A DNA stretch of 64,000 bases from the NCBI GenBank assembly GCA_024280035.1, contig JAJRQV010000014.1, positions 62,001 through 126,000 on the forward strand, read 5' to 3'. Below are positions 1-64,000 of the stretch, in pieces; within the stretch, counting starts at the first letter, position 1, and the number at the start of each line of letters is the position of its first letter. Made by a program: the position numbers and the translations under genes. Origin of the DNA: Campylobacterales bacterium. GTDB lineage: Bacteria > Campylobacterota > Campylobacteria > Campylobacterales > Sulfurimonadaceae. Under the pieces are notes generated by a model that made no database searches, was not told the origin of the DNA, and saw nothing but the letters and a program-made list of their open reading frames with translations.

Positions 1-2682
1 CAGAGCATTGTGAACCAAGCTTTTAACTACAAAAATAATCATCCAACATGTAAGTATGTTATTACTTCTAACTTTGAAAAGTTACGTTTTTATATAGAAC
101 ACTCGAATGAGTTTGAAGAGTTTAATCTTTTTAATTTAAACCTTGAAAAATTCACACTTTTATATCTTATGTTAAATGTTAAAGATATGCTCTCTTTGAA
201 GATACTTGCACTTAAAAAGCAGTCTAAACTCAAAGATGAGCAGATATCTAATGAACTGTACAAAAAGTATTCACAACTGCGATTAGATTTGTTTCATAAT
301 ATCAAAAAGAACAATAATCAAGAACCCTTACTTCTTTTAAATCTTACGCAAAAAATCTTAGACAGAATGATATTTATCTTTTTTGGAGAAGACAGGGGCA
401 TTTTAAAAACGAACACAATTCAAGCCATTATTGACCATCATAAAGGTGATATTGAAGATAGAAGCCTTTACCATTTTTATAAGATATATTTTAAAGGAAT
501 AAACAAAGGCAATAAGAAACTAGACATACCTGAGTACAATGGTGGGCTTTTTGCTTGTGATGAGGTTTTAGATGCGCTTATTATAGATGATGAGGTCTTA
601 AAAGAACTGCCTTTACAACTCTCTGCTTATGACTTTAATTCAGACATAGATGTAGATATCTTAGGGCATATTTTTGAGAACTCCCTTTCAGACCTAGAAG
701 AGATAAAAGCAAATATAGAAGAGAGTGATTTTGACAAGAGTAAAACTAAGCGTAAAAAAGATGGGGTCTTTTATACACCTGAGTATATAACAGAATATAT
801 AGTAGAAAACACCCTTGGCAAACTCTGTAAAGATAAAAGAGAAGCCTTAGGTTTGGAAAACATAGAGGTTCTCATTCCTAAAAATCCAAAAAAACTTACT
901 AAGGGCGAATTAAAGATAAAAGAGTCTTTAGAAGCTTATAGAGCATATCTATTAGGTTTAAAGATAGTTGACCCTGCCTGTGGTTCAGGTGCTTTTTTAA
1001 ATCAAGCCTTGAACTTTCTGATTTATGAACATGAATATATAGATGAGAATGAGAAAATCCTTATGGGTGGAAATGTCCTAGGGCTTTTTGATGTAAAAAA
1101 AGAGATTTTAGAGCATAACCTTTTTGGTGTTGACATTAATGAAGAGTCGGTTGAAATCGCAAAACTAAGTCTTTGGCTTAGAACAGTTGAGCGAGGAAGA
1201 AAGCTTAATAAGTTAGCCAATAATATTAAGGTTGGAAACTCTCTTATAGGTGATAAGTCAGTAGTAGATAATGCCTTTGTTTGGGAAGAAGAATTTCCTG
1301 AAGTTTTTGCCAAGGGTGGTTTTGATGTTGTTATTGGGAATCCTCCGTATGGAGCAAAGCTTTCAAAGACGGATAAAGATTACTTCAATGATACTTTTGA
1401 AACAGTTGAATATCAAATTGACACCTATACCTTATTTATGGAAAAAGCATATAAGCTTTTACAAAAAGATGGAAAATTAGGTTATATCATTCCTTCTACT
1501 TGGTTAACGATGTTTTATTTTAAAGACTTAAGAAAGTATTTAATCGAAAAGACTTTCTTTGAAAAACTTTTATTATTTAGATATCAAGTCTTTAGTGATG
1601 TAACCGCTGAGACATCAATTCTTATATTTTCAAAGAATGAAAATAATAATAAAAATATTATTATTAATTCTTTTAATAAAGATGATGAGATAGAAGTTAA
1701 AGAATATACAAATATTTCACAAGATGATTGGTTAGATGGATATGAATTAGGATTTAACCTATTATTTGGAGGACGAAAGTTAAAAGTTATAAATAAAATT
1801 TTTGATAATTCAAATGAATTATATTCTTACGCAAATGTAACAGTTGGAATTAAACCTTACCAAACAAATAAAGGAACTCCAAAACAGACCAAAGATGATG
1901 TGAAAAATAGAATCTTTGATGCAAATGAAAAAATCAATGATACTTATTATAATTATATTGTTGGTGGAAGTATAAATAAATATGTGATCCATCCATCAAA
2001 AACAAATTGGCTGAAGTATGGAAAATTCTTAGCTGAACCAAGACAAAGTTTAAATTTCTTTCAAAAAAAAATTATGGTTAGACAAACCAGTGATAAAATC
2101 ATTGGTGCAATAGATTTTGAGGGATTTCTTTCTTTAAATAATGTACATAATATTATCATGACAAACAAAATATTGAAGTATGAAACTTTAGTATGTATTT
2201 TAAATTCAAAGTTAATGGACTTTTACTATAAATTTTTAGTTCCAGAAGAGGGAAGAACCTTTGCTGAAGTAAAAGCAGTTAATTTAAAAAGACTTCCAAT
2301 TAAAGAGTTTGAAAAGGAATACAAGCAAGAACCCTTCAAAGAAAAAGCAGACATGATGCTTTCTCTAAGTAAACTATTTCAAACAAAAAAAGAGAAGTTC
2401 CTAAACCGTTTAAAAACAAACCTAGACATAGAAAAACTCTCCAAAAAACTAGAAGCCTTTTATAACTATGATTTCAAAGAACTACTAAAAGAACTCAAAA
2501 AGAAAAAAGTAACCCTAAGCCTAAAAGAGCAAGACGAATGGGAAGACTACTTCAACGACTACCAAAAAGAACTCTTAGAATTAAAATCAGAAATAGATAA
2601 AACGGATAAAGAGATAGATGTTTTGGTGTACAAACTTTATGGGCTTAGTGATGAAGAGATTAAGATTGTGGAGGGTAGCTGA
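1..2682 (+). CDS. Type IIG-like restriction-modification enzyme (Eco57I/N6-adenine methylase family), 5' end cut by window edge
   Basis: A fused DNA N6-adenine methyltransferase/endonuclease-type protein that would methylate and possibly cleave a specific site. Counting from a GTG at 10, a FYTPEYITEYIV block lies near residue 254, the SAM-binding motif DPACGSGAF near 321, GVDINEES near 373 and the catalytic NPPY motif near 444. The C-terminal ~350 residues are the expected target-recognition and helical region, ending in Lys/Glu-rich coiled coil. The frame stays open to base 1, so the N-terminal part, where a nuclease motif would sit, may be missing; whether the enzyme cuts DNA cannot be judged. 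The stop overlaps the next ATG (TGATG). This is an accessory defence gene; the family is clear, the specificity is not. Confidence 0.88.
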   Translation, partial: QSIVNQAFNYKNNHPTCKYVITSNFEKLRFYIEHSNEFEEFNLFNLNLEKFTLLYLMLNVKDMLSLKILALKKQSKLKDEQISNELYKKYSQLRLDLFHNIKKNNNQEPLLLLNLTQKILDRMIFIFFGEDRGILKTNTIQAIIDHHKGDIEDRSLYHFYKIYFKGINKGNKKLDIPEYNGGLFACDEVLDALIIDDEVLKELPLQLSAYDFNSDIDVDILGHIFENSLSDLEEIKANIEESDFDKSKTKRKKDGVFYTPEYITEYIVENTLGKLCKDKREALGLENIEVLIPKNPKKLTKGELKIKESLEAYRAYLLGLKIVDPACGSGAFLNQALNFLIYEHEYIDENEKILMGGNVLGLFDVKKEILEHNLFGVDINEESVEIAKLSLWLRTVERGRKLNKLANNIKVGNSLIGDKSVVDNAFVWEEEFPEVFAKGGFDVVIGNPPYGAKLSKTDKDYFNDTFETVEYQIDTYTLFMEKAYKLLQKDGKLGYIIPSTWLTMFYFKDLRKYLIEKTFFEKLLLFRYQVFSDVTAETSILIFSKNENNNKNIIINSFNKDDEIEVKEYTNISQDDWLDGYELGFNLLFGGRKLKVINKIFDNSNELYSYANVTVGIKPYQTNKGTPKQTKDDVKNRIFDANEKINDTYYNYIVGGSINKYVIHPSKTNWLKYGKFLAEPRQSLNFFQKKIMVRQTSDKIIGAIDFEGFLSLNNVHNIIMTNKILKYETLVCILNSKLMDFYYKFLVPEEGRTFAEVKAVNLKRLPIKEFEKEYKQEPFKEKADMMLSLSKLFQTKKEKFLNRLKTNLDIEKLSKKLEAFYNYDFKELLKELKKKKVTLSLKEQDEWEDYFNDYQKELLELKSEIDKTDKEIDVLVYKLYGLSDEEIKIVEGS

Positions 2683-2984
2683 TGCAAAATAATGATATAA
2701 AAATTATTCAAAACTTACTTATGCAACAAAATAAGAAGAAACAGATAAAAGCCTTACGGACAGGGATAAAAGGCTATATGACTAAAAATAATTCAAGTTT
2801 GAGGTATGATATATTTCATCACAGTAGTGCATCTAGTGTGAATCTACAAGTAATTGATTATATTGGATGGGCTATACATAGAAAGTATGAAATGGATGAT
2901 GACCGTTTTTATGAAAAAATTAAAGAATATTTAATTGATGAAGATATTGTTACAAAAGAGAGAGATAATTATTATGAAAAATGA
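2682..2984 (+). CDS. DUF3800-like C-terminal fragment
   Basis: A 100-residue protein coupled by TGATG overlap to the restriction-modification gene. Its second half (HHSSASSVNLQVIDYIGWAI, then HRKYEMDDDRFYEKI) resembles the C-terminal end of DUF3800 proteins, which typically finish with an LQ-x-x-D-Y-x-x-W-A helix. DUF3800 proteins are usually 200-300 residues with acidic residues near the N-terminus, and that part is absent here. It is therefore either a truncated remnant or a stand-alone small protein translated with the enzyme upstream. DUF3800 genes are common in defence and mobile regions; function unknown. The ~100 bases after it hold no convincing gene. Confidence 0.6.
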   Translation: MQNNDIKIIQNLLMQQNKKKQIKALRTGIKGYMTKNNSSLRYDIFHHSSASSVNLQVIDYIGWAIHRKYEMDDDRFYEKIKEYLIDEDIVTKERDNYYEK

Positions 2985-3084
2985 CCCGTGCTACCTATCT
3001 AAAAAACTTAGAAGCCTCCCTTGGAGTCTTGCCAGTAACTGGGAACCTTTGATGAATTATAACACAAGAAAGATTAAAAGCTAG

Positions 3085-4182
3085 ATGAACTACTACGAAA
3101 AAGAACTTTCGGCATTAAAGCGTTCCGGTAGATATCGTGAGCGTCGTCTATTTGATGATAGTTTATTGGACTTGGCATCAAATGATTATCTTGGTTTAGC
3201 TGAGAAAAAAGAACTGTTGGATGAGGCTTATAAAAGAGTCTCTTTCTACTCTTCGCATGCTTCTAAGGCTTCCATGTTAGTCAATGGCTACCATCCGATT
3301 CATAAGGCTTTTGAGGATGCCTTGTGTGACGCTAATGGTTTTGAAGCTGGGGTGGTTTTAGGTTCGGGGTTTAATGCTAATATTGCCTTGATTGAGACCC
3401 TCGTGCGTAAGGGTGATGAACTTTTTATGGATGAAAAGTATCATGCTTCAGGTGTATTAGCAACAAAACTTAATGATGGAAAAATAACTTACTTTAAGCA
3501 TAATGATGCAGATGAGCTTGACGCCTTATTAAAAAACTCTAGCGCTAAACGTAAGTTAATTGCAGTGGAGGGAATCTACTCAATGGACGCGGACGTATTA
3601 AATGAAAAAATCATTCATTTAGCAGATGAGTATAATGCCTTACTTATTTTAGATGAGGCGCATTCAAGTGGGGTAATTGGTAAAAAATTAATGGGGATTT
3701 TGGATTATTATAATTTACCTGTTAAAGATAACTACATTAAAATGGGAACACTGGGAAAGGCTTATGGCTCTTTTGGTGCTTATATTTTAGCCAACTCACA
3801 TATTATTGACTTTTTAATTAATCGTGCAAAACCCATTATTTATGCCACAGCACCCTCTCTTTTTGATACGGCTTTGGGGCATGTTTCTTTAGAATATATT
3901 TTAAAAAATGCAGATGCGTTAAATCAGAAAATTAAACTTTATCAGAAGTGTATTTTTGAGACCTTAGGTATAAAGGTTGAGGGTTTAATTGTCCCCATAA
4001 CTGTTGCAGATAATAGAAAAGTAATGCAGATTCAAGCTGAGTTAATGGAAAAAAATTATCTTGTTGGTGCTATTCGTCAACCCACAGTAGAGTCTGCAAT
4101 CATAAGGCTTATCGCTCGTTTGGGAGTGAGTGAAAAAGAGCTGTTTAATGTTTGTAATCTTATACAAGCTAAAATAAGTTAA
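3085..4182 (+). CDS. bioF: 8-amino-7-oxononanoate synthase (biotin synthesis)
   Basis: A PLP-dependent alpha-oxoamine synthase of 365 residues that condenses pimeloyl-thioester with alanine in biotin synthesis. Visible features are LASNDYLGL near residue 30, the aspartate of ILDEAHSSGVIG that contacts the PLP ring, and TLGKAYGSFGAY with the Schiff-base lysine at about 225. Family members run 370-390 residues, so this is full length. The close relatives Kbl and serine palmitoyltransferase cannot be formally excluded, but the size and the LASNDYLG start fit BioF best. It is followed after 10 bases by the ABC ATPase gene, suggesting co-transcription. Confidence 0.88.
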   Translation: MNYYEKELSALKRSGRYRERRLFDDSLLDLASNDYLGLAEKKELLDEAYKRVSFYSSHASKASMLVNGYHPIHKAFEDALCDANGFEAGVVLGSGFNANIALIETLVRKGDELFMDEKYHASGVLATKLNDGKITYFKHNDADELDALLKNSSAKRKLIAVEGIYSMDADVLNEKIIHLADEYNALLILDEAHSSGVIGKKLMGILDYYNLPVKDNYIKMGTLGKAYGSFGAYILANSHIIDFLINRAKPIIYATAPSLFDTALGHVSLEYILKNADALNQKIKLYQKCIFETLGIKVEGLIVPITVADNRKVMQIQAELMEKNYLVGAIRQPTVESAIIRLIARLGVSEKELFNVCNLIQAKIS

Positions 4183-4192
4183 AATACAAACT

Positions 4193-4882
4193 ATGAAGAT
4201 AAACAAACTCTCTATTAAGCATGAAAATAAGATGCTTGTTGATATATATTTTAATATTAATACATCTCTTGCTTTAGTGGGGCAAAGTGGTTCGGGAAAA
4301 AGTCTTTCTTTAAAAGCACTCCTAGGAATGTTGCCCTCTTCAATGGAAGCTAGCATGGATATAGAGAGTTCATTTGACTTAGTTAATGGGCAAAGTTTAG
4401 CCTTTGTACCGCAAAACCCTTTTACGGCTTTGTCTCCTTTAACTAAGATATCAAAGCAGTTCTTTGCTTCTAAGGATATAATGAAAGAACTTTTTTCTGA
4501 ATTAGATTTAGACTTTGAACTGAGTGAACGTTTTCCTCCTGAACTTTCGGGAGGGCAGTTACAAAGAGTAATTATTGCTATGGCACTTAGTTCAAACCCT
4601 AAGCTTCTGTTGTTGGATGAACCCACCACAGCATTAGACCCAACTAATAGAGAAATAATTATAAACCTTTTACGTCGTTTGCAAGAAGAAAAAGGGTTTA
4701 AAATGCTTTTTGTAACTCATGATATGCACAGTGCCCAAGCCTTGTGTGAAGAGATATGTATTATTAAAGATGGTGCGGTGGTTGAGTTTGGAAACCTAAA
4801 AGAGATTGTTCAATCACCTTCATCTGAATATACCAAGATATTAATAGAGTCAAATTTTTCAAATAGGGAATTTAGAGTATAA
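4193..4882 (+). CDS. ABC transporter ATP-binding protein (peptide/nickel family type)
   Basis: An ATPase subunit of 229 residues. Walker A GQSGSGKS lies near residue 30, the Q-loop is FVPQNPFTALSP, the signature is LSGGQLQRV, Walker B is LLLLDEPTTALD followed by FVTHDM. The FVPQNPFTALSPL form of the Q-loop is typical of the oligopeptide/nickel (DppD/NikD) subgroup. No permease or binding protein lies next to it, so its partner is elsewhere or it acts alone. The stop codon is followed directly by the start of the penicillin-binding protein gene (TAAATG), so the two are probably translated from one message. Confidence 0.85.
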   Translation: MKINKLSIKHENKMLVDIYFNINTSLALVGQSGSGKSLSLKALLGMLPSSMEASMDIESSFDLVNGQSLAFVPQNPFTALSPLTKISKQFFASKDIMKELFSELDLDFELSERFPPELSGGQLQRVIIAMALSSNPKLLLLDEPTTALDPTNREIIINLLRRLQEEKGFKMLFVTHDMHSAQALCEEICIIKDGAVVEFGNLKEIVQSPSSEYTKILIESNFSNREFRV

Positions 4883-6826
4883 ATGAAGAAGTTATTAATA
4901 GTTATTACAGTTTTGTTTGTAGTAGGAGCGGGTTGGATTACGTATTATTATAATTAAGTAAAATATCAGGTTAATACACTAATTGATTATCATCCAACAC
5001 TAACCACACAAATTTTTGATAGAAATGGCGATAAGATTGCTAATATATTTAATAAAGAGCATAGATATTATGTTCATATTGAAGATATTCCCCCTCAAAT
5101 TATTGAAGCACTTATTGCCATTGAAGATACGATGTTCTTTGAACACCCAGGTGTAAATATTGATGCTATTTTTCGTGCTATTATTAAAGATGTTAAAGCA
5201 AGAAAATTAGTAGAAGGGGCATCCACCATTACGCAACAGTTAGTTAAGAATACTTTATTGACACGTGAAAAGAAGTTCTCACGTAAGTTTAAAGAGCTTC
5301 TTTTCTCGCTTAAAATAGAAGCTGAATTAAGTAAAGAAGAGATTTTAGAACGTTACTTAAATCAGATTTATTATGGTCATGGATATTATGGAATTAAAAC
5401 AGCTGCTGATGGCTATTTTCATAAAGATTTAGATGATCTATCTTTAAAAGAGATGGCAATTTTAGTGGGGCTTCCTAAGGCACCTTCTTATTACTCCCCT
5501 ACACGTCATTATGAACAGTCAATGGGTCGGGGAAACCGTGTTGTTTCACGTATGCACCAACTGGGATGGATAGATGACACTACCTATACGACAGCACTTG
5601 CTGAGGAGCCTGAAGTTTTTGATGACACTCTTACAAAAAACAGAGCCCCTTATATCGTAGATGAGGTGCTTCGTCAGCTCAAAGGTGAGTTTAAAAATGT
5701 CAAAGGAGGGGGTTATAAAATTACAACCTCTATTGATATTCGTATGCAAGAAGCAGGTCGACGAGCATTAAAAAAAGGTTATGAGCTAGCCATGGAGCGT
5801 GCTCATGAAGCTGGTGATTTTAATCAGACCTTGATGGATAAACTTAATGGTGCTTTGGTGTCGATTGAACCTAAATCAGGAGATATTTTGGCTCTTGTAG
5901 GTGGAGTTGATTATAAGGTTTCTCAATATAATCGTGCGACCCAAGGTAAACGTCAACCTGGTTCTGCCTTTAAGCCTCTTATTTATCAAGTGGCTGTTGA
6001 TCTGGGGTATTCAGGGGCTTCACAATTAGTTGATATTGCGCGAACCTATGATTATGAAGTTGATGGTGAAGAGAAGAAGTGGAAACCTAAAAATTATGGA
6101 AAAGATTATAAGGGATTTATCTCTTTACGTGAGGCTATTGTACACTCAAGAAACCTTGCTACTATTAATCTTGTAACTGATATTGGTCTGACAACAATGC
6201 GTCGAGCACTTTCACGATTTCATATTAAAAACCTTCCTCCTGACCTCTCTTTAGCATTAGGAAGTATTACCGTTTCTCCTTTAGAGTTTTCACGTTATTA
6301 CACAGTGCTTTCTAATTATGGGACAGAGGTTGAACCGATTTTAATTCGTAGTGTTGAGAATGCCTTTGGTGAAGAGGTGCATTATGATAATATTAAAGAA
6401 GAGATGACCACACCGCAACAAGCCTTTATTATGATTGATGTGATGAAAGATGTTATTAAAAAAGGTTCAGGTCGTAAAGCGCGTGTAGCAGGTATTGAAT
6501 TAGCCGGTAAAACAGGAACAACAAATAAAGGTGTAGATGCATGGTTTTGTGGTTTTTCTCCTGAGATTCAGACTATTATTTGGTATGGAAATGATGACAA
6601 TACACCAATGTTTAAAGGGGAGCAGGGCGGACGTACTGCGGCACCTGCTTTTGCAGAATATTATAAAGAGATTTTGAACACCCATCCTGAAACAAAACGT
6701 AAGTTTGATGAGCCTGAGGGTATGATATCGACTTATGTTGGTAAACAAAAAGAGTATTTTACGGAAATCTCTAAACCGCCAATGATACAAAATATTCAAG
6801 AAGATAATGAAGAATTACTTTTTTAG
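4883..6826 (+). pseudogene. mrcA: Penicillin-binding protein 1A (peptidoglycan glycosyltransferase/transpeptidase), interrupted by an in-frame TAA at 4955-4957
   Basis: A bifunctional class A PBP making peptidoglycan at the outer face of the inner membrane. The frame starts with an ATG at 4883 and a single membrane anchor (MKKLLIVITVLFVVGAGW). It then meets TAA as codon 25 and continues in the same frame to 6826. After the stop come TTQIFDRNG, the glycosyltransferase motif EDTMFFEHPG with catalytic Glu, GASTITQQLVKN, and the transpeptidase motifs PGSAFKP, SRN and KTGTT. All catalytic motifs are intact. The first ATG after the stop (5132) falls inside the glycosyltransferase motif and cannot be a working start. 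A T-to-G change would restore Glu. Such enzymes are usually important for growth, so sequence error, readthrough or a second copy must be considered. Confidence 0.85.
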
Positions 6827-6835
6827 GAGAAGATT

Positions 6836-7327
6836 ATGAAGAAGATTTTTTTAGGGCTTTTAATGGTTTCAAGTTTAATGGGCGATATATTCTCTCAAGG
6901 CAGTGCCTCTATTGGTGTTAAACTTGGTGGGGCTTCAATTGGAAATGAAGACTACACTATTGCAGGTTTAAGTGGAAACTATTTTGTTTTAGATGATTTC
7001 TCTGTTGGTCTGGCTTATGAAAAATGGTTTTCAGGCGATCCTGATATAGACAAGCTAAGTATAGAAAGTACCTACTTTATTCCTGCAAGTCAAAAGTTCC
7101 ACCCTTATATTGGGCTTTTAGCAAGACATATTTTTATTAGTGGTAGTGATAGATTTGGAAGAAGTTTTGATGATACTAATGCCTATGGGTACAGAGCAGG
7201 TTTAGCCTTTGTTCAAGATAATTTATTAATTAGTGCAGGTGTTGTTCAAGAGAAGTATGACACAAGTGAGGGAATTTTTAATGATACACAAACCTACCTT
7301 GAAGTGGTAGTAGGTTTCACTTTTTAA
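6836..7327 (+). CDS. Small outer-membrane beta-barrel protein
   Basis: A 163-residue protein with a signal peptide (MKKIFLGLLMVSSLMGDIFS) followed by short amphipathic strands rich in Gly, Tyr and Phe. It ends in VVVGFTF, with the terminal Phe that is the usual outer-membrane barrel signature. The layout resembles the OmpW/opacity-type eight-stranded porin-like family. A Shine-Dalgarno-like AGGAGA precedes the ATG. It follows the PBP gene by 9 bases and ends tail-to-tail with the HDOD gene (4-base overlap of the stops). Specific role unknown. Confidence 0.7.
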   Translation: MKKIFLGLLMVSSLMGDIFSQGSASIGVKLGGASIGNEDYTIAGLSGNYFVLDDFSVGLAYEKWFSGDPDIDKLSIESTYFIPASQKFHPYIGLLARHIFISGSDRFGRSFDDTNAYGYRAGLAFVQDNLLISAGVVQEKYDTSEGIFNDTQTYLEVVVGFTF

Positions 7328-8130
7328 GCCTCTAGAATTTTATTTAAGGCTCTTTCATAACTTTCAAGGTCAAGACCAAACTCTTCAATAGTCTCTTTGG
7401 CTTCAGAAATAGACTCATCTGTAATTTGACCATTAGGTAAGACAGTTTCTCTTACTGCCTTAAGTTCAGCTGCCATCTCTTTTTCTTCTGGAATAGTCCC
7501 CTCAGGATCATCACTATAACGAATTAAGTGAATAATATTAGGATCAAGTTTCCAGGCATTAAAGAGGGTTGCCGTGACATCAGTTGCTTGTACTCCACAG
7601 GCATCTCTTTCGGCTTGAGAGATATCTTTTCCTGCCTTTAGTGCTTCTTGAATAACATTTGCTTTTCCATCTTCAATTAGTGTTTTACTAATGACAACTC
7701 TTCCTAAGTCAACTAAAAAAGCAGCAGGTGCAAGAAGGGCTGAACTTTTAGGATTTCGACGAATTACCCAGTTAATCATAAGGGCAAGCTGTTTATTACA
7801 TGCTGTTGAAAACTGCTCTTCAGAAATTTTATAAGGAGAGAGGTCAATTTTAAAGCTGGCATTTACAGCACTTTCTAAAACAAAGGTTCGTACGGTATCT
7901 TTTCCTAAAAGTGAAATAGCTTGAAAAACATTAGTAATGTTTCTTGAAATTCCATACATGGGAGAGTTTACAATACGCAAAATATTTGCGGTTAAAATGG
8001 GGTCTTTGTCGATAGCTTGTTTCATGTCTTCTAAGCTAGAATCTGGGTCGTTATACACACGTTCAACTTCTTGAACTGATTCGGGAAGAGGGGGAATAGT
8101 GTCGAGATTATCAAGTAGAGCTTTTGTCAT
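7324..8130 (-). CDS. HDOD-domain signalling protein
   Basis: A 268-residue soluble protein. Its N-terminal two thirds match the HDOD domain: TIPPLPESVQEV, DPILTANILRIVNSPMYG, and a segment AISLLGKDTVRTFVL. HDOD is a degenerate HD-hydrolase fold without the metal-binding residues; such proteins act in signalling and gene regulation in motile bacteria, with targets that vary. The acidic helical C-terminus is not a recognised domain. AAAGGT lies just upstream of the ATG. No partner is evident next to it. Confidence 0.82.
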   Translation of the reverse strand: MTKALLDNLDTIPPLPESVQEVERVYNDPDSSLEDMKQAIDKDPILTANILRIVNSPMYGISRNITNVFQAISLLGKDTVRTFVLESAVNASFKIDLSPYKISEEQFSTACNKQLALMINWVIRRNPKSSALLAPAAFLVDLGRVVISKTLIEDGKANVIQEALKAGKDISQAERDACGVQATDVTATLFNAWKLDPNIIHLIRYSDDPEGTIPEEKEMAAELKAVRETVLPNGQITDESISEAKETIEEFGLDLESYERALNKILEA

Positions 8131-8246
8131 GAATTACCTTTTATTAGATTCCTTGCAAGAAGTCTATTTTATCTTTGTAATCAAGTATGGCAAAATCAAT
8201 ATTAAATTTAAGTTAAAAGGGAGTTTAAGTAGTAAAGGTTAAAAAC

Positions 8247-9902
8247 CTATACTACTCTGTTTAATGCACAAAAGATGGCTTTTACTGAGGCAACAGAGAT
8301 ATTTGTATCTGCTCCTACTCCGTAAAAAGTTTCTAAATTTTCTGTCTGTATTTGAATATAAGAGATTGACTCAGCAGAAGATTTTTCTCCATGTGCATGC
8401 TGAGTATAATCTGTAATAGTAAAGCTGTGTGGATACACTTTACTTAGAGCCTTTTTACAGGCATCAATAGGTCCATTTCCACTTCCAGTAGAGACAATTT
8501 TCTTTTCATCTAAGGTATACGTTAACTCACAACTTACGGTATGGTCCTTGTTTATAGATGCGGTAAAGTCAAGTAAAACAAGACTCCCTTTTACATCAAG
8601 GTAGTTCTCCTTAAAGATATTAAAAATCTCTTGTGATTCTAACTCTCTACCTTCTTTATCTGTTACTGCTTGAACAATACGCCCTAATTCAGGATGCATT
8701 TTTTTAGGAAGAGAGTACCCATATAACTCTTCAAGAAGGTAAGCAATTCCACCCTTTCCTGATTGGGAGTTAATTCGAATAATTCCCTCATAATTACGTC
8801 CTAAGTCATCAGGATCAATAGGAAGATAAGGGACTTCCCAAAAAGAGTCCTCTTTACTTCTTTGGTAGGCTAACCCTTTATTAATTGCATCTTGGTGTGA
8901 ACCTGAAAATGCCGTATAAACCAACTCTCCAACATAAGGGTGACGCTCATGAGTTTTCATATCTGTACAACGTTCAATAACATCTAAAACGGTTGTAATA
9001 TCTGAAAAGTCTAATTTCGCATCTAAGCCTTGAGTATGCATATTTAAAGCTAAGGTGATAATATCAACATTACCAGTTCGTTCTCCATTAGAAAGAAGTG
9101 TTCCTTCCACTCTATCTGCTCCAGCTAAAAGGGCAAGCTCAGTTGCTGCGACAGAGGTACCTCTGTCATTATGGGTATGCGTAGAGATAAGTACATGTTC
9201 ACGATTATCTAAATGTCTGCTCATCCATTCAATCTGGTCAGCATACACATTAGGTGTTGCCATTTCAACGGTTGCAGGAAGATTAATTATAACCTTACGC
9301 TCAGCTGATATACCCCAAGATGCAGTTACCTCATTACAGATACGAGCGGCATATTCTAACTCTGTTCCTGTAAATGACTCAGGTGAGTACTCTAAAGATA
9401 TTTTTCCATCATGTAGCGCTTCATATTTTTTAACAAGTTCAACACCTTCTAAGGCAAGTTTAATAATCTCATCTTGGCTTTTTTGAAAAACAATTTTTCT
9501 TTGAGCCACAGAGGTTGAGTTATAAAGATGAACAATTGCATGTTTTACACCCTTAAGTGATTCAAATGTTTTTTTGATTAAGTGTTCTCTCGCTTGAACT
9601 AAGACCTGAATGGTAACATCATCAGGAATTAAGTTGTCATCAACTAAACGACGTAAAAAATCAAATTCAACCTTTGATGCTGATGGAAAACCAACTTCTA
9701 TATTTTTGAAACCAAGTTTAATAAGGAGTTTGTACAGTTCTAGTTTTTGGTCCATGTTCATAGGTGTAATCAAGGCTTGATTACCATCGCGTAGGTCTAC
9801 GCTACACCAGATTGGTGCTTTGTCTATTGTATTATTAGGCCACTGGCGATTAGGTAAATCTACCTGTGGATAAGGACGATATTTCTGTACAAATTCCTTC
9901 AT
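8247..9902 (-). CDS. leuA: 2-isopropylmalate synthase (leucine synthesis)
   Basis: Condenses acetyl-CoA with 2-oxoisovalerate, the first leucine-specific step. The 551-residue length and the N-terminal pattern (RPYPQVDLPNRQWP, then SVDLRDGNQAL) match the long LeuA subgroup related to Mycobacterium and fungal enzymes. The metal-binding STHTHNDRGTS motif lies near residue 240, and GERTGNVDI is also present. The C-terminal ~130 residues carry the regulatory domain (SGNGPIDACKKAL), normally the site of leucine feedback. The start is supported by AGAGGAATCC upstream. It stands alone, with no leuBCD next to it. Confidence 0.92.
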   Translation of the reverse strand: MKEFVQKYRPYPQVDLPNRQWPNNTIDKAPIWCSVDLRDGNQALITPMNMDQKLELYKLLIKLGFKNIEVGFPSASKVEFDFLRRLVDDNLIPDDVTIQVLVQAREHLIKKTFESLKGVKHAIVHLYNSTSVAQRKIVFQKSQDEIIKLALEGVELVKKYEALHDGKISLEYSPESFTGTELEYAARICNEVTASWGISAERKVIINLPATVEMATPNVYADQIEWMSRHLDNREHVLISTHTHNDRGTSVAATELALLAGADRVEGTLLSNGERTGNVDIITLALNMHTQGLDAKLDFSDITTVLDVIERCTDMKTHERHPYVGELVYTAFSGSHQDAINKGLAYQRSKEDSFWEVPYLPIDPDDLGRNYEGIIRINSQSGKGGIAYLLEELYGYSLPKKMHPELGRIVQAVTDKEGRELESQEIFNIFKENYLDVKGSLVLLDFTASINKDHTVSCELTYTLDEKKIVSTGSGNGPIDACKKALSKVYPHSFTITDYTQHAHGEKSSAESISYIQIQTENLETFYGVGADTNISVASVKAIFCALNRVV

Positions 9903-10041
9903 AAGGATTCCTCTTAAAACTTACATGTTTTTGCATGTAGTAAACTGTGATTTCAATAGGGACATAAAATTATGTATATTGATGGCGAAATTATAGCGAA
10001 TGAAGGTGATATTCAAGGATAAAGCATGAAAATACTTGTAT

Positions 10042-10070
10042 AAAAAGAGACTCTTTTAAGAATAAGAGCC
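10042..10070 (-). terminator. Rho-independent terminator after the GNAT gene
   Basis: On the minus strand GGCTCTT (10070-10064) pairs with AAGAGTC (10056-10050) around a short loop, with one G-T wobble. The stem is followed by TCTTTTTATA (10049-10040). It sits about 10 bases after the stop of the gene at 10082-10360, as expected for an intrinsic terminator. Confidence 0.6.
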
Positions 10071-10081
10071 TTTTTAAACGC

Positions 10082-10360
10082 TTATTTTGTAAATAACTCT
10101 TTAAGTTCAGGGTGTTTTTCTTCATATTTCACAATATATGAACAAACCGATACTGCCTTTTTATCTGCTTTTTTAATCTCTTGAAGTACATCTTCTAAGA
10201 GTGTTCTTGCCAGACCTTTACCTGCAAGTTCTTCAGGAACAATGGTATGCGTTAGGTGCATCTTTCCATCTTGGTCATCATAGGTGATGTAAGCGCAAAA
10301 GCCATCAATGTGGTATTCATATTTGCATTCATTTTTATTGTGTATAAGTGTGTGTGCCAT
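10082..10360 (-). CDS. Small GNAT-fold N-acetyltransferase (YjdJ/COG2388 type)
   Basis: A 92-residue protein of the short GCN5-related acetyltransferase family. It shows the beta strand CAYITYDD, then MHLTHTIVPEELAGKGLA with the acetyl-CoA-contacting G-x-G-x-A loop, and a closing strand VSVCSYIVKY followed by the characteristic hydrophobic C-terminal helix. Members of this family are about 90-100 residues, so it is complete. The substrate is not known. AAGGA lies upstream of the ATG. It is downstream of the HD-GYP gene on the same strand, about 30 bases away. Confidence 0.8.
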   Translation of the reverse strand: MAHTLIHNKNECKYEYHIDGFCAYITYDDQDGKMHLTHTIVPEELAGKGLARTLLEDVLQEIKKADKKAVSVCSYIVKYEEKHPELKELFTK

Positions 10361-10391
10361 AGCTAATCCTTAGTCTATTTTTAAAAGTGTA

Positions 10392-12080
10392 TCAGACTTC
10401 TTCATATATATCTTTATATTTATCTCTTACTTCTAAAAATTCATCTAGATTTTCAAAAAAGCAGTCCACCACTTTTGGATCAAAATGTTTGCCTCTCTCT
10501 TCTTTAAATAAGGTGAATATTTTTTCATCTTTCCATGCTTTTTTATAAACCCTATCTGAACCAAGAGCATCAAAAACATCAGCAAGAGCAGTAATTCGCC
10601 CATAAATATGAATCTCATCTTCTTTGATTCCACGAGGATAACCTGTGCCATCGTATTTTTCATGGTGTTCATAAGAGACCGTTGCTGCGGCAAGAAGAAG
10701 TTCACGTTTAGAGTGTTTTAACATCTCATAACCTAAGGCGGTATGGGTTTGTATAATCGCTCTTTCTTCATCATTAAAACGACCAGGTTTATTTAAGATG
10801 GCATCAGCAATTCCAATTTTTCCAATGTCGTGCATAGGAGAAGCCTCTCGTAAAACATCGCATTCATGCTGAGAAAGCCCATAATGTTTAGCTAAAATAT
10901 AGGAGTATTGAGCAACACGTTTTACATGGTTGCCTGTCTCTTTAGAGCGGGACTCCCCAATAGCACCCATGGTAAAAACCACCTCTTTTTGTGTATCAAC
11001 AATTTCTGTATTAAGATCTTGAATCTCTTTTATACCCTCAGCAACACGTTTTTCCAAATTAAGGTTTAAGTCATGAAGCTTATCTTCTGCTTTAACCCGT
11101 GCTTCTATCATCTCATTGGCATAAACAGAGAGTCGAGTGAATTCTGTAAAATCTGTTTTATTCGCATCAATATGGGAGTGTGAACATTTAGCTTCTTGAA
11201 AAAAGGTAATAAATTTTTCAAAGGCTCGCGTGAGTTGTCGTGCACTAAGAAGAATAAGCAAGGTTAAGGTTAATGCTGTGAGTGTAAATACAGTATAAGT
11301 CGTATAAATTAAATTTTGTCGCGCTTGTGTAATATAGGGGAGAATCATTTTTGTCCCCTTATCGATTTGGCTCTCAATTCTTTGTACAGATAAAAACATC
11401 TGATTAAGATAACCTTGAGAGTTATTTATACCGATTTTCATACGTAAATTATAGGCTTGCATAAAACTTTTTTCATAATTTTCTAAGAACTTTTTTTCTT
11501 TAGGTTTAATAAGTAGCTTTTTTAGTTGGATGTAGTATTGTTTTTGTTTCTTATAAAAATCAAGGTCTTTTCGTGAGAAGAAGTCTTTTTCGGCTCGTCG
11601 CATTTGAAGTAAGGCTATTTTGGCTTGAGGCTCTTGAATGAGTTTTTCTAAGGCGTGGGCATTTTCTCGTAAATATCCTCTTAGTCCAGAATCATAATTT
11701 AAACCTCTTTTAATATATGCCTGAGATATATTGTTGAAGGCAGTACGATACACGGCGGCAGATTCAATAACAACAGAGAGTCTTTCTCCTTTAAAAGAAA
11801 GTCTTTTAAGAAGGTCTTTAATCTCTTTTATCTCATTTGAAAAACGTTTAAAGTCATTATCAAAACTATCTAAATATTGTAACTCTTGACGTATAAAAAA
11901 GTTTTTTTCATCAATTCTAAGCTGAAAAAGCCTTGAATGAATGTTTTCTATTCTTTTATCAAGTTGGGTTAGAAGGGAAAGTTTATCAAGAGAAAACTTT
12001 AGACCTAGAATTAAAATAAGCATAGCTGCTAAACTGATCATAACAAGAAATACAAATCGTGCCTTGACTGAATTTAACAT
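10392..12080 (-). CDS. Membrane-bound HD-GYP domain protein (probable cyclic-di-GMP phosphodiesterase)
   Basis: A 562-residue protein. A transmembrane segment at about residues 8-28 and a second near 260-280 bracket a ~230-residue helical periplasmic region rich in charged heptads. A cytoplasmic coiled coil then leads into the HD-GYP domain. The latter has MHDIGKIGIAD near residue 414, the metal-binding HHEKYDGTGYPRG near 480, and ALADVFDALGS. All signature residues are present, so hydrolysis of c-di-GMP is the expected activity. The helical sensor region resembles four-helix-bundle ligand sensors of chemoreceptors, but its ligand is unknown. A GGGG tract precedes the start. Confidence 0.85.
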   Translation of the reverse strand: MLNSVKARFVFLVMISLAAMLILILGLKFSLDKLSLLTQLDKRIENIHSRLFQLRIDEKNFFIRQELQYLDSFDNDFKRFSNEIKEIKDLLKRLSFKGERLSVVIESAAVYRTAFNNISQAYIKRGLNYDSGLRGYLRENAHALEKLIQEPQAKIALLQMRRAEKDFFSRKDLDFYKKQKQYYIQLKKLLIKPKEKKFLENYEKSFMQAYNLRMKIGINNSQGYLNQMFLSVQRIESQIDKGTKMILPYITQARQNLIYTTYTVFTLTALTLTLLILLSARQLTRAFEKFITFFQEAKCSHSHIDANKTDFTEFTRLSVYANEMIEARVKAEDKLHDLNLNLEKRVAEGIKEIQDLNTEIVDTQKEVVFTMGAIGESRSKETGNHVKRVAQYSYILAKHYGLSQHECDVLREASPMHDIGKIGIADAILNKPGRFNDEERAIIQTHTALGYEMLKHSKRELLLAAATVSYEHHEKYDGTGYPRGIKEDEIHIYGRITALADVFDALGSDRVYKKAWKDEKIFTLFKEERGKHFDPKVVDCFFENLDEFLEVRDKYKDIYEEV

Positions 12081-12098
12081 ACTTACCCCTGTATATCG

Positions 12099-12704
12099 TT
12101 ATTTCTGATAAAGAGCACGGAACTTCAGTTTTGAAATCTTATCTTCAGATTCAAAGATACTAAACTCTAACTCTGTACAGCCGTAGTTTTCAAACAACCT
12201 AAGTTCATTATATTCCAAGGGCCAAGGGGGTCCTTTAAATTTTTCACCTTCTTGTTTGCCGTTTGCAATAACAAGAGCCTTCGCCTTAGGTGCCATAAGT
12301 GAGCTAATACATGAGATGATTTTATCCCTATGGATTAAAGGAAGAGATTGAGCCGTACGTGATTCAAAAATAAAATCATACTGTGCTAACATATCCTCAG
12401 GTAAATTAAAAATGTCTTGCACAAAAAAATTGATGTTAGTGTAATCATATCGCTCTTGACACCATTTAATCGCTGTTTCTGAGATGTCAATGGCGGTAAC
12501 ATCAAAACCTGCCTCTTCTAAGGCAAGGGCATCATCGCCTAAACCACAACCAATAATAATTGCCTTACCTTCACCAAGATGCATCCCTAAGTACTCAGTT
12601 AAAAAACTGTCTGCTTGCATGTTTGCCCAAGGAATCTTTTCTTCATCTCCACCGGACTTTTTGTAGATATCTTCGAAAAACTTATTGCTATCTTCTATTT
12701 TCAT
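12099..12704 (-). CDS. Class I SAM-dependent methyltransferase (thiopurine methyltransferase-like)
   Basis: About 200 residues when started at MKIEDSNKFFEDIY (12704). The upstream ATG at 12758 would overlap the divergent RNase H gene and adds a poor leader. The SAM-binding loop is AIIIGCGLGDDALALEEAGF followed by VTAIDISETAI with the acidic ribose-binding residue. PWANMQADSFL near the N-terminus recalls the TPMT/TehB-like group, which includes enzymes acting on small toxic compounds such as chalcogen oxyanions. The substrate cannot be assigned. It lies downstream of no obvious operon partner; the HD-GYP gene follows 18 bases on. Confidence 0.75.
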   Translation of the reverse strand: MKIEDSNKFFEDIYKKSGGDEEKIPWANMQADSFLTEYLGMHLGEGKAIIIGCGLGDDALALEEAGFDVTAIDISETAIKWCQERYDYTNINFFVQDIFNLPEDMLAQYDFIFESRTAQSLPLIHRDKIISCISSLMAPKAKALVIANGKQEGEKFKGPPWPLEYNELRLFENYGCTELEFSIFESEDKISKLKFRALYQK

Positions 12705-12752
12705 GTTTTGATTATAACGCAATATGCTAAAATATCTTAAAAAAAGAGTCTT

Positions 12753-13558
12753 ATGCAAACTGTAACCGAATCATTTTTATCTTTAGGAGTAAAAAACCTC
12801 TCTGATATTAGTGATAACCAACTTATTTTACTTGATATAGATTTAGATAAAAAAAACCTCTGGTTTGAATTAGCCTTGGGTAAGAATATTTCTGATGCAA
12901 GGGCAGAACTTTTTATTTTACTTAAGGGCATTAGTGCTAAAACAAATCAAGATAAAATTATTCAAAACTATAAGACCTTACAGAAATTCCGTAAGAGTGA
13001 AAGCCTAAGTGAGAAACAAGAAACACAAGATAAACAAGACCTTAGTGGGGATGTTATTATTTACTGCGATGGGGGTTGTTCTCCTAATCCTGGCGCTTCA
13101 GGTTCAGGAGTCGCGGTTTACCGTAATAATAAGGTAGATGAACTTTGGTATGGGCTATTTGAAGCTAATGGAACCAATAATACAGCTGAACTTAATGCAC
13201 TTTATCATGCCTTGCTTATTGCTGAAAAAGAGTCTGAGTCAGGCAATAAAGTTGAGATTAAATGTGACTCGATGTACTCAATTAACTGTATTAAAACCTG
13301 GGATATAGGATGGGAAAAAATGCTTGGAAGAAAAAAGGTGGAGAGATTAAAAATCTTGAGATAATTCAAAAATCTTATCATCTGTACAATACCATACGTT
13401 CTAAAATCTCACTTTCACATATTAAAGCCCATGCTGGTTTACAGGGGAACGAGTTAGCCGATAGAATGACGCATTATACGAGAAAAACGAAAGAGCCAGA
13501 ATTTAAAAAGTATCCTCACAAAATAGATGTTCAAGAAATATTGAAAATGGGTTCATAA
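12753..13558 (+). pseudogene. Ribonuclease HI-like protein with N-terminal extension, frameshifted near 13312-13320
   Basis: Would cleave the RNA of RNA/DNA hybrids. The first frame (to 13364) has a ~95-residue unrecognised N-terminal region, then the RNase H core: IIYCDGGCSPNPGASGSG with the first catalytic Asp, NNTAELNAL with the catalytic Glu, and KCDSMYSIN with the second Asp. After TWDIGW the frame is lost. The true continuation (NAWKKKGGEIKN, then HIKAHAGLQGNELADRM with the last acidic residue) is in the next frame from about 13314 to 13558. One extra G or A in the run GGGAAAAAA at 13312-13320 would restore a 268-residue protein. The stop overlaps the ycaO start. Confidence 0.8.
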
Positions 13559-15294
13559 TGAAAACCTTTATTAAAGGAAAAGATAGAGACTTAGAGTCAA
13601 CAATTAAAATCATGCACACAAAACTTGAGGCAGTGGGTATTAAAATAAAAGAGGTTTCATCTTTAAACCCCCTTCCTTATGCTTACTCCTTACATATTCA
13701 TGATAGCCAATGTGAACTTCTTTTTACTAATGGTAAGGGAGCCTCTAAACAGGCATGTGAAGCGAGTGCTTTGGGTGAGTTTTTTGAGAGGCTTTCATGT
13801 AATTATCTGTTTGCTGATTATTATTTAGGAGAGCAGTTTTCAAAACAAGATTTTGTTTTTTATCCGCATGAAAAATGGTTTTCTAGTACCTGTGAAAAGA
13901 TGCCTGAGGGGCTTTTGAATGAGGAGCTTTGGAAATTTTTTGACCCTAATGCTGAACTTTTACCTTCGGGTATTTATGAGTTAAATTCAGGAGCAGGTGA
14001 AAGAGGAATTTGTGCCCTTCCTTTTAAAAAACAGTCCAACAAAGAAGAGGTTTTTTTTCCTATAAATTTTCTTAATAACTTATATGTTAGTAATGGTATG
14101 GCAGCTGGAAATACAGCCGCTGAAGCGAAGGTTCAAGCCCTCTCAGAAATCTTTGAAAGGTATGTTAAAAATAAGATTATAGCAGAAGGCATCTGCCTGC
14201 CTATTATTCCTCAAGGACTTATAAACAGTTTTCCTCAGACTAAGACAGTGATAGAACAACTTGAAGCACACGGTTTTCATCTGCGGGTTTGTGATGCAAG
14301 TTTAGGGGGTGTTTATCCTGTAATTTCAGTGACTTTGATTAACCCAAAAGATGGTGCTGTTTTTGCTTCATTTGGAGCACACCCTTGTTTTGAAGTGGCA
14401 CTAGAGCGTACCGTAACAGAACTGCTTCAAGGGCGAGACTTAAAGCATTTTGATGACTTTCAAGCACCTACATTTAATCTTGATGAGGTGGCAGACTCTG
14501 GAAATTTAGAGACCCATTTTGTGAATGCAACAGGGCTTCTTTCGTATGAGTTTTTTAAAGAAGAGTCTGATTATGAGTTTGTGCATTGGAATCATGATAG
14601 TGATACCTCCAGTGAAGAGGAATATCTGAGTCAAATTATTTATGATAATGGATTTGAAATTTATCTTGCTGAATATAATTTTTTAGGGGTGAATGTTTGT
14701 CGCATATTAGTGCCTGGTATGTCAGAAATTTATCCTATAGAAGATCTTGTTTGGTCAAATAATAATGAAGGTGCTCTTTTTAGAGAAAGTATCTTAAATC
14801 TACAAAGTCTTGATAAAGAGGTATGGCAAGAACTTTTTGATGCCTTAGAAGAGGGTGGGTTTAATGATTTACATAAGGTAGTAGAATTTATTGGTCTTGT
14901 ACCTGATAAAAATACAAAATGGGCTTCACTTACTATTGCAGAACTCAAGGCGATGTTAGCCTTGGCTCTTGGAGACACTGGTTCTGCTCTAGAGTGGAAC
15001 AGATGGTCTTTACATAGTCTTGACTTAGATGATGGAGAAAAACGCTTTCATAGATGTTTAGATGCTCTCTTAGAGATACAAGATGATAATATGAAAGATT
15101 ATGAAGAGTATGCCTCCTCTTTGGCATTAATGTATACGCAAGAAGTTGTAGACCTGTGCGTAAATATTATTCAGCAAAAAGAGGTTTTTTATGGGCTCAC
15201 TAGCTCAGGTTTAGGGCTTGAAGGTTTTAAGAATCACCAAAAACTTTTAGATGCTTATGCAAAACTCCATAAAGCGAAAGCGGAGATTCTTTAG
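13558..15294 (+). CDS. ycaO: YcaO-family protein (E. coli YcaO-like, ribosomal protein S12 methylthiolation accessory)
   Basis: A 578-residue protein close to the ~586-residue E. coli YcaO. An N-terminal OsmC-like segment (to about residue 60) is followed by the ATP-binding YcaO core: GKGASKQACEASALGEFFER and, later, AAGNTAAEAKVQALSEIFER, both with the paired Glu ligands, and RTVTELLQGR. The C-terminal ~150 residues are helical and TPR-like, as in E. coli YcaO. In E. coli it helps RimO-dependent beta-methylthiolation of S12; that role is inherited here only by similarity. No thiazole/oxazole or thioamide peptide genes lie nearby, which argues against a RiPP cluster. Confidence 0.87.
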   Translation: MKTFIKGKDRDLESTIKIMHTKLEAVGIKIKEVSSLNPLPYAYSLHIHDSQCELLFTNGKGASKQACEASALGEFFERLSCNYLFADYYLGEQFSKQDFVFYPHEKWFSSTCEKMPEGLLNEELWKFFDPNAELLPSGIYELNSGAGERGICALPFKKQSNKEEVFFPINFLNNLYVSNGMAAGNTAAEAKVQALSEIFERYVKNKIIAEGICLPIIPQGLINSFPQTKTVIEQLEAHGFHLRVCDASLGGVYPVISVTLINPKDGAVFASFGAHPCFEVALERTVTELLQGRDLKHFDDFQAPTFNLDEVADSGNLETHFVNATGLLSYEFFKEESDYEFVHWNHDSDTSSEEEYLSQIIYDNGFEIYLAEYNFLGVNVCRILVPGMSEIYPIEDLVWSNNNEGALFRESILNLQSLDKEVWQELFDALEEGGFNDLHKVVEFIGLVPDKNTKWASLTIAELKAMLALALGDTGSALEWNRWSLHSLDLDDGEKRFHRCLDALLEIQDDNMKDYEEYASSLALMYTQEVVDLCVNIIQQKEVFYGLTSSGLGLEGFKNHQKLLDAYAKLHKAKAEIL

Positions 15295-15317
15295 AAAACT
15301 CCATAAGCTAAAAAAAC

Positions 15318-15488
15318 TTAGTCTTTGAGTGCTTCAAAAGCTAAAAAACGTATCCAGTCATTGAACTTCACATCATTGTTTTTACAATAACTTGCATATT
15401 TTTGGAGTTCTTGGGGTGTGAGCATAAGCTCAACTTCAACGAGTTTTTTATTCTCTTTTACGAGTTCTTCTACGGTTTTTATATTCAT
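15318..15488 (-). CDS. Short conserved-looking hypothetical protein (56 aa)
   Basis: An ATG at 15488 opens a 56-residue frame: MNIKTVEELVKENKKLVEV, then a segment LTPQELQKYASYC and VKFNDWIRFLAFEALKD. It reads as two or three amphipathic helices with a conserved-looking Trp and no membrane segment or metal motif. The helix-turn pattern and size recall small DNA-binding or adaptor proteins, but no family is recognised. It occupies the gap between ycaO and the CMD-like gene, 54 bases downstream of the latter on the same strand, so it may be the last gene of that TetR-controlled unit. Confidence 0.5.
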   Translation of the reverse strand: MNIKTVEELVKENKKLVEVELMLTPQELQKYASYCKNNDVKFNDWIRFLAFEALKD

Positions 15489-15542
15489 ATCTGTATAGTA
15501 TCCGTTTTTTCTAAAAAAATATCATTGTATGCCCGTGAGGGC

Positions 15543-16055
15543 TTATTTTTTATAGGCTTTTAAGATTTTTGAAAATTTGTATAAAAATGCTCCATGGTCA
15601 ATCGCATCATAAACATCTGCATCACTCCATCCTAAGATTTTTACTGCATTTATATCTTTTAGTGTAAAACTGTCTGGATTTTCTAGGGCTTTTAAAGCCA
15701 TTTTAAAGAGGGCTAAATATTTCTTATCAAGAGGTAGATTTTCTCTGTTTTTTTCAAACTTATTTATCTGCTCTTGCGTGTACTCTTTTTTTAAAAGCAG
15801 AGCCGTGTTGAAGGTGTAGCAGTAAGAAAAGTTCTCTTTTGATGCAATATAAAAGCGAATAAAAGCAAAAAAGTCAGGGTTGATTGTTTTGTGCATGGAG
15901 AGATAAAGAATCTCATTTAAGAACATCTCAAAGCGTTTTGGATTGAGTGTGGCAAAGAGTTCAAAATGTGGAGGCACAGAACCAACAAATCGTTCTACTT
16001 TTTTGAGCAGTTTTTCTGTTTCAGGAGCAGGTTTCGTTTCGACTATAAACATCAA
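15543..16055 (-). CDS. AhpD/carboxymuconolactone decarboxylase-like protein
   Basis: A 170-residue all-helical protein (PHFELFATLNPKRFEMFLNE, then IRFYIASKENFSYCYTFN, then ILGWSDADVYDAIDHGAFLY) with the layout of the AhpD-like/CMD fold. The redox-active CxxC of AhpD is not present: only one Cys remains in SYCYTFN, so peroxidase activity through a Cys pair is unlikely. Two TetR-type operators surround its promoter and the TetR gene lies directly upstream on the same strand, so it is probably the regulator's main target. The substrate is unknown; the arrangement suggests a stress or xenobiotic response. Confidence 0.65.
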   Translation of the reverse strand: MMFIVETKPAPETEKLLKKVERFVGSVPPHFELFATLNPKRFEMFLNEILYLSMHKTINPDFFAFIRFYIASKENFSYCYTFNTALLLKKEYTQEQINKFEKNRENLPLDKKYLALFKMALKALENPDSFTLKDINAVKILGWSDADVYDAIDHGAFLYKFSKILKAYKK

Positions 16056-16063
16056 TATCCTTT

Positions 16064-16125
16064 CTAGACTATTTGGTCTAGTGATATTATAGTGAGAAAA
16101 TTATTAAAATAGACTGATTGGTCTA
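16064..16125 (-). promoter_or_regulatory. Promoter with two palindromic TetR-type operators
   Basis: CTAGAC-N6-GTCTAG at 16064-16081 and TAGAC-N6-GTCTA at 16110-16125 are two copies of one palindrome, both with TTGGTCTA as the right half. Between them, on the minus strand, a TATAAT-like -10 (16091-16086) faces the CMD-like gene, with AAGGATAT before its ATG. The pair would block the -35 region and early elongation. Binding by the adjacent TetR protein is an inference from position and symmetry. Confidence 0.75.
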
Positions 16126-16138
16126 GTTTCTTATTTAT

Positions 16139-16196
16139 CCATAGATTTAGCAGATTAAACTGATTTCTTTTTCTGCTTAATCTATTTAATCTGTGG
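16139..16196. repeat. Large imperfect inverted repeat
   Basis: Two 24-base arms, 16139-16162 and 16173-16196, are inverted copies of each other with about six mismatches and a 10-base spacer. Within each arm an AGATT-A unit recurs (left CCATAGATTTAGCAGATTAA, right TTAATCTATTTAATCTG). It lies just after the tetR stop and could serve as a terminator-like hairpin. The AATCTGTGG-type sequence resembles short interspersed repeats found in many bacterial genomes. Copy number in this genome is unknown. Confidence 0.6.
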
Positions 16197-16199
16197 ATG

Positions 16200-16790
16200 T
16201 TAACTTATTTTATAAGATTCTAAAGTATTGAGTATATATCTAATGTGAGTGATAAAGTTCTTAGCTGAAGAGAGGCTAGGTGATAAGGAGAGTACGCCCC
16301 AAACGGATGAAAGATAAAACTCTGCAAAGTGTTTTGCATTTAAACTTTTACTAAATTCATTGTTATCAATTCCTTCTTGAAAAAGAGTCTCTAAACCTAA
16401 AAGAAGTTCATTATACTTAAGCATTAAAAGAGAATCAAACTCTTTATCTATTGGAGAGAGTTCTACCATAAGTCGGTAAAAAGGACAGCCGTAAATGATG
16501 AGCTTTTTATGTTTAGACATGCTAACAAAGGTGTCCTTTAGATTAGAAAAAACACTCTGTTCTTTCTCTTTTTTGTAGTTAAAAAAGAGATCCATTTTAG
16601 GAAAGAGTCTTTCTTGAATCATGGCAATAACAAGTACTTTTTTGGATTTAAAAAAGTGGTACATACTCCCTTTTGGAATAGAGGCTTTTTTTAAGATAGA
16701 GCCTATGGAAGTACTCGCATAACCGTGAATGTAAATCTCTTCAAAGGTAATATCTAAAAGTTTTTCTCGTGTAGGGTTTTTCTCTTTCAT
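16200..16790 (-). CDS. TetR/AcrR-family transcriptional regulator
   Basis: A 196-residue repressor. The N-terminal ~50 residues form the TetR helix-turn-helix: TREKLLDITFEEIYIHGYAS, TSIGSILKKASIPKGSMYHF, FKSKKVLVIAM. The rest is the helical ligand/dimer domain, with ETLFQEGIDNNEFS typical of the AcrR subgroup. It lies between the histidine-kinase gene (4 bases upstream, likely the same transcript) and the CMD-like gene whose promoter carries two palindromes. The inducer is unknown. Confidence 0.88.
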   Translation of the reverse strand: MKEKNPTREKLLDITFEEIYIHGYASTSIGSILKKASIPKGSMYHFFKSKKVLVIAMIQERLFPKMDLFFNYKKEKEQSVFSNLKDTFVSMSKHKKLIIYGCPFYRLMVELSPIDKEFDSLLMLKYNELLLGLETLFQEGIDNNEFSKSLNAKHFAEFYLSSVWGVLSLSPSLSSAKNFITHIRYILNTLESYKIS

Positions 16791-16793
16791 CCC

Positions 16794-17762
16794 TTAGAAA
16801 GAACCTTTATTAATAAGAATCTCTAAAAGAAACCGTGCGCCCTTATCGCTGTTAACTACATAGAGTGAACCTCCAAGTTTTTGAGCGATTTGCATACTCA
16901 TATACAGACCGATACCTGTCCCTTTACCCTCAGGTTTAGTGGTCACTTCAGGTTTAAAGATATTATGAATAACCTCTTTAGGAATCCCCCCTGCGGTATC
17001 TTCAATTTCTAGATTGATATGGGTGTCATCTGTATAAAAATTGATGTAAATATCTCTTTGTTTAATCTTACGTTCTTCAAAAGCATCTTTTGAGTTGTTG
17101 ATGATGTTTAAAACAAGATGTTTAAACTCATTTTCTATTCCTCGAATAAGAATCTCTTTTTCACTTTGAATATGAATAGAGATGCCTTTTTGCATAAACT
17201 CATCATTTACAAGGATTAAAACAGATTGAATACAGCGTTTTATACCAAAACTTTCTTCTGTACTTTTGGGTCTAAAAAAGGTTCTAAACTCATTAAGTGT
17301 TGTTACCATATGGTCAATTTGTTGATGTGTATCTTGAGTAAATTCGTCAATATATGCTTGGTCAACACTTCCTGAACTAAAGTCACCTTGAAGCATATCG
17401 CTAATTAATGAGAGGGCATTAAGAGGCTGTTTCCATTGATGAGCCACTGCGTCCATCATCTCTCCCATAGCTGCCATTTTTGCTTGCTGTTCATATAATT
17501 TATGGTTAGCTTCACGGAGGTTAACTTCATCTTGAATACGGGTCTCAAGATGGTGGTTAATATCATCGAGTTCTTGTTGTCGTGCCTGGTATCGATCGAG
17601 AAAAACATTAAGTAAGATATCCAGATCAGCACGGTGGTCAGAATGGGCACTTTTCTTAACTGCATCCAGTAGTTCAGCCGTATCAAGATGGGCATACTCT
17701 CCCTCAGGATTTTTACGGCGTTTTATACTAGGTTCAGGTTTTGCGAAAGGATTTCTCATCAT
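16794..17762 (-). CDS. Soluble sensor histidine kinase
   Basis: A 322-residue kinase without a membrane segment. An N-terminal coiled coil (about residues 60-105) leads to the phosphoacceptor box GEMMDAVAHQWKQPLNALSL, with His near 116. It is followed by an ATPase domain with the N box (LVLNIINNSKDAFEER), the G1 box IEDTAGGIP and the G2 box GKGTGIGLYMS. The HQWKQPLN form of the H box is common in Campylobacterota and other proteobacterial orphan kinases. No response regulator lies next to it; the neighbour is a tetR gene. The signal is unknown. Confidence 0.85.
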   Translation of the reverse strand: MMRNPFAKPEPSIKRRKNPEGEYAHLDTAELLDAVKKSAHSDHRADLDILLNVFLDRYQARQQELDDINHHLETRIQDEVNLREANHKLYEQQAKMAAMGEMMDAVAHQWKQPLNALSLISDMLQGDFSSGSVDQAYIDEFTQDTHQQIDHMVTTLNEFRTFFRPKSTEESFGIKRCIQSVLILVNDEFMQKGISIHIQSEKEILIRGIENEFKHLVLNIINNSKDAFEERKIKQRDIYINFYTDDTHINLEIEDTAGGIPKEVIHNIFKPEVTTKPEGKGTGIGLYMSMQIAQKLGGSLYVVNSDKGARFLLEILINKGSF

Positions 17763-17831
17763 AGTAATGAGATTATAACGAAATAAAATTAATAAGAAAA
17801 TTAGTAGAAGTTAAGAAAGAAGTAAAAAGAT

Positions 17832-17849
17832 AAAAAGGGCGTATGCCCT
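17832..17849 (-). terminator. Rho-independent terminator of glnA
   Basis: On the minus strand AGGGC-ATAC-GCCCT (17849-17836) forms a short GC-rich hairpin, followed directly by TTTTTATC. It begins six bases past the glnA stop codon. Confidence 0.75.
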
Positions 17850-17854
17850 CTTTA

Positions 17855-19285
17855 TTAACACTGGTATGTAGTTTTGAATTCGTAGGCTGTTGGACGACCT
17901 TCATCAGGCCATACTTGACGTTCGAATTGGTAGTGTTGGTAGGCTTGAATAAATTCATCTGTAAAGACAGGTTTAAGGAATTCATTATCACCAATAAGCC
18001 CTTCAAGTGCTTCACGTAAAGTATGAGGCATTTGAGGGATTTTTTTCTCACGAATTTCATCAAGAGAAAGCTCAAATAAATCTTCGTCCATTGTACCAAC
18101 AGGAGTAGTTCCTTGTTTAATACCATCAAGACCAGCCATCATCATAACTGCAAATGCTAGGTATGGATTAGCTGTTGAATCTGGGAAACGCATTTCAATA
18201 CGAGTTGCGCCTTCACCTGCACCCCAAGGGATACGACAAGCAGCAGAACGGTTTTGAGAAGAGTAAGTAAGAATACTTGGTGCTTCAAAACCTGGGATAA
18301 GACGCTTGTATGAGTTGGTTGAAGCATTTGTAAATGAAGCAACAGCAGCCGCATGGTTAAAGATACCACCTGCATAGTTGATAGCCATTTGAGAAAGATT
18401 ACCATAAGCACCTTCATTATAGAAAAGGTTTTTACCATTTTTCCATAAAGATTGGTGAACGTGCATACCATTTCCATTGTCACCATAAAGTGGTTTAGGC
18501 ATGAATGTACATGTTTTACCATTAAGATGAGCAATCATTTTACATACATATTTGTATTTTTGAACATTATCAGCAGCACCAATGATGTCAGAATAAACGA
18601 TTCCAATTTCACCTTGACCTTGTGCAACTTCGTGGTGACCAAGAACAACTTCAAGACCAACTTGCTCAAGAACTAGCATCATTTCAGCACGTAAGTCTAC
18701 CATTGAATCTGTTGGTGCAACTGGGAAGTAACCACCCTTAGTCCCTGGACGGTGACCTGTGTTGTACATATCTTCGTAGTCAGTGTTTGAATTCCATTCA
18801 CCTTCTTCAGTATCTACATGGTAACCTGCTTCATTAATACCATCAACAAACTTAACATCATCAAAGATAAAAAATTCATTTTCAGGACCAAAATATGCAG
18901 CATCAGCAACACCAATTTTTTCAGCATGCGTTAAGGCTGCTTTAGCGATTGAACGTGGGCATCTTTCATAGGCTTGTTTCTTGTAGATGTCATATACATC
19001 ACAAAAAACGATAATAGTAGGATCAGCAGTAAATGGATCTAAGAAGGCAGAACCTGCATCTGCTTTAAGAAGCATATCTGATTGATTAATTGGTTGCCAA
19101 GCTTCGATTGATGAACCATCAAAAGGAAAACCTGTAGTCATGTTTGTTTCATTTACCGCACTCATACGGTAAGATAAGTGGTGCCATGCACCTTTAATGT
19201 CTGTAAAACGAAGGTCAACGAATTGAACATCATTTTCTTCACAATATTTAAAGAACTCTTCTGTACTGTTTACAAATTTACCCAT
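17855..19285 (-). CDS. glnA: Glutamine synthetase, type I
   Basis: ATP-dependent amidation of glutamate. It is 476 residues from [18 protein letters not shown]. This ATG (19285) is preceded by AGGAGATACT, whereas the upstream ATG at 19327 has no such site. Family landmarks are [10 protein letters not shown], the [10 protein letters not shown] metal site, [19 protein letters not shown], the [14 protein letters not shown]/substrate site and [15 protein letters not shown]-like [13 protein letters not shown]. The adenylylation loop region of GSI-beta enzymes lies near LYDLPPEE in E. coli and is less clear here ([18 protein letters not shown]). It is a single-gene unit with its own terminator. Confidence 0.95.
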
Positions 19286-19422
19286 GTTAAGTATCTCCTG
19301 ATTGTTTAATTGACAGAAGTATAACAAAGTAAGCGTAAAATTAAAGATTGCTAATGATTAAAAATTAGTCATTTTAACTTAGTGTTTCATATAGTTATAT
19401 AAGTCTATTATAAGAATAGACT

Positions 19423-20318
19423 CTACTCTTGGGCTAAAGCCGTGTAAAAAATGAGGTAATCACTGGTATCATTGTTAATCTCTTTGGTGCTGTTATCTGC
19501 TGGGATAATGGTAACAAAAGGTTTGTTGCTCAAGCGTGCAAAACGAAGAGGGATACCTAAACCTGTCTCAATATGCATAGCTCCTGCAAAAATAATGAGT
19601 TTCTCATTGTCTTGTAAATGTTGAGAAAGTTTAAAACTCTCTTCTGCCATTTTGAATCCCATGCCACTTGAACACGGTACATTCTCTTTTGGCAGGCTTG
19701 TAACGATTCACCCTTTTTTGGTGCATGACAGTGAGATAAAAAAGGCATAATAAGTTCTTTATGCACGCTTATATTGATGTCAAGACCTTGGTTAAACAAG
19801 AACTCTTCAGTACTCATAGCACTTAGATTTTGTTCAGATATTTTTTTTCTAGCAATTTTTGGCATATTAATACCATAGAGTTCGCCCCCTGTTTCGCGGA
19901 TAGCTTCATACATCGGTTTAAAAGAGCTATATTTATTATATTTAAGTCGTTTTTCCCACTCAATCTTTTTTAACAACTCTTTTTCATTCAGTTCTTTATG
20001 GGCAAAGGCAGTTAAGACTTTTTTGTCTTCAGGATAAAACCATTCTGAAGCAAAAAGAACTTTAACCCCAGTGTTTGAGAGCTTCTTAATAAGATTAGCA
20101 ACATGAAGGTGCATATCATCTTCATTATGATGGTCACCAATAAAGATGATTTGGTAAGGTTCTAGTCTCTGTACTAGCTCTTGTTGTGAAAGGCACTGGG
20201 CTGATTTAAGAGAGTAAACTTCGCACTGACTTTTAATAAGGTGTTTGAGGTTTGTCTCTTTGGTAGAACAGGCTGTAAAAAAAAGAAGAAAGAGACAGAA
20301 GCTTATAAATTTAAACAT
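19423..20318 (-). pseudogene. ChaN-like (heme/iron-associated) lipoprotein, frameshifted at 19650-19653
   Basis: A protein of the ChaN/DUF399 family, whose members are outer-membrane lipoproteins able to bind heme (Campylobacter ChaN is the known case). The N-terminus has a lipobox LFFTACS. The core has IIFIGDHHNEDDMHLHVANL, FASEWFYPEDK and LYGINMP, and ends with MYRVQVAWDSKW, where the frame breaks. The remaining ~75 residues (MAEESFKLSQHLQ, LIIFAGAMHIETGLGIPLR) continue in the next frame to 19423. An extra A in the AAAA run (minus strand of 19650-19653) gives the expected AWDSKMAEESF join. Two overlapping fragments therefore represent one gene. Confidence 0.82.
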
Positions 20319-20416
20319 AAAAATCCTATAAATAAAAAAATTGTCTAATTTTAGCGTATAATCTTCATAATTAATTCATAGTATTAAAGTAAAATACTAA
20401 GAACATAAGGATGAGT

Positions 20417-20887
20417 ATGAAAAAGATTTTAATGATTTTAAGTCTGAGTTTTGGACTTTTAATGGCTTCTGAGATAGGTATCGGGACTTCGATTAATACC
20501 TTAGGTAATTATAAGTTTGAAACGCCACATGGACGTCAAATGAAGGTTCCTAAAAGCAGTAAATTAGTGGTTGTCGCCTTTGAAAAAGATACGGGTAAAC
20601 TTGTCAATAATTTTCTTGAGAGTCAAGATGTAATGTATATGCCAAAAAAACGTGCGATTTTTATTGCCGATATTCATAATATGCCTTCTATTATTACTAA
20701 TATGTTTGCTCTTCCTAAACTTCAAAAATATAAACACCTTATTTACCTTCATTATGATGATGAGTTTGAGAACTTTATTCCTCATAAAGATGAGATGGTT
20801 ACCCTTATTCGTTTTAAGGATAAAAAAGTAGAAAGTATCTCATTTATTTCAAATGAAGAAGAGCTTAAAGCAGAAATTGAAAAGTGA
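20417..20887 (+). CDS. Predicted periplasmic protein, possible thioredoxin-like fold
   Basis: About 156 residues with a cleavable signal peptide (MKKILMILSLSFGLLMAS). ATG 20417 is preferred because AAGG then lies seven bases upstream; ATG 20411 is only three bases from it. The mature part (LVVVAFEKDTGKLVNNFLES, VMYMPKKRAIFIADIHNMPS, HLIYLHYDDEFENFIP) suggests alternating strands and helices like a thioredoxin fold, without CxxC. No named family is recognised. The following ABC permease begins within its stop codon region (GTGA overlap), so it is likely a partner of that transporter, perhaps its periplasmic component. Confidence 0.65.
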   Translation: MKKILMILSLSFGLLMASEIGIGTSINTLGNYKFETPHGRQMKVPKSSKLVVVAFEKDTGKLVNNFLESQDVMYMPKKRAIFIADIHNMPSIITNMFALPKLQKYKHLIYLHYDDEFENFIPHKDEMVTLIRFKDKKVESISFISNEEELKAEIEK

Positions 20888-21957
20888 TCTCTTTTAAAGC
20901 CCTGAGTAAAAACCCTTTCAAAAGTTTTCTCATTTTCTCTTCCATCACTATTGCAGTGATGGCAATTTTTCTTATCTCTTCTGTTTCACAAGGGGTGATT
21001 GGAATGTATTCAAAGATGATTAAAACAGACGGGGATATTATCATTACACAAAAAGGTATTGCAGATACCTTTTTTTCGAATGTTGATCTTGGGCTTTTAG
21101 AGAAGATTAATGCTCTGGCTCATGTAAAATCCTCATATGCCATGATTGTAGGAGCCTCTCCTGTTGGGCACCTTCCTATTGCAGGTATTTATGGTGTTAG
21201 TAAAAATCATCTTAATCATTATAAACTTTTTAAAGGACACTACCCTAAAGAGGGGCAAGTACTTTTAGGAAAGACTATTGCAAAACAGCTTCATGGACGA
21301 ACGGTTAAAATTGGAAACAGACGATTTAGAATAGCGGGGGCATATAAGAGCGATATTGGTTTTGAAGAGGGTGGTGTGGTGATGAATATTAAAGATGCTG
21401 GAGAGCTATTTTCTCGTTCGGCTTCTTTTATTCTAGTCTCTACTGATGCGCCTAATAATACAGATGCTCTTGTGGAAAAAATCAATAAACTTGATGATGA
21501 GATTAGTGTGAAAACAACACAGAGTTTTGTAAAAGAGTATAACCAGTTTAAAATTATTGAGAACTCTTCTTTAGTGATTTCTTCTTTAGCTTTTGTTATG
21601 GGTCTGATGGGTATTGCATCAGTGATGAGTATGATTGTAAATTCACGTAAAGAGGAGTTTGGCATTATGCGCGCTTTGGGTAAAAGTCGAATGTTCATCA
21701 TTAAAAATCTCTTTTTTGAGACCTTAATCATGTCCTTTTCAGCCTATCTGTTTGCTTTTGTTCTGAGTTTTTTAATCTTAGAACTTTTACCACATATTGA
21801 CACCTTACAAGGTTATATGAGTGGCTCTTTATCTTGGGACATCTCTTTATATGTTTTAGCATCAACAGTAGTTATGGCACTGATGGGCTCTTTAATTCCA
21901 GCATGGATAGCGGCTAAAACAGACCCTGTACTGTTAATTAACCAAGGATGTTCATGA
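20884..21957 (+). CDS. ABC transporter permease, FtsX/MacB/LolE family
   Basis: A 357-residue permease starting at GTG 20884, overlapping the preceding stop. It has one N-terminal membrane segment (LIFSSITIAVMAIFLIS), a ~200-residue periplasmic domain and three C-terminal segments. The conserved FtsX-like block EEFGIMRALGKSRMFIIKNL lies between the second and third segments. This topology is that of MacB/LolE-type mechanotransmission ABC systems, which move lipoproteins, peptides or other substrates at the envelope rather than importing solutes. It is paired with the ATPase gene that overlaps its stop (ATGA). Substrate unknown. Confidence 0.85.
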   Translation: MISFKALSKNPFKSFLIFSSITIAVMAIFLISSVSQGVIGMYSKMIKTDGDIIITQKGIADTFFSNVDLGLLEKINALAHVKSSYAMIVGASPVGHLPIAGIYGVSKNHLNHYKLFKGHYPKEGQVLLGKTIAKQLHGRTVKIGNRRFRIAGAYKSDIGFEEGGVVMNIKDAGELFSRSASFILVSTDAPNNTDALVEKINKLDDEISVKTTQSFVKEYNQFKIIENSSLVISSLAFVMGLMGIASVMSMIVNSRKEEFGIMRALGKSRMFIIKNLFFETLIMSFSAYLFAFVLSFLILELLPHIDTLQGYMSGSLSWDISLYVLASTVVMALMGSLIPAWIAAKTDPVLLINQGCS

Positions 21958-22577
21958 TTAAGGCATTAAATATTTCGCACTTTTATGGAAAAGAACAGGT
22001 CTTATATGCTCTTGATTTAGAGATAAAAAAGGGTGAGTTTGTTTTTTTAAGCGGGGACAGTGGAAGCGGAAAATCAACACTTTTATCCTGTCTTTCAACA
22101 CTTCTTAGCCCCAGCGAAGGAGAACTTTTTCTTGAAGGTCAAAGGGTTGATGATATTGTTGATATTGATACCTTTCGACAAAATAAGATTGGTTTTGTTT
22201 TTCAATTTCATTATCTAATTAACTACCTTAGTGTATTTGAAAATATTTCTCTTGCTGCCCTTCAAGATAAAAAACCGAATATTAATGCCCTCTTAAAAGA
22301 GCTAGGAATTTTAGACTTAGCCTCACGTTATCCTAATGAGATTTCAGGAGGGCAACGGCAACGTGTTGCAGTGGCACGTGCCCTTATAAATGAACCTATT
22401 GTGATTTTTGCTGATGAACCAACGGGAAGCTTAGACTCAAGGAACAGTACTCTTGTTTATGAGCTTTTAAGCAAGGCAAGGGAAAAGGGAACAACTGTTG
22501 TATTGGCTTCGCATGATTTACATGTGCAAGAGTATGCTACACAAATGATAAAGATGAGAGATGGAAAAATTCAATAA
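21954..22577 (+). CDS. ABC transporter ATP-binding protein, LolD/MacB type
   Basis: A ~207-residue ATPase. Walker A is [10 protein letters not shown] near residue 37, the Q-loop [18 protein letters not shown], the signature [15 protein letters not shown], Walker [13 protein letters not shown] and the switch LASHDLH. FQFHYLI...EN is characteristic of the LolD/MacB subgroup and matches the permease type upstream. ATG 21954 overlaps the permease stop as ATGA and is preferred over the ATG six bases earlier. The 3' end overlaps the next gene by 17 bases. Confidence 0.88.
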
Positions 22578-24102
22578 TTTAATTAAACAAACCGTAATAG
22601 TTTGGAGCTTTATATTTTTAGCTTCGGTATTTTTTGGAGCACTTTATGCCGCACAGTTAGTCGGTTTTTCTCTTTTTGATGAGACTCTTCTTAATGCAGC
22701 AACCACACGTTCTTTACATATTACCTTAATGTTATATGGTCCTATTATGCTTGCGATGTCACTGCTTCCATTTGCCCTGTTTGCTAAAGATGGTTTACGT
22801 CTTGAAGCGGCAGTAAATCCTCTTAGAAATTACTTTTTATTTTGGCATCTGTTTCTGTTTATGGCAGTCGTTTCTATTACTTTAGGGCTTCAGCGTGGGC
22901 TTCCTTTTTATGATTTTACGTATGAGCTAAACTTTTTACTGGCACTCTCTGGTGTCTTTTATATTATTGCTATTTTTAAAATCATTAAACAGTATGCAGT
23001 ACAACCTCCTTGGGTTAAAGTGGCAAAAGCGCTTCTTTTTGTTGCCCCTGTTGCTCTTTTAGTATTGATGAACCCTTCGTATGGGCAGGTGGAAAAAACC
23101 CTTATTGGTCCCCATGGAGACAATACTTTAGGTATGAGTTTTACCCTTATTCCACTTTTTTATCTTTTAGTAAAACTGCATGCACAAAAAGAGTTTAAAC
23201 CAAGATGGAATCTTTTATGGATTTTACCTCTTGTTGCGTATGCAATTTCTGTAGGAACACGAATTTTTAGAGGGGATTTAGCTTATGAAGAGGAGTGGGT
23301 TTATCAATGGATGACCTTTTTATATCTACCACTGCTTATGATTTGGTGTAAAGATGCTGGTTTAAGTCTTAAAAAAACACCTTATTTAGTGGTCTCTATT
23401 TGGGCTTTTCTTTTTGTTATGATTCAAGGAAATATTCTCTTTTTTCCTGATGTTCGAGCGGCTTTTCATAAAAATGATTTAGTGATTGCTCATGCGCATG
23501 TGGCGATGGCAATCGGAATTTTATTTATGGCACTAAGTACCCTAAGTTATTTTTATAAATTACCTGAAAAGTTTATGCATTTTTGGTTGTGGGTGGTTGC
23601 TTTAATTTTTATTCCTTTAAGCTTGGCTGGTTTTGAAGAAGCAGGCTATTTTAGTGTGAATATCATTGCCATGTGGTGGTTGCGTTTTGGGGCAGGTGCC
23701 TCAGGTGTTCTTGGGCTTATTTATCTTATTTTTTCACAGTTTAAACTGCCTAGGTTTAGTGTGATTAATCTTTATCATCTTAATGGTTTTGCCTCGGATG
23801 GTCTAGGAGCTTTAGTGCTTATTCTTTTTGGTTCGGCTCTTTTTCCTCTTTTAGGTTTTCATTTTGTGCCGTATTATTATCTTGTTTTTGGATTTATGGG
23901 TTTTGTTGGTATTTTACATCTTGTAGGTGTTTATAAAGAGGGGCATCTTTTAGCACAAATGACCTCAATTGCACGTCTGATTACGGGTACGATTTTTCTT
24001 TCTCTTTCATGGTTAGGAAGCATTGATGCACTTGGTTTTTTAGTTGGGGCGTATGATATAGTTTATGCTCTTATCTACTTAGTTTTTAAAGAAAAGTTTT
24101 GA
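22561..24102 (+). CDS. Heme-copper oxidase subunit I-like multi-pass membrane protein (divergent)
   Basis: A 513-residue protein with about 12-14 predicted membrane segments. TTRSLHITLMLYGPIM near residue 50 resembles the helix II low-spin heme ligand region of cbb3/NOR-type subunit I (RTxHTNxxxxG). VIAHAHVAMAIGILFMAL near residue 310 resembles the H-x-H helix. The full set of six conserved heme and CuB histidines is not evident, so redox catalysis is uncertain. No subunit II or cytochrome c gene is adjacent. It overlaps the ABC ATPase upstream and the porin downstream, so it belongs to this operon. It may be an oxidase/NO-reductase relative adapted to another role. Confidence 0.6.
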   Translation: MEKFNNLIKQTVIVWSFIFLASVFFGALYAAQLVGFSLFDETLLNAATTRSLHITLMLYGPIMLAMSLLPFALFAKDGLRLEAAVNPLRNYFLFWHLFLFMAVVSITLGLQRGLPFYDFTYELNFLLALSGVFYIIAIFKIIKQYAVQPPWVKVAKALLFVAPVALLVLMNPSYGQVEKTLIGPHGDNTLGMSFTLIPLFYLLVKLHAQKEFKPRWNLLWILPLVAYAISVGTRIFRGDLAYEEEWVYQWMTFLYLPLLMIWCKDAGLSLKKTPYLVVSIWAFLFVMIQGNILFFPDVRAAFHKNDLVIAHAHVAMAIGILFMALSTLSYFYKLPEKFMHFWLWVVALIFIPLSLAGFEEAGYFSVNIIAMWWLRFGAGASGVLGLIYLIFSQFKLPRFSVINLYHLNGFASDGLGALVLILFGSALFPLLGFHFVPYYYLVFGFMGFVGILHLVGVYKEGHLLAQMTSIARLITGTIFLSLSWLGSIDALGFLVGAYDIVYALIYLVFKEKF

Positions 24103-25091
24103 AACGATTCTTCCTTTTTCTCCTCCTTTTTAGTAGCCTAAGTTGTGCCCAAGAGGAGTATGTTCTTGGGGAGGGTTATCAAGTGGGTGAACTGCCGATA
24201 TACCTCGGGGGATACTTCTCTGTGGATTACCGTAAAAAGGATGAAGAAGATAGGTATCGTGTGGATAATATCTCTTTTATGTCTTATGGTGGAAATAACA
24301 CTCTCTCTTATATGGTAGAACTTGAGTTTAAAGAGTTTTATATTGAGACACATAATGAAACCTATGGGCAGACAACCAGTCGAGACCATAGACTTTATAT
24401 TGAACGCCTGTATGTAGACTATACGATGAGTGATGAAATGACCTTATGTCTTGGAAAGTATAACTCTCCCATTGGTTATTGGAACCTAATGCCTATTAAT
24501 GTACTTCGTGCAACAACGTCCAGTCCTATGAGTACGAATGTAATTTATCCTGAATTTACAACAGGGGCAGACCTAAGGTACAGCTCTTTTAAAGAAAATG
24601 AACTTACTATTAACCTTATGCTTCAAGATAATACGCCTATTGATGATGAGTATAATAATTATGATATAGATAAACATTATGGTCTTGGAATATCATATGG
24701 AGATGGGGAGTATGAAGTTAAGGTAAATGGGGGGTATTTTAGTAAAAGAGACCGTCATACTGGTGTTGATGACTTTTTTTATGGGCTTTTGTCTGCAAAG
24801 TATGAACAAGAGTTATATCAGATCTTAGCTGAAGCAGGGATGCAAGAGTCTAAGAATCATGATAAAAATTATGCGGCTTATCTTCAAGGTTTATACCGTT
24901 TTACCCCTAAACATATCGCTATTTTAAGACTTGAGTCTTATAAAGATGCGTTGTTAAATGAAAATGATAATATGGCAATTTTTGGCTACACCTACAGACC
25001 TCTTTTTCCTGTCGCACTAAAACTAGAATATCAGCAGCATACACGGGCGAATACAAATCAGTTTATTTTCTCGTTTTCGGTGCTGTTTTGA
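24099..25091 (+). CDS. Outer-membrane porin-like protein
   Basis: A 330-residue protein from a TTG overlapping the previous stop. It has a signal peptide (MKRFFLFLLLFSSLSCAQ), then strongly alternating strands such as YIERLYVDYTMSDEMTLCLG and GKYNSPIGYWN, and a terminal FSFSVLF with C-terminal Phe. NVIYPEFTTGADLRY and the repeated strand pattern fit a 16-18-stranded barrel of the phosphate-selective or general porin type. The Cys in LSCAQ could be a lipobox-like position, but the barrel C-terminus argues for an integral protein. The stop overlaps the next ATG. Confidence 0.7.
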   Translation: MKRFFLFLLLFSSLSCAQEEYVLGEGYQVGELPIYLGGYFSVDYRKKDEEDRYRVDNISFMSYGGNNTLSYMVELEFKEFYIETHNETYGQTTSRDHRLYIERLYVDYTMSDEMTLCLGKYNSPIGYWNLMPINVLRATTSSPMSTNVIYPEFTTGADLRYSSFKENELTINLMLQDNTPIDDEYNNYDIDKHYGLGISYGDGEYEVKVNGGYFSKRDRHTGVDDFFYGLLSAKYEQELYQILAEAGMQESKNHDKNYAAYLQGLYRFTPKHIAILRLESYKDALLNENDNMAIFGYTYRPLFPVALKLEYQQHTRANTNQFIFSFSVLF

Positions 25092-25498
25092 TGAGAAAAG
25101 GCGTACTTCTTCTTTTGTTAACGCTCTGTCTTAATGCACAAGAATATGCAGTTGTTTCTAATAAAATCTTAGACGATATGAACCTAATGCAAATTCGTGC
25201 TATTTTTTTAAAGAAGTTAGTCCATGCCAAAGGTTTGCATATTGTGCCTATAAACCTACCATCAAACAGTGTCACGCGAAAGAGTTTTGAAGTTCATGTT
25301 TTAAAAATGCAAACGGCACAACTTAAATCCTACTGGACGAGTCAACACTATTTGGGTAAACGTCCACCTCTTGTTATGAAGAGCCCACAAAGTGCTTTGG
25401 TTTTTGTTAAAAAGGTACAAGGCGCACTCTCTTATGTTAAACTACAAGATATTGATGCATCCGTAAAAGTCTTGTATCGATGGAAAGATAAGGAGTAG
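25091..25498 (+). CDS. Small PstS-like periplasmic binding-domain protein
   Basis: A 135-residue secreted protein (signal RKGVLLLLLTLCLNAQ). The body has AVVSNKILDDMNLMQIRAIF, IVPINLPSNSVTRKSFEVHV and ALVFVKKVQGALSYV. This is the pattern of the short phosphate-ABC-transporter-type substrate-binding domain proteins found beside porins and sensor kinases in many proteobacteria. It is far shorter than true PstS (~320 residues) and has no transporter genes next to it. The gene ends two bases before the kinase gene, so it probably hands a periplasmic signal to that kinase. Confidence 0.75.
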   Translation: MRKGVLLLLLTLCLNAQEYAVVSNKILDDMNLMQIRAIFLKKLVHAKGLHIVPINLPSNSVTRKSFEVHVLKMQTAQLKSYWTSQHYLGKRPPLVMKSPQSALVFVKKVQGALSYVKLQDIDASVKVLYRWKDKE

Positions 25499-25500
25499 AG

Positions 25501-27198
25501 GTGTTTGAGTTTATAAGAAATTCACTTGCTAATCGTCTTTTATTTGCATTTTTAGCCATTGGTGCTCTGTCTTTTGGAATTTTTCTTATTTATACACTGA
25601 TTTTAAGTGAAACAAAAATTGTTAACAAACTTGTTTTAGAACAGCATCACCACATTTAACAGCTTTCAAAAACTATTAATAATCATCTTAATACCTTAAG
25701 TAAAGAGGTCTCTTTCTTGGCACGTTTAGATGTAATGGACGATATTATTAGTGAAGACATTGATAAAAGAATCTCACGTCTTTTAGAACAAAAAGAGAAG
25801 GATTATAATCTTGATTTAGATTTTTTAGTCATTGATGTAAAGGCAGATATTATTGCCTCATCAAATCGGAATAGACGCTTTAAAGGCTCTGCTGAATTTT
25901 ATGATTTTAATGCTTCAAAGGGAAGCTTTTTTTATCAGAATAAATTTTATATTTATGCACAAGTTTTTGCAAGTTTTGATGCGAATAAGAGCTTAGGTTA
26001 TCTTCTTTTAGAATATGATTTAAAAAACTTAGAGCAATTTTTAAATGAGAGTAAAAATGGATTTGCTTATTTGAAAGAGCAGAGTACAGAGAAGATTATT
26101 GGGACAAAACCTGAGATTAAGTTAGGTATTAAAAGTCAAAAAGATAGCATTAGTATAGGTGAATATCTTGTTGTGCACCAGCAGATGTCGGGTGCTTTAC
26201 AGCAGTGGTATATTTTTTATGCGGTAAAAAAAGATATTGCTTTAAGCTTTTTTTATAATTTTATTCGTTTTATGCTCTACCTCTCTCCTTTTATATTACT
26301 TTTAATCGTTTTTATTGCTTATAAATTTTCGTACTATATTGTTAAACCTATTGAGGAATTAACAGAGGTGACAGATGAGATAGTTATCTCTAAAGATTAC
26401 TCAAAATATCTTGATATGGCATCAACAGATGAGATAGGAAAACTGGCTAAATCGTTTAATACCCTCTTAACAACTATGGATAAAACACTTTTTGCTTCGG
26501 ATGCTAAAAGCTCTTTTATCTCAAATATGTCACATGAATTAAAGACCCCTTTAAATGCTATTATTGGTTTTTCACAATATCTTATTACGTATGAAAAACT
26601 AAGCGATGAACAGTTAGATATTGTCTCTAATATAGAGGCTTCTTCCCAATACCTCTTAGAAATGATTCATGGAATCTTAGATATTGCTAAGATTGAATCT
26701 GGAAAAATGGATGTTATTGTGAGCGAGTGTGATTGTTTGACTCTTTTACAAGAGTGCTTTATTATGGTAGAGCCTTTAGCAGAAGATAAGGGATTGAGAT
26801 TTGAGTTTAAAGATGAAAAGTACATAAAAAGTGTATTAAAAACAGATGTGAAAATATTTAAACAGATTGTTTTAAATCTTCTTTCTAATGCGATAAAATA
26901 TACGCAAAAGGGGAGTGTTATTTTAGAAGTTAGCAGTGAAAAAGGTTTGTTAGTTCGCGTAAAAGATACCGGTATTGGTATTGAAGAAAAAGAGATGGGA
27001 AAACTTTTTAAAGAGTTTTCTCGAATTGATAATACTCTAAGTTCTAAACAAAAAGGGACAGGCTTGGGGCTTTCTTTGAGTAAAAAGTTGGCACATCTTA
27101 TTGGGGGGGATATTAAACTCTACAGTGAGGGTACATACAGAGGTGTTTGTGCAGAGTTTAGTATAGGGCAAGTTCCTCTAAGGCAGGAGAAGAGATGA
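25501..27198 (+). pseudogene. Membrane sensor histidine kinase, interrupted by an in-frame TAA at 25657-25659
   Basis: A 566-codon frame from GTG 25501. TM1 is LLFAFLAIGALSFGIFLIY; the TAA is codon 53, just after the membrane segment, in a helix (LEQHHHI-stop-QLSKTINNHL). The periplasmic domain follows, then TM2 (FILLLIVFIAYKF) with a HAMP segment (VKPIEELTEV), the H box SNMSHELKTPLNAII, the N box LLSNAIKYT, and G boxes DTGIGIEEKE and GTGLGLSLSKKL. All kinase motifs are intact. It overlaps the response regulator gene (ATGA). TAA to GAA or CAA would restore it. Translation from later ATGs would lose the first membrane anchor. Confidence 0.82.
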
Positions 27199-27857
27199 AT
27201 ATCTTAGTAGTAGAAGATGATAGAGCTAATGCGGAGTTAATGTTTAAACTTTTAAAGCAGGAAAAATACAGTGTTGACGTGGCTAAAAATGTTGCACAAG
27301 CAAGAGAGGCGATAGATAAGGCATTTTATCATCTCATTATCTTAGACTGGAATCTTCCTGATGGAAGTGGGTATGAACTTCTGCTTGAAACAAGAGAGCT
27401 TCTTATTGAGTCTCAAGTGTTGATGCTTTCAGCTAATGCAGAGATTGAGTATCGGGTTAAAGCCTTAGATGCAGGTGCAGATGATTATCTTTGTAAACCT
27501 TATGCTTTAGTCGAACTTCTTGCTCGAGTGAAATCTCTTTTACGACGTAGCGCAACGAACAAGAGTGCCTTTGTAGAGATAGAAAACATTAGTATTGACC
27601 GTCATAATAATCTTGTGAAAATAGATGAAAAAGAGCTTTCATTAACCCTTGCAGAGTATGAAATTTTACTTGCATTAGCGTCAAATCCTAATAAAACCTT
27701 TACTAAGTTTGAACTGCTTAATCTTTCGCATAATGAGTATGCCTCATCAGCAATGAGTAATATTATAGAAGTGCATATTAAAAATATTCGTAAAAAACTT
27801 CAAAATAAAGAGATTATAAAAACTGTAAGAAGTGTGGGATATAAGATATCTTCATAA
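27195..27857 (+). CDS. OmpR/PhoB-family response regulator
   Basis: A 220-residue regulator. The receiver domain has the acidic pair VVEDD at residues 5-8, phosphoacceptor Asp near 53 in LIILDWNLPDGSGY, and the Lys in DDYLCKPYA near 103. The C-terminal winged helix (LTLAEYEILLALASNPNKTF, IIEVHIKNIRKKL, IKTVRSVGYKI) is the OmpR DNA-binding type. It overlaps the upstream kinase gene, so they form one two-component system. The targets may be the porin/oxidase-like genes upstream; this is not shown by any binding site I can identify. Confidence 0.9.
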   Translation: MNILVVEDDRANAELMFKLLKQEKYSVDVAKNVAQAREAIDKAFYHLIILDWNLPDGSGYELLLETRELLIESQVLMLSANAEIEYRVKALDAGADDYLCKPYALVELLARVKSLLRRSATNKSAFVEIENISIDRHNNLVKIDEKELSLTLAEYEILLALASNPNKTFTKFELLNLSHNEYASSAMSNIIEVHIKNIRKKLQNKEIIKTVRSVGYKISS

Positions 27858-27907
27858 AACATTCATTTTTATATGTGATACTAGCATCATCAAATAAAGG
27901 AGAAAAA

Positions 27908-28864
27908 ATGTTGCACTCTTTAGAGCAGACAAAAATAAAAAGTCTGGATAAAAGTCTCGTTCAGTCTATTGCTTTAGTTGTTCTTCTTGGTTTTGAACTT
28001 TCGTATTACTTATTGATTGTTCAAACGGGTATTGCTCAACATTATCATTCTGATCTTATCTCTCTTTTCCCTCTGTTTATGGGAGGTGTTGCGGGGACAA
28101 TAATTAGTGGTCAACTCTGGGGTAAAATCATTAACCCTATGCATAAGATGATGATTGCTCTGTCTTTACAATTAGTACTCTCTTTTATGTATCCTAATTT
28201 TAATCCCTTTACCCTCGGTCTTTTAGGTCTGTCTGTAGGGATGATGGCACCTTTGAGTATTTATGTTTTTAAAGCACATCAGCGTAGCGAACTCTTTTTT
28301 GCCTTAGCCATTGCTTACAGTGTAGGTACCTTTCTTTTTACCTCTTATGCCGAAGAACGTACTCTTATGGCGATTATCTTTACACTTTTAGCCCTAGGTT
28401 CTACCTTTGTCTTAAGAGCTTATGTCGTTGAACAAGAGCAAAAAGAGATAAGTAGAAGTTTTTTAATGTATCTGCCTTTAATGTTATGGGTTTTATTGGA
28501 CTCAAATCTTTTTGAGACACTTTCTCGACATGAGGGTTTAGATATCTGGTCACATCAGACTTATACGATTATGATTTTTCACCTTTTAGGTTTAGCAGGT
28601 GCCTATTTTCTTAGGATTTCAGAGTTAAAACAACATATTCTCATTGCATTTCTTTTAGGAGGGAGTTATCTCTTGTCTTATCTGGAGATGCCTATTGCCT
28701 TGGCGATGCTGTATCCTTTTGCAATCTCTTATTATAATGTTATAGTATTTTCTATCTTAACTAAAGAGATGAGCCTAAATAAACTCTCGTGTATAATGGT
28801 TTTTATAGGATGGATTGCTTCGGGTATAGGGTTGGCAATAGCGCTTTCGGGCTTGTTACATTAA
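27908..28864 (+). CDS. Multi-pass membrane protein, MFS-like
   Basis: About 318 residues from ATG 27908, which has AAAGGAG at the right distance; earlier in-frame starts lack one. It has roughly ten hydrophobic segments, including IALVVLLGFELSYYLLIV, LGLLGLSVGMMAPLSIYVF and FALAIAYSVGTFLFTSYA. The paired six-helix feel and short cytoplasmic loops suggest a reduced major-facilitator-type carrier. Charged motif A of MFS is not obvious, so the assignment is tentative. It is preceded by a 50-base gap after the response regulator and followed closely by the YceI-like gene. Confidence 0.5.
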   Translation: MLHSLEQTKIKSLDKSLVQSIALVVLLGFELSYYLLIVQTGIAQHYHSDLISLFPLFMGGVAGTIISGQLWGKIINPMHKMMIALSLQLVLSFMYPNFNPFTLGLLGLSVGMMAPLSIYVFKAHQRSELFFALAIAYSVGTFLFTSYAEERTLMAIIFTLLALGSTFVLRAYVVEQEQKEISRSFLMYLPLMLWVLLDSNLFETLSRHEGLDIWSHQTYTIMIFHLLGLAGAYFLRISELKQHILIAFLLGGSYLLSYLEMPIALAMLYPFAISYYNVIVFSILTKEMSLNKLSCIMVFIGWIASGIGLAIALSGLLH

Positions 28865-28880
28865 ATTTAAGGAGTGTGTT

Positions 28881-29411
28881 ATGAAAAAATTACTGTTAGT
28901 TTTACTACTAAGTCTTCCTGTTTTTGCGGGCAATTTAAGCTTAAAAGAGGGATTTGTTGCGGCGCATACGGAGATGATGATGGACTCAACTATTGACCCA
29001 TTAAACAATAATCTTAAAGCAGATATGAGTATGCAAGGGGATGACCTTTTAAGCCTTAAGGGTAAGATGTGGGTTGAAATGGCACTGTGTAGTAGTGATA
29101 ATGCAGACAGAGATGAGCATATGCATGAGGCAAATGAAGCCAAGTCTTTTCCTCTTGCTACGTATCATGTTTCAAGTGTAACTATAGATACAGATGGAAT
29201 CTACACTATACATGGTAATCTCGATTTTCATGGTATTACAAAATCTTTTATGGCAACGGCAGAGATTAAAGATGTTGATGGAGAGATTAGTATTAGTGCC
29301 ACCTCTAAAATCTCAGGAAGTGATTTTGGTATTGAAATGCCGTGTATGGTCTTTATGTGTGTACGTGATCAGATTGATATTTTTGCGAAAGCTGTTTTTA
29401 TTAAGAAGTGA
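28881..29411 (+). CDS. YceI-like periplasmic lipid-binding protein
   Basis: A 176-residue secreted protein (signal KKLLLVLLLSLPVFAG). Its C-terminal two thirds match the YceI lipocalin-like barrel: AKSFPLATYHVSSVTID, YTIHGNLDFHGITKSF with the family's HG-T-K signature, and ISATSKISGSDFGIE. YceI proteins bind isoprenoid chains and are often found with redox membrane proteins. Three Cys residues, two of them close together (CMVFMC), are unusual for the family. AAGGAG precedes the ATG. The next gene starts at a GTG overlapping its stop. Confidence 0.82.
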   Translation: MKKLLLVLLLSLPVFAGNLSLKEGFVAAHTEMMMDSTIDPLNNNLKADMSMQGDDLLSLKGKMWVEMALCSSDNADRDEHMHEANEAKSFPLATYHVSSVTIDTDGIYTIHGNLDFHGITKSFMATAEIKDVDGEISISATSKISGSDFGIEMPCMVFMCVRDQIDIFAKAVFIKK

Positions 29412-30634
29412 GACAAATAATCTTTCTACTCTTTGCGCTTTATTTAAGTGCAAAAGAATCCCTTCCTCCTCTTGAGACAAAACTCTTTAATTTTATAAAA
29501 AATACACAAATCAAAGAGCATGAGCGTCAGCGTTACAGTGGAACCTGGCCAACCTATCCTAAATATTCAGGTGTACGAAAAGAGATTCCTGAGTCTAACT
29601 CTTTTATGACCTTGCAGACTATTATTCTTTTAGAAGAAGTCAATAAGGAGTATAAACTTTAAGGTATTGATGAGGTTCTATCTTTAGCAGATGAGCAGAT
29701 TCAAAAATATGTTTTAGATGCAGATAAAACGGATGAGGTTAAAGGAACAATCTCTTTTTGGCCTCTGATTCAAACAGATGAGGGAGAATGGATACGTTCT
29801 TTTGATACACAATGGTACAACACTTCTATGCGAATTTTAAATGTTGGAAATGATTTTGACAGCTCTTCACAGGCCTTTTCTTGGTTTTTTATGCAAAAAG
29901 AAAACAGAGAATTTATGGACTCTTTTGTTCGTAGTGTTGGAGATTATGTAGACAGTAATCGAAGTGTAGAACATCCTCTTAATGAAACATGGAAGCAGAA
30001 AAATACAGGTGCTTTTTTAACCTGGGCAGAGACAGAAGCCCCCGAACAACCCATAAATAGAATTATGGACTTAGTGAATGATGTGGATTGTGTGGTTAAT
30101 CTAAATATTTTAAGTGCCTTATCGTATTATGAAAACAGTCTTGATAGCTTACCTCTTAAAACAGCTAAGGCAAGGGATGCTTCATGTCAATTAATACACC
30201 AAGTGATTGTAAATAATGAAGAAGAAAAGTGTGCAACATGGTACACACGAAAATCGCATTTTTATTTAGCCTTTACCAAAGCCTATAAGGCAGATACCTT
30301 CTGCATAGAAGCAGATAAAAACTTAGTATATGAGAGGGCTAAAAACAGAGCAAAATATCTGCTGGCACACCCTAAGATGCAGGCTTATACTGAAATAGCT
30401 GAACATATCATTATATTAAAAAGTCTTCGAAAAAGTAGAACCTACTTTTTTAATAACTTTATTAATAACTTAGAAACTGAATTAAAAAAAGGCATTATTG
30501 AGAAAAAGAGTTATGCCTACCTTCCCTCAAAACACTCTCTTTTTGGAGGTCAAGCCTTTGGTCTGTTTCATTTTGACTGGTACGGACGTGCAAATGCCAC
30601 AGCTCTTGCTTTAAGAGCCTTAAGCATGAGATGA
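29408..30634 (+). pseudogene. Uncharacterised secreted protein (408 codons), interrupted by an in-frame TAA at 29660-29662
   Basis: From GTG 29408: a signal peptide (RQIIFLLFALYLSAKE), then PPLETKLFNFIKNT, TWPTYPKYSG and TMTLQTIILLEEV-like helices. TAA follows NKEYKL, and the frame continues with GIDEVLSLADEQIQKYVLDA through WYNTSMRILNVGNDFDSSS to ALALRALSMR. Several helical repeats with NRIMDLVNDVDCVVNLNILS and a run of Trp/Tyr recall alpha/alpha-toroid enzymes or TPR-less repeats, but no family is recognised. Reading continues for 324 residues beyond the stop without another. TAA to GAA gives YKLEGIDEVL. It overlaps the YceI-like gene, so the two may act together. Confidence 0.7.
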
Positions 30635-30681
30635 TAAGATAGACTTAAATGCTGGAATAAAAGAGGAAGTTCATGACCTAA

Positions 30682-30712
30682 GTGAAAGGGGTCGAAGGGT
30701 CGGGTATAGTTG
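30682..30712 (+). repeat. Short direct repeat, left copy, beside the AbiEii pair
   Basis: GTGAAAGGGGTCGA at 30682-30695 followed by GGGTCGGGTATA at 30698-30709. The second copy is at 32183-32202 (GTGAAAAGGGGTCGAGTATA). Within the left copy GGGTCG occurs twice. The two copies bracket the toxin/antitoxin-like genes. Confidence 0.55.
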
Positions 30713-30757
30713 ACAAAACAGTAGTTTAGATAACTTATGTTAAATAATATATAATTG

Positions 30758-31558
30758 TTATATATGCTCAGTAAAAGAGGCTTGTTCTAAAGTTGTTAAT
30801 TCCTCTTGTGTAAGCTCTCCTTGATAATGATGAAAAGTATATAAGTTGTCATAAAGATAAATAGGTGCTTTTATTGCAAGTTTATAATAGCTCTCTACGG
30901 GGTTCATTAGTATAATATCTATTTCATATAATTTTTGCGCATACTCATCTTTAATGACTTGTTTTAAAGAATTAACTAGAGTTTTTATATGATTGAGTTT
31001 AACACGACCCCCCTCTAAAATTCTTTTAATTGACATCGGATCTTTATGTATAGCAAGTGCAATATCAAATATATCTCGAGCATTGGCTTTGTCTGCACGG
31101 TAAAAAATCTTTTTAGCAATGATCTCATCTACGCTTTCAATCAGTATTGTCTGCCCAAGGACTGTACTTAGACTATAAGGCTTACTGGTATACCCTCTGC
31201 TCTCAAAGAATTGAATTTTTTCATGAGAATTTATTGATATTTCAAGATAATGACCAGGAAAGCTAATACCACTTTCTTTTAAACTATTATCGTATCCAAT
31301 GGCGTTTAACTGCTTTTTAATCTCATTACCTCGTAAGAGAGGTCGTATTAGGGCTAAAGGCTTTTCATTTCCTTCAGTATGTATAAACATATCTATATCT
31401 GTTGAAAATCTATGTTGCCAGTAATAAGCACTTAAAGCAGTACCTCCTCCGAATGTACAGGGAGATTTTACATTACTATTTTCAATAAGATTAGTAGCAA
31501 TAAAAAGCATTTTCTTTTGAGCAGAAAAGTCATAATTTTTTAGATCGTTAGTGTGCAT
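30758..31558 (-). CDS. AbiEii/AbiGii-type nucleotidyltransferase (toxin-like)
   Basis: A 266-residue protein of the nucleotidyltransferase AbiEii family. GGGTALSAYYWQHRFSTDID near residue 40 holds the GG-S/T and D-x-D catalytic pattern. A later segment with SVDEIIAKKIFYRADKANAR and ARDIFDIALAI matches the family's K-x-x-R...D-D region. Such proteins are the toxin halves of type IV (AbiE-type) systems protecting against phage, acting by transferring nucleotides to RNA. Its gene overlaps an upstream HTH-protein gene by 11 bases, as in a toxin/antitoxin pair. It is bracketed by a short direct repeat and integrase debris, indicating mobility. Confidence 0.8.
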   Translation of the reverse strand: MHTNDLKNYDFSAQKKMLFIATNLIENSNVKSPCTFGGGTALSAYYWQHRFSTDIDMFIHTEGNEKPLALIRPLLRGNEIKKQLNAIGYDNSLKESGISFPGHYLEISINSHEKIQFFESRGYTSKPYSLSTVLGQTILIESVDEIIAKKIFYRADKANARDIFDIALAIHKDPMSIKRILEGGRVKLNHIKTLVNSLKQVIKDEYAQKLYEIDIILMNPVESYYKLAIKAPIYLYDNLYTFHHYQGELTQEELTTLEQASFTEHI

Positions 31559-32096
31559 TAGTTGCTCTTAACTTTTGAATAATACTGATTCCTTTAGGGA
31601 TATGCATAATATTATCTGTATAATAATTATCCTCATTAATACTTGTAATATTTAATATTTTATTCCACTGTACACTATAAAGGCTTCGTGACGCAATCGA
31701 ATCTTTATAGATATTTTTTAAAGTATCTTTATTAATTCCTTTAATGGCAATAAGATTTTTATAGTCAACCTCATCACACTCTTTAAAGAAACGCTCTATA
31801 ATAAGTTTTTCTTCATCGATTTTTTGAGTGTAAGGTATATCATTAAATGCATGAATAATATCGTTAATTGTAAAACTGACATTTGTATTTCTATTTAAAA
31901 TATGTAAAAGCCTATGATAGTTCTGAGTACGACTCTTTTTTATATAATCAGGTCGGGCTTGTATACTTTCTATTTCATTACTTAAGAGTTTTGTGAGTAA
32001 TTGAAATAGATCATGTCTAGGATGCTCTGAATTACTCCAGTCTTTAAGTGTACTAGTGGGAATATTAAGTTTTTTTGTAATTTCTACCTGTTTCAT
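31548..32096 (-). CDS. HTH protein paired with the AbiEii toxin (putative antitoxin)
   Basis: A 182-residue protein beginning with a helix-turn-helix (MKQVEITKKLNIPTSTLKDW), a MerR/phage-regulator-like opening. The central ~90 residues are helical and charged. It overlaps the toxin gene by 11 bases and lies upstream, the expected position for the antitoxin/autoregulator. It does not show the canonical AbiEi antitoxin sequence, so the pairing rests on arrangement. AAGG precedes the ATG. TATAATTATAGC upstream on the minus strand provides a -10-like element near 32115. Confidence 0.65.
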   Translation of the reverse strand: MKQVEITKKLNIPTSTLKDWSNSEHPRHDLFQLLTKLLSNEIESIQARPDYIKKSRTQNYHRLLHILNRNTNVSFTINDIIHAFNDIPYTQKIDEEKLIIERFFKECDEVDYKNLIAIKGINKDTLKNIYKDSIASRSLYSVQWNKILNITSINEDNYYTDNIMHIPKGISIIQKLRATNAH

Positions 32097-32182
32097 AATG
32101 ACCCTTCCTTGTTATAATTATAGCCGAATATCGTCCTTTTTGCAATTTTATTTAATATAGCTATAATTATTAGATTAGTGCG

Positions 32183-32202
32183 GTGAAAAGGGGTCGAGTA
32201 TA
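32183..32202 (+). repeat. Short direct repeat, right copy
   Basis: GTGAAAAGGGGTCGA at 32183-32197 running into GTATA. It is a near copy of the sequence at 30682-30709 and is followed by an A/T-rich inverted patch (TAACTAAATTAGTTA, 32206-32220). The element type is unknown; such GGGGTC-containing termini are often near REP-associated transposase elements. Confidence 0.5.
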
Positions 32203-32256
32203 ACTAACTAAATTAGTTAAAATTACACATATAAAATATTTTAGAAAAAAGGAAGC

Positions 32257-32404
32257 TCCATGAAACACCAAAACTTACTCATACTGACTTACAAACAATT
32301 TTAACAATTACAAGATGTGGCGGAGGAAGTGACTCAATAGCGAAACTTCACCATCAACACAAGTGATCTGGCTACACTTATTAGGACACAAAGATGTTAG
32401 AATT
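32257..32404 (+). pseudogene. Tyrosine-recombinase (integrase) remnant
   Basis: No intact frame is present in the 400 bases between the AbiEii unit and the methyltransferase gene. Bases 32372-32404 nevertheless read CTACAC... as LHLLGHKDVRI, the highly typical LLGHKD block near the C-terminus of phage-type integrases. In the same frame it is preceded by ETSPSTQVIW. Upstream, another frame reads THTDLQTILTITRCGGGSDS. Stops and frame changes cut the rest. It is a decayed end of an integrase, consistent with past insertion here. Confidence 0.55.
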
Positions 32405-32502
32405 TCTGACTACTAATAAGAGGAAGATTAATGTAGAAAAAAAAGAACTGACTCAGGCAAGGGTAGACTTGAGCTAAGGTACAAACAGTTATACTTTTGT
32501 TT

Positions 32503-33420
32503 ATGATTGAATTTAGCATTATTAAAGAGATTATTCTTAAGAACATTCAAACAACTCAACAAGATTTTCAGCGTGTTTTTCATGGACGGGGTTACTCTTA
32601 TGCGGGATACCATTTTTTAGTGATAGACTCGATTGATAGGGTCTTGCACATTGCGTATTTTAAAGAGATAGATGCCAGCTTAAATGAGAAGTGTATGCAG
32701 TTATTTGAAGAGATTTATTTAAGTAAATCTTATGAGGCTATTGTACTTCAAAAACGTTATTTACCTAAGGCACCTAAAGAGCTGATTTTTGGTACTTTAC
32801 CCAAAGAGATTTTTGCGTATGAAGAGGGCATGAAGTTTTTACTTAATTTTAATGACAACCAAAACAGTGGTTTTTTTGGAGATATGAAAGAGGGACGGGA
32901 TTATGTTAGAAAAGAGGCGAAGGATTTACAGGTTTTAAATCTGTTTGCTTATCCCTGTGCTTTTTCTGTAGCAGCATTACTTGGTGGAGCCAAAAAAGTG
33001 ATTAATGTTGATATGAGTAAAAAGTCTTTAGAAGTGGGAAGAAAAAATCATCAACTTAATAAACTTGATAAACGTAGGTATAGTTTTATGCCTTATAATA
33101 TTTTAAAATCGTGGTCAAGAATTAAAAAAGCGGGACCTTATGATTTTATTATTATTGATCCGCCTTCTTTACAAAAGGGTTCATTTGCCTCAAGTACAGA
33201 TTACCAAAAGATTATAAAAAAACTGGGTGAGCTCTCTAGTAAAAAATGTATTGTGCTTGCGGCTCTAAATAACCCCTCCTTAGAAAGTTCATTTTTAAAA
33301 GACATATTTGCTGAGTTTGCCCCAAATTTTCATTTTCAAAAGCGTTTAAAAAATCCTATAACGTACCCAAATAAAGAAGAAGAAAGAGCCTTAAAGAACT
33401 TAATTTTTATAAATTACTAA
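32503..33420 (+). CDS. SAM-dependent rRNA methyltransferase, RlmI-like
   Basis: About 305 residues. The central block KDLQVLNLFAYPCAFSVAAL (about 145-164) with NVDMSKKSLEVGRKNHQLN is the class I SAM site. FIIIDPPSLQKGSF near 212 is the DPPS catalytic/RNA-binding motif of RlmI/YccW-type 23S rRNA cytosine methyltransferases. The N-terminus lacks an obvious PUA domain, so it is shorter than E. coli RlmI (~396). ATG 32503 is used because the earlier TTG has no ribosome site. The target nucleotide is not established. Confidence 0.78.
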   Translation: MIEFSIIKEIILKNIQTTQQDFQRVFHGRGYSYAGYHFLVIDSIDRVLHIAYFKEIDASLNEKCMQLFEEIYLSKSYEAIVLQKRYLPKAPKELIFGTLPKEIFAYEEGMKFLLNFNDNQNSGFFGDMKEGRDYVRKEAKDLQVLNLFAYPCAFSVAALLGGAKKVINVDMSKKSLEVGRKNHQLNKLDKRRYSFMPYNILKSWSRIKKAGPYDFIIIDPPSLQKGSFASSTDYQKIIKKLGELSSKKCIVLAALNNPSLESSFLKDIFAEFAPNFHFQKRLKNPITYPNKEEERALKNLIFINY

Positions 33421-33444
33421 GTACTTCTACTCTTTGAAACTATT

Positions 33445-34233
33445 TTAAAAATCCACCATAAAACGTTTGCGTTTTTTAAAATAAGCACATTGGGTATAAC
33501 CTACCTCTTTAGCAAATTCCTCTATCTCTTGTCGGTACAAGGCAACCTGCTCAGGTTTATGTGCATCTGAACTAAAGGTAATGGGAATACCCATCTGAAA
33601 GGCTCTTTCTAAAAGAGCTTTAGAGGGATAGGGTTCTTGACAAGGTTTACGATAACCTGCCACATTAAGTTCGAGTACCATATCTGCATTTTTTATCTCT
33701 TGAAGTGCCTCTTTGGCAATCTCTACTAAGTTGCCTTTGGGCATATATTTAAAGACTTTAATTAGGTCAAGGTGTCCCACAATATCAAAAAAACCTGTTT
33801 CTGCCATATCTTTAATAATGTCAAAATATTCTTTCCATATGGTGTTAATGTCTGCACCCTCATAACGTCCAATAAACTCAGGGTTATCAAATCCCCATTT
33901 ATCAATAAAGTGTACTGAACCGATGAGATAATCCACATCAGCTTCTAAAATACGTTTATCCATATGCCCTGGAAGGTAGTCCACCTCATACGCAAAAAGT
34001 ACTTCTATTTTTTCTTTATATTTTTCTTTTACGGCGTCTACCATGGACTTATACTTATCCATCTGTTCAAAACGCATTCTGTATTTAGGGTCAAAGTCCA
34101 TAGGTGCATGGTCAGAAACACCATAAATATTGATACCGTGTTTAATGGCTTCTTCTATATATAAAAAAAGCTCCCCTTTAGCATGATTACAAAGGTAGGT
34201 ATGATTATGCAGGTCTACTTTTAGCTTTGACAT
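33445..34233 (-). CDS. hisK: Histidinol-phosphatase, PHP family
   Basis: A 262-residue PHP phosphoesterase. VDLHNHTYLCNHAKGE at the start carries the His metal ligands. Later come YGVSDHAPMDFDP, FAYEVDYLPGHMDKR, DYLIGSVHFIDKWGF, DIVGHLDLIKVF and ITFSSDAHKPEQ. This set is that of the HisK/HisJ-type histidinol-phosphatases that act in histidine synthesis. The start at 34233 (MSKLKVDLHNHT) has AGGAAGC upstream; the further ATG at 34281 lacks a motif. General PHP hydrolase function is certain; the exact substrate is a family inference. Confidence 0.82.
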   Translation of the reverse strand: MSKLKVDLHNHTYLCNHAKGELFLYIEEAIKHGINIYGVSDHAPMDFDPKYRMRFEQMDKYKSMVDAVKEKYKEKIEVLFAYEVDYLPGHMDKRILEADVDYLIGSVHFIDKWGFDNPEFIGRYEGADINTIWKEYFDIIKDMAETGFFDIVGHLDLIKVFKYMPKGNLVEIAKEALQEIKNADMVLELNVAGYRKPCQEPYPSKALLERAFQMGIPITFSSDAHKPEQVALYRQEIEEFAKEVGYTQCAYFKKRKRFMVDF

Positions 34234-34529
34234 ATGCTTCCTTTTTTTATAACTCAGTTGTTTTCTTAGATTTAATATCAACGCTCTATTACCGTATTAT
34301 ACTTTATTATTAAAGAAGCTTAGGATGAAAAGTTATATTACTTAGATGAAAAAAGCTTTAAGCGTATAAATGGGTTTGAAGAATCTAAAGGAGTACGCTT
34401 ATAGCATAGAGGTTTTAAAGATTTAATAATTTAATATTTAGAGCTTTACTTAAGATTAACTTGTCTATAATAGAGTAAAATGATAAATACGATAAAATGT
34501 TTCATGTATAGAATTAATGGAGAAACGGC
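34234..34529. other. Intergenic stretch with a possible decayed reading frame and the cheZ promoter
   Basis: From about 34308 to 34465 on the plus strand one frame reads YYLDEKSFKRINGFEESKGV then, after stop codons TAG and TAA, RGFKDLII and YLELYLRLTCL. It looks protein-like but is broken by three stops (one before it), has no clear start and matches no family I know. A TATAAT (34466-34471) then serves cheZ. Nothing else was seen. Confidence 0.35.
34466..34471 (+). promoter_or_regulatory. -10 element (TATAAT) of the cheZ transcript
   Basis: TATAAT, preceded by TTGTC, lies about 59 bases upstream of the cheZ ATG. Campylobacterota promoters depend mainly on the -10 box, so this single element is adequate but not proven. 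Confidence 0.45.
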
Positions 34530-35234
34530 ATGACACAAGAAGAACTTGATGCATTAATGAGTGGTGATGTTGATTTAGATGAGCTAGAAGAAGAGAGTCC
34601 TGAAGATGAGAATAGATCTGCAGAACCAACACTGAGTAAAGAAAACGTTGAGATTGAACATGATGCTGAGGAGTACACCGTTTCAGCAAGTAAAAACTGG
34701 CCACCACCCCCTCCAACAGATGATCATAAAATGGTACATCAACTTGATGATGTAACTAAAGAATCTGAAGAAAAAGCATCAGAAATTTTTGATCATATTG
34801 AAAAAATTTCTGATGAATTAATGGAAGCAGAAGGTACCTTAGCTGTTGTTGTAGACTCTTTAGAAAGTAATATTGAGCTTTTCAAAACCTTAGCTGAGAA
34901 ATTTCCTGATGTTTTAGCTTTTAAAGAACAACTTGAAAAGAACAAAGCGTCTAAAGAGACGATAGAAACGCATATTCAAAGTTTACAAGACCATGGTGAT
35001 TCTATTATGAACGTTATGGATATTATGCAGTACCAAGATATTCATAGACAAAAAATTGAACGTGTTATTAATGTAATGCGTGCTCTTTCTGGATACATGA
35101 ATGAACTTTTTGCAGGTAAAATTGATGACTCTAAACGTGTTTCATCTGCTCACCATTTACCCGGTGATACAGGAACAGAAGATGTTGTTTCTGCAGATGA
35201 TATTGAAGCCTTACTCGCTTCTTTTGAGAAGTAA
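34530..35234 (+). CDS. cheZ: CheZ-like chemotaxis phosphatase
   Basis: A 234-residue protein that would remove phosphate from CheY-P. The central helices end in the active-site segment MDIMQYQDIHRQKIERVINV, the epsilonproteobacterial form of the CheZ QDLTGQ signature, with Asp and Gln for catalysis. Both ends carry a CheY-binding-like peptide: MTQEELDALMSG at the N-terminus, like the FliM N-terminal peptide, and SADDIEALLASFEK at the C-terminus, like the CheZ tail. A Pro-rich acidic linker (WPPPPPTD) follows the N-terminal peptide. The downstream neighbour is the U32-family gene, the same order as HP0170/HP0169 in Helicobacter. AGAAACGGC precedes the ATG. Confidence 0.85.
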   Translation: MTQEELDALMSGDVDLDELEEESPEDENRSAEPTLSKENVEIEHDAEEYTVSASKNWPPPPPTDDHKMVHQLDDVTKESEEKASEIFDHIEKISDELMEAEGTLAVVVDSLESNIELFKTLAEKFPDVLAFKEQLEKNKASKETIETHIQSLQDHGDSIMNVMDIMQYQDIHRQKIERVINVMRALSGYMNELFAGKIDDSKRVSSAHHLPGDTGTEDVVSADDIEALLASFEK

Positions 35235-35420
35235 GCTGAAGATGGGAAAGAGGTGATGGGGGCTTAGTTTATAAACTGCTTAAATCCTTATTACGCCTTC
35301 TTCTTATCACCTCGAAAAAGGTGAGAAAATTAAGATGTAAATTCTAAGTTGAAAACTTAACCTCAGTAACTACCTATCTTTGCTAGAATTCGTAAAAATT
35401 AATATATAAAGTACTATCTT
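35235..35420 (+). other. Structured intergenic region (three potential hairpins)
   Basis: GAGGTGAT (about 35250) can pair with ATCACCTC (about 35313). The latter also forms an alternative local hairpin TCACCT-N6-AGGTGA. TAAGTT-GAA-AACTTA follows near 35346. The mutually exclusive stems are noted, but no known regulatory RNA or terminator pattern fits. A terminator, leader or small RNA for the U32 gene are possibilities. Confidence 0.3.
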
Positions 35421-36713
35421 ATGAATAAAGTTGAACTTCTTTCTCCTGCGGGAAACCTTGAAAAACTTAAAATTGCACTGGACTTTGGTGCTGACGCTGT
35501 ATATGGTGGGGTCTCTCACTTCTCTTTACGAATTCGTTCAGGTAAAGAGTTCACTATGGAGAGTTTTAAAGAGGGGATAGATTATGCCCATGAACGTGGA
35601 AAAAAAGTGTATGCAACCATTAATGGATTTCCTTTTAATTCGCAACTGAACCTTTTAAGAACACATATTAAAAATATTGCAGACCTTGGTGTTGATGCTA
35701 TTATTGTTGCTACACCTGGGGTACTTAAACTTGCCCATGAAATTGCACCAGATATTGATCTGCATTTGTCTACCCAAGCTAATGTAATGAATGTCTTAGA
35801 TGCTCAGATTTATCATGATATGGGGGCAAAACGTATTATTACCGCGCGTGAGATTTCACTTAAAGACCTGCAAGAGATTAAAAAAGAGCTTCCTGATTTA
35901 GAGCTTGAAGTTTTTGTTCATGGTTCAATGTGTTTTGCTTACTCAGGACGCTGTCTTATCTCAACCTTGCAAAGTGGACGTGTTCCTAACCGTGGTTCAT
36001 GTGCAAATGATTGTCGTTTTCCTTATGAATTGTATGCTGCTAATCCAGAGACAGGAACCCTGTTTAGACTTGAAGAAGATCCTGGGATTGGAACCTATAT
36101 TATGAATTCTAAAGATCTTAATCTTGCCTCACACATTAAAGAGATTTTAGACTCAGGTTGTGTGGATTCTGTAAAAATTGAAGGGCGTACAAAAACATCA
36201 TATTATGCTGCTACTACAGCAAAAGCTTATCGTATGGCAATTGATGATTATTATAAAGAAGATTATCAACCTGAACGTTATCAAGATGAACTTAATTCTA
36301 TGCAAAATCGTGGTTTTACTGATGCATATTTAATAAATCGTCCTTTTGAAAAACATGATGGACAGAGTTTAGATTTTACTATGCAGATGGGGAGTCATCA
36401 AGTCACAGGGATGGCAACATTAGAGGGTGACTTTTATATGTGTAAGTTCACAACTAAAGTGGGTGATAAATTAGAGATTATGGCACCTGTTGATGCCCCA
36501 ATAGAAGAAGTAGATAATGAATATGGTTCTCTTGTTTTTCAAGAGGGTAAAGCCTATCTTATCTTTAAAAAACTTGAGGCACAAAATAAGAAAATTTGGG
36601 AAGCGGTTCATAGTGGAAATGTAAACCCTATTAAACTTCCTTCAACCTTACCTCCGTATACTTTTTTTAGAATCCCTGCTACGGACGACATTAATCAAGC
36701 ACCACCAAGATAA
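35421..36713 (+). CDS. U32-family peptidase / tRNA hydroxylation protein (TrhP-like)
   Basis: A 430-residue protein of the U32 family, whose better-understood members (TrhP, RlhA) form 5-hydroxyuridine/cytidine in RNA and contain an iron-sulphur site. It shows VELLSPAGNLEKLKIALDFG, GADAVYGGVSHFSLR, then LEVFVHGSMCFAYSGRCLIS and GSCANDCRFPYEL with the conserved cysteine array, and SVKIEGRTKTSYYAATTAKA. The length and LSPAGN start match the PrtC/TrhP subgroup, including HP0169. The old name collagenase should not be taken literally. The DUF429 gene starts within 2 bases of its stop. Confidence 0.85.
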   Translation: MNKVELLSPAGNLEKLKIALDFGADAVYGGVSHFSLRIRSGKEFTMESFKEGIDYAHERGKKVYATINGFPFNSQLNLLRTHIKNIADLGVDAIIVATPGVLKLAHEIAPDIDLHLSTQANVMNVLDAQIYHDMGAKRIITAREISLKDLQEIKKELPDLELEVFVHGSMCFAYSGRCLISTLQSGRVPNRGSCANDCRFPYELYAANPETGTLFRLEEDPGIGTYIMNSKDLNLASHIKEILDSGCVDSVKIEGRTKTSYYAATTAKAYRMAIDDYYKEDYQPERYQDELNSMQNRGFTDAYLINRPFEKHDGQSLDFTMQMGSHQVTGMATLEGDFYMCKFTTKVGDKLEIMAPVDAPIEEVDNEYGSLVFQEGKAYLIFKKLEAQNKKIWEAVHSGNVNPIKLPSTLPPYTFFRIPATDDINQAPPR

Positions 36714-36714
36714 G

Positions 36715-37386
36715 GTTTTCATTGGTCTTGACCTTGCGTGGGGAGAGAAAAATGCTTCGGGTTTTGCTGTTTTAGATGAGAAGGGAAAACTTCTTGAACA
36801 TGACCTGCTTTTTGATTTAAAAGAGATTAAAAAAAGAATTGATTTTTACCAAGATGATTTTGATGTTTATTTAGGGGTTGATGCTCCTTTATATATTGAA
36901 AATGAGAGTGGTAACCGCCAAATTGAAAAAGACTTTTGTAAGGATTTTTCTCACTATAAGATAAGTATGCTCCCTGTAAATAGAAATCTTATGACAAAAT
37001 ATACTAAGGTGCCCCGAGGCGAAGCTCTACGTCTTAGTTTAGAGATAAAAAACATATATGAAGTGTACCCTCATTCCACAATAGCTGTGCTTTTTAATAA
37101 TTATAAGATTCTTCCTTACAAACGAAAAACAGGAAGAAAAAAAATAGATATTATTCAAGCTTTAGTTCGCTATCAAGGTTTTTTAAAATCCGTTGTTTTA
37201 GCAGATACCTTTTTAGATTATAATCTCAAAACGTATAGCTCTAAACAGTTGAAAGATTATGAAGATGTTTTAGATGCAGTAACGGCTGCATATACTCTTC
37301 TATATTGTCAAAACTGTGCAGAAAAATGTAAAAAATACAGAGATAAAGAGGCTGTTTTTATAACACCTATATACAACAGGTCTTAA
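36715..37386 (+). pseudogene. DUF429 protein, no canonical start codon visible
   Basis: A protein frame of 223 codons matching DUF429. It opens with FIGLDLAWGEKNASGFAVLD and has DVYLGVDAPLYIENESGNRQ and PRGEALRLSLEIKN, with the family's nuclease-like Asp pattern. The frame is open back to 36622 but contains no ATG, GTG or TTG before the conserved part; the first ATG is at 36967, well inside the domain. A GTT at 36715 sits exactly where a start is expected. T to G there gives GTG and a normal protein starting MFIGLDLAWG. Function of DUF429 is unproven. Confidence 0.7.
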
Positions 37387-37403
37387 AATAAGGGATTGAA
37401 AAA

Positions 37404-37616
37404 ATGATGAAAATAGTAGGAATGATGCTTATAATTGCTTTGGGTTTAATGGCTGAAAACAATGTAACAAATGAAACAAGTAAACAAGATAAAAATGTAA
37501 GTGCCCAAGAAGAGAGTGCTTTTGTAAAGAGTTTAAAATCACTTTTTGAAGTAAGAGACCCTGACCATGTAGATAATAAAAAATCATTTGACAACTTGTT
37601 TACAGAGAAAAAATAG
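37404..37616 (+). CDS. Small secreted hypothetical protein
   Basis: A 70-residue product with a signal peptide (MMKIVGMMLIIALGLMAEN) and a Lys/Glu/Asn-rich, likely disordered mature part ending VDNKKSFDNLFTEKK. No motif or family is recognised. It lies 17 bases after the DUF429 gene. The TAG stop is followed by the 130-base region that carries the sigma-54 promoter of the chemotaxis pair. Confidence 0.5.
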   Translation: MMKIVGMMLIIALGLMAENNVTNETSKQDKNVSAQEESAFVKSLKSLFEVRDPDHVDNKKSFDNLFTEKK

Positions 37617-37702
37617 GGTAAATCTACTTATTCTATTTTAATTTATTCTTTTTAATTTAATAATATTTCTACGGGCTTGAAATCAATATAATTATGTCGC
37701 AA

Positions 37703-37719
37703 TTGGCATATATTTTGCT
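37703..37719 (+). promoter_or_regulatory. Sigma-54 (RpoN) promoter of the cetB/cetA-like pair
   Basis: TTGGCATATATTTTGCT fits the -24/-12 consensus (TGGCAC...TTGC) with the essential GG (37705-37706) and GC (37717-37718) separated by exactly ten bases. The start codon is 32 bases downstream, with AAGGGG before it. RpoN controls middle flagellar genes in this phylum, so it would couple the receptor to motility gene expression. Confidence 0.75.
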
Positions 37720-37750
37720 ATTATAGTATTAATACAATAAGGGGCTAAAT

Positions 37751-38119
37751 ATGAGTAGAGAATATGTGTTAACAAATGAAGATTTTTTAGTTTCACAAAC
37801 AGATAAAAAAGGGATAATAACCTTTGCTAATGAAGACTTTTATAAGGTGGCAGGCTATACCTTAGAAGAACTTATTGGTCAACCGCACAATATTGTCCGT
37901 CACAAAGATATGCCAAAGGCTGCATTTAAAGATTTATGGGAGACTGTAAAAAAAGGCAAGGTTTGGACGGGTTATGTTAAAAACAGTATTCAAGGTGGAG
38001 GATTTTACTGGGTTTATGCAACCGTTTATCCTATGGATGATGGTTATATGTCATGTCGGCGAAAACCTTCTAAGTCTGAGATTGAAGACGTAGAAAAATT
38101 ATATAAGACAATGAGGTAA
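37751..38119 (+). CDS. PAS-domain energy-taxis protein, CetB-like
   Basis: A 122-residue single PAS domain. [20 protein letters not shown] opens it; [20 protein letters not shown] and [18 protein letters not shown] are the Aer-type PAS signature associated with [16 protein letters not shown] is the last strand. It has no membrane or signalling domain of its own. The next gene, two bases later, is a chemoreceptor with little sensory domain, so the two match the split CetB (PAS) and CetA (receptor) pair of Campylobacter jejuni energy taxis. FAD binding is a family inference. Confidence 0.85.
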
Positions 38120-38121
38120 TT

Positions 38122-39234
38122 ATGAAATTAAGTACAATACAACATCGATTATTAACCGTAGCACACATGTTCGCTTTTATCATATTTTATGTTCTTTTTC
38201 AAAATGACATTATTCTTTATGTAGGTTTTGTGGTCATAACGGCATTTATTTTTACCACAACCGTTTCTGAACAAGACAAAGAACTGGATCGACTCTTGGG
38301 TGAGATTGAAGAGCTTATTGATAACAGACGAAATGAGGTTAACCTTATTAAAAATGCTAAAGAGGGTACACCCACAGATAAGTTAAATAAACTTGTGGTT
38401 ACTTTTCAAAAAAAGATACAAGAAGATGTTAAGGTCGCAGGTGAAATGATTCTTCTTGCTGCTAAGGTGGAAAATGGACATACCTCTTCACGTATTAAGA
38501 CAGACACGACAACACCGCATGTACATATGCTTCAAAAAACAATGAATTCTATGCTTGACAGTATAGAAAAAAATGTGAGTGGAGCAACCACAACACTTGA
38601 AAAACTTGCATCAGGAGACTTTAAGGCTCGCGTTAAGGTTGAGATTGAAGGCACCTTTGGCAGAATGTTAAGTGATGTTAATACCTTGGGTGAATCGCTT
38701 CAAGCAATGGAAAGTAGAACCGAAGATTCAAGGGTTGAGCTTCAAAACAATACAGAACAACTTCAGTCCACTTTAGAAACAATGAAAGGAACAACCTTTG
38801 TTGAATTAAACAGTATGATTGATACCACTATTGGACGTATTGATATTATTGCTCAAAAAGAGACAGAACTTGCAGATAATTTACAAAGTTTAGTGTCGAG
38901 TGCAAATGAGACAAAAGAGATTCTTTCAACCATTGATGATATTGCTGACCAGACAAACTTACTTGCACTTAATGCAGCAATTGAAGCGGCACGTGCCGGT
39001 GAACATGGACGTGGTTTTGCAGTTGTTGCAGATGAGGTAAGAAAACTGGCGGAAAGAACCCAAAAATCATTGGCTGAAATTTCGGCAACGATTAATGTTC
39101 TTGTTCAAGCAATTTCGGACAGCAGCGAGTCACTAAACTTTAATAAAGAAGATATGATGAGTTTAACAGAGTATGTAGGAACTGTAGATATAAAAATGAA
39201 TGAAATTGTCACTGCAATGGATGAATTAGCTTAG
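38122..39234 (+). CDS. Methyl-accepting chemotaxis protein, CetA-like
   Basis: A 370-residue receptor. Two N-terminal hydrophobic segments ([16 protein letters not shown] and [17 protein letters not shown]) anchor it with almost no periplasmic loop. A HAMP-like coiled region follows, then the receptor tip [20 protein letters not shown] and [20 protein letters not shown] near residues 270-310, where CheA/CheW bind. After the tip the returning helix is short, ending [12 protein letters not shown]. With no sensory domain, it must take its signal from a partner, most likely the PAS protein encoded upstream. Confidence 0.85.
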
Positions 39235-39277
39235 TTTAATTAGCTATAATTACGAAAAAGTTTATGCAAGGGCAAAA

Positions 39278-39772
39278 ATGAAATTTGTTTCAATTATTAT
39301 GGGTTCTAAAAGTGATTATGATGTAATGAAATCATGTTCAGATACATTAGATGCTTTTGGGGTAGGTTATGAGTTAATTATCTCATCTGCACATCGTTCA
39401 CCAGAACGAACAAAAAACTATATGGATAAGGCTGAGGCAAAAGGTTCTCAGGTTTTTATTGCAGCTGCAGGTATGGCAGCCCATCTTGCAGGTGTTCTTG
39501 CCTCAAAAACAGTAAAACCTATTATTGGTGTACCGATGTCAGCCTCAGCACTTTCAGGAATTGATGCACTTCTTTCTACGGTACAGATGCCAGCAGGTAT
39601 GCCCGTTGCAACGGTTGCCATTGGTAAGGCAGGGGCAATTAATTCAGCCTACTTAGCCATGCAAATCTTAGCCTTAAGTAATGAAGAGTTGTCAGTTAAA
39701 CTGGCTGAAGATAGAATTGCAAAAGCTAAAAAAGTAGAGATGGATTCTGCTGAGATTGAAACAATTTTATAA
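39278..39772 (+). CDS. purE: N5-carboxyaminoimidazole ribonucleotide mutase
   Basis: Class I PurE of 164 residues, an early step of purine synthesis (N5-CAIR to CAIR). It shows SIIMGSKSDYDVMKSCSDTL, the nucleotide loop ISSAHRSPERTKNYM with the catalytic His, and GMAAHLAGVLASKTVKPIIG, then GKAGAINSAYLAMQIL. The size and motifs are those of bacterial PurE. It stands alone, about 40 bases after the receptor gene and 50 before the DUF3972 gene. Confidence 0.95.
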   Translation: MKFVSIIMGSKSDYDVMKSCSDTLDAFGVGYELIISSAHRSPERTKNYMDKAEAKGSQVFIAAAGMAAHLAGVLASKTVKPIIGVPMSASALSGIDALLSTVQMPAGMPVATVAIGKAGAINSAYLAMQILALSNEELSVKLAEDRIAKAKKVEMDSAEIETIL

Positions 39773-39824
39773 GTTAACTTTTAAAAAACTAGTTTAATCT
39801 AAGCGTTATGAAGAGAAAGGATTA

Positions 39825-40238
39825 ATGATGGATACAGGTTGGATTACCATTCAAGAATATTCTGAACTCACAGGTTTAAGCCCTGATGCAATTGATGACT
39901 TAATGGAACGGGGTAAGTTGGAGTGTAAAACTGAATTGGGAAAGGTTTATATTGATCCTTCTCGTGGTATGCAAGCTATAGTCCCTTCTGAAATAGGTGA
40001 GCTTACTGAATCGGGGGGCTCAAGCATTAATGTAGGCCCTCAGTTTATTGAAAAAACCATTGGTACTATTATTAATCTTCATGAAAAAGTATTGGTGGCT
40101 AAAGATGAAACAATTGAGTCGGTAAAAAATGAGAATTTGTTTTTAAAAGAGGCACTTTCATCTTTACAAGACCTGTATGAAGAAGATAGAAACACAATTG
40201 ACACCCTAACAAAACAGCTGAATCTTTCTCAAGATTAG
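39825..40238 (+). CDS. DUF3972 protein
   Basis: A 137-residue protein. The first ~45 residues (WITIQEYSELTGLSPDAIDDLMERGKLECK) form an excisionase/MerR-like winged helix-turn-helix; the second half is a coiled coil (ETIESVKNENLFLKEALSSL). This is the DUF3972 arrangement, a family almost confined to Campylobacterota. Its role is not established; a DNA-binding or scaffold role is suggested by the fold. ATG 39828 has a better spaced AAGG than ATG 39825. Confidence 0.75.
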   Translation: MMDTGWITIQEYSELTGLSPDAIDDLMERGKLECKTELGKVYIDPSRGMQAIVPSEIGELTESGGSSINVGPQFIEKTIGTIINLHEKVLVAKDETIESVKNENLFLKEALSSLQDLYEEDRNTIDTLTKQLNLSQD

Positions 40239-40247
40239 GTTGAGTTT

Positions 40248-40331
40248 ATGAAACGAAAATATAAACTGATGTGGGGAAAAGTAATTGATGAATATGCAGA
40301 TAACGCGCCTACAAAAGAAACGCTTTCTTAG
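40248..40331 (+). CDS. Possible tiny protein (27 aa)
   Basis: An ATG at 40248 opens a short frame (MKRKYKLMWGKVIDEYADNA, ending PTKETLS) that stops with TAG immediately before the DUF89 ATG. AGG lies eight bases upstream. It is in frame with the DUF89 gene, but the latter's own start matches its family. It may be a leader peptide or translational coupling peptide, or spurious. Confidence 0.3.
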   Translation: MKRKYKLMWGKVIDEYADNAPTKETLS

Positions 40332-41192
40332 ATGAATATTGATCCTGCTTGTGTCGAGTGTATTATAGGTCAAAGCAAGCGGGTGGCAGAAGCTATTCAT
40401 GCAGATGAAGTCTTAAGTAAAAAGATTTTATCAACGGCTTTGAGTATGTCTAAAGACTTTTCTTATTCCCAAAACCCTCCTGAAGTTGCTACTCCCTTAT
40501 ATGAAAAGATGGCAAAGATTGCAGATAAAAAAGATCTTTATGATGAGGTGAAAAAACTCTCTACCCTAAAAGCACTCTCTTTTGTTCCTTTTCTTGAGAA
40601 GGAGATACAAAAATCATCTGAACCTCTTTTTACAGCGACTAAGGTCGCGGTTGCTGGAAATGTTATTGATCTTGCAGCAGAAGTTGAGTTTGATCTGAAT
40701 GAAGAGTTAGAAAAGGTTTTTCATACTGACTTTGCGGTTAATGATTTTAAAATCTTAGAAGAGAAACTTTCGAAGGCTTCTACTCTTTTATATATTGCAG
40801 ATAATACGGGTGAACATATTTTTGATAAAATTTATATTCAAACTATCTTGCAACTTTTCCCCAAACTAGAAATCACGTATATGACAAGAGGCAGAGCCAT
40901 CATTAATGATGTTACCTTTGAAGAGGCTCAAGAAGCTGGTTTTGAAGAGGTCTGTCAATTAATGAGTTCCGGTGTTAATACTCCTTGTTTTGTTTATAAC
41001 AGAGCAAATAAAACTTCTCAAGAACTCTTTGATAAGGCAGATGTGATTATTACTAAGGGAATGGGAAATTATGAATGTCTTAGTGATTATGGACGTAAAA
41101 ACCTCTTCTTTTTATTAAAAGTAAAATGTAATGTTGTTGCCCGTTCTATTGGTAAGAACTTAGGCGATATTATCTGTAAGTTAAGTGCTTAA
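40332..41192 (+). CDS. DUF89/ARMT1-like metal-dependent phosphatase
   Basis: A 286-residue protein opening NIDPACVECIIGQSKRVAEA, a CxxC-like N-terminus common to the bacterial DUF89 subgroup. The core has TLLYIADNTGEHIFDKIYIQ with the Asp-Asn metal ligands and EVCQLMSSGVNTPC, and later DVIITKGMGNYECLS. DUF89 proteins are Co/Mn/Ni-dependent phosphatases proposed to remove damaged sugar-phosphates. Its 3' end overlaps the oppositely directed cbiB gene by 4 bases. Confidence 0.82.
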   Translation: MNIDPACVECIIGQSKRVAEAIHADEVLSKKILSTALSMSKDFSYSQNPPEVATPLYEKMAKIADKKDLYDEVKKLSTLKALSFVPFLEKEIQKSSEPLFTATKVAVAGNVIDLAAEVEFDLNEELEKVFHTDFAVNDFKILEEKLSKASTLLYIADNTGEHIFDKIYIQTILQLFPKLEITYMTRGRAIINDVTFEEAQEAGFEEVCQLMSSGVNTPCFVYNRANKTSQELFDKADVIITKGMGNYECLSDYGRKNLFFLLKVKCNVVARSIGKNLGDIICKLSA

Positions 41193-42037
41193 AGTTTTGT
41201 GAACCTTAGTGCTCTGCTTAAATCATCTGCTTTAATCTCTTCTCTTCCTTCACCAAAATAAGGCTTGGTTTTAATTTTTCCAAAATAAGAAGTATTTCCT
41301 CCTAATTTTACACCAAGAACTAATGCCATTGCTGTAATTGGGTGACCTGCATTTGGACTTTCATGTTCTTTTCCTTGTGGATAAAAGGCAAAAATATCGC
41401 GTTGTGAACCTAAGATCATGATGAGTATAGCCGTTATTCTTGAGGGAATATAGTTTACAATATCATCTAAAATAGCGGCTACCTTACCATAGTTTTCATA
41501 TTTCTCATTTCTATAACCTACCATAGAATCCATGGTGTTGATAGCCTTATAGATGATAATTCCAGGAAGATTAAAAAGAAGAAGATAAAAAATAGGTGCC
41601 ACCACCCCATCGGAAAGGTTTTCTGCGTAGGTTTCTATTGCTGCCTTATAGATATCTGTGTCATTCATGTCTTGAACGTCTCTACTGACTAACATTGAAA
41701 TTGCATGTTTTTTATCTTCACTGGTTAAGATCTCTTTAACCGTATGATAAAGCATATTATGAGCAATAAACATAGACGTAAAAATAGAAGAAAAAATTAT
41801 CATCCAAATATAGGGTAAAAGGTGAAGTAGGTAAACAAGAGCAATAGATAAAATAAATACAGTACTTAGTATAAATACAACGAGGTAAGCCCCTCGTTTA
41901 ACACTGTCTTCATAAAACTTCTTTTCAAACAGGCTGATAAGTTCACCTATAATAATAATGGGGTGTTTTATATAAGGAAATTCACCAAAAAACTTGTCAA
42001 TGAAGTAGGCAAAAAATGAGATTAAAAGATTACTCAT
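41189..42037 (-). CDS. cbiB: Adenosylcobinamide-phosphate synthase
   Basis: A 282-residue membrane protein joining aminopropanol phosphate to adenosylcobyric acid. It has AYFIDKFFGEFPYIKHPIII with the family's D-x-x-x-G-D/E-P...HP pattern. Four or five membrane segments follow, then SRDVQDMNDTDIYKAAIETY AEN-type loop and DGVVAPIFYLLLFNLPGI, and NAGHPITAMALVLGVKLGGN. It overlaps the end of cbiP by 8 bases and is the last gene of the minus-strand run kinase-cobD-cbiP-cbiB. Confidence 0.92.
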   Translation of the reverse strand: MSNLLISFFAYFIDKFFGEFPYIKHPIIIIGELISLFEKKFYEDSVKRGAYLVVFILSTVFILSIALVYLLHLLPYIWMIIFSSIFTSMFIAHNMLYHTVKEILTSEDKKHAISMLVSRDVQDMNDTDIYKAAIETYAENLSDGVVAPIFYLLLFNLPGIIIYKAINTMDSMVGYRNEKYENYGKVAAILDDIVNYIPSRITAILIMILGSQRDIFAFYPQGKEHESPNAGHPITAMALVLGVKLGGNTSYFGKIKTKPYFGEGREEIKADDLSRALRFTKL

Positions 42038-43415
42038 TTAAAGCATTTTGAATATAATTGATATCAACATATTTATCTATATGCATAGCAAAATCGTTAA
42101 TTGCAGTTGATTTAAATGTTTTAAACTCATATCCCTTATACTCCTCATTTATAGCTGAAAATATTTTATAGCGTAAGTCATCATTGTCAAAAAGCCCATG
42201 CACAAAGGTGCCAAAAAGATTTTTTTTCTGTTTCGCTCGTTTTTTGCTTATGCCGTTATGAATTTCATACCCATTGACCATGATGCCAAAAAGATTGTAG
42301 CAGTCTTTGGTAACAATTTTTTCCTCTTGAAAAATGACCTCTCCTTTGAACCGTGCAAAGGCTTTAACTTCTTTAACATCAGACTCTATGGCTAAGGGGT
42401 CAAGAATTTTTTAAAACATCATCTCATAACCACCACAAATGGCAATAATTACTTTCTTTTTAGACTTAAGTGCTTTTTCAAAGCCTCTTTGTCTTAACCA
42501 GTTTAAATCATCAATGACTCTTTTTGTTCCAGGAAGGATGATAGCGTGACAGTTTATAAGTTCACTAGGGTTTGAGATAAAGACAAGTTCAATTTCAGGA
42601 TCTGTAATAAGAGGCTCAAAGTCGGTGAAATTACTAATATGAGGGAGCCGTATGACGCCTACCCTTATAATAGCCTTTTGTGTATCTTGAATGTAATTCA
42701 TAATAGAGGCACTGTCCTCAAATCCAAGGTTAAATGGCTTAAAGGGTACGACACCAAGAACTTTAATACCAAAACGCTCTTGTATAATCTCTACTCCCTC
42801 ATCAAAAAGAGTCATATCTCCTTGAAACTTATTGACAATAACCCCAATAACATTTTGTCTTAGTTTTTCAGGAAGAAGTTGATAAACCCCATAAATTGAA
42901 GCAAATACCCCGCCTCTTTGAATGTCTGCAACAAAGACAATTTTAGTGTTGAATTCATCAGCGATATATATATTAGAGAGGTCTCTGTCCATAAGGTTTA
43001 GCTCAACAGGACTTCCTGCTCCCTCAGCTACAATACACTCATAGGTCTCTTGAAGTTTTTTAAAGGCGAGTGAAGCAAAAGGTTTTAGAGTATTGATATC
43101 TCTGTAGTATGACCATACGTCTTTATTACCGATACTTTTGCCATTGACAATAATATGTGCCTTTGACTTTCCTCCAGACTTAAGCAGAACAGGATTCATA
43201 TAAGGGGATGTTTTTAGTCCTATTGCCTCTGCAGCAAAGTACTGAGGAATTGCAATTTCACCTCCCTCATCCGTAACTTGAGAATTATTAGAAACATTTT
43301 GAGCCTTGTAAGGAGCTACTTTGATACCCCGGTGATGTAACAGATAGGTAATAGCAAAAGCAAGGGTTTATTTTCCTGCATCAGAACTGGTACCAAAGAT
43401 ACTAAGTGATCGCAT
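42030..43415 (-). pseudogene. cbiP: Adenosylcobyric acid synthase (glutamine-hydrolysing), interrupted by two in-frame TAA codons
   Basis: Amidates the corrin side chains b, d, e and g. The 461-codon frame from ATG 43415 begins RSLSIFGTSSDAGK, then TAA at 43370-43368 exactly where the P-loop needs Ser/Thr, and continues TLAFAITYLLHHRGIKVAPY, KAQNVSNNS, DEGGEIAIPQYFAAEA, MNPVLLKSGGKSKAHI. The GATase domain with the Cys nucleophile (IIAICGGYEMMF) is followed by a second TAA (42413-42411), then KILDPLAIESDV and GYEIHNG to the end, with the His of GTFVHGLFDND. No other frame change is needed. Both stops must be bypassed to make an active enzyme. Confidence 0.9.
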
Positions 43416-44394
43416 TTAAAACCTCTTTTAGTAAGCTGTGTGCTTTTTTATCTTTAACCGCAAAACGAAGATAATCATTACTCAAGTAATCAAAACTTCC
43501 ACAGGTTCGTGTGAGTATCTTTTTACGCAAAAGCATAGCAAAAATTTTATCTGCTTTGCTAGATTTACATAAATAAAAGTTTGAATCACTGGGATAAATT
43601 TTTTCAAATAAGTTCGATTTTTTTAGAATTTTTAGTAAATTTTCTTTGTTTTTATAATGTAGTTTTTTACTTTTTTTAGTAAAACTTTTATCTTGTAATC
43701 TCTGTTTTAAAAACTCAACATCATAAGAAGAGAGGTTCCATAAAGGAGTTTTTAGTTGTTGTATATTTATCTTATGTGAAAAAATAGCACCGATACGGAT
43801 ACCCGCACAGCTGTAAAACTTTGAGAATGACTGTATGATATAAAGATTTTTATTGTGGTTGATTTTATCTCTATACGAGGGGAGGTCTTCAAATTCTAAA
43901 AAAGATTCATCCAAGATTATTGTGCAGTTTTGTTCTTTCCATAAAATAAAAAGTTTTTTTAAGTCATAATATTTGGCTTCAGGGGTAGAAGGATTAACAA
44001 ATACAATAATCGAATTTTTTTCAGGTTTTTCATAAAGATTTGAAAAGCGATTGATTTTAATAATGTCTTTGCCACTACAGGCCTTTTCATATTCGCCATA
44101 AAGTGGGGCATAAAGGTAAACGCTTCTCTCTTTTAAAAAAGAAAGGAGAAAAAAAATAGCAGAACTTGCACCATTATGAAGAGAAATTTGTGATTTTTTG
44201 ATGTGGTACTTTTTAGAAATCTCTTTTTTTAAGGCCTTGTAGCTTGGTTCTGCATAACGTACAAGCATCTCGTTTTTTATGTTTAAAGTAGACTTTGGAT
44301 GATAAGCATTTATATTTGAAGAGAAATCTATAATTTTTTCTTCTTTGCATTGAAACAAAGAGGCATATCTATAAATATCGGCACCATGTTTCAT
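43402..44394 (-). CDS. cobD: Threonine-phosphate decarboxylase-like PLP enzyme
   Basis: A 330-residue fold-type I aminotransferase related to CobD/CobC and HisC. HGADIYRYASLFQCKEEKII, then IDFSSNINAYHP (substrate-end motif of CobD), SLHNGASSAIFFLLSFL, a PLP-binding DESFLEFEDLPS, and the lysine block IIQSFSKFYSCAGIRIG. It would make aminopropanol phosphate for the cobalamin loop. It overlaps cbiP by 14 bases and the kinase gene by 4, so co-translation is likely. HisC function is disfavoured by the cobalamin context and the IDFSSNIN start. Confidence 0.87.
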   Translation of the reverse strand: MKHGADIYRYASLFQCKEEKIIDFSSNINAYHPKSTLNIKNEMLVRYAEPSYKALKKEISKKYHIKKSQISLHNGASSAIFFLLSFLKERSVYLYAPLYGEYEKACSGKDIIKINRFSNLYEKPEKNSIIVFVNPSTPEAKYYDLKKLFILWKEQNCTIILDESFLEFEDLPSYRDKINHNKNLYIIQSFSKFYSCAGIRIGAIFSHKINIQQLKTPLWNLSSYDVEFLKQRLQDKSFTKKSKKLHYKNKENLLKILKKSNLFEKIYPSDSNFYLCKSSKADKIFAMLLRKKILTRTCGSFDYLSNDYLRFAVKDKKAHSLLKEVLNAIT

Positions 44395-45185
44395 AATAAC
44401 TCTTTTGCTTTGAGGGTGTTTTTATACTTATATACTCTTTTAAGTGCATAATAATGTGAGGCAATGTACATTTTGTCTAAAACCTCTTTTTTAGTTAGTT
44501 TTTTACGTGTTCTTTGGTTGTATGTTTTTAAAAACAGGTCAATGTAATGATGATTATGTATTTGCGTGTCAAATCCTATAAGTGCTACGGCAACATCAAA
44601 ACTAAGACTTCCACAAGAGCTGTCTATAAAGTCTATTACTCCAATTTTATGACCTTGAAAAATAGTATTGTCCTTAAAAATATCGCCATGGATAAGATGA
44701 TTGTGGGTATTGGTGAAATCTTTTAAAAACTCAAATTTTTTATAATAAGCGAAAAACTGTGTTTTAGTATATCGTAGTGCTTCTAACACTTCATCTTCTA
44801 CTGCCTTATTTGAAAGGCAAGGAATTTGGGCCGTTTGTTTATGTAGTTGACTAATAAATCTTGCTAAGGCCTGTATATGATAAGCTTGAATGGTAGAAGG
44901 TTGTTTACCTTTCAAACGTTTATAGATATACCATTCATCTTTATTATCAAGACATATGGGAACATTTAAACCAGCTGATTTTAGGTAGTTTAAGAGTTTG
45001 ATATCTTCTTGAATTTTTTGAGTAATATCTCTTTCGTATTTTTTTAAAATATAACTTTTGTCTTGTGTGAAAACGATATAGGTAGTATCCATAATTCCAG
45101 AAGTAGTCGGCAAAATCTTTAAAAATTTGTAAGAGGGAAAGAGCTGATTTAACTCATTTAAAGAGATTGATGTTAAAACGCCCAC
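44391..45185 (-). CDS. APH-fold small-molecule kinase in the cobalamin operon
   Basis: A 264-residue aminoglycoside-phosphotransferase-like kinase. TTYIVFTQDKSYILKKYERD has the ATP-anchoring Lys, IHGDIFKDNTIF the catalytic HGD...N, and KIGVIDFIDSSCGSLSFDVA the metal-binding Asp. It resembles the ThrB2-type homoserine kinases of the APH superfamily. Here it sits between the Cys-rich gene and the threonine-phosphate decarboxylase, 4 bases overlapping the latter. A role as L-threonine kinase supplying that enzyme is likely, replacing PduX, which belongs to the unrelated GHMP family. That role is inferred from position. Confidence 0.75.
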   Translation of the reverse strand: MGVLTSISLNELNQLFPSYKFLKILPTTSGIMDTTYIVFTQDKSYILKKYERDITQKIQEDIKLLNYLKSAGLNVPICLDNKDEWYIYKRLKGKQPSTIQAYHIQALARFISQLHKQTAQIPCLSNKAVEDEVLEALRYTKTQFFAYYKKFEFLKDFTNTHNHLIHGDIFKDNTIFQGHKIGVIDFIDSSCGSLSFDVAVALIGFDTQIHNHHYIDLFLKTYNQRTRKKLTKKEVLDKMYIASHYYALKRVYKYKNTLKAKELL

Positions 45186-45611
45186 TTATAAAAGGCACTT
45201 TTGCATAATTTTTTTCCAGTCAAGGTCAAAGTGTTTTTTTACATAATCTTGATGATGAGGAACACCACATTTAGAGCAGTCTTGATGTATTTTTTCGCCA
45301 TACACACCCTGTCTTCCATCTTTTGACTTGATATCACAAAGGCTGTACTGGGTTTTAGTGTTTATCTTTTGAATGCCCTCGTCATCAAAGCGAAAATTAG
45401 GACAGGCGCAAAGATAACAGTTGAGTTTTTCCATATCATGACATTTTTTATTTTTGGCATACAGGGGGCAAAAATCATATTCCTCTTTTTTCATATTTTC
45501 AAAATCAAAATATTATATTATCTGCTCATGGCTGTAATTCTTGCTTAATAATTTAGTAACAATAACTTTATGCTTAAGAGCATGTTCTTCAAACCAACGC
45601 TTATATCCCAT
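45186..45611 (-). pseudogene. Cysteine-rich small-domain protein of cobalamin clusters, interrupted by an in-frame TAA at 45515-45513
   Basis: From ATG 45611 the frame reads MGYKRWFEEHALKHKVIVTK, LLSKNYSHEQII, then TAA, then YFDFENMKKEEYDFCP and an array of about ten Cys including CHDMEKLNCYLCACPNF and DCSKCGVPHH. This is the Cys-rich small domain (metal-binding-like) often found in archaeal and epsilonproteobacterial cobalamin loci; the activity is unknown. The ATG after the stop (45494) would still give the Cys-rich part, 102 residues. TAA to GAA gives IIEYFDFENM, as commonly seen in family members, and a 141-residue protein. Confidence 0.75.
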
Positions 45612-45652
45612 GTACCATCCTCATTATGAGACGAATTATTGCATAATTTGGC

Positions 45653-45658
45653 TATAAT
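45653..45658 (+). promoter_or_regulatory. -10 element of cbiM, in the divergent cob promoter region
   Basis: TATAAT in GGCTATAATTCAGG lies 28 bases before the cbiM ATG, which also has AAGGA nine bases upstream. The 74-base gap to the divergent Cys-rich gene must hold both promoters. No cobalamin riboswitch box was seen in this gap. Confidence 0.5.
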
Positions 45659-45685
45659 TCAGGTATAAAATTTTAAGGAAATAAT

Positions 45686-46365
45686 ATGCATATAGAACCC
45701 GGAATGGTAGATGCTGCGAAAATAGGTCTTTCGTATGCTACTGCAACAGCGGCTCTACTAGGGGTTGCAAAACTTTCATACGACAATATTAGAGATAACA
45801 ATATTGTCTCTTTTTTTATGAAGGCAATGGTTTCAACACTTTTAGTATTTACATTTTTTGAGGTTTTTCCTCATTATTCTGTTGGTGTTTCTGAAGTACA
45901 TTTAATTATGGGCTCAACACTTTTTTTACTGTTCGGAGTTGCTCCAGCCAGTATTGGTCTAGCAGTAGGGCTTTTCATTCAAGGGCTTTTCTTTGCACCT
46001 TTGATCTTCCTCAATTAGGAATGAATTTAACGTCTTTACTTGTGCCTCTTATGGGTATCGCTTATATGGCAAAGAAAATTATTCCTTCACAGACTGTATA
46101 TACGGATTTACAATACTCTCAAGTGCTAAAACTATCTTTAGCGTATCAAGGTGGAATTGTTAGTTGGGTAGCTTTTTGGGCAATTTACGGGCAAGGGTTT
46201 GGTGCTGAAAACATGGCTTCAATTCTTAGTTTTGGGTCGGCTTACATGTTAGTTGTTATTATTGAACCTTTTGCAGACTTGGCAGTTTTAGCCTTTGCTA
46301 AAGTATTAAAAGATACATTTTCGAAAACAAATCTTTTTGAAAAAAGACTTTACCAAAAAGTATAA
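45686..46365 (+). pseudogene. cbiM: Cobalt ECF-transporter substrate-specific component CbiM, frameshifted at 46000-46002
   Basis: The membrane component that captures cobalt for ECF uptake. The first frame starts MHIEPGMVDAAK with the His-2 metal ligand and runs through VGVSEVHLIMGSTLFLLFG and GLAVGLFIQGLFFAP. It is then lost at TTT (46000-46002). The second frame (to 46365) continues MNLTSLLVPLMG, VSWVAFWAIYGQGFGAENMA and VVIIEPFADLAVLAFAK. One extra T gives FAPFDLPQLGMNLT, the expected continuation of the family, and 226 residues. Neither half could function alone. No cbiN, cbiQ or cbiO is adjacent. Confidence 0.88.
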
Positions 46366-46386
46366 AAAGGAAGCCCTTCCTTTTTT
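46364..46386. terminator. Bidirectional terminator between cbiM and cbiK
   Basis: AAAAAGGAAG-CC-CTTCCTTTTTT forms a near-perfect stem with T-runs on both strands, placed right after the cbiM stop. It would end transcription of cbiM and of the converging cbiK. Confidence 0.7.
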
Positions 46387-46399
46387 GTTAACGTAATGG

Positions 46400-46427
46400 A
46401 CTAGGGCTAGTTTAGTCCTAGTTTTTT
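46400..46427 (+). terminator. Second hairpin with T-run at the 3' end of cbiK
   Basis: ACTAGGGCTA-GTT-TAGTCCTAGT (46400-46422, one G-T wobble) followed by TTTTTT. It works on the plus strand as a classical terminator; on the minus strand it covers the cbiK stop codon at 46420-46418. Confidence 0.65.
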
Positions 46428-47245
46428 ATCTCTACTTCTATATTATCTCTAAATATTTTTCTTACTTCATCTTGACCTAAAAGATTAAACTTTTGTGTGC
46501 CATCTAAAGATGGCGTAATACTACAATTACAGTATTCATTGATCTCTTCAGAAATTTCTATCATGTCTTTAAAGTAATGGTTTCCACTAACTAAGAGCAT
46601 AGGAACAACTTGAACCTTTAGATCTGGGTTGTTTAACTTACGTTCTAAAATCTTTGCCTTGATAGCATCTTTAACAGCATAAAAAGGAAATTCACCCTCT
46701 AGTGAACAGGTGAGGTTATTTTTGTTAATAACTTTTAAAAAGTCTGCTGTATAAGAAACAGACTCTAATCCACCAAGGTTTAAAACGGGCACCCCATGAA
46801 TAACATAAAGGTTGATAATGTCTTCTTTGTTTTTACGTATAGTTTCATCAAGATTCTTTAAATATAAAGAAGTCTCTTTCGTTTTGTGTAAAAGGGGATT
46901 GGTATAACGAATGTTTGCTAAAGAAAAAGTCTTAAAGCCTTTGACCATACGGATTAATACTTCATGCTCATCTGTAGGAAAAATGTTTACAGATACAACG
47001 ATGTATCTTTTATATCCTTGCATATCAACATCTGCCATGACTTGAGGAAGGTTTTTATATATTTTTCCTTCTTTGGCTAACTCTTTGATAACCATTTTTG
47101 AAGAGAAGGCGGTAAATACAGGAATACCCTCAAATTGTTCTTTGATATACTCTTCAAATTTAAAATACTTCTCTTGTTCAATAACAGAACCAAAACATGA
47201 GAGAATAATGGCAGTTTGCTTGTTATAATGTCTATATCGTTTCAT
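46418..47245 (-). CDS. cbiK: Anaerobic cobalt chelatase CbiK-like
   Basis: Inserts cobalt into sirohydrochlorin or factor II at the start of the corrin branch. The 275-residue length and the pattern match Salmonella CbiK: AIILSCFGSVIEQEK, FTAFSSKMVIKELAKEG, a conserved IHGVP region with metal His, and VPMLLVSGNHYFKDMI with the second catalytic His. The N-terminus lacks a signal peptide, so it is cytoplasmic, unlike the periplasmic CbiK-P of sulfate reducers. The C-terminal part carries an extra Cys pair (EYCNCSITP). It converges on cbiM, with two hairpins in between. Confidence 0.85.
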   Translation of the reverse strand: MKRYRHYNKQTAIILSCFGSVIEQEKYFKFEEYIKEQFEGIPVFTAFSSKMVIKELAKEGKIYKNLPQVMADVDMQGYKRYIVVSVNIFPTDEHEVLIRMVKGFKTFSLANIRYTNPLLHKTKETSLYLKNLDETIRKNKEDIINLYVIHGVPVLNLGGLESVSYTADFLKVINKNNLTCSLEGEFPFYAVKDAIKAKILERKLNNPDLKVQVVPMLLVSGNHYFKDMIEISEEINEYCNCSITPSLDGTQKFNLLGQDEVRKIFRDNIEVEIKN

Positions 47246-47290
47246 ATAAATCCAATAAATTAATAATTTTAGAAATTATAAAGAGTTAAC

Positions 47291-48544
47291 TTGAGAAAAG
47301 CATTAGTTATATCAGCAATCGCATCAAACCAAGGAAAAACTTTGCTTACAATGGCACTTTTGAGTCATTTTAAAAAAAGAGTACGTCCTTTTAAGTGTGG
47401 ACCAGACTTTATAGACCCTCAATTTCATGAAAAAATTGCTAAGACACCTTCTGTGAACTTAGATGCTTTTATGCTTAATGAAGAGCAATTAAAATGGACC
47501 TTTGATAAATATTCTGACAAAGAAGTTAGTATTTGTGAAGGGGTAATGGGTTTTTATGATGGTATGGATAAGGGCTCATCTGCTTATGATGTAGCAAAGA
47601 TTTTAAATATTGCTACGCTTCTTCTCTTAGATGCAGGGGGGAGTTATATTACGATTGCTGCGGTCTTAAAAGGTTTACTAGACTTTAGACAAGATCATAC
47701 AATCAAGGCAGTGGTTTTAAACAGGGTCTCTTCTGATATGCATTTTATTTTGGTGAAAAAACATATAGAAAAAGAGTGTAAAAACATAGTGGTTGTAGGC
47801 TGGATAGAAAAAGATTTACCTTCTATCTCTTCTCGTCACTTGGGTCTTGATTTAGAAGAACTTGAAGTAAAAGACCTGGATACGATAGCAAGAGATGTAT
47901 TAAAAAATATAGATATGAAAAGTCTTGAAGTTCTGATGAATATTTCTAGTGAAAAAGTTGAAAACTATCCTTTTAAACCTATTATTAAAAAGAATGAAGT
48001 TTGTGTTGTCGTCAAAGATATTAACTTTTCTTTTATCTATTTTGATAATATTAATTATTTAAAAGAGCTGTACAAAGAGCTTATATTTATAGATGCAAGC
48101 AAAGATGAAGAAATACCAAAAAAGGCAGATATAGTGATTATTGGGGGTGGTTATGTGGAAACAGATGAAGCCTATGCACGACTCAAAAATTCTTTGAAGT
48201 TTAAAGAGTCTTTATGTGCTCATGCTGAAAAAGGAAAACAGATATATGCTGAATGTGCAGGTCTCATTTATCTTGGAAAGTCTATTGATGAAAAACAGAT
48301 GAGTGGTATTTTAGATATTGAATTTTCGCTGGGTACGAAAAGAGAAAGATTGGGATACTATTATGGATTAAATTTTGAAACACAGGTGGTGACTAAAGGG
48401 CATGCCTTTCATTACTCTTATGTAAGTAAAGCACCTAAGGGAAATATGGGTCTTTATAAAAACTCTCAAAAGATGATAAAAGAGGGTGGTTGGAAACAAG
48501 GTGCGATTATAGGCACCTATTTACACTCTATGTGGAGGGTCTAA
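47291..48544 (+). CDS. cbiA: Cobyrinate a,c-diamide synthase
   Basis: A 417-residue ATP- and glutamine-dependent amidase. It begins at TTG 47291 (MRKALVISAIASNQGKTLLT) with an intact P-loop Q-G-K-T. Then follow CGPDFIDPQFHEKI, VSICEGVMGFYDGM and LLLLDAGGSYITIAAVLKGL. The C-terminal GATase domain has KQIYAECAGLIYLGKS with the catalytic Cys, and KGHAFHYSYVSKAP with the conserved His/Tyr. It is preceded by 45 bases from the divergent cbiK. Together with CbiP it does all six amidations; here CbiA is intact while CbiP is broken. Confidence 0.92.
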   Translation: MRKALVISAIASNQGKTLLTMALLSHFKKRVRPFKCGPDFIDPQFHEKIAKTPSVNLDAFMLNEEQLKWTFDKYSDKEVSICEGVMGFYDGMDKGSSAYDVAKILNIATLLLLDAGGSYITIAAVLKGLLDFRQDHTIKAVVLNRVSSDMHFILVKKHIEKECKNIVVVGWIEKDLPSISSRHLGLDLEELEVKDLDTIARDVLKNIDMKSLEVLMNISSEKVENYPFKPIIKKNEVCVVVKDINFSFIYFDNINYLKELYKELIFIDASKDEEIPKKADIVIIGGGYVETDEAYARLKNSLKFKESLCAHAEKGKQIYAECAGLIYLGKSIDEKQMSGILDIEFSLGTKRERLGYYYGLNFETQVVTKGHAFHYSYVSKAPKGNMGLYKNSQKMIKEGGWKQGAIIGTYLHSMWRV

Positions 48545-48545
48545 G

Positions 48546-48770
48546 ATGTGTGCTTTTTATGATGATGAACAAAAGATTAAAAAAGGTGATACCGCCGTAT
48601 ATAAAAATAGACGTATTTTAATTGTTTCGGCAAAACATATTACTCAAAACAAGACTATGGACATAGCTTATGTACTTGAGGAAGAGAAGGGTGAATCACA
48701 TAGTATTAATTTACCTTATAAAACATCTGGTTATGGATTACGCTTATTGCACAGGGCTTGTATGAATTAA
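48546..48770 (+). CDS. Small hypothetical protein
   Basis: A 74-residue product beginning MCAFYDDEQKIKKGDTAVYK and ending LLHRACMN, with strands such as NRRILIVSAKHI and MDIAYVLEEEKGES. It starts one base after the cbiA stop, so it is co-transcribed. The MC start recalls small metal-chaperone proteins, but the body does not match the CooT pattern, so no assignment is made. AAGATG provides only a weak ribosome site. Confidence 0.5.
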   Translation: MCAFYDDEQKIKKGDTAVYKNRRILIVSAKHITQNKTMDIAYVLEEEKGESHSINLPYKTSGYGLRLLHRACMN

Positions 48771-48841
48771 CATTTTTGTAACAATAAAACAATAAAGTTA
48801 TAATATATATTTTATATTAGATTGATTTTAAGTTTATTCCT

Positions 48842-49612
48842 ATGAGACAAAAAAACAAGATACCTTCTCTTTTTATAAGTATTCTCCTTATACTAGTAGT
48901 CATTGAAGTGTCTGCAGTTTATTATGCTCCTGTACAAAAGCATTCCCAAAAAGCTGCTGCAAAATCTAAAACAATTTCCTTAAGCCTTGCGAGTTATAAA
49001 AAGGTTACGCAGGTAGAACCAAAACCCGTTCAAAAACCTAAAAAAGTGCAAAAACCTTTACCTACTCCCCAACAAAAATCTACTGTAAGACCTAAGCCAA
49101 AGGTTCAAGTAAAACCAAAAGCTATTGCTAAGGTTGAGCCTAAGAAGGTTCCTGAACCCGTAATAGAACCTATTGTTCAAGAGACACAAGAAGTGGTACA
49201 AGAGAGTAGTGATAAACCCATACCCCCTGTTGTAGAACCTGTGTCCCCCAGTACACCCACCGCTCCAAGTGTAGCTGAACAATCTGCTCAACGCGTGGAA
49301 CTTGCAAAAATTGACAGTATTAAAGCGGCCTACTTAAAAGAGATACGCGATATGATTGAGTCAAATAAACATTATCCTAGAGTTGCTAGAAGAATGCATT
49401 TAACGGGTATTGTAAAAATTCAATTTGCTATATTAAAAGAGGGTACGATTTGTAATATTGAAATTACTCAAAGATGTAAACATAAAAGATTGAATAGAGC
49501 AGCAAAAAAGACACTAGAAAAAATTGAAAGTTTTAAACCACTTCCAAGTGTTTTTACATCAGGAAACTTGGTACTGAATGTACCTATAAGTTATGTGTTA
49601 ACAACAAATTAA
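48842..49612 (+). CDS. tonB: TonB energy transducer
   Basis: A 256-residue TonB-family protein. One N-terminal anchor (LFISILLILVVIEVSAVYYA) is followed by a ~120-residue Pro/Lys-rich periplasmic spacer (repeats of KPKKVQKPLP and EPKKVPEPV type). The C-terminal TonB domain comes last: YPRVARRMHLTGIVKIQFAI, then FKPLPSVFTSGNLVLNVPIS. The Cys pair near LKEGTICNIEITQRCKHKR is unusual for TonB. It would transmit energy from ExbB/ExbD to the receptor, encoded nearby at 57837-60017. Next gene: exbB, 13 bases on. Confidence 0.9.
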   Translation: MRQKNKIPSLFISILLILVVIEVSAVYYAPVQKHSQKAAAKSKTISLSLASYKKVTQVEPKPVQKPKKVQKPLPTPQQKSTVRPKPKVQVKPKAIAKVEPKKVPEPVIEPIVQETQEVVQESSDKPIPPVVEPVSPSTPTAPSVAEQSAQRVELAKIDSIKAAYLKEIRDMIESNKHYPRVARRMHLTGIVKIQFAILKEGTICNIEITQRCKHKRLNRAAKKTLEKIESFKPLPSVFTSGNLVLNVPISYVLTTN

Positions 49613-49624
49613 AAAGGCAGGGTA

Positions 49625-50152
49625 ATGAGTTTATTAGGATATATTGAGGCGGGTGGGGTTATTATGGAAATATTAATCGTTATGAATACCATAGGTATAG
49701 CGCTTATGCTTACAAAGATTATTCAATACTGGTTATATAAAAGAAAAACAAACGAACATGCAAAAGCTATTACGGAAGATTTTTCTTCTATTTTTTCTGA
49801 AAAAAATGATTCGGTTATGATGCTGGTTAAAGACCTTCTGCAAAGCCGTTTACGACATCTAGAAAAAGGAATGCCAACCATTAAAATAATAGCAACTACG
49901 GCAACACTTTTTGGTTTATTAGGAACAGTGGTCGGTATTTTGATGTCTTTTGAAGGGATTGCTGAAGTGGGTATGGGTGATCCCGCGGTGTTTGCTAATG
50001 GGATATCAATGGCACTTGTTACGACAGTAGGAGGTATTATTGTAGCAATTACACATACCATCGGATATAATTACATTATTGCGTACTTAGATGATATTGA
50101 AGCGCATCTTGAAGAAGAGCTTTTGATAAATTTTTATGGTAACAAGCAATGA
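49625..50152 (+). CDS. exbB: ExbB (MotA/TolQ/ExbB proton-channel family)
   Basis: A 175-residue proton-channel subunit with three membrane segments (VIMEILIVMNTIGIALML, IIATTATLFGLLGTVVGILM, ANGISMALVTTVGGIIVAIT). The conserved cytoplasmic and channel residues are in TLFGLLGTVVGI and MALVTTVGGI. It overlaps exbD by 4 bases. Together with exbD and tonB it forms the proton-motive-force motor at the inner membrane. Confidence 0.92.
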   Translation: MSLLGYIEAGGVIMEILIVMNTIGIALMLTKIIQYWLYKRKTNEHAKAITEDFSSIFSEKNDSVMMLVKDLLQSRLRHLEKGMPTIKIIATTATLFGLLGTVVGILMSFEGIAEVGMGDPAVFANGISMALVTTVGGIIVAITHTIGYNYIIAYLDDIEAHLEEELLINFYGNKQ

Positions 50153-50535
50153 AAAGACGTGAATCGCTTACGCTAGATATGACACCTCTCGTAGATGTCG
50201 TTTTTTTACTGCTTATCTTTTTCCTTGTTACCTCTGTTTTTAAGAATGAAGAACTTGCTCTTTTATTAAACCTTCCAGCGGGGACAGAAGGTGCAAAAGT
50301 TATTAATGATAAAGAGATGATTATTGAGTTGAACAAAGAAGAAATAGCGATAAATAAAAATATTTTGAGCTTCAAAGCGTTAGATGTGAAGTCGGCAACG
50401 TTTAGTGGTAAGGATCATCCTATCACAGTAAGAATAGATGAGCATGTTGAATACAGACGTGTTATTAAACTTTTTAATTTATTAGAAAAACATGATTTGC
50501 AAAACTTACAACTCATAGAAGAATCCAAAAAATAA
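50149..50535 (+). CDS. exbD: ExbD (biopolymer transport protein)
   Basis: A 128-residue subunit with the N-terminal membrane segment TPLVDVVFLLLIFFLVTSVF, which includes the essential membrane Asp (LDMTPLVDVVFLL). A periplasmic domain with FSGKDHPITVRIDEHVEYRR follows. The layout is complete for the TolR/ExbD family. The TolC-family gene follows with a gap of one base. Confidence 0.92.
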   Translation: MKRRESLTLDMTPLVDVVFLLLIFFLVTSVFKNEELALLLNLPAGTEGAKVINDKEMIIELNKEEIAINKNILSFKALDVKSATFSGKDHPITVRIDEHVEYRRVIKLFNLLEKHDLQNLQLIEESKK

Positions 50536-50536
50536 A

Positions 50537-51937
50537 TTGATAAACTTTAGGGGGATTGATATAAGAACTAATACTTTATACCAGATAGTTTTACATTTTT
50601 TTATTGTTATATTTTTAATATCATGTGCCTCTTATAAGCCTATGGAAAAAGAACCTCTTCTTAATGAACAAAACCTTAGTTTAGATACAAAATCTCAAAC
50701 ATGGTGGAAAGATTTTAATAACTCCAAGCTTAATACCCTTATGCAAGAGGCTTTAGATAAAAACCTTGATCTTCTTGCTGCACAAAGTAGAATTAAACAA
50801 GCTTCTTACTCATTGATTATAGCCGAAGCCCTTAAATACCCTGACCTGGGACTCTCTTTGGGTGCATCTTATACAGTAAATCATTTTGAAAATAAAACGA
50901 TAGAGTCAAATGATATAACGGGTTCACTTGAAGCGAGTTATGAAGTTGATTTATGGGGCCGCATTGCCTCACTTAATGAGGCAACCATACATGAATACAA
51001 ACAAAAAGAATTTGACTACCAAAGTATACAGGTTATGCTTTCCTCGAGTCTTGTTACCAATTGGTATGACCTTGCGTATACCTTTGAGAGTGAGAAACTC
51101 TTAAAAAAACGTATTGTCTTGAGTCAGAAGGAGATAGAACTTTTAAAAAGAAGATATCAGGTTCAAAGAGCAAAAATTGTAGATTTACTTTCTCAAGAAA
51201 GTACACTGAAACAGCTTGAGTTAGACTTAACAAGTCTAAGGTTTCAAAAACATGCATACAAGAATGCACTTTTCTCGCTTATGTCAAAAAGTCCAGAAGA
51301 TTCTAGCCTTTTTGAAGGGCTTAGTCTTCCCGTAAATATATTGACACCTTCGCTTATTGTACCTTCGGATGCCTTACTTAAAAGACCAGATATTCGTGCT
51401 GCTTATGAAACACTAAAAGCTCAAGATGCTAAGTCAGCGGCTGCTGTATCTGCTCAATATCCAAGATTTTCTTTAAGTGCTTCTATTCAACAAAATGATA
51501 TGAGTTTTAATAACCTTTTTGACCTTTGGTACACCCGTCTGGCAGTTTCTATGTTTACGCCTTTGTTTGATGCAGGTGTCTTAAAAGCGGAAGCGAAGAC
51601 AGCACTGGAAAAACGAAGAGAACTCTTATTGAACTTGAAACAACTGTTTATTAATGCATCGGTAGAAGTAAGTAATGCCTTAAAAGATATACAGACGCAA
51701 AAAAGGAATTATCTACTTGTAAAAGAGCAGTTAATTATAGATGAAAAAAAAGAAGCCAGTTATCATATGTATTATTTGTATGGAACGGAAGACTTTAAAC
51801 GTTACCTTGACTCAAAGATTGCCTTGTATCTTACACAAGAAAGAGAAATAAAAATACGTCTCAACCTGATAAAAGCTTATGTGACACTCTACCGTGTCAC
51901 TTCATCAGCATGGTCAGATATGAAGGAAAAAACATGA
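50537..51937 (+). CDS. Outer-membrane efflux lipoprotein (TolC/NodT type)
   Basis: A 466-residue outer-membrane channel of the NodT subfamily. A TTG start gives a signal peptide with the lipobox FLISCASY, and WWKDFNNSKLNTLMQEALDK opens the mature domain. LEASYEVDLWGRIASLNEAT and PDIRAAYETLKAQDAKSAAA are the two halves of the repeated coiled-coil/barrel region. It is the third component of the RND pump encoded next, whose MFP gene starts inside its stop (ATGA). Substrate unknown. Confidence 0.85.
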   Translation: MINFRGIDIRTNTLYQIVLHFFIVIFLISCASYKPMEKEPLLNEQNLSLDTKSQTWWKDFNNSKLNTLMQEALDKNLDLLAAQSRIKQASYSLIIAEALKYPDLGLSLGASYTVNHFENKTIESNDITGSLEASYEVDLWGRIASLNEATIHEYKQKEFDYQSIQVMLSSSLVTNWYDLAYTFESEKLLKKRIVLSQKEIELLKRRYQVQRAKIVDLLSQESTLKQLELDLTSLRFQKHAYKNALFSLMSKSPEDSSLFEGLSLPVNILTPSLIVPSDALLKRPDIRAAYETLKAQDAKSAAAVSAQYPRFSLSASIQQNDMSFNNLFDLWYTRLAVSMFTPLFDAGVLKAEAKTALEKRRELLLNLKQLFINASVEVSNALKDIQTQKRNYLLVKEQLIIDEKKEASYHMYYLYGTEDFKRYLDSKIALYLTQEREIKIRLNLIKAYVTLYRVTSSAWSDMKEKT

Positions 51938-53157
51938 AAAATAATCTTTTACCACTGTTGATTGCAGTAAGTGTACTTCTTGGTGGTACTTATTTGTCTT
52001 ATACCTGGCTGACCAATAAACCAAAGGCATATAAAAAACATCGTAAAACTGGAATGTTAGCACCATTAGTAGAAGTGATAAAACCTAAAAAAATTGATAC
52101 ATCTGCGTATATAGAGACTTATGGTACGGTTATTCCTTTTCGTACACAAACCCTTTCGTCTCGTGTCTCTTCACAAATCATTCGTCTTTTACCAAACCTT
52201 ATTCCCGGCAGTATAATTAAAAAAGGGGAACTGCTTGTTGAGCTTGACCCTACGGATTATATTTTAGCGCTCAAAGAGAAAGAATCGGGTCTTGCTGCGG
52301 TAAAATTACTTCTTGAAACTGAGATACAAAACCAAAAGAGTGCTGTCTTTGAGTTCTCTATGATGGAAAATAACATCAGTGAAAGTGAAAAAAACTATCT
52401 TCTTCGATATCCTCATATTGAAGCCGCAAAAGCTAGTGTTCAAGCCCAAGAAGCAGCCTATTCAAAAGCAAAAGTAGACTTAAAAAGATGTAAAATATAT
52501 GCTCCATTTGATGCAGTTGTACTGGATGTTATGACAGCGTCGGGTGATACAGTCAGCTCTTCAAGTGCCCTCGCTACACTAGCTAGAGCTGAAACATTTT
52601 GGATTCGTGTTGCCCTTTCTCCACGGATGTTAGAAGGTCTAAATATTCCTGAATATAATGCAAAAGAAGGTTCAAGGGTATCTATCCGTCATGATTTTTG
52701 GCATAAAGATATTCCTTCTATTGAAGGATGGGTACAAAGTGTTGAAAAGATGGTGGATGACAGCAGTAAGATGGCTTATGTGCTTATTCAAGTCAATGAT
52801 CCTCTGTTCTTAAAAAAAGAAGCCCTGACGCAAAAACCACTTTTTCTTAATGAATTTGTTCATCTGGATATACAAGGGAAAATTTTAGAAGATGTTTTAA
52901 AAGTTCCTTCAAGTGCTTTACGAAGTAATGACAGTATGTGGATTTTAACAAAAGAGAAAACACTGCATATCAAAAAAGTAAGAAAATTATGGCATGAAGA
53001 GAAAGCTTTTTATATTCATGCTTCAAGTTTAAGTGAAGATGAATATATTATAACGACCATTATAGAAGCTCCGGTTGAAGGTATGCTCTTACGTAGTACT
53101 CAAGATAAAAAACCTTTAAAAAACCATAAAAAATGGCAAAAAAAAGAGACTAAATGA
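51934..53157 (+). CDS. RND efflux membrane-fusion protein
   Basis: A 407-residue periplasmic adaptor. It has an N-terminal anchor (LLPLLIAVSVLLGGTYLSY) and the barrel-sandwich half motifs TYGTVIPFRTQTLSSRVSSQ and GELLVELDPTDYILAL. A helical hairpin rich in Ala/Glu/Lys is followed by the second lipoyl half YAPFDAVVLDVMTASGDTVS, and the beta barrel. ATG 51934 (AAGGAAA upstream) is preferred to the more distal ATG at 51910. It lies between the TolC-type and pump genes with 4-base overlaps on both sides. Confidence 0.87.
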   Translation: MKNNLLPLLIAVSVLLGGTYLSYTWLTNKPKAYKKHRKTGMLAPLVEVIKPKKIDTSAYIETYGTVIPFRTQTLSSRVSSQIIRLLPNLIPGSIIKKGELLVELDPTDYILALKEKESGLAAVKLLLETEIQNQKSAVFEFSMMENNISESEKNYLLRYPHIEAAKASVQAQEAAYSKAKVDLKRCKIYAPFDAVVLDVMTASGDTVSSSSALATLARAETFWIRVALSPRMLEGLNIPEYNAKEGSRVSIRHDFWHKDIPSIEGWVQSVEKMVDDSSKMAYVLIQVNDPLFLKKEALTQKPLFLNEFVHLDIQGKILEDVLKVPSSALRSNDSMWILTKEKTLHIKKVRKLWHEEKAFYIHASSLSEDEYIITTIIEAPVEGMLLRSTQDKKPLKNHKKWQKKETK

Positions 53158-56100
53158 AAGATTTAAAAGTTTTTCGTGGGGGTCCTCTTGCTTGGATGGC
53201 ATCACATCCTGTAGCTGCAAACCTTCTTATGATCGTTGCCTTAGTGGGGGGAATCTTAATGATGGGGTATCTTCGTCAAGAAGTATATCCTGATTTTGAG
53301 CATGATGAGATTCGTGTTAGTGTCTCTTATCCAGGTGCCAGTCCTCAAGAGATAGAAGATGGGGTTATACTCCCTGTAGAAGAAGCTATGAGTGGTGTAG
53401 ATGGTATTAAAAAGTTTACTTCCACTGCTTCAGAAGGCAGTGGAAATGTAAATATTGAAGCAAGAAAAGGTCATGACCTCCAGCTTTTGCAAAATGATGT
53501 ACAAAATGCTATTAATCGTATTCGAACCTTTCCTTCTGATATTGAACGTCCCAAGGTAACGCTTAGAAGTTATGAGAGACAGACCATGTCTTTGGTCCTT
53601 TATGGTGAGAAGGACAGACTTATATTATATAAACTGGCTACGAGGTTTAAACATGCGCTTTTACAACACTCAGAGATTTCAAAGGTTGACTTGTATGGTG
53701 TATCTGCCTTACAGTACAGTATCGAGATAGATGAAGAGAAACTAAGAAAATATTCTATATCTCTTGAAGAAGTTTCAAGACGTATTAATACAGACAGTCT
53801 TGACTTACCTGCAGGAAGTATTAAAACCAGTAATCAAGAAATTCTTGTTCGTTTACATCAACGTAGGGAGTCTATTGAGTCTTTTAGTAAAGTACCTATA
53901 ATCACGACAAAAACAGGAAGTATTATTCGGCTGGAAGATATGGCTAGTATTCGTGAGAACTTTGAAAATGAAGATTATTTTGCTTTGTATAATGGAAAAC
54001 CCGCCCTTCGTATAGCTATTCGTAATCCTCAAGAAAGCTCTCCCATTTCTATCTCTAAAATTGTAAAACAAGAGATACAAAACTATAAGGCGACACTTCC
54101 TTCAGAAATTGGTATAAATATACTTACGAATGAGGCAGAAGTTTTTGAAGAGAGGGTCAGTTTACTCTTAAAAAACAGTGTAATGGGATTACTTATTGTC
54201 CTTTTTTCGCTCTCTCTATTTTTAGAAATACGCCTTGCTTTTTGGGTGATGATGGGTATTCCTATCTCTTTTATGGGAGCATTTTTCCTTTTTCCTTTTG
54301 TTGATGTTTCTATTAGTATGGTTTCTCTTTTTGCATTTATAATTGCCTTGGGTATTGTGGTTGATGATGCGATTATTATGGGTGAAAATATTTATCATTA
54401 TAGAGAACGGGGCCTTTCTCCCATGGATGCAGCTATTAAAGGGGCAAAAGAGATGGCAGTGCCTATCACCTTTGCGATTCTTACTAATATTGTTGCTTTT
54501 ATGCCAATTTATTTTATTCCGGGGACAACGGGTAAAATTTTTCAGGTTATTCCAGTTGTTGTAATTACGATATTTTTGGTATCTTGGATTGAGTCTGTTT
54601 TTATACTTCCGGCACATTTAGCTAAGGTTAAAAAAGGGGTTGGTAACCCTTTTATTGCATATATACATATTTATCAGCAGAAATTTAGCCGTGCATTTAG
54701 GGCTTGGATACGTTTCTCTTTTGCTCCATTTTTAAACCTTGTGCTTAAACACAGATACCTTTTGATGCTCATTTCTATCTCTTTACTTGTGCTTACGATT
54801 AGTTACGCAGCAAGTGGGCGTATGGGTATGCAGATTTTTCCACGAACCCCTTCGTCTTATGCTCAGGCTATTATTAAGATGCCTTTTGGAACCCCTGCAG
54901 ATGTTACGAAAAAGATGGTTCAAAAAATTCTTGATTCTGCGCATAAGGTTGAAGATGAGAAAGGTATACGTGAGTACATAAAAGGAAGTTATGCTCGAAT
55001 AGGTCGAGAAGGTACACATGAAGGGCTTATTCGTATCTACCTTCCTCCTGCATCTGTTCGAGATAAGGTCTTGTCTAATGCTGACTTTGTTCAACTCTGG
55101 CGTAAAAATACAGGTGAAATTCCAGGGGCAGACTTACTTCAGTTCTCAGCTTATGCTGGGGGTCCGGGTCATGGTTCTGCACTCTCCTTAGAGATTAGTC
55201 ATACGGACTTAAATGTTTTAAAAGAAGCCAGTAAGTATATTGCAGATGAACTGCATGCTTATGCTGAGTTGTACGATATTAATGATGGTTTTGAAGAGGG
55301 GAAATCACAAATAAACTTTAGCCTTAAACCTCTTGCATATTCGCTTGGTTTTGATGCAAGAAGTATCTCTAGAGAAGTTCGTGCTGCCTTTTATGGTTCC
55401 GAGTCTCAAAGAATTTTAGTAGGTAATAATGAGGTCAAGGTAATGGTTAGACTACCTAAGCCACGAAGAGAATCTCTTGAGACCCTTTACCGTTTACGAC
55501 TTTTTAGTAATGATGGAAAAGAAGTTGCCCTGATGGATCTTATTAATTTACAATGGGGACATGCTTATACACAGATACAAAGAGTTAATGGCAAACGGGT
55601 GATTACGATAGAAGCTAATATTCGTCCTCGAAGTAAGGCATTAGAAATAATGAATGACATGCAGGTCTCTTTTTTACCCGAATCGAAAGAGCGTTTTGTT
55701 GGTTTGAGTTACAGTTTTGAGGGAGACCAAACAGAAATCAGAGAAAGTCTTGGGGTACTAAAAACAACTTTTATTATGGCTATTTTTGCAATTTATGCGC
55801 TTTTGGCTATTCCTTTTAGAAGTTATCTTCAGCCTCTTATTGTGATGGCAGGGATTCCTTTTGGGATTATTGGTGCACTTATTGGACATTTGATTATGGG
55901 TTACAGTTTAAGTGTGGTAAGTATGTTTGGTATTGTCGCCTTAAGTGGGATTGTTGTTAATGATGCACTTATTTTAGTGGACTTTGCTAACCGTTACCGA
56001 AAAAAGGTGAATGCCTCTGCCTTAAAAACCGTAAAAGAAGCAGCCATTCAACGTTTCAGACCTATCTTACTTACAACGGTTACGACCTTTGGTGGGCTGA

Positions 56101-56261
56101 TACCTATTATGTTTGAAACCTCAAAACAGGCAAAATTTCTTATTCCAATGGCAATATCTATAGGCTTTGGTGTTCTTTTTGCAACCTTTGTTACGCTTTT
56201 AATAGTACCTGCTTTGTATTTGATTATTGAAGATGTGAAGAAGTTTTTAGAGGGGAAGTAG
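53154..56261 (+). CDS. RND efflux pump, AcrB/HAE1-like
   Basis: A 1035-residue pump with twelve membrane segments. It shows ASHPVAANLLMIVALVGGIL (TM1), the porter loops with YPGASPQEIEDGVILPVEEA, and TM4 ALGIVVDDAIIMGENI with the proton-relay Asp pair. The second half begins RYLLMLISISLLVLTISYA, and the matching segment ALSGIVVNDALILVDFANRY lies near 940. It is full length. Upstream TonB/ExbBD and outer genes suggest an envelope-export block; drug, metal or siderophore substrate cannot be told. Confidence 0.92.
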   Translation: MKDLKVFRGGPLAWMASHPVAANLLMIVALVGGILMMGYLRQEVYPDFEHDEIRVSVSYPGASPQEIEDGVILPVEEAMSGVDGIKKFTSTASEGSGNVNIEARKGHDLQLLQNDVQNAINRIRTFPSDIERPKVTLRSYERQTMSLVLYGEKDRLILYKLATRFKHALLQHSEISKVDLYGVSALQYSIEIDEEKLRKYSISLEEVSRRINTDSLDLPAGSIKTSNQEILVRLHQRRESIESFSKVPIITTKTGSIIRLEDMASIRENFENEDYFALYNGKPALRIAIRNPQESSPISISKIVKQEIQNYKATLPSEIGINILTNEAEVFEERVSLLLKNSVMGLLIVLFSLSLFLEIRLAFWVMMGIPISFMGAFFLFPFVDVSISMVSLFAFIIALGIVVDDAIIMGENIYHYRERGLSPMDAAIKGAKEMAVPITFAILTNIVAFMPIYFIPGTTGKIFQVIPVVVITIFLVSWIESVFILPAHLAKVKKGVGNPFIAYIHIYQQKFSRAFRAWIRFSFAPFLNLVLKHRYLLMLISISLLVLTISYAASGRMGMQIFPRTPSSYAQAIIKMPFGTPADVTKKMVQKILDSAHKVEDEKGIREYIKGSYARIGREGTHEGLIRIYLPPASVRDKVLSNADFVQLWRKNTGEIPGADLLQFSAYAGGPGHGSALSLEISHTDLNVLKEASKYIADELHAYAELYDINDGFEEGKSQINFSLKPLAYSLGFDARSISREVRAAFYGSESQRILVGNNEVKVMVRLPKPRRESLETLYRLRLFSNDGKEVALMDLINLQWGHAYTQIQRVNGKRVITIEANIRPRSKALEIMNDMQVSFLPESKERFVGLSYSFEGDQTEIRESLGVLKTTFIMAIFAIYALLAIPFRSYLQPLIVMAGIPFGIIGALIGHLIMGYSLSVVSMFGIVALSGIVVNDALILVDFANRYRKKVNASALKTVKEAAIQRFRPILLTTVTTFGGLIPIMFETSKQAKFLIPMAISIGFGVLFATFVTLLIVPALYLIIEDVKKFLEGK

Positions 56262-56293
56262 GAGTGGAAGAAAGTATTTTAAAGAGACAAGCA

Positions 56294-57040
56294 CTATTGT
56301 GCTCGTTTGTCTCTTTGATGTAAATTGCTTTCTTGAAGTTCTTTGGAAGGCTTATGCATTGCTTTTGCTTTTTTAGCACTGTGCATACCGTGCCCTTTTC
56401 TTGGTTTTCTACCATAAGTGTCAATAACATGACTTCGATAGACATTAACACTGATAAAAAAGATAATAAGTAAAGCAGCAAAAGGATACGCGAGTATCTT
56501 TTTCATCTTACTTGCATCAATATGTTCCATCCGTCGGTATAAGATGTATAAACTCCATACAACGGCTAACCATCTAAACATATGAAAGATACCTAACCAC
56601 GCATCTCCACGTTTTGCCATAGGTTCAATATCGATATGCATACCAAATCCCCAAGCCATTCCCTCAACAATACGAGCGGCATTTCCGGTAAAGAAGTATT
56701 CCAGAGCATGTCCCATAGAAGCCAAGATAAACAGAGGTGCAAAAGCATAACCCAGAGTGTAAAAAACAGTATTAAAGTCTTTTTTCAAAATCTTTGAGGC
56801 TATCCACATGCCAACAACTGCTGAGGTAACTGTAAATAAGGTGGCATATAAAAAAGCAAAAAGACCTACCGGGTCAAGTGAACCAAAGTTTATAAAAGAT
56901 TGAAAAAATACAGCTGTTTTATTCCAAATCATCGCATCGCCTATATTACTACGTCCGAGACCATGATGAAATGCCATGGACATAGGAATGGCAGCAAGAA
57001 TAAGAATATAAACCCATACTTCTGCTTTTAGAGTTTTAAA
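56294..57040 (-). pseudogene. Multi-pass membrane protein beside the polyferredoxin gene; start codon missing
   Basis: About 248 codons when read from 57040. It has five or so membrane segments: VWVYILILAAIPMSMAFHHG, GLFAFLYATLFTVTSAVVGM, FNTVFYTLGYAFAPLFILAS, HMFRWLAVVWSLYIL and ILAYPFAALLIIFFISV, and a His/Lys-rich tail. The reading frame is open into the first membrane segment, but the only upstream codons available are TTT AAA ACT CTA AAA, with no ATG/GTG/TTG. A T to G at 57038 makes a TTG start (MKTLKAEVWV) and at the same time a stop for the overlapping polyferredoxin. Function unknown. Confidence 0.5.
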
Positions 57041-57780
57041 CTTTTATAAATTGCCTGTCCAGGAGGAACAAATTTAAAGCTAATCGCCTCACATAAATGT
57101 GTACATGACATACAAAGGGTACAGTCATCCATGGACTCTTTTTTGTTGAAATTAAAAGGGCTTAAACCATAATGACAGGTTCCAGCACAGTCAAAACTTT
57201 TACAATCTGAACACGCTGTATTGTAAGAGCCAAACCAGGTAAAAGAGAGTTTACTAAAACCTCTTAAGGCGGTACCAATAGGACAAATATATTTACAATA
57301 TCCCATATCTCTGTATAAAAAGTAGATAATAAATGAAAGCAGAGTCATTACTCCAAAAAGAGCTGCGGTGCCAAGAGGTGTATGGTAAACACCCGGGAAC
57401 ATATAGTACACGCCCCACCATCCAATAAATAAAAGCATTACTCCAATAAAACGGTTTTGCATCCATTTTGGCATCTTCTTTTTAAGGCCGATTTGTGTGA
57501 TGTATTTTCCTAAGAAACCGTGTGGACAGATCCCACAAAAGATTCTTCCAAAGGTTGGAAGTGTTGTGACAATGAAGAAGGGCCAAAAAATACCCCAAAA
57601 TAGAGCGGTAGTAAAAATATTGTCTTTTGATGAGTCATAAAACCCCATAAAGATGGCATAAAAGAAGATAAGCGTCACAAAAAGACGCAGGATAAATACA
57701 AATTGAGTGTTTTTAAAGATAAATCTAAAAAATCTATTTTTAAAAAGATCATTTCCATTTCGTTTGATAAAGTCAACCAT
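57028..57780 (-). CDS. Membrane polyferredoxin (NapH/NosR-C-like) 4Fe-4S protein
   Basis: A 250-residue protein with about five membrane segments. Iron-sulphur motifs are GRIFCGICPHGFLG, GYCKYICPIGTALRG, NTACSDCKSFDCAGTCHYG and a C-terminal DDCTLCMSCTHLCEA. Such proteins pass electrons across the inner membrane (NapH, NosR, CcoG, RdxA). The C-terminal site has an extra Asp-Asp. Genes of this type often lie beside TonB-dependent receptors, where reduction of an imported metal complex is proposed; the receptor gene is directly upstream. The electron acceptor is unknown. Confidence 0.83.
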   Translation of the reverse strand: MVDFIKRNGNDLFKNRFFRFIFKNTQFVFILRLFVTLIFFYAIFMGFYDSSKDNIFTTALFWGIFWPFFIVTTLPTFGRIFCGICPHGFLGKYITQIGLKKKMPKWMQNRFIGVMLLFIGWWGVYYMFPGVYHTPLGTAALFGVMTLLSFIIYFLYRDMGYCKYICPIGTALRGFSKLSFTWFGSYNTACSDCKSFDCAGTCHYGLSPFNFNKKESMDDCTLCMSCTHLCEAISFKFVPPGQAIYKSLKL

Positions 57781-57806
57781 TAAGAAAATCCTTTTTATTT
57801 TTTGAA

Positions 57807-57826
57807 GTAGCCTTAAAAGAGGCTAC
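57807..57826 (-). other. Intercistronic hairpin after the receptor gene
   Basis: GTAGCC-N8-GGCTAC is a perfect six-base stem between the receptor and polyferredoxin genes. It is followed on the minus strand by TTCAAAAAAT rather than a T-run, so it is more likely an RNA-stabilising or processing site than a terminator. Confidence 0.4.
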
Positions 57827-57836
57827 TGCTGTTGTT

Positions 57837-60017
57837 CTAGAAGCTGTACTTTGCACCTACATAAAACACACGACCTGGGTCAACAGTTATACTTGCATCC
57901 TCAGAATCAAGCTCTCCATTTCCACTTCTATCACTGTAAAGATAGACGGTACGGTAGTACTGATTATCAAAGACATTGTCCGTACGAACAAATAACTCTA
58001 ACTTGTTATTTTGAATTTTTGTGTTGTAGCGAAGTTGAAGATTCATAACCATATAACCTGGCATGGTTACTAGATTCGTTTCATCAGCGTAATAGTTTGA
58101 CTGTGCATAATTTTCAGCAACGATGCTCCAGTCTTTGTTGATTTTTAAGTAAGTAAACAGGTCAAAACGATGTTGTGGTGTTCTTGGTATCGTGTTTGAA
58201 CTGATGTCATAAGTCTTATCACCGTCTTCTTTATATGTGGGTGAAAGATCTACGGTAAAAGGATCATGTGCTGTGTACTTGGCACGCATATAGGTATAGG
58301 CTACATCAAAAGAAAGTAATCTAGTTTTGTCTGTATTTAATGATAGTTCTATACCGCGTGATCTTGAATCACCAACATTATCAAAAAATACGTTACCGTT
58401 TGAGTAATATGTTCCTGCATTTTTTGCGATAATATCTTTTGTATTAAGTTGATACACAGACAATTCATATTTAACATTTGTATCCGCAATCTTTTGATCC
58501 CCACGAATACCAAGTTCGTAGTTAATTGTTGTTTGAGTATCAATATCTGGATTGTTGTCACTGTAACGGTCTGGATCAAAGTCATTAGCGTACATTTCAT
58601 AAACACGTGGGTTTCTGAAACCTGTTGAAACACTTGAAAAAAGTGTGTTTTTGTTATCTAACTGGTAAGCTGCACCTGCACGCAAAGATATATTTTTAAA
58701 GGTATCTTCATGGTAAGTATTAGTCGTTTGCCATGCAAGCCCATCAAACTCTAAAGCATTTTGCTCGTACTCATATTTGTCATAATCATAACGTGCATTT
58801 AAAACAGCAGTTAAGTCAGAGCTTAATTTGTATTTAGTTTCACCATAAATTGCATAACGATCTTGGGTACTGTCAGCAATGGAAGTATCACCGAGTGTTC
58901 CACTGCTTCTACCATCTTCATAAGTTACGGAGGTGATATCTGTCTCATCAAGTTTACGTTGACCAAGGTCTAAACCTATCATATAACCAAGATTGTTTAG
59001 AGTGCTACGAAATTCTGATTTTACACCGTACTGATCAATGTCTTCAGTGGAGTCTCTTGTGTATCTATCGTCTAAGGTATCTCCTGTTGTATCATGAGGA
59101 GAAGCCTCATAATCATAGTTATCAATATAATAATAGGTATTTACCATAAGGTTTGAGTTACTAGAAAAATCTTTATTATAAATAAGAAAATATTTTTGAA
59201 TATCTGAATTATAATCATGATTCCAAGGTAAATCTCCATCACCTGCACCCGTAGGGTTCTCTTTTGCAGCAGTAACCCCTGTAACACTTCCGCGTGAACT
59301 CTCTTCATATTTATCAGTAATCTCTATACCTGCGGTAATATCACTAGAATCATTTATAAAGTACGTTAGCTTAGCATTGATAGCGTTTGATTTGTTCTCT
59401 CCCATATCCCAGTAACCATTTGTAAACCTATGACTTATGTTAACCGTTGCCGCGTAGGTATCGTTACTTGTAAAGATAGATGTTTCATAGTTTTGATAAG
59501 CATAACTTCCATACTCGGCATAAAGAGTAATTTCATCTTGGTCTTTTGGTTTTTTTGTTGTAATAATTACGGCACCAGCTAAGGCATCAGCACCGTATAA
59601 GTATGAGGCACCCCCTTTGATGACCTTAATACTTTCGATGTTATTTAGGTTTAATTTAACCTTACCACCATTTTGAAGTACGGGAACACCATCAATTACA
59701 ACGGCAACTCCTGTATTTTCCCACATAAATTCTTGTTGCCCAACCCCACGCATATGTATCTCAACAATATCACCTGAACGTACATCTGCTGTAATCCCCG
59801 GTACTGTTCTTAATACTTCATTGATGTTTTTTGGATTGATGGTTTGATATTTTTTTTCACTAATGTGATTGACTGCAGAAACCTCTCTTTTATTAGAACC
59901 TGAGATATCTTGGATGGTAGATGACTCTACTTGAATGGTCTCTAGTTCCATCTCTTCTGCAGCGATAACAGAAGAAAAAAGTACTAAACCTGATAATAAT
60001 AACAACTTTTTTTTCAT
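57837..60017 (-). CDS. TonB-dependent outer-membrane receptor
   Basis: A 726-residue receptor with a signal peptide (MKKKLLLLSGLVLFSSVIAA), a TonB box-like region (ETIQVESS), and a plug with GDIVEIHMRGVGQQEFMWEN, VAVVIDGVPVLQNGG and KVIKGGASYLYGADALAGAV. A 22-stranded barrel ends in RVFYVGAKYSF with terminal Phe. The family covers siderophores, corrinoids, heme and metal chelates. Its context (cobalamin genes on both sides, TonB/ExbBD in the same block, a polyferredoxin downstream) favours a metal chelate or corrinoid, without proof. Regulation is discussed with the upstream region. Confidence 0.9.
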   Translation of the reverse strand: MKKKLLLLSGLVLFSSVIAAEEMELETIQVESSTIQDISGSNKREVSAVNHISEKKYQTINPKNINEVLRTVPGITADVRSGDIVEIHMRGVGQQEFMWENTGVAVVIDGVPVLQNGGKVKLNLNNIESIKVIKGGASYLYGADALAGAVIITTKKPKDQDEITLYAEYGSYAYQNYETSIFTSNDTYAATVNISHRFTNGYWDMGENKSNAINAKLTYFINDSSDITAGIEITDKYEESSRGSVTGVTAAKENPTGAGDGDLPWNHDYNSDIQKYFLIYNKDFSSNSNLMVNTYYYIDNYDYEASPHDTTGDTLDDRYTRDSTEDIDQYGVKSEFRSTLNNLGYMIGLDLGQRKLDETDITSVTYEDGRSSGTLGDTSIADSTQDRYAIYGETKYKLSSDLTAVLNARYDYDKYEYEQNALEFDGLAWQTTNTYHEDTFKNISLRAGAAYQLDNKNTLFSSVSTGFRNPRVYEMYANDFDPDRYSDNNPDIDTQTTINYELGIRGDQKIADTNVKYELSVYQLNTKDIIAKNAGTYYSNGNVFFDNVGDSRSRGIELSLNTDKTRLLSFDVAYTYMRAKYTAHDPFTVDLSPTYKEDGDKTYDISSNTIPRTPQHRFDLFTYLKINKDWSIVAENYAQSNYYADETNLVTMPGYMVMNLQLRYNTKIQNNKLELFVRTDNVFDNQYYRTVYLYSDRSGNGELDSEDASITVDPGRVFYVGAKYSF

Positions 60018-60338
60018 TTCTCTAATTTCCTTAAGCTAGACTTTAGAAAAAATTCTAATATAAAAATGTTACATATGTGTTAATTCTAAAGAAGATAATT
60101 AGAATTTGTAGTTATATTTTGAATAATTATTGTGAATAATTAATTATTGTTTTTTTTAGAGAATAAAATTACTTGTAGGGAAAATTTTTATAATGAGATG
60201 CTTTTTTTTACGTTTCTGAAACAAATCAAGTTTATGCTAAATGCATTACTTTTAGCTTAATTGATTTATAGAAAGGAGTTTTAGAGCTGAGCTTAATTAA
60301 GATTTGATATAATCTCTTAAAAAAGAAACAGGTCTGTT
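60018..60338. promoter_or_regulatory. Divergent promoter region with a Fur-box-like palindrome
   Basis: AATAATTATTGTGAATAATT (about 60122-60141) is A/T-rich and partly palindromic, as Fur sites of Campylobacterota are, and lies 100-130 bases before the receptor ATG. Near cbiC a TATAAT (60308-60313) stands. The region holds no gene. No cobalamin-riboswitch B12 box was recognised. The Fur assignment is tentative because the region is A/T-rich throughout. Confidence 0.35.
60308..60313 (+). promoter_or_regulatory. -10 element upstream of cbiC
   Basis: TATAAT within GATTTGATATAATCTC, 26 bases before the cbiC ATG. It would start the cbiC to cbiF transcript. Confidence 0.5.
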
Positions 60339-61052
60339 ATGAGCTTTAAAATACTAGAACCACCTATTAACATTGGAGAGGATATCTCTGTAAAATCTTT
60401 TGAAATGATTCATGCGGAAGCAGTTGAATATGAAGGGTTTGCTCGTTTTGATGAAAATGAGAGAGCTTTAGTGGAAAGACTTATTCATACGACCACTTGT
60501 TTTGATCAAGTTATAGACAATATTTACTTCTCTTCAAATGCGATGCTAAAGCTTAAAGATTTACTTGAAAGAAAAGCAAAACTTATCGTTGATACCAACA
60601 TGATTCGTTCAGGATTAAGTAAATTCTATTTAGATAAGTATGAAAATGAAGTTATCTGTTATGTGAATGAGCCTGAAGTTTTTGAGATGGCCAAGATAAA
60701 TGAGACAACACGTTCTTACGCAGCAGTTGAGCTTGCTATTGAAAAGTTTAAAGATGAGCCTATGGTTCTTGCTTGTGGAAATGCCCCGACGTATATTTAT
60801 GCGGCTGTAAATGCTCTTATTAAACATAAAATTAACTTAGATAATGTCATTCTCCTCCTTTTTCCAGTAGGTTTTGTGAATGTTGTAGAGTCAAAAGTGT
60901 ATGGACGAGAGTTTATGGAACATTTTGGATGTGAGGGAATTATTTTAGAGGGAAGGTATGGAGCATCTACTATGGTGGTTGCTTCTTTACATGCGGCTTA
61001 CCGACTGATAAAAGATTATGATACCGAATTTGGAAAGTACAATGGCAAGTAA
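60339..61052 (+). CDS. cbiC: Precorrin-8X methylmutase
   Basis: A 237-residue enzyme that shifts a methyl group from C11 to C12 to give cobyrinic acid. It shows EYEGFARFDENERALVERLI, LIVDTNMIRSGLSKF with substrate-binding Arg/Ser, LACGNAPTYIYAAVNALI and LLFPVGFVNVVESK. These match the CbiC/CobH family, although it is 20-30 residues longer than CbiC of Salmonella. It overlaps the following ferredoxin gene by 11 bases. First gene of the plus-strand cobalamin operon. Confidence 0.92.
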   Translation: MSFKILEPPINIGEDISVKSFEMIHAEAVEYEGFARFDENERALVERLIHTTTCFDQVIDNIYFSSNAMLKLKDLLERKAKLIVDTNMIRSGLSKFYLDKYENEVICYVNEPEVFEMAKINETTRSYAAVELAIEKFKDEPMVLACGNAPTYIYAAVNALIKHKINLDNVILLLFPVGFVNVVESKVYGREFMEHFGCEGIILEGRYGASTMVVASLHAAYRLIKDYDTEFGKYNGK

Positions 61053-61551
61053 GCTAACTAACTCTCATTCTTCTTCCCAGTATGGTGCAAACCCTGTAAA
61101 AAAAGACGAAATTCGTTTAAATGAGATGGGTTCAGAAGTGGTAGAAGGTTATACCTGTAAACCAAAAGATTATGACCCTGAGCGTGCCATTATGCATTAT
61201 AAGACGCTTCTTCTTTTATGTGATGATGAGAGATGTGGAAAAGCGGGTAAAACAGATATGGCTTCAGAATTAAGAGAGATACTAAAAGAGATGGGTTTGA
61301 ATAAGGGTGAAAATCGAATTAAGGTCTCTCGTACAGGCTGTTATGGTACCTGTAGATTTAGACAGGTATGTCAGGTAACCGGAAATACCCAAGCCAATGG
61401 AAATACAAAAAACAATGCCTTATGGTTAAAAAATACGCATCTTTTTAAAGAAGAAAAATGGAGAGAAATATTTAAGCTTTTATCTGAAGATAAGACCTTA
61501 CGTGAAGAGTTAGATAAGGAAGCCTTTATCCCCATGAAAGTGTATTACTAA
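61042..61551 (+). CDS. Thioredoxin-like 2Fe-2S ferredoxin in the cobalamin operon
   Basis: About 169 residues from ATG 61042, inside the 3' end of cbiC. LLLCDDERCGKAGKTDMASE and later SRTGCYGTCRFRQVCQVTGN give the C-x4-C...C-x3-C pattern of the thioredoxin-fold 2Fe-2S family, with one further Cys. A 40-residue N-terminal tail rich in Ser/Asn and a C-terminal helical tail are extra. Sitting between cbiC and cbiD, it might supply electrons to a redox step of corrin formation such as ring contraction or precorrin-6 reduction. That is an inference from position. Confidence 0.75.
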   Translation: MASKLTNSHSSSQYGANPVKKDEIRLNEMGSEVVEGYTCKPKDYDPERAIMHYKTLLLLCDDERCGKAGKTDMASELREILKEMGLNKGENRIKVSRTGCYGTCRFRQVCQVTGNTQANGNTKNNALWLKNTHLFKEEKWREIFKLLSEDKTLREELDKEAFIPMKVYY

Positions 61552-61557
61552 GATACA

Positions 61558-62655
61558 ATGAGCCAAGAGCTTCGTAGCGGTTATTCCACAGGCACTCATG
61601 CAACGGCTATCTTAGGTACTGTGCTTGAGTTTTATAAAGAGAGTTCAATACTAGAAAAAATAGAGGTATTTTTACCTCAAGAAAAAACAGCTCTGATAGA
61701 TGTAAAGTATGAAAGTCCTAAGCATTTTAGTACCATTAAAACAGATAATGATGATATGGATGTGACTAAAGGTTGTTGCATACATGTACGCTTATATAAT
61801 GAGAAACCAGAAGGTTTAAGTGAACAAAATCCTTCTGTTTTAGAGTTTAAGGGAAATAAACTTTATCTGTATGCGGGAAAAGGTCTGGGCATAGTGACAA
61901 AAAAAGGTTTAAAAATTAGTCCCAGTTTTCCAGCTATTAATCCAGTACCCTTGGAGATGATGCAGACGATTGCTTCGACTGTTTTACAAAAAGGTCAAGA
62001 AAGATTACATCTTGTGTTTTCGGTGGATAACGGAGAAAAAATATCTAAACAGACAGCAAATGCAAAGGTCGGTGTGATAGGTGGCATCTCAATTTTAGGA
62101 ACAAGAGGTATTGTTAAAACTATTTCTGCGGGTGCTTATATAGAGAGTATTAAATCAGAGATATCTGTTGTTGATGCAAATGATTATAAGACGATAGTCT
62201 TTACCTTAGGAAACTCGGCACATGATTATGCCAAAGTTCATTATGATGAAATCCAGATTGTAGAAATTGGTAATTTTATTTATGATGCCAGTGAACTTTT
62301 GAAAAACAAGAGGTTTACAAAGTTGGTTTTTATTACTGCTGTAGCCAAAATGGCAAAGGTGGGACAAGGTTTTAAAAATACACATAACCGTTATGGAACA
62401 ATGGACTTTGTTATTATAAAATCATGGATAAAAGATGAATTGAATTTTGATTTACAGGGGGAAGACTTTTTAACCCTAAAGGCTGTTTTGCAGACCTTAC
62501 CCGAAGATAAAATCATACCATTTGTAAAGGTTTTAGGCAGTAAGGCAGCCTTGTCTTTTAAAAAATGGTTTGAAGAGTTAGGTTTAGGTATAAAAGAAGT
62601 AGAAACAATAACTCTTGAACATAACAAGGGCATCAAAAAGGAGATTAAATGGTAA
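61558..62655 (+). CDS. cbiD: Cobalt-precorrin-5B C1-methyltransferase
   Basis: A 365-residue enzyme of the anaerobic pathway. It starts SQELRSGYSTGTHATAI, the family signature (R-x-G-x-T-T-G/SYSTGT). GLGIVTKKGLKISPSFPAIN and GISILGTRGIVKTISAGAYIES are the other two conserved blocks. Length is normal. It marks the cobalt-early (anaerobic) pathway. It overlaps cbiET by 7 bases. Confidence 0.95.
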   Translation: MSQELRSGYSTGTHATAILGTVLEFYKESSILEKIEVFLPQEKTALIDVKYESPKHFSTIKTDNDDMDVTKGCCIHVRLYNEKPEGLSEQNPSVLEFKGNKLYLYAGKGLGIVTKKGLKISPSFPAINPVPLEMMQTIASTVLQKGQERLHLVFSVDNGEKISKQTANAKVGVIGGISILGTRGIVKTISAGAYIESIKSEISVVDANDYKTIVFTLGNSAHDYAKVHYDEIQIVEIGNFIYDASELLKNKRFTKLVFITAVAKMAKVGQGFKNTHNRYGTMDFVIIKSWIKDELNFDLQGEDFLTLKAVLQTLPEDKIIPFVKVLGSKAALSFKKWFEELGLGIKEVETITLEHNKGIKKEIKW

Positions 62656-63812
62656 CAATAGCAGGTTCAGGAATGGGTCCATATACTTTTGATAATTTAA
62701 ATATAGACTTTGAGCCTTTTGATTTTATCTTTTGTGATCAAAACTTTGAGACAGATTTAGAAAATGTGATTAAAGGAAGTTTTAAAGTAGTTAAAGAAAA
62801 AATATTAAAAAATTTAGACAAAGATATCTTGTATATTGTAAGTGGTTCTCCTAGCTTCTTTTCAGGGGCAATTTTTATTTTAAATGTACTAAAAAGAGAA
62901 AATATAGCCTATAAGGTGATAGATAATACCTCTTCTTTAAATTATATGTTAGCCCATGAAGGTCTCTCTTTAGTTAAAACGGGCATCGTTACCTTACATG
63001 GAAAGTCAGATATAGACTTGGAGAACTTTTTAGTAAAAGAGAACACTTTTATTATTTGTGATGAAAATACTCCAAGGCTTTTAAGTAAGGCTATGACGTA
63101 CTTAGATGAAGAAGATTATACAATTACCTTGGGTGAACACTTTGGTTATGAGGATGAAAAGTTTTCTTTTCCTAGTCTAAAGCATATTGTACAAAACCCT
63201 CCGAAAATGCCGTATTCTATTTTACTAAAAAGAAATTTCAAAGTGCTTCCAACTATTTCAAGTGAAGACTCTATTGAACATGAAAATGGCATGATTACAA
63301 AGTCCTACAAAAGACATGTCTCTTTACAAAACCTAGATCTTGTTCCTAACCTTCTTTTATGGGATGTTGGGGCAGGTTCAGGCTCTGTTAGTATTGATGG
63401 GTTTAAAAGGTATAAGGTACAGAGCATACTCTTTGAAAAGAATAAAAAACGTGCAGAGATGATTAAAAATTCTCTTAAAAAGCATAAAATCTTAAGTACT
63501 AAACTTTATATAGGTGAAGCAAGTGAAGATTATAAAAAAGAAGAGAGTACTCCGGATAGAATCTTTGTTGGTGGAGGAGGTGCTAAGGTGATAAAAGAGC
63601 TAGACTACCTTTATGGGAAGTTAGCCGAGGGAGGTTTAATGGTGGCCAACTTTGTGACCTTAGAACACCTAACAACTGCCATAAATACTTTGAAAAAAGC
63701 TAAAATAGATTTTGATATAAAAAGTATCTCTTTAACAACTTACAAGATGAGCCTGTTAATGCCTGAGCCTGAACGTATCATGCATCAAATTATTGTAAAA
63801 AAAGTTTCTTAA
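62649..63812 (+). CDS. cbiET: Cobalt-precorrin-6Y/7 C5,15-methyltransferase, CbiE-CbiT fusion
   Basis: A 387-residue fused enzyme (CobL type). The N-terminal half is Cbi[17 protein letters not shown] and [19 protein letters not shown], a tetrapyrrole methylase fold. The C-terminal half, from about residue 220, is Cbi[19 protein letters not shown] with the SAM site, [16 protein letters not shown] and [17 protein letters not shown]. Both halves look complete. In many anaerobic pathways CbiE and CbiT are separate, so the fusion is worth noting. The ~97 bases after it, before cbiF, hold no gene. Confidence 0.92.
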
Positions 63813-63909
63813 GGCCTTCCTTTTTTTCTTGTCAAAGAGGATTGATAAAAGAGCATTAAATAAGCCTGTAAAAGATATATTTGCAGAGCTAAACCTAGTA
63901 AGGAATAAT

Positions 63910-64000
63910 ATGATTAAATTTGTAGGCGCAGGTCCCGGAGATGCTGAGCTTATTACCGTCAAGGGAATGAAAGCTTTAAAAGAGGCAGAGGTTGTACTTT
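63910..64000 (+). CDS. cbiF: Precorrin-4 C11-methyltransferase, start only (runs off the window)
   Basis: Thirty codons are present: [20 protein letters not shown], then [10 protein letters not shown]. This is the tetrapyrrole-methylase opening typical of CobM/CbiF. AAGGAA precedes ATG 63910. The same frame is open back to a TTG at 63829 ([20 protein letters not shown]), but the internal ATG agrees with the family. The rest lies beyond the end. Confidence 0.8.

Follow-up and report, generated by a model that had tools for sequence, protein, structure and literature searches.

The window, by which we mean the whole stretch of 64,000 nucleotides analysed here, is contig C17:62001-126000 of the draft genome G000 (2,511,769 bases, 107 contigs), and it raises the question of whether its broken genes were broken by mutation in a living lineage or in the making of the sequence. 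The original prediction counted eight gene-breaking substitutions, all of which could be G:C>T:A, and ascribed them either to a mutator or to oxidative or amplification damage in the library. For comparison we used five genus relatives (G001-G005), which pieces of the window match at approximately 67-84% DNA identity; the relatives found via cobyric acid synthase are by label mostly Sulfurimonas sp. metagenome assemblies (best 80 of 136). Relatives' reading frames were aligned to 239,229 bases of G000 and to 552,173 bases of G001-G005. The stop codons and the doubtful start considered in the window are as follows.

4955-4957, + strand: TAA in a gene of the PBP1A family, where genus relatives have Gln; G:C>A:T
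25657-25659, + strand: TAA in a Cache/HAMP histidine kinase frame
29660-29662, + strand: TAA; Pro in 3/3 relatives; no Pfam family found
36715-36717, + strand: GTT where a DUF429 gene presumably starts
40236-40238, + strand: TAG in a DUF3972 gene; Glu in 10/10 relatives; G:C>T:A
42411-42413, - strand: TAA in the cobyric acid synthase gene (CbiP/CobQ), where relatives have Glu; G:C>T:A
43368-43370, - strand: TAA in the P-loop of cobyric acid synthase; Ser in relatives; G:C>T:A
45513-45515, - strand: TAA in a gene for a small Cys-rich protein; Asp/Glu in relatives; G:C>T:A if derived from GAA

All eight triplets that had been predicted are present in the sequence, and the claim that they share one base-pair change holds for three of them. 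The support is firm at 42411, where 72/80 aligned sequences have Glu (GAA or GAG), and at 43368, where the proposed C>A change in TCA agrees with Ser (TCN) in 85/85 aligned sequences. It is weak at 45513, since the 43 relatives have Asp in 21 and Glu in 16, and G>T fits only if the G000 lineage had GAA. At 4955 the proposed GAA ancestor gives way to Gln (CAA or CAG), found in 4/4 genus relatives and 6/12 relatives overall, with Glu in 2 distant ones; the change is thus a C>T transition. At 29660, also read as former GAA, the relatives' codon is CCN, from which no single step leads to TAA. The supposed missing start at 57038 is instead a frameshift inside one 4Fe-4S gene, since the two flanking ORFs align to residues 1-191 and 188-428 of a single CDS of Sulfurovum mangrovi. 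Upstream of 36715 the frame runs back to a stop at 36622 without any ATG, GTG or TTG in between, and no genus relative aligned to this gene, just as no close relative was available for 25657 among the loci compared. One further break, GAG>TAG at 40236, had escaped the original prediction. As a side observation, the part of the window from about 24100 to 27850, which includes the sensor kinase, lies outside all genus-relative DNA matches listed.

Substitutions are not the only lesions. Six frameshifts were found in G000: in rpoB, in mutY and at 13316, 19650 and 45994 of the window by a stricter filter, and at 57031-57043 by a separate alignment. The four in the window are listed below.

13316-13322, + strand: frameshift in the poly-A tract of a gene that we take to be RNase H-like; G001 and G005 span the site
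19650-19653, - strand: conserved gene frameshifted within a short poly-A tract; G001, G002, G004 and G005 span the site
45988-46003, + strand: 1-base deletion that divides what is a single gene in relatives (15 genomes) into ORFs 45686-46018 and 46021-46365
57031-57043, - strand: frameshift joining ORF 57028-57780 to ORF 56294-57040, which together correspond to a single 4Fe-4S protein of Sulfurovum mangrovi

The stricter filter returned six rows, all in G000, with that in L243 near 5167 (39 residues) left uncounted, and it found no frameshift in 552 kb of G001-G005. A laxer filter gives candidates in all six genomes.

Stops were called in the same aligned sequence. Early inventories were flooded by shadow frames, and the final ones were resolved by best frame; for several stops the ancestral codon was deduced from a synonymous one, as where relatives have GAG and G000 has TAA. 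The filter lists 22 stops in G000, and removal of three that lie upstream of the EF-Tu start or in shadow frames (L180:7361, 7502 and 7511) leaves 19 in-frame stops in 239 kb. The same filter lists 21 in the 552,173 control bases, 20 of which we judged by eye to be of the upstream-of-start or shadow-frame type, and L163:10051 of G003 alone resembles a true internal stop. When at least three supporting genomes are required, 13 stops in G000 (239 kb) stand against 5 in the controls (552 kb). Internal stops in G000 are thus well above those of its close relatives, as assembly error would have it. G000 has roughly one visible gene break per 10 kb, in the form of G:C substitutions to A or T and, less often, of 1-base indels; such breaks are nearly absent from the five genus relatives. 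By base-pair change, the 19 stops are distributed as follows.

G:C>T:A (11): L160:2259, L160:10277, L178:5988, L179:18477, L180:6530, L182:598, L182:5243, window 40236, 42413, 43370 and 45515
G:C>A:T (4): L179:12247, L182:11230, L243:9480 and window 4955
No assigned change (4): L160:16514, L172:5028, L242:7604 and window 29660

None of the 15 assignable stops arose at an A:T pair. Under equal rates, the codon usage of 52,011 codons in the alignments (an earlier 156-kb set) would divide the stop-making single changes into T>A 39.7%, C>A 26.9%, T>G 15.5%, C>T 11.9% and C>G 6.0%, and against this the 11/15 C>A changes are in excess (binomial p=2.4e-4). Among C>A and C>T changes only, C>A is expected to make up 69% and makes up 73%. 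The bias is therefore toward changes at G:C pairs, and transversions are not specially enriched per opportunity. The predicted excess of G:C>T:A among nonsense changes is thus borne out, whereas its uniformity is not: 4/15 stops are G:C>A:T, and both classes are about equally frequent per opportunity.

Missense changes, which would carry the mark of a lasting mutator, give no clear signal. At columns invariant in relatives, C>A accounts for 69/447 changes in G000, compared with 54/283 in G001, 18/148 in G002, 17/194 in G003, 11/139 in G004 and 14/144 in G005, so that G000 does not rise above G001. At columns invariant in at least six genomes, a set that takes in loci of unproven orthology and is one of several cut-offs tried, C>A is 17/70 in G000 and 7/93 in pooled controls (Fisher p=0.0036, or 0.010 once the two stops are left out); at a laxer cut of four genomes, C>A in G001 is again higher than in G000. 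An early missense excess (29/147 single-class changes, against 16/165 in pooled controls) had included loci without orthologues, and it vanished against G001 with more data.

The repair genes made the mutator branch of the original prediction a fair guess, since mutM gave no match in 21/21 genomes and mutY is frameshifted. Eight of 14 control genomes do match mutM, and mutY is matched in 20/21 genomes. In G000 (L160:8500-8620, contig C77) the mutY frame breaks past the catalytic and Fe-S part, with A9 where A8 keeps the frame, whereas the gene is open in G001-G005. In the five genus relatives the mutY linker contains runs of 6 to 8 A, so slippage there, real or technical, is likely, and the frameshift in G000 could itself be an indel error. 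The start of the same contig (L242:1-141) holds 81 bases in tandem repeat, possibly an assembly end effect.

What decides between mutation and error is the state of the core genes. The one full-length EF-Tu copy of G000 contains an internal TAA, and so do the genes identified by family as SecY, L16 and an RnpA; rpoB carries a 1-base deletion that is not in a homopolymer. EF-Tu, SecY, L16, RnpA and RpoB are established as essential in model bacteria. Since rpsC, which adjoins L16, has a single match, the operon containing L16 is probably single. Some of the stops could be mild in effect: that of L16 removes only the last part of the protein, and those of PBP1A and MetH fall close to the N-terminus, so that a start codon further on might suffice. 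Over 36,851 aligned bases, core-rich contigs show 4 stops, and the rest show 15 over 202,378 (two-sided binomial p=0.52), and this equal density gives no sign of selection. Essential genes are not spared, which is what assembly error predicts, and the intact core that a mutator would keep is not seen. Two contig ends inside rpoB (L180:1-362 of C65 and L181:1-362 of C101) share a 362-base overlap that contains 2 mismatches, one of which puts Asp in place of an invariant Gly of RpoB, so that the assembly is inconsistent with itself. A second translation-GTPase-like stretch with a TAA inside is found in L231 (C80:7639-8319 of G000).

Core genes are thus broken by like lesions at like density, and such a sequence cannot belong to a living cell. 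For this reason we consider it very probable, as far as sequence comparison can tell, that the stops and frameshifts are consensus errors of the draft genome of a Sulfurimonas-like bacterium and not mutations of a living lineage. Such errors account for all that was observed. Where depth was low, calls based on a handful of molecules or on damaged ones would have entered the assembly; oxidation of guanine may have produced the G>T and C>A changes, and deamination of cytosine or ordinary miscalls the C>T and G>A changes. Oxidation of guanine during shearing is known to give C:G>A:T errors (PMC5521083), and internal-stop counts track assembly error and vary with coverage (Cooley and Wright 2024, PMC11017572). 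The artefact branch of the original prediction fits this account, with 8-oxoguanine as the putative chemistry, while its mutator branch fails on core genes broken at the same density. One point against consensus errors is that the contigs are long (159,811 bases for C17), which argues against very low depth. The lack of a clear missense signal and the possibly mild effect of the stops in L16, PBP1A and MetH also count against them.

One biological alternative is a genuine mutator, in which slippage in the poly-A tract of mutY (A8 to A9) cuts off the C-terminal domain of MutY and, with no MutM, unrepaired 8-oxoguanine breaks genes by G:C>T:A. The repair genes described above and the G:C>T:A excess among the stops speak for it, and so do two precedents: Campylobacter jejuni is without MutM and acquires mainly G:C>T:A changes upon MutY loss (PMC6467930), and tract slippage acts as the switch of mutY in H. 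pylori (PMC8875331). We nevertheless hold a mutator to be very unlikely, for core genes are hit as often as others, 4/15 stops are G:C>A:T, C>A missense is not in excess over G001, and the mutY insertion resembles the other 1-base indels of the assembly. Frameshifts are in excess too, which MutY loss is not known to cause. A population form of this idea, in which a G:C>T:A mutator arises in nature through slippage in the mutY poly-A tract of a family lacking MutM and most of the sampled DNA stems from cells so mutation-laden that lethal alleles reach the consensus, seems to us slightly less credible again. A mutator, if nonetheless real, would make G000 a rare example from nature of phase-variable mutY outside gastric and enteric Campylobacterota.

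A mixture, in which a real mutY-off or relaxed lineage has some true pseudogenes and consensus errors overlie them, is also very unlikely, if marginally better placed than a pure mutator. It could draw on the cobyric acid synthase gene, which has two stops and two further breaks nearby (45513 and 45994) at a density above average, as well as on the slippage-prone kind of tract in mutY; however, the clustering amounts to four events, and the data are explained without it. If genes were simply decaying into pseudogenes while the genome shrank, stops and frameshifts would occur together, as they do, yet the genome of G000 is similar in size to those of its relatives and core genes are hit without depletion, which makes decay highly improbable. 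We give almost no credence to suppression or recoding of TAA and TAG as sense codons for Glu. Although 9/19 stops fall at Glu or Glu/Asp positions of relatives, TAA terminates 73/120 genes at conserved C-termini, like in relatives, a stop anticodon occurs in 0/33 tRNAs found (a set that lacks some expected tRNAs), and Ser, Gln and Trp positions as well as the frameshifts would be left unexplained.

If consensus error is the right reading, the gene breaks of G000 are not biology, and it would be false to read from them that PBP1A, cobalamin synthesis, MutY or others have been lost. Before a mutator is proposed from one draft genome, a cheap check is to see whether breaks are as dense in core genes as elsewhere.

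Three known systems can be set beside G000. MutY-deficient Campylobacter and Helicobacter mutators (PMC6467930, PMC8875331) are alike in that no MutM is found, an A-tract of mutY is frameshifted and G:C>T:A appears among the breaks; they differ in being viable strains that keep their core genes, whereas in the sequence of G000 these are broken. Guanine-oxidation artefacts of sequencing (PMC5521083; see also PMC12390751) share the C:G>A:T excess, but are low-frequency errors of reads, while the changes in G000 sit in the consensus, where C>T matches C>A in frequency per opportunity. The spurious pseudogenes that assembly error creates (PMC11017572) differ from those of G000, which show a visible bias of G:C to A or T; in both, internal stops and frameshifts are in excess and missing in relatives, and the importance of the gene is irrelevant.

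Follow-up and report, generated by a model that had tools for sequence, protein, structure and literature searches.

Two in-frame stop codons in cbiP of a Sulfurimonas-like draft genome probably reflect a genome-wide consensus artefact

Introduction

Cobyric acid synthases of the CbiP/CobQ family possess a P-loop and a GATase domain and are described by the protein family profiles NF001989 and TIGR00313. The cbiP gene of a Sulfurimonas-like draft genome likewise has both domains in place and, when read through, encodes a protein matching both profiles at full length and above cutoff; as deposited, however, it differs from the family by two TAA codons within its frame. Conserved in-frame stops in bacteria were proposed to be leaky and to lower expression (PMC7918605), and G>T artefacts are known to arise from DNA that becomes oxidised outside the cell (PMC12390751). 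A further system for comparison is provided by mutY mutator lineages, with which this genome shares the base-change bias, a broken mutY frame, and the lack of a detected MutM. Here, we compare the cbiP locus and its genome with these systems and conclude that the two TAA codons probably belong to a base-level consensus artefact affecting the whole assembly.

Results

The window, i.e., the complete stretch of 64,000 nucleotides under study, contains cbiP at 42030..43415 on the minus strand, with a read-through frame of 461 codons that holds exactly two internal TAA codons, as stated in the initial annotation. The first one, codon 16 (43370-43368, minus strand), lies in the sequence DAGK*TL and, in agreement with that annotation, occupies the Ser/Thr position of the P-loop, which is Ser in all relatives aligned at this site and is encoded by TCN in almost all of them. 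The second one, codon 335 (42413-42411, minus strand), lies in the sequence CGGYEMMF*KILDP, eight residues past the GATase Cys and thus just behind it as had been claimed, at a Glu position encoded by GAA or GAG in most relatives. A family-like frame on both sides of the two stops had also been proposed, and the read-through protein, with X in place of each stop, indeed matched NF001989 from residue 3 to 458 with 453.8 bits (cutoff 273). The GATase Cys is present (ICGGYEMM) and the P-loop GK(S/T) reads GK*, so that both are not contained within one open frame. Among the invariant columns of CbiP, the stop at codon 16 was the sole oddity, and relaxed constraint of the kind seen in pseudogenes was not observed. 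Each stop is a single G:C-to-T:A change away from a codon common in relatives, TCA in the case of codon 16 and GAA in the case of codon 335.

No stop was detected in any relative with a full-length cbiP match in the searched genus and family. A search of the genome for a second cobQ/cbiP, suggested in the initial annotation, did not reveal another CbiP; the remaining GATase_3 matches corresponded to cbiA and to a short hit at another site. In the relative L072 (Sulfurimonas sp. UBA2011), a single stop was found inside the cbiP alignment.

The cobalamin region contains four lesions within 3.6 kb. Apart from the two cbiP stops, these are an in-frame TAA (45515-45513) in the first gene of the cbi operon, a Cys-rich gene of 141 codons (45186..45611, minus strand), at a position occupied by Asp or Glu in most relatives, and a 1-base deletion near 46000 that splits the frame of a CbiM-like 226-aa gene (45686..46365, plus strand), which is one open frame in relatives L061 and L066. 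The earlier count of six intact genes among eight other cobalamin genes requires revision: cbiB, cobD, a kinase gene, cbiK, cbiA, cbiC, cbiD, and cbiE/T are open, but the Cys-rich gene and the CbiM-like gene are not. The accumulation of lesions in this region would be in line with a real and recent loss, in which cbiP, the Cys-rich gene, and cbiM are decaying since cobalamin synthesis is no longer needed, possibly accelerated by a mutY-defective mutator background. We regard such a loss as unlikely, considering the open frames of the other cobalamin genes and the absence of missense build-up at invariant columns of CbiP, PBP1A, and SecY.

Moreover, decay confined to cobalamin genes was rejected, because the same lesions were found in the PBP1A and DUF3972 genes and then in essential genes. 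In the window, the PBP1A gene (4883..6826, plus strand) has TAA at codon 25 (4955-4957), which is Gln in sister species, and the orthologues found in relatives are open. The DUF3972 gene (39825..40238, plus strand) carries TAG near codon 138 (40236-40238), a position that is GAG in two sister species. A further gene (29405..30634, plus strand) has TAA at 29660-29662, through which a relative at 62% identity reads, and a gene for a likely Cache-domain sensor (25492..27198, plus strand) has TAA at 25657-25659, a reference-free call only. Probable 1-base frameshifts were noticed in 13310-13558 (near 13358) and 19423-20375 (near 19650), each in comparison to one relative.

The genome is a 2.51 Mb draft of 107 contigs, of which about 0.44 Mb was sampled, together with stretches of six relatives. 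At least 11 convincing in-frame stops were found in the 151 kb aligned to relatives' proteins, and premature stops occur about once in every 10-15 kb of coding sequence. In contrast, none was judged genuine in 389 kb of the sister genomes G001 (142 kb) and G004 (247 kb), in which visual inspection assigned the flagged stops to antisense shadows or to sequence 5' of starts. The excess over the two sister genomes is significant (P of about 8e-7).

Several stops of the sampled genome lie in essential genes. In EF-Tu (L301:1495-2691 and L004:513, minus strand; contig C65), found as a single copy in a search for its third domain, TAA replaces a Glu codon, with the remainder of the protein being normal. 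SecY (L199:598, minus strand; contig C12) has TAA where 27/27 relatives have Glu, and the gene of ribosomal protein L16 (rplP; L199:5243, minus strand; contig C12) has a TAA stop at codon 116 of 141. In RnpA, a premature stop is located at a Ser position. In NuoB (L190:14774, minus strand), TAA is codon 80 of the read-through frame; at the L16 and NuoB sites, Glu is presumably the expected residue. In-frame TAA codons were also found in Tex (L193:880, minus strand) and an NFACT-domain protein (L196:15988, minus strand); these two and the NuoB stop were recovered in a reference-free scan and are each spanned by a profile match. Further stops were present in genes for a TonB receptor, a carbonic anhydrase, and a CvfB-like protein. 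The lesions hit essential and dispensable genes alike, with the TonB receptor, the CvfB-like protein, and the carbonic anhydrase being affected in addition to EF-Tu, SecY, L16, RnpA, NuoB, and PBP1A, and no sequence motif common to their surroundings was seen by eye. One candidate, L202:8170, was dropped, being the regular terminator of a fumarate reductase flavoprotein gene that precedes the gene of the iron-sulphur subunit. Stops in single-copy EF-Tu, SecY, L16, and RnpA would be lethal without suppression, and this is our main argument against a real loss of cbiP; recent loss of cbiP alone is insufficient to explain stops in essential genes throughout the genome.

The base changes follow a pattern. 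About 11 of some 14 stops with a clear residue in relatives fit G:C-to-T:A changes in Glu and Ser codons, a bias with P = 7e-5 under equal rates and P = 3e-4 under a typical AT-biased spectrum. Random G:C-to-T:A errors are expected to produce about seven missense changes per nonsense change; however, an excess of G:C-to-T:A missense changes was not found in three comparisons, which were of limited power and one of which used genes partly chosen for stops. TAA accounts for about 17 of 20 stops versus 59% expected (P of about 0.01).

This spectrum matches loss of MutY, and a living mutator at first looked attractive. The sole gene with a match to the MutY family along most of its length (L293:1278-2214, minus strand; contig C77) is disrupted by a 1-base frameshift close to a run of A at around 1580, and it is open in five relatives of the same genus and in several others. 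MutM/Fpg was found neither in this genome nor in the 12 relatives searched. Altogether, the frameshifted mutY and the nonsense bias predicted for such a mutator were seen, but the missense excess was not, in comparisons of limited power. We disfavour this explanation because a living mutator would not tolerate stops in essential single-copy genes of the kind present here.

Assembly features were informative as well. Contigs C2 and C12 share an exact overlap of 141 bases with zero mismatches, which marks a de Bruijn assembly of short reads with k=141. The sample of this genome contained five single-base frameshifts, compared to three for G001 and one for G004. Indel errors of long reads are disfavoured by the 141-base overlap and by substitutions outnumbering indels.

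Discussion

Stops in essential genes without a detectable extra load of missense changes, their skew toward TAA, and the prevalence of Glu positions among stop sites would be in line with a translation of UAA, and perhaps UAG, into an amino acid, mainly Glu, at some sites, leaving the genes functional as deposited. Yet, we consider such recoding very improbable. Suppression by a mutant tRNA had been suggested in the initial annotation together with a search for an UUA anticodon. None was found among 33 tRNA genes, drawn from an incomplete tRNA set: the draft is rated 100% complete, yet tRNA-Asp and tRNAs for several other anticodons were not found. Sequences matching a pattern for class I tRNAs that carry this anticodon were known tRNAs or non-tRNAs, and a class II pattern gave further candidate matches. 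TAA is not avoided as a terminator, as might be the case under an altered genetic code, but terminates 62.8% of long open reading frames, the same share as in the sister genome G001, and second stops following TAA are not enriched. Recoding would also leave the frameshifts unexplained. Furthermore, the one inserted residue would have to work at the P-loop Ser as well as at many Glu positions, and Glu in place of this Ser is expected to disable CbiP. Nevertheless, the lack of a missense excess and the TAA skew lead us to keep a small probability on a real dual use of UAA. That a relative of Sulfurimonas tolerates UAA in essential genes, decoding it mainly as Glu at some sites while still terminating most genes with it, likewise appears very improbable. 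If the stops are real, they would represent a dual-use UAA in a free-living bacterium.

Alternatively, the stops might be real but leaky and lower expression. As in the bacterial in-frame stops discussed as leaky (PMC7918605), the frame is conserved on both sides and remains so 3' of the stops. In this case, however, the stops are private to one assembly, none being common to any relative in the genome searches, and they lie in genes intolerant of underexpression; a cell could not be sustained by readthrough levels of EF-Tu and L16. We therefore rate leakiness as the least probable explanation.

In our opinion, the two TAA codons of cbiP are probably part of a genome-wide base-level consensus artefact of the assembly. 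Among the initially proposed causes, error is thus favoured, as essential genes are affected and sister genomes are not, whereas loss of cbiP alone and suppression are disfavoured. This assignment builds on the lesions, their spread over the genome, their presence in essential genes, the bias in base changes, and the contig overlap that marks a short-read assembly, and DNA damage may be the source of the stops. It is conceivable that guanine was oxidised, and some cytosine deaminated, in the DNA that served as template for a short-read metagenome, and that the number of independent molecules behind each base was too small to keep the damage from being fixed in the consensus. G:C-to-T:A damage at Glu and Ser codons might then give rise to most of the premature stops in genes of every kind. 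The stops resemble 8-oxoG artefacts (G>T / C>A) in their main change; on the coding strand, G>T and C>A occur in roughly the ratio that codon usage would predict. In contrast, 8-oxoG artefacts are normally rare variants in deep data, while those proposed here are fixed in the consensus, and their expected missense companions were not detected in this genome. The absence of the approximately seven missense changes expected per nonsense change speaks against an artefact, as does the overrepresentation of TAA (P of about 0.01). In addition, the survival of errors in a 160-kb short-read contig would require low depth or few founding molecules.

With the same type of lesion in single-copy essential genes, cbiP cannot be called dead. 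We infer that it is an ordinary gene, intact in the living organism. More generally, calls of pathway loss from this genome are unsafe, given that EF-Tu, SecY, and L16 are each interrupted by a premature stop in a draft rated as fully complete. The cobalamin region also includes a gene for a homoserine-kinase-like APH family kinase (44391-45185, minus strand), situated between cobD and the Cys-rich gene, whose product is possibly a threonine kinase feeding CobD.
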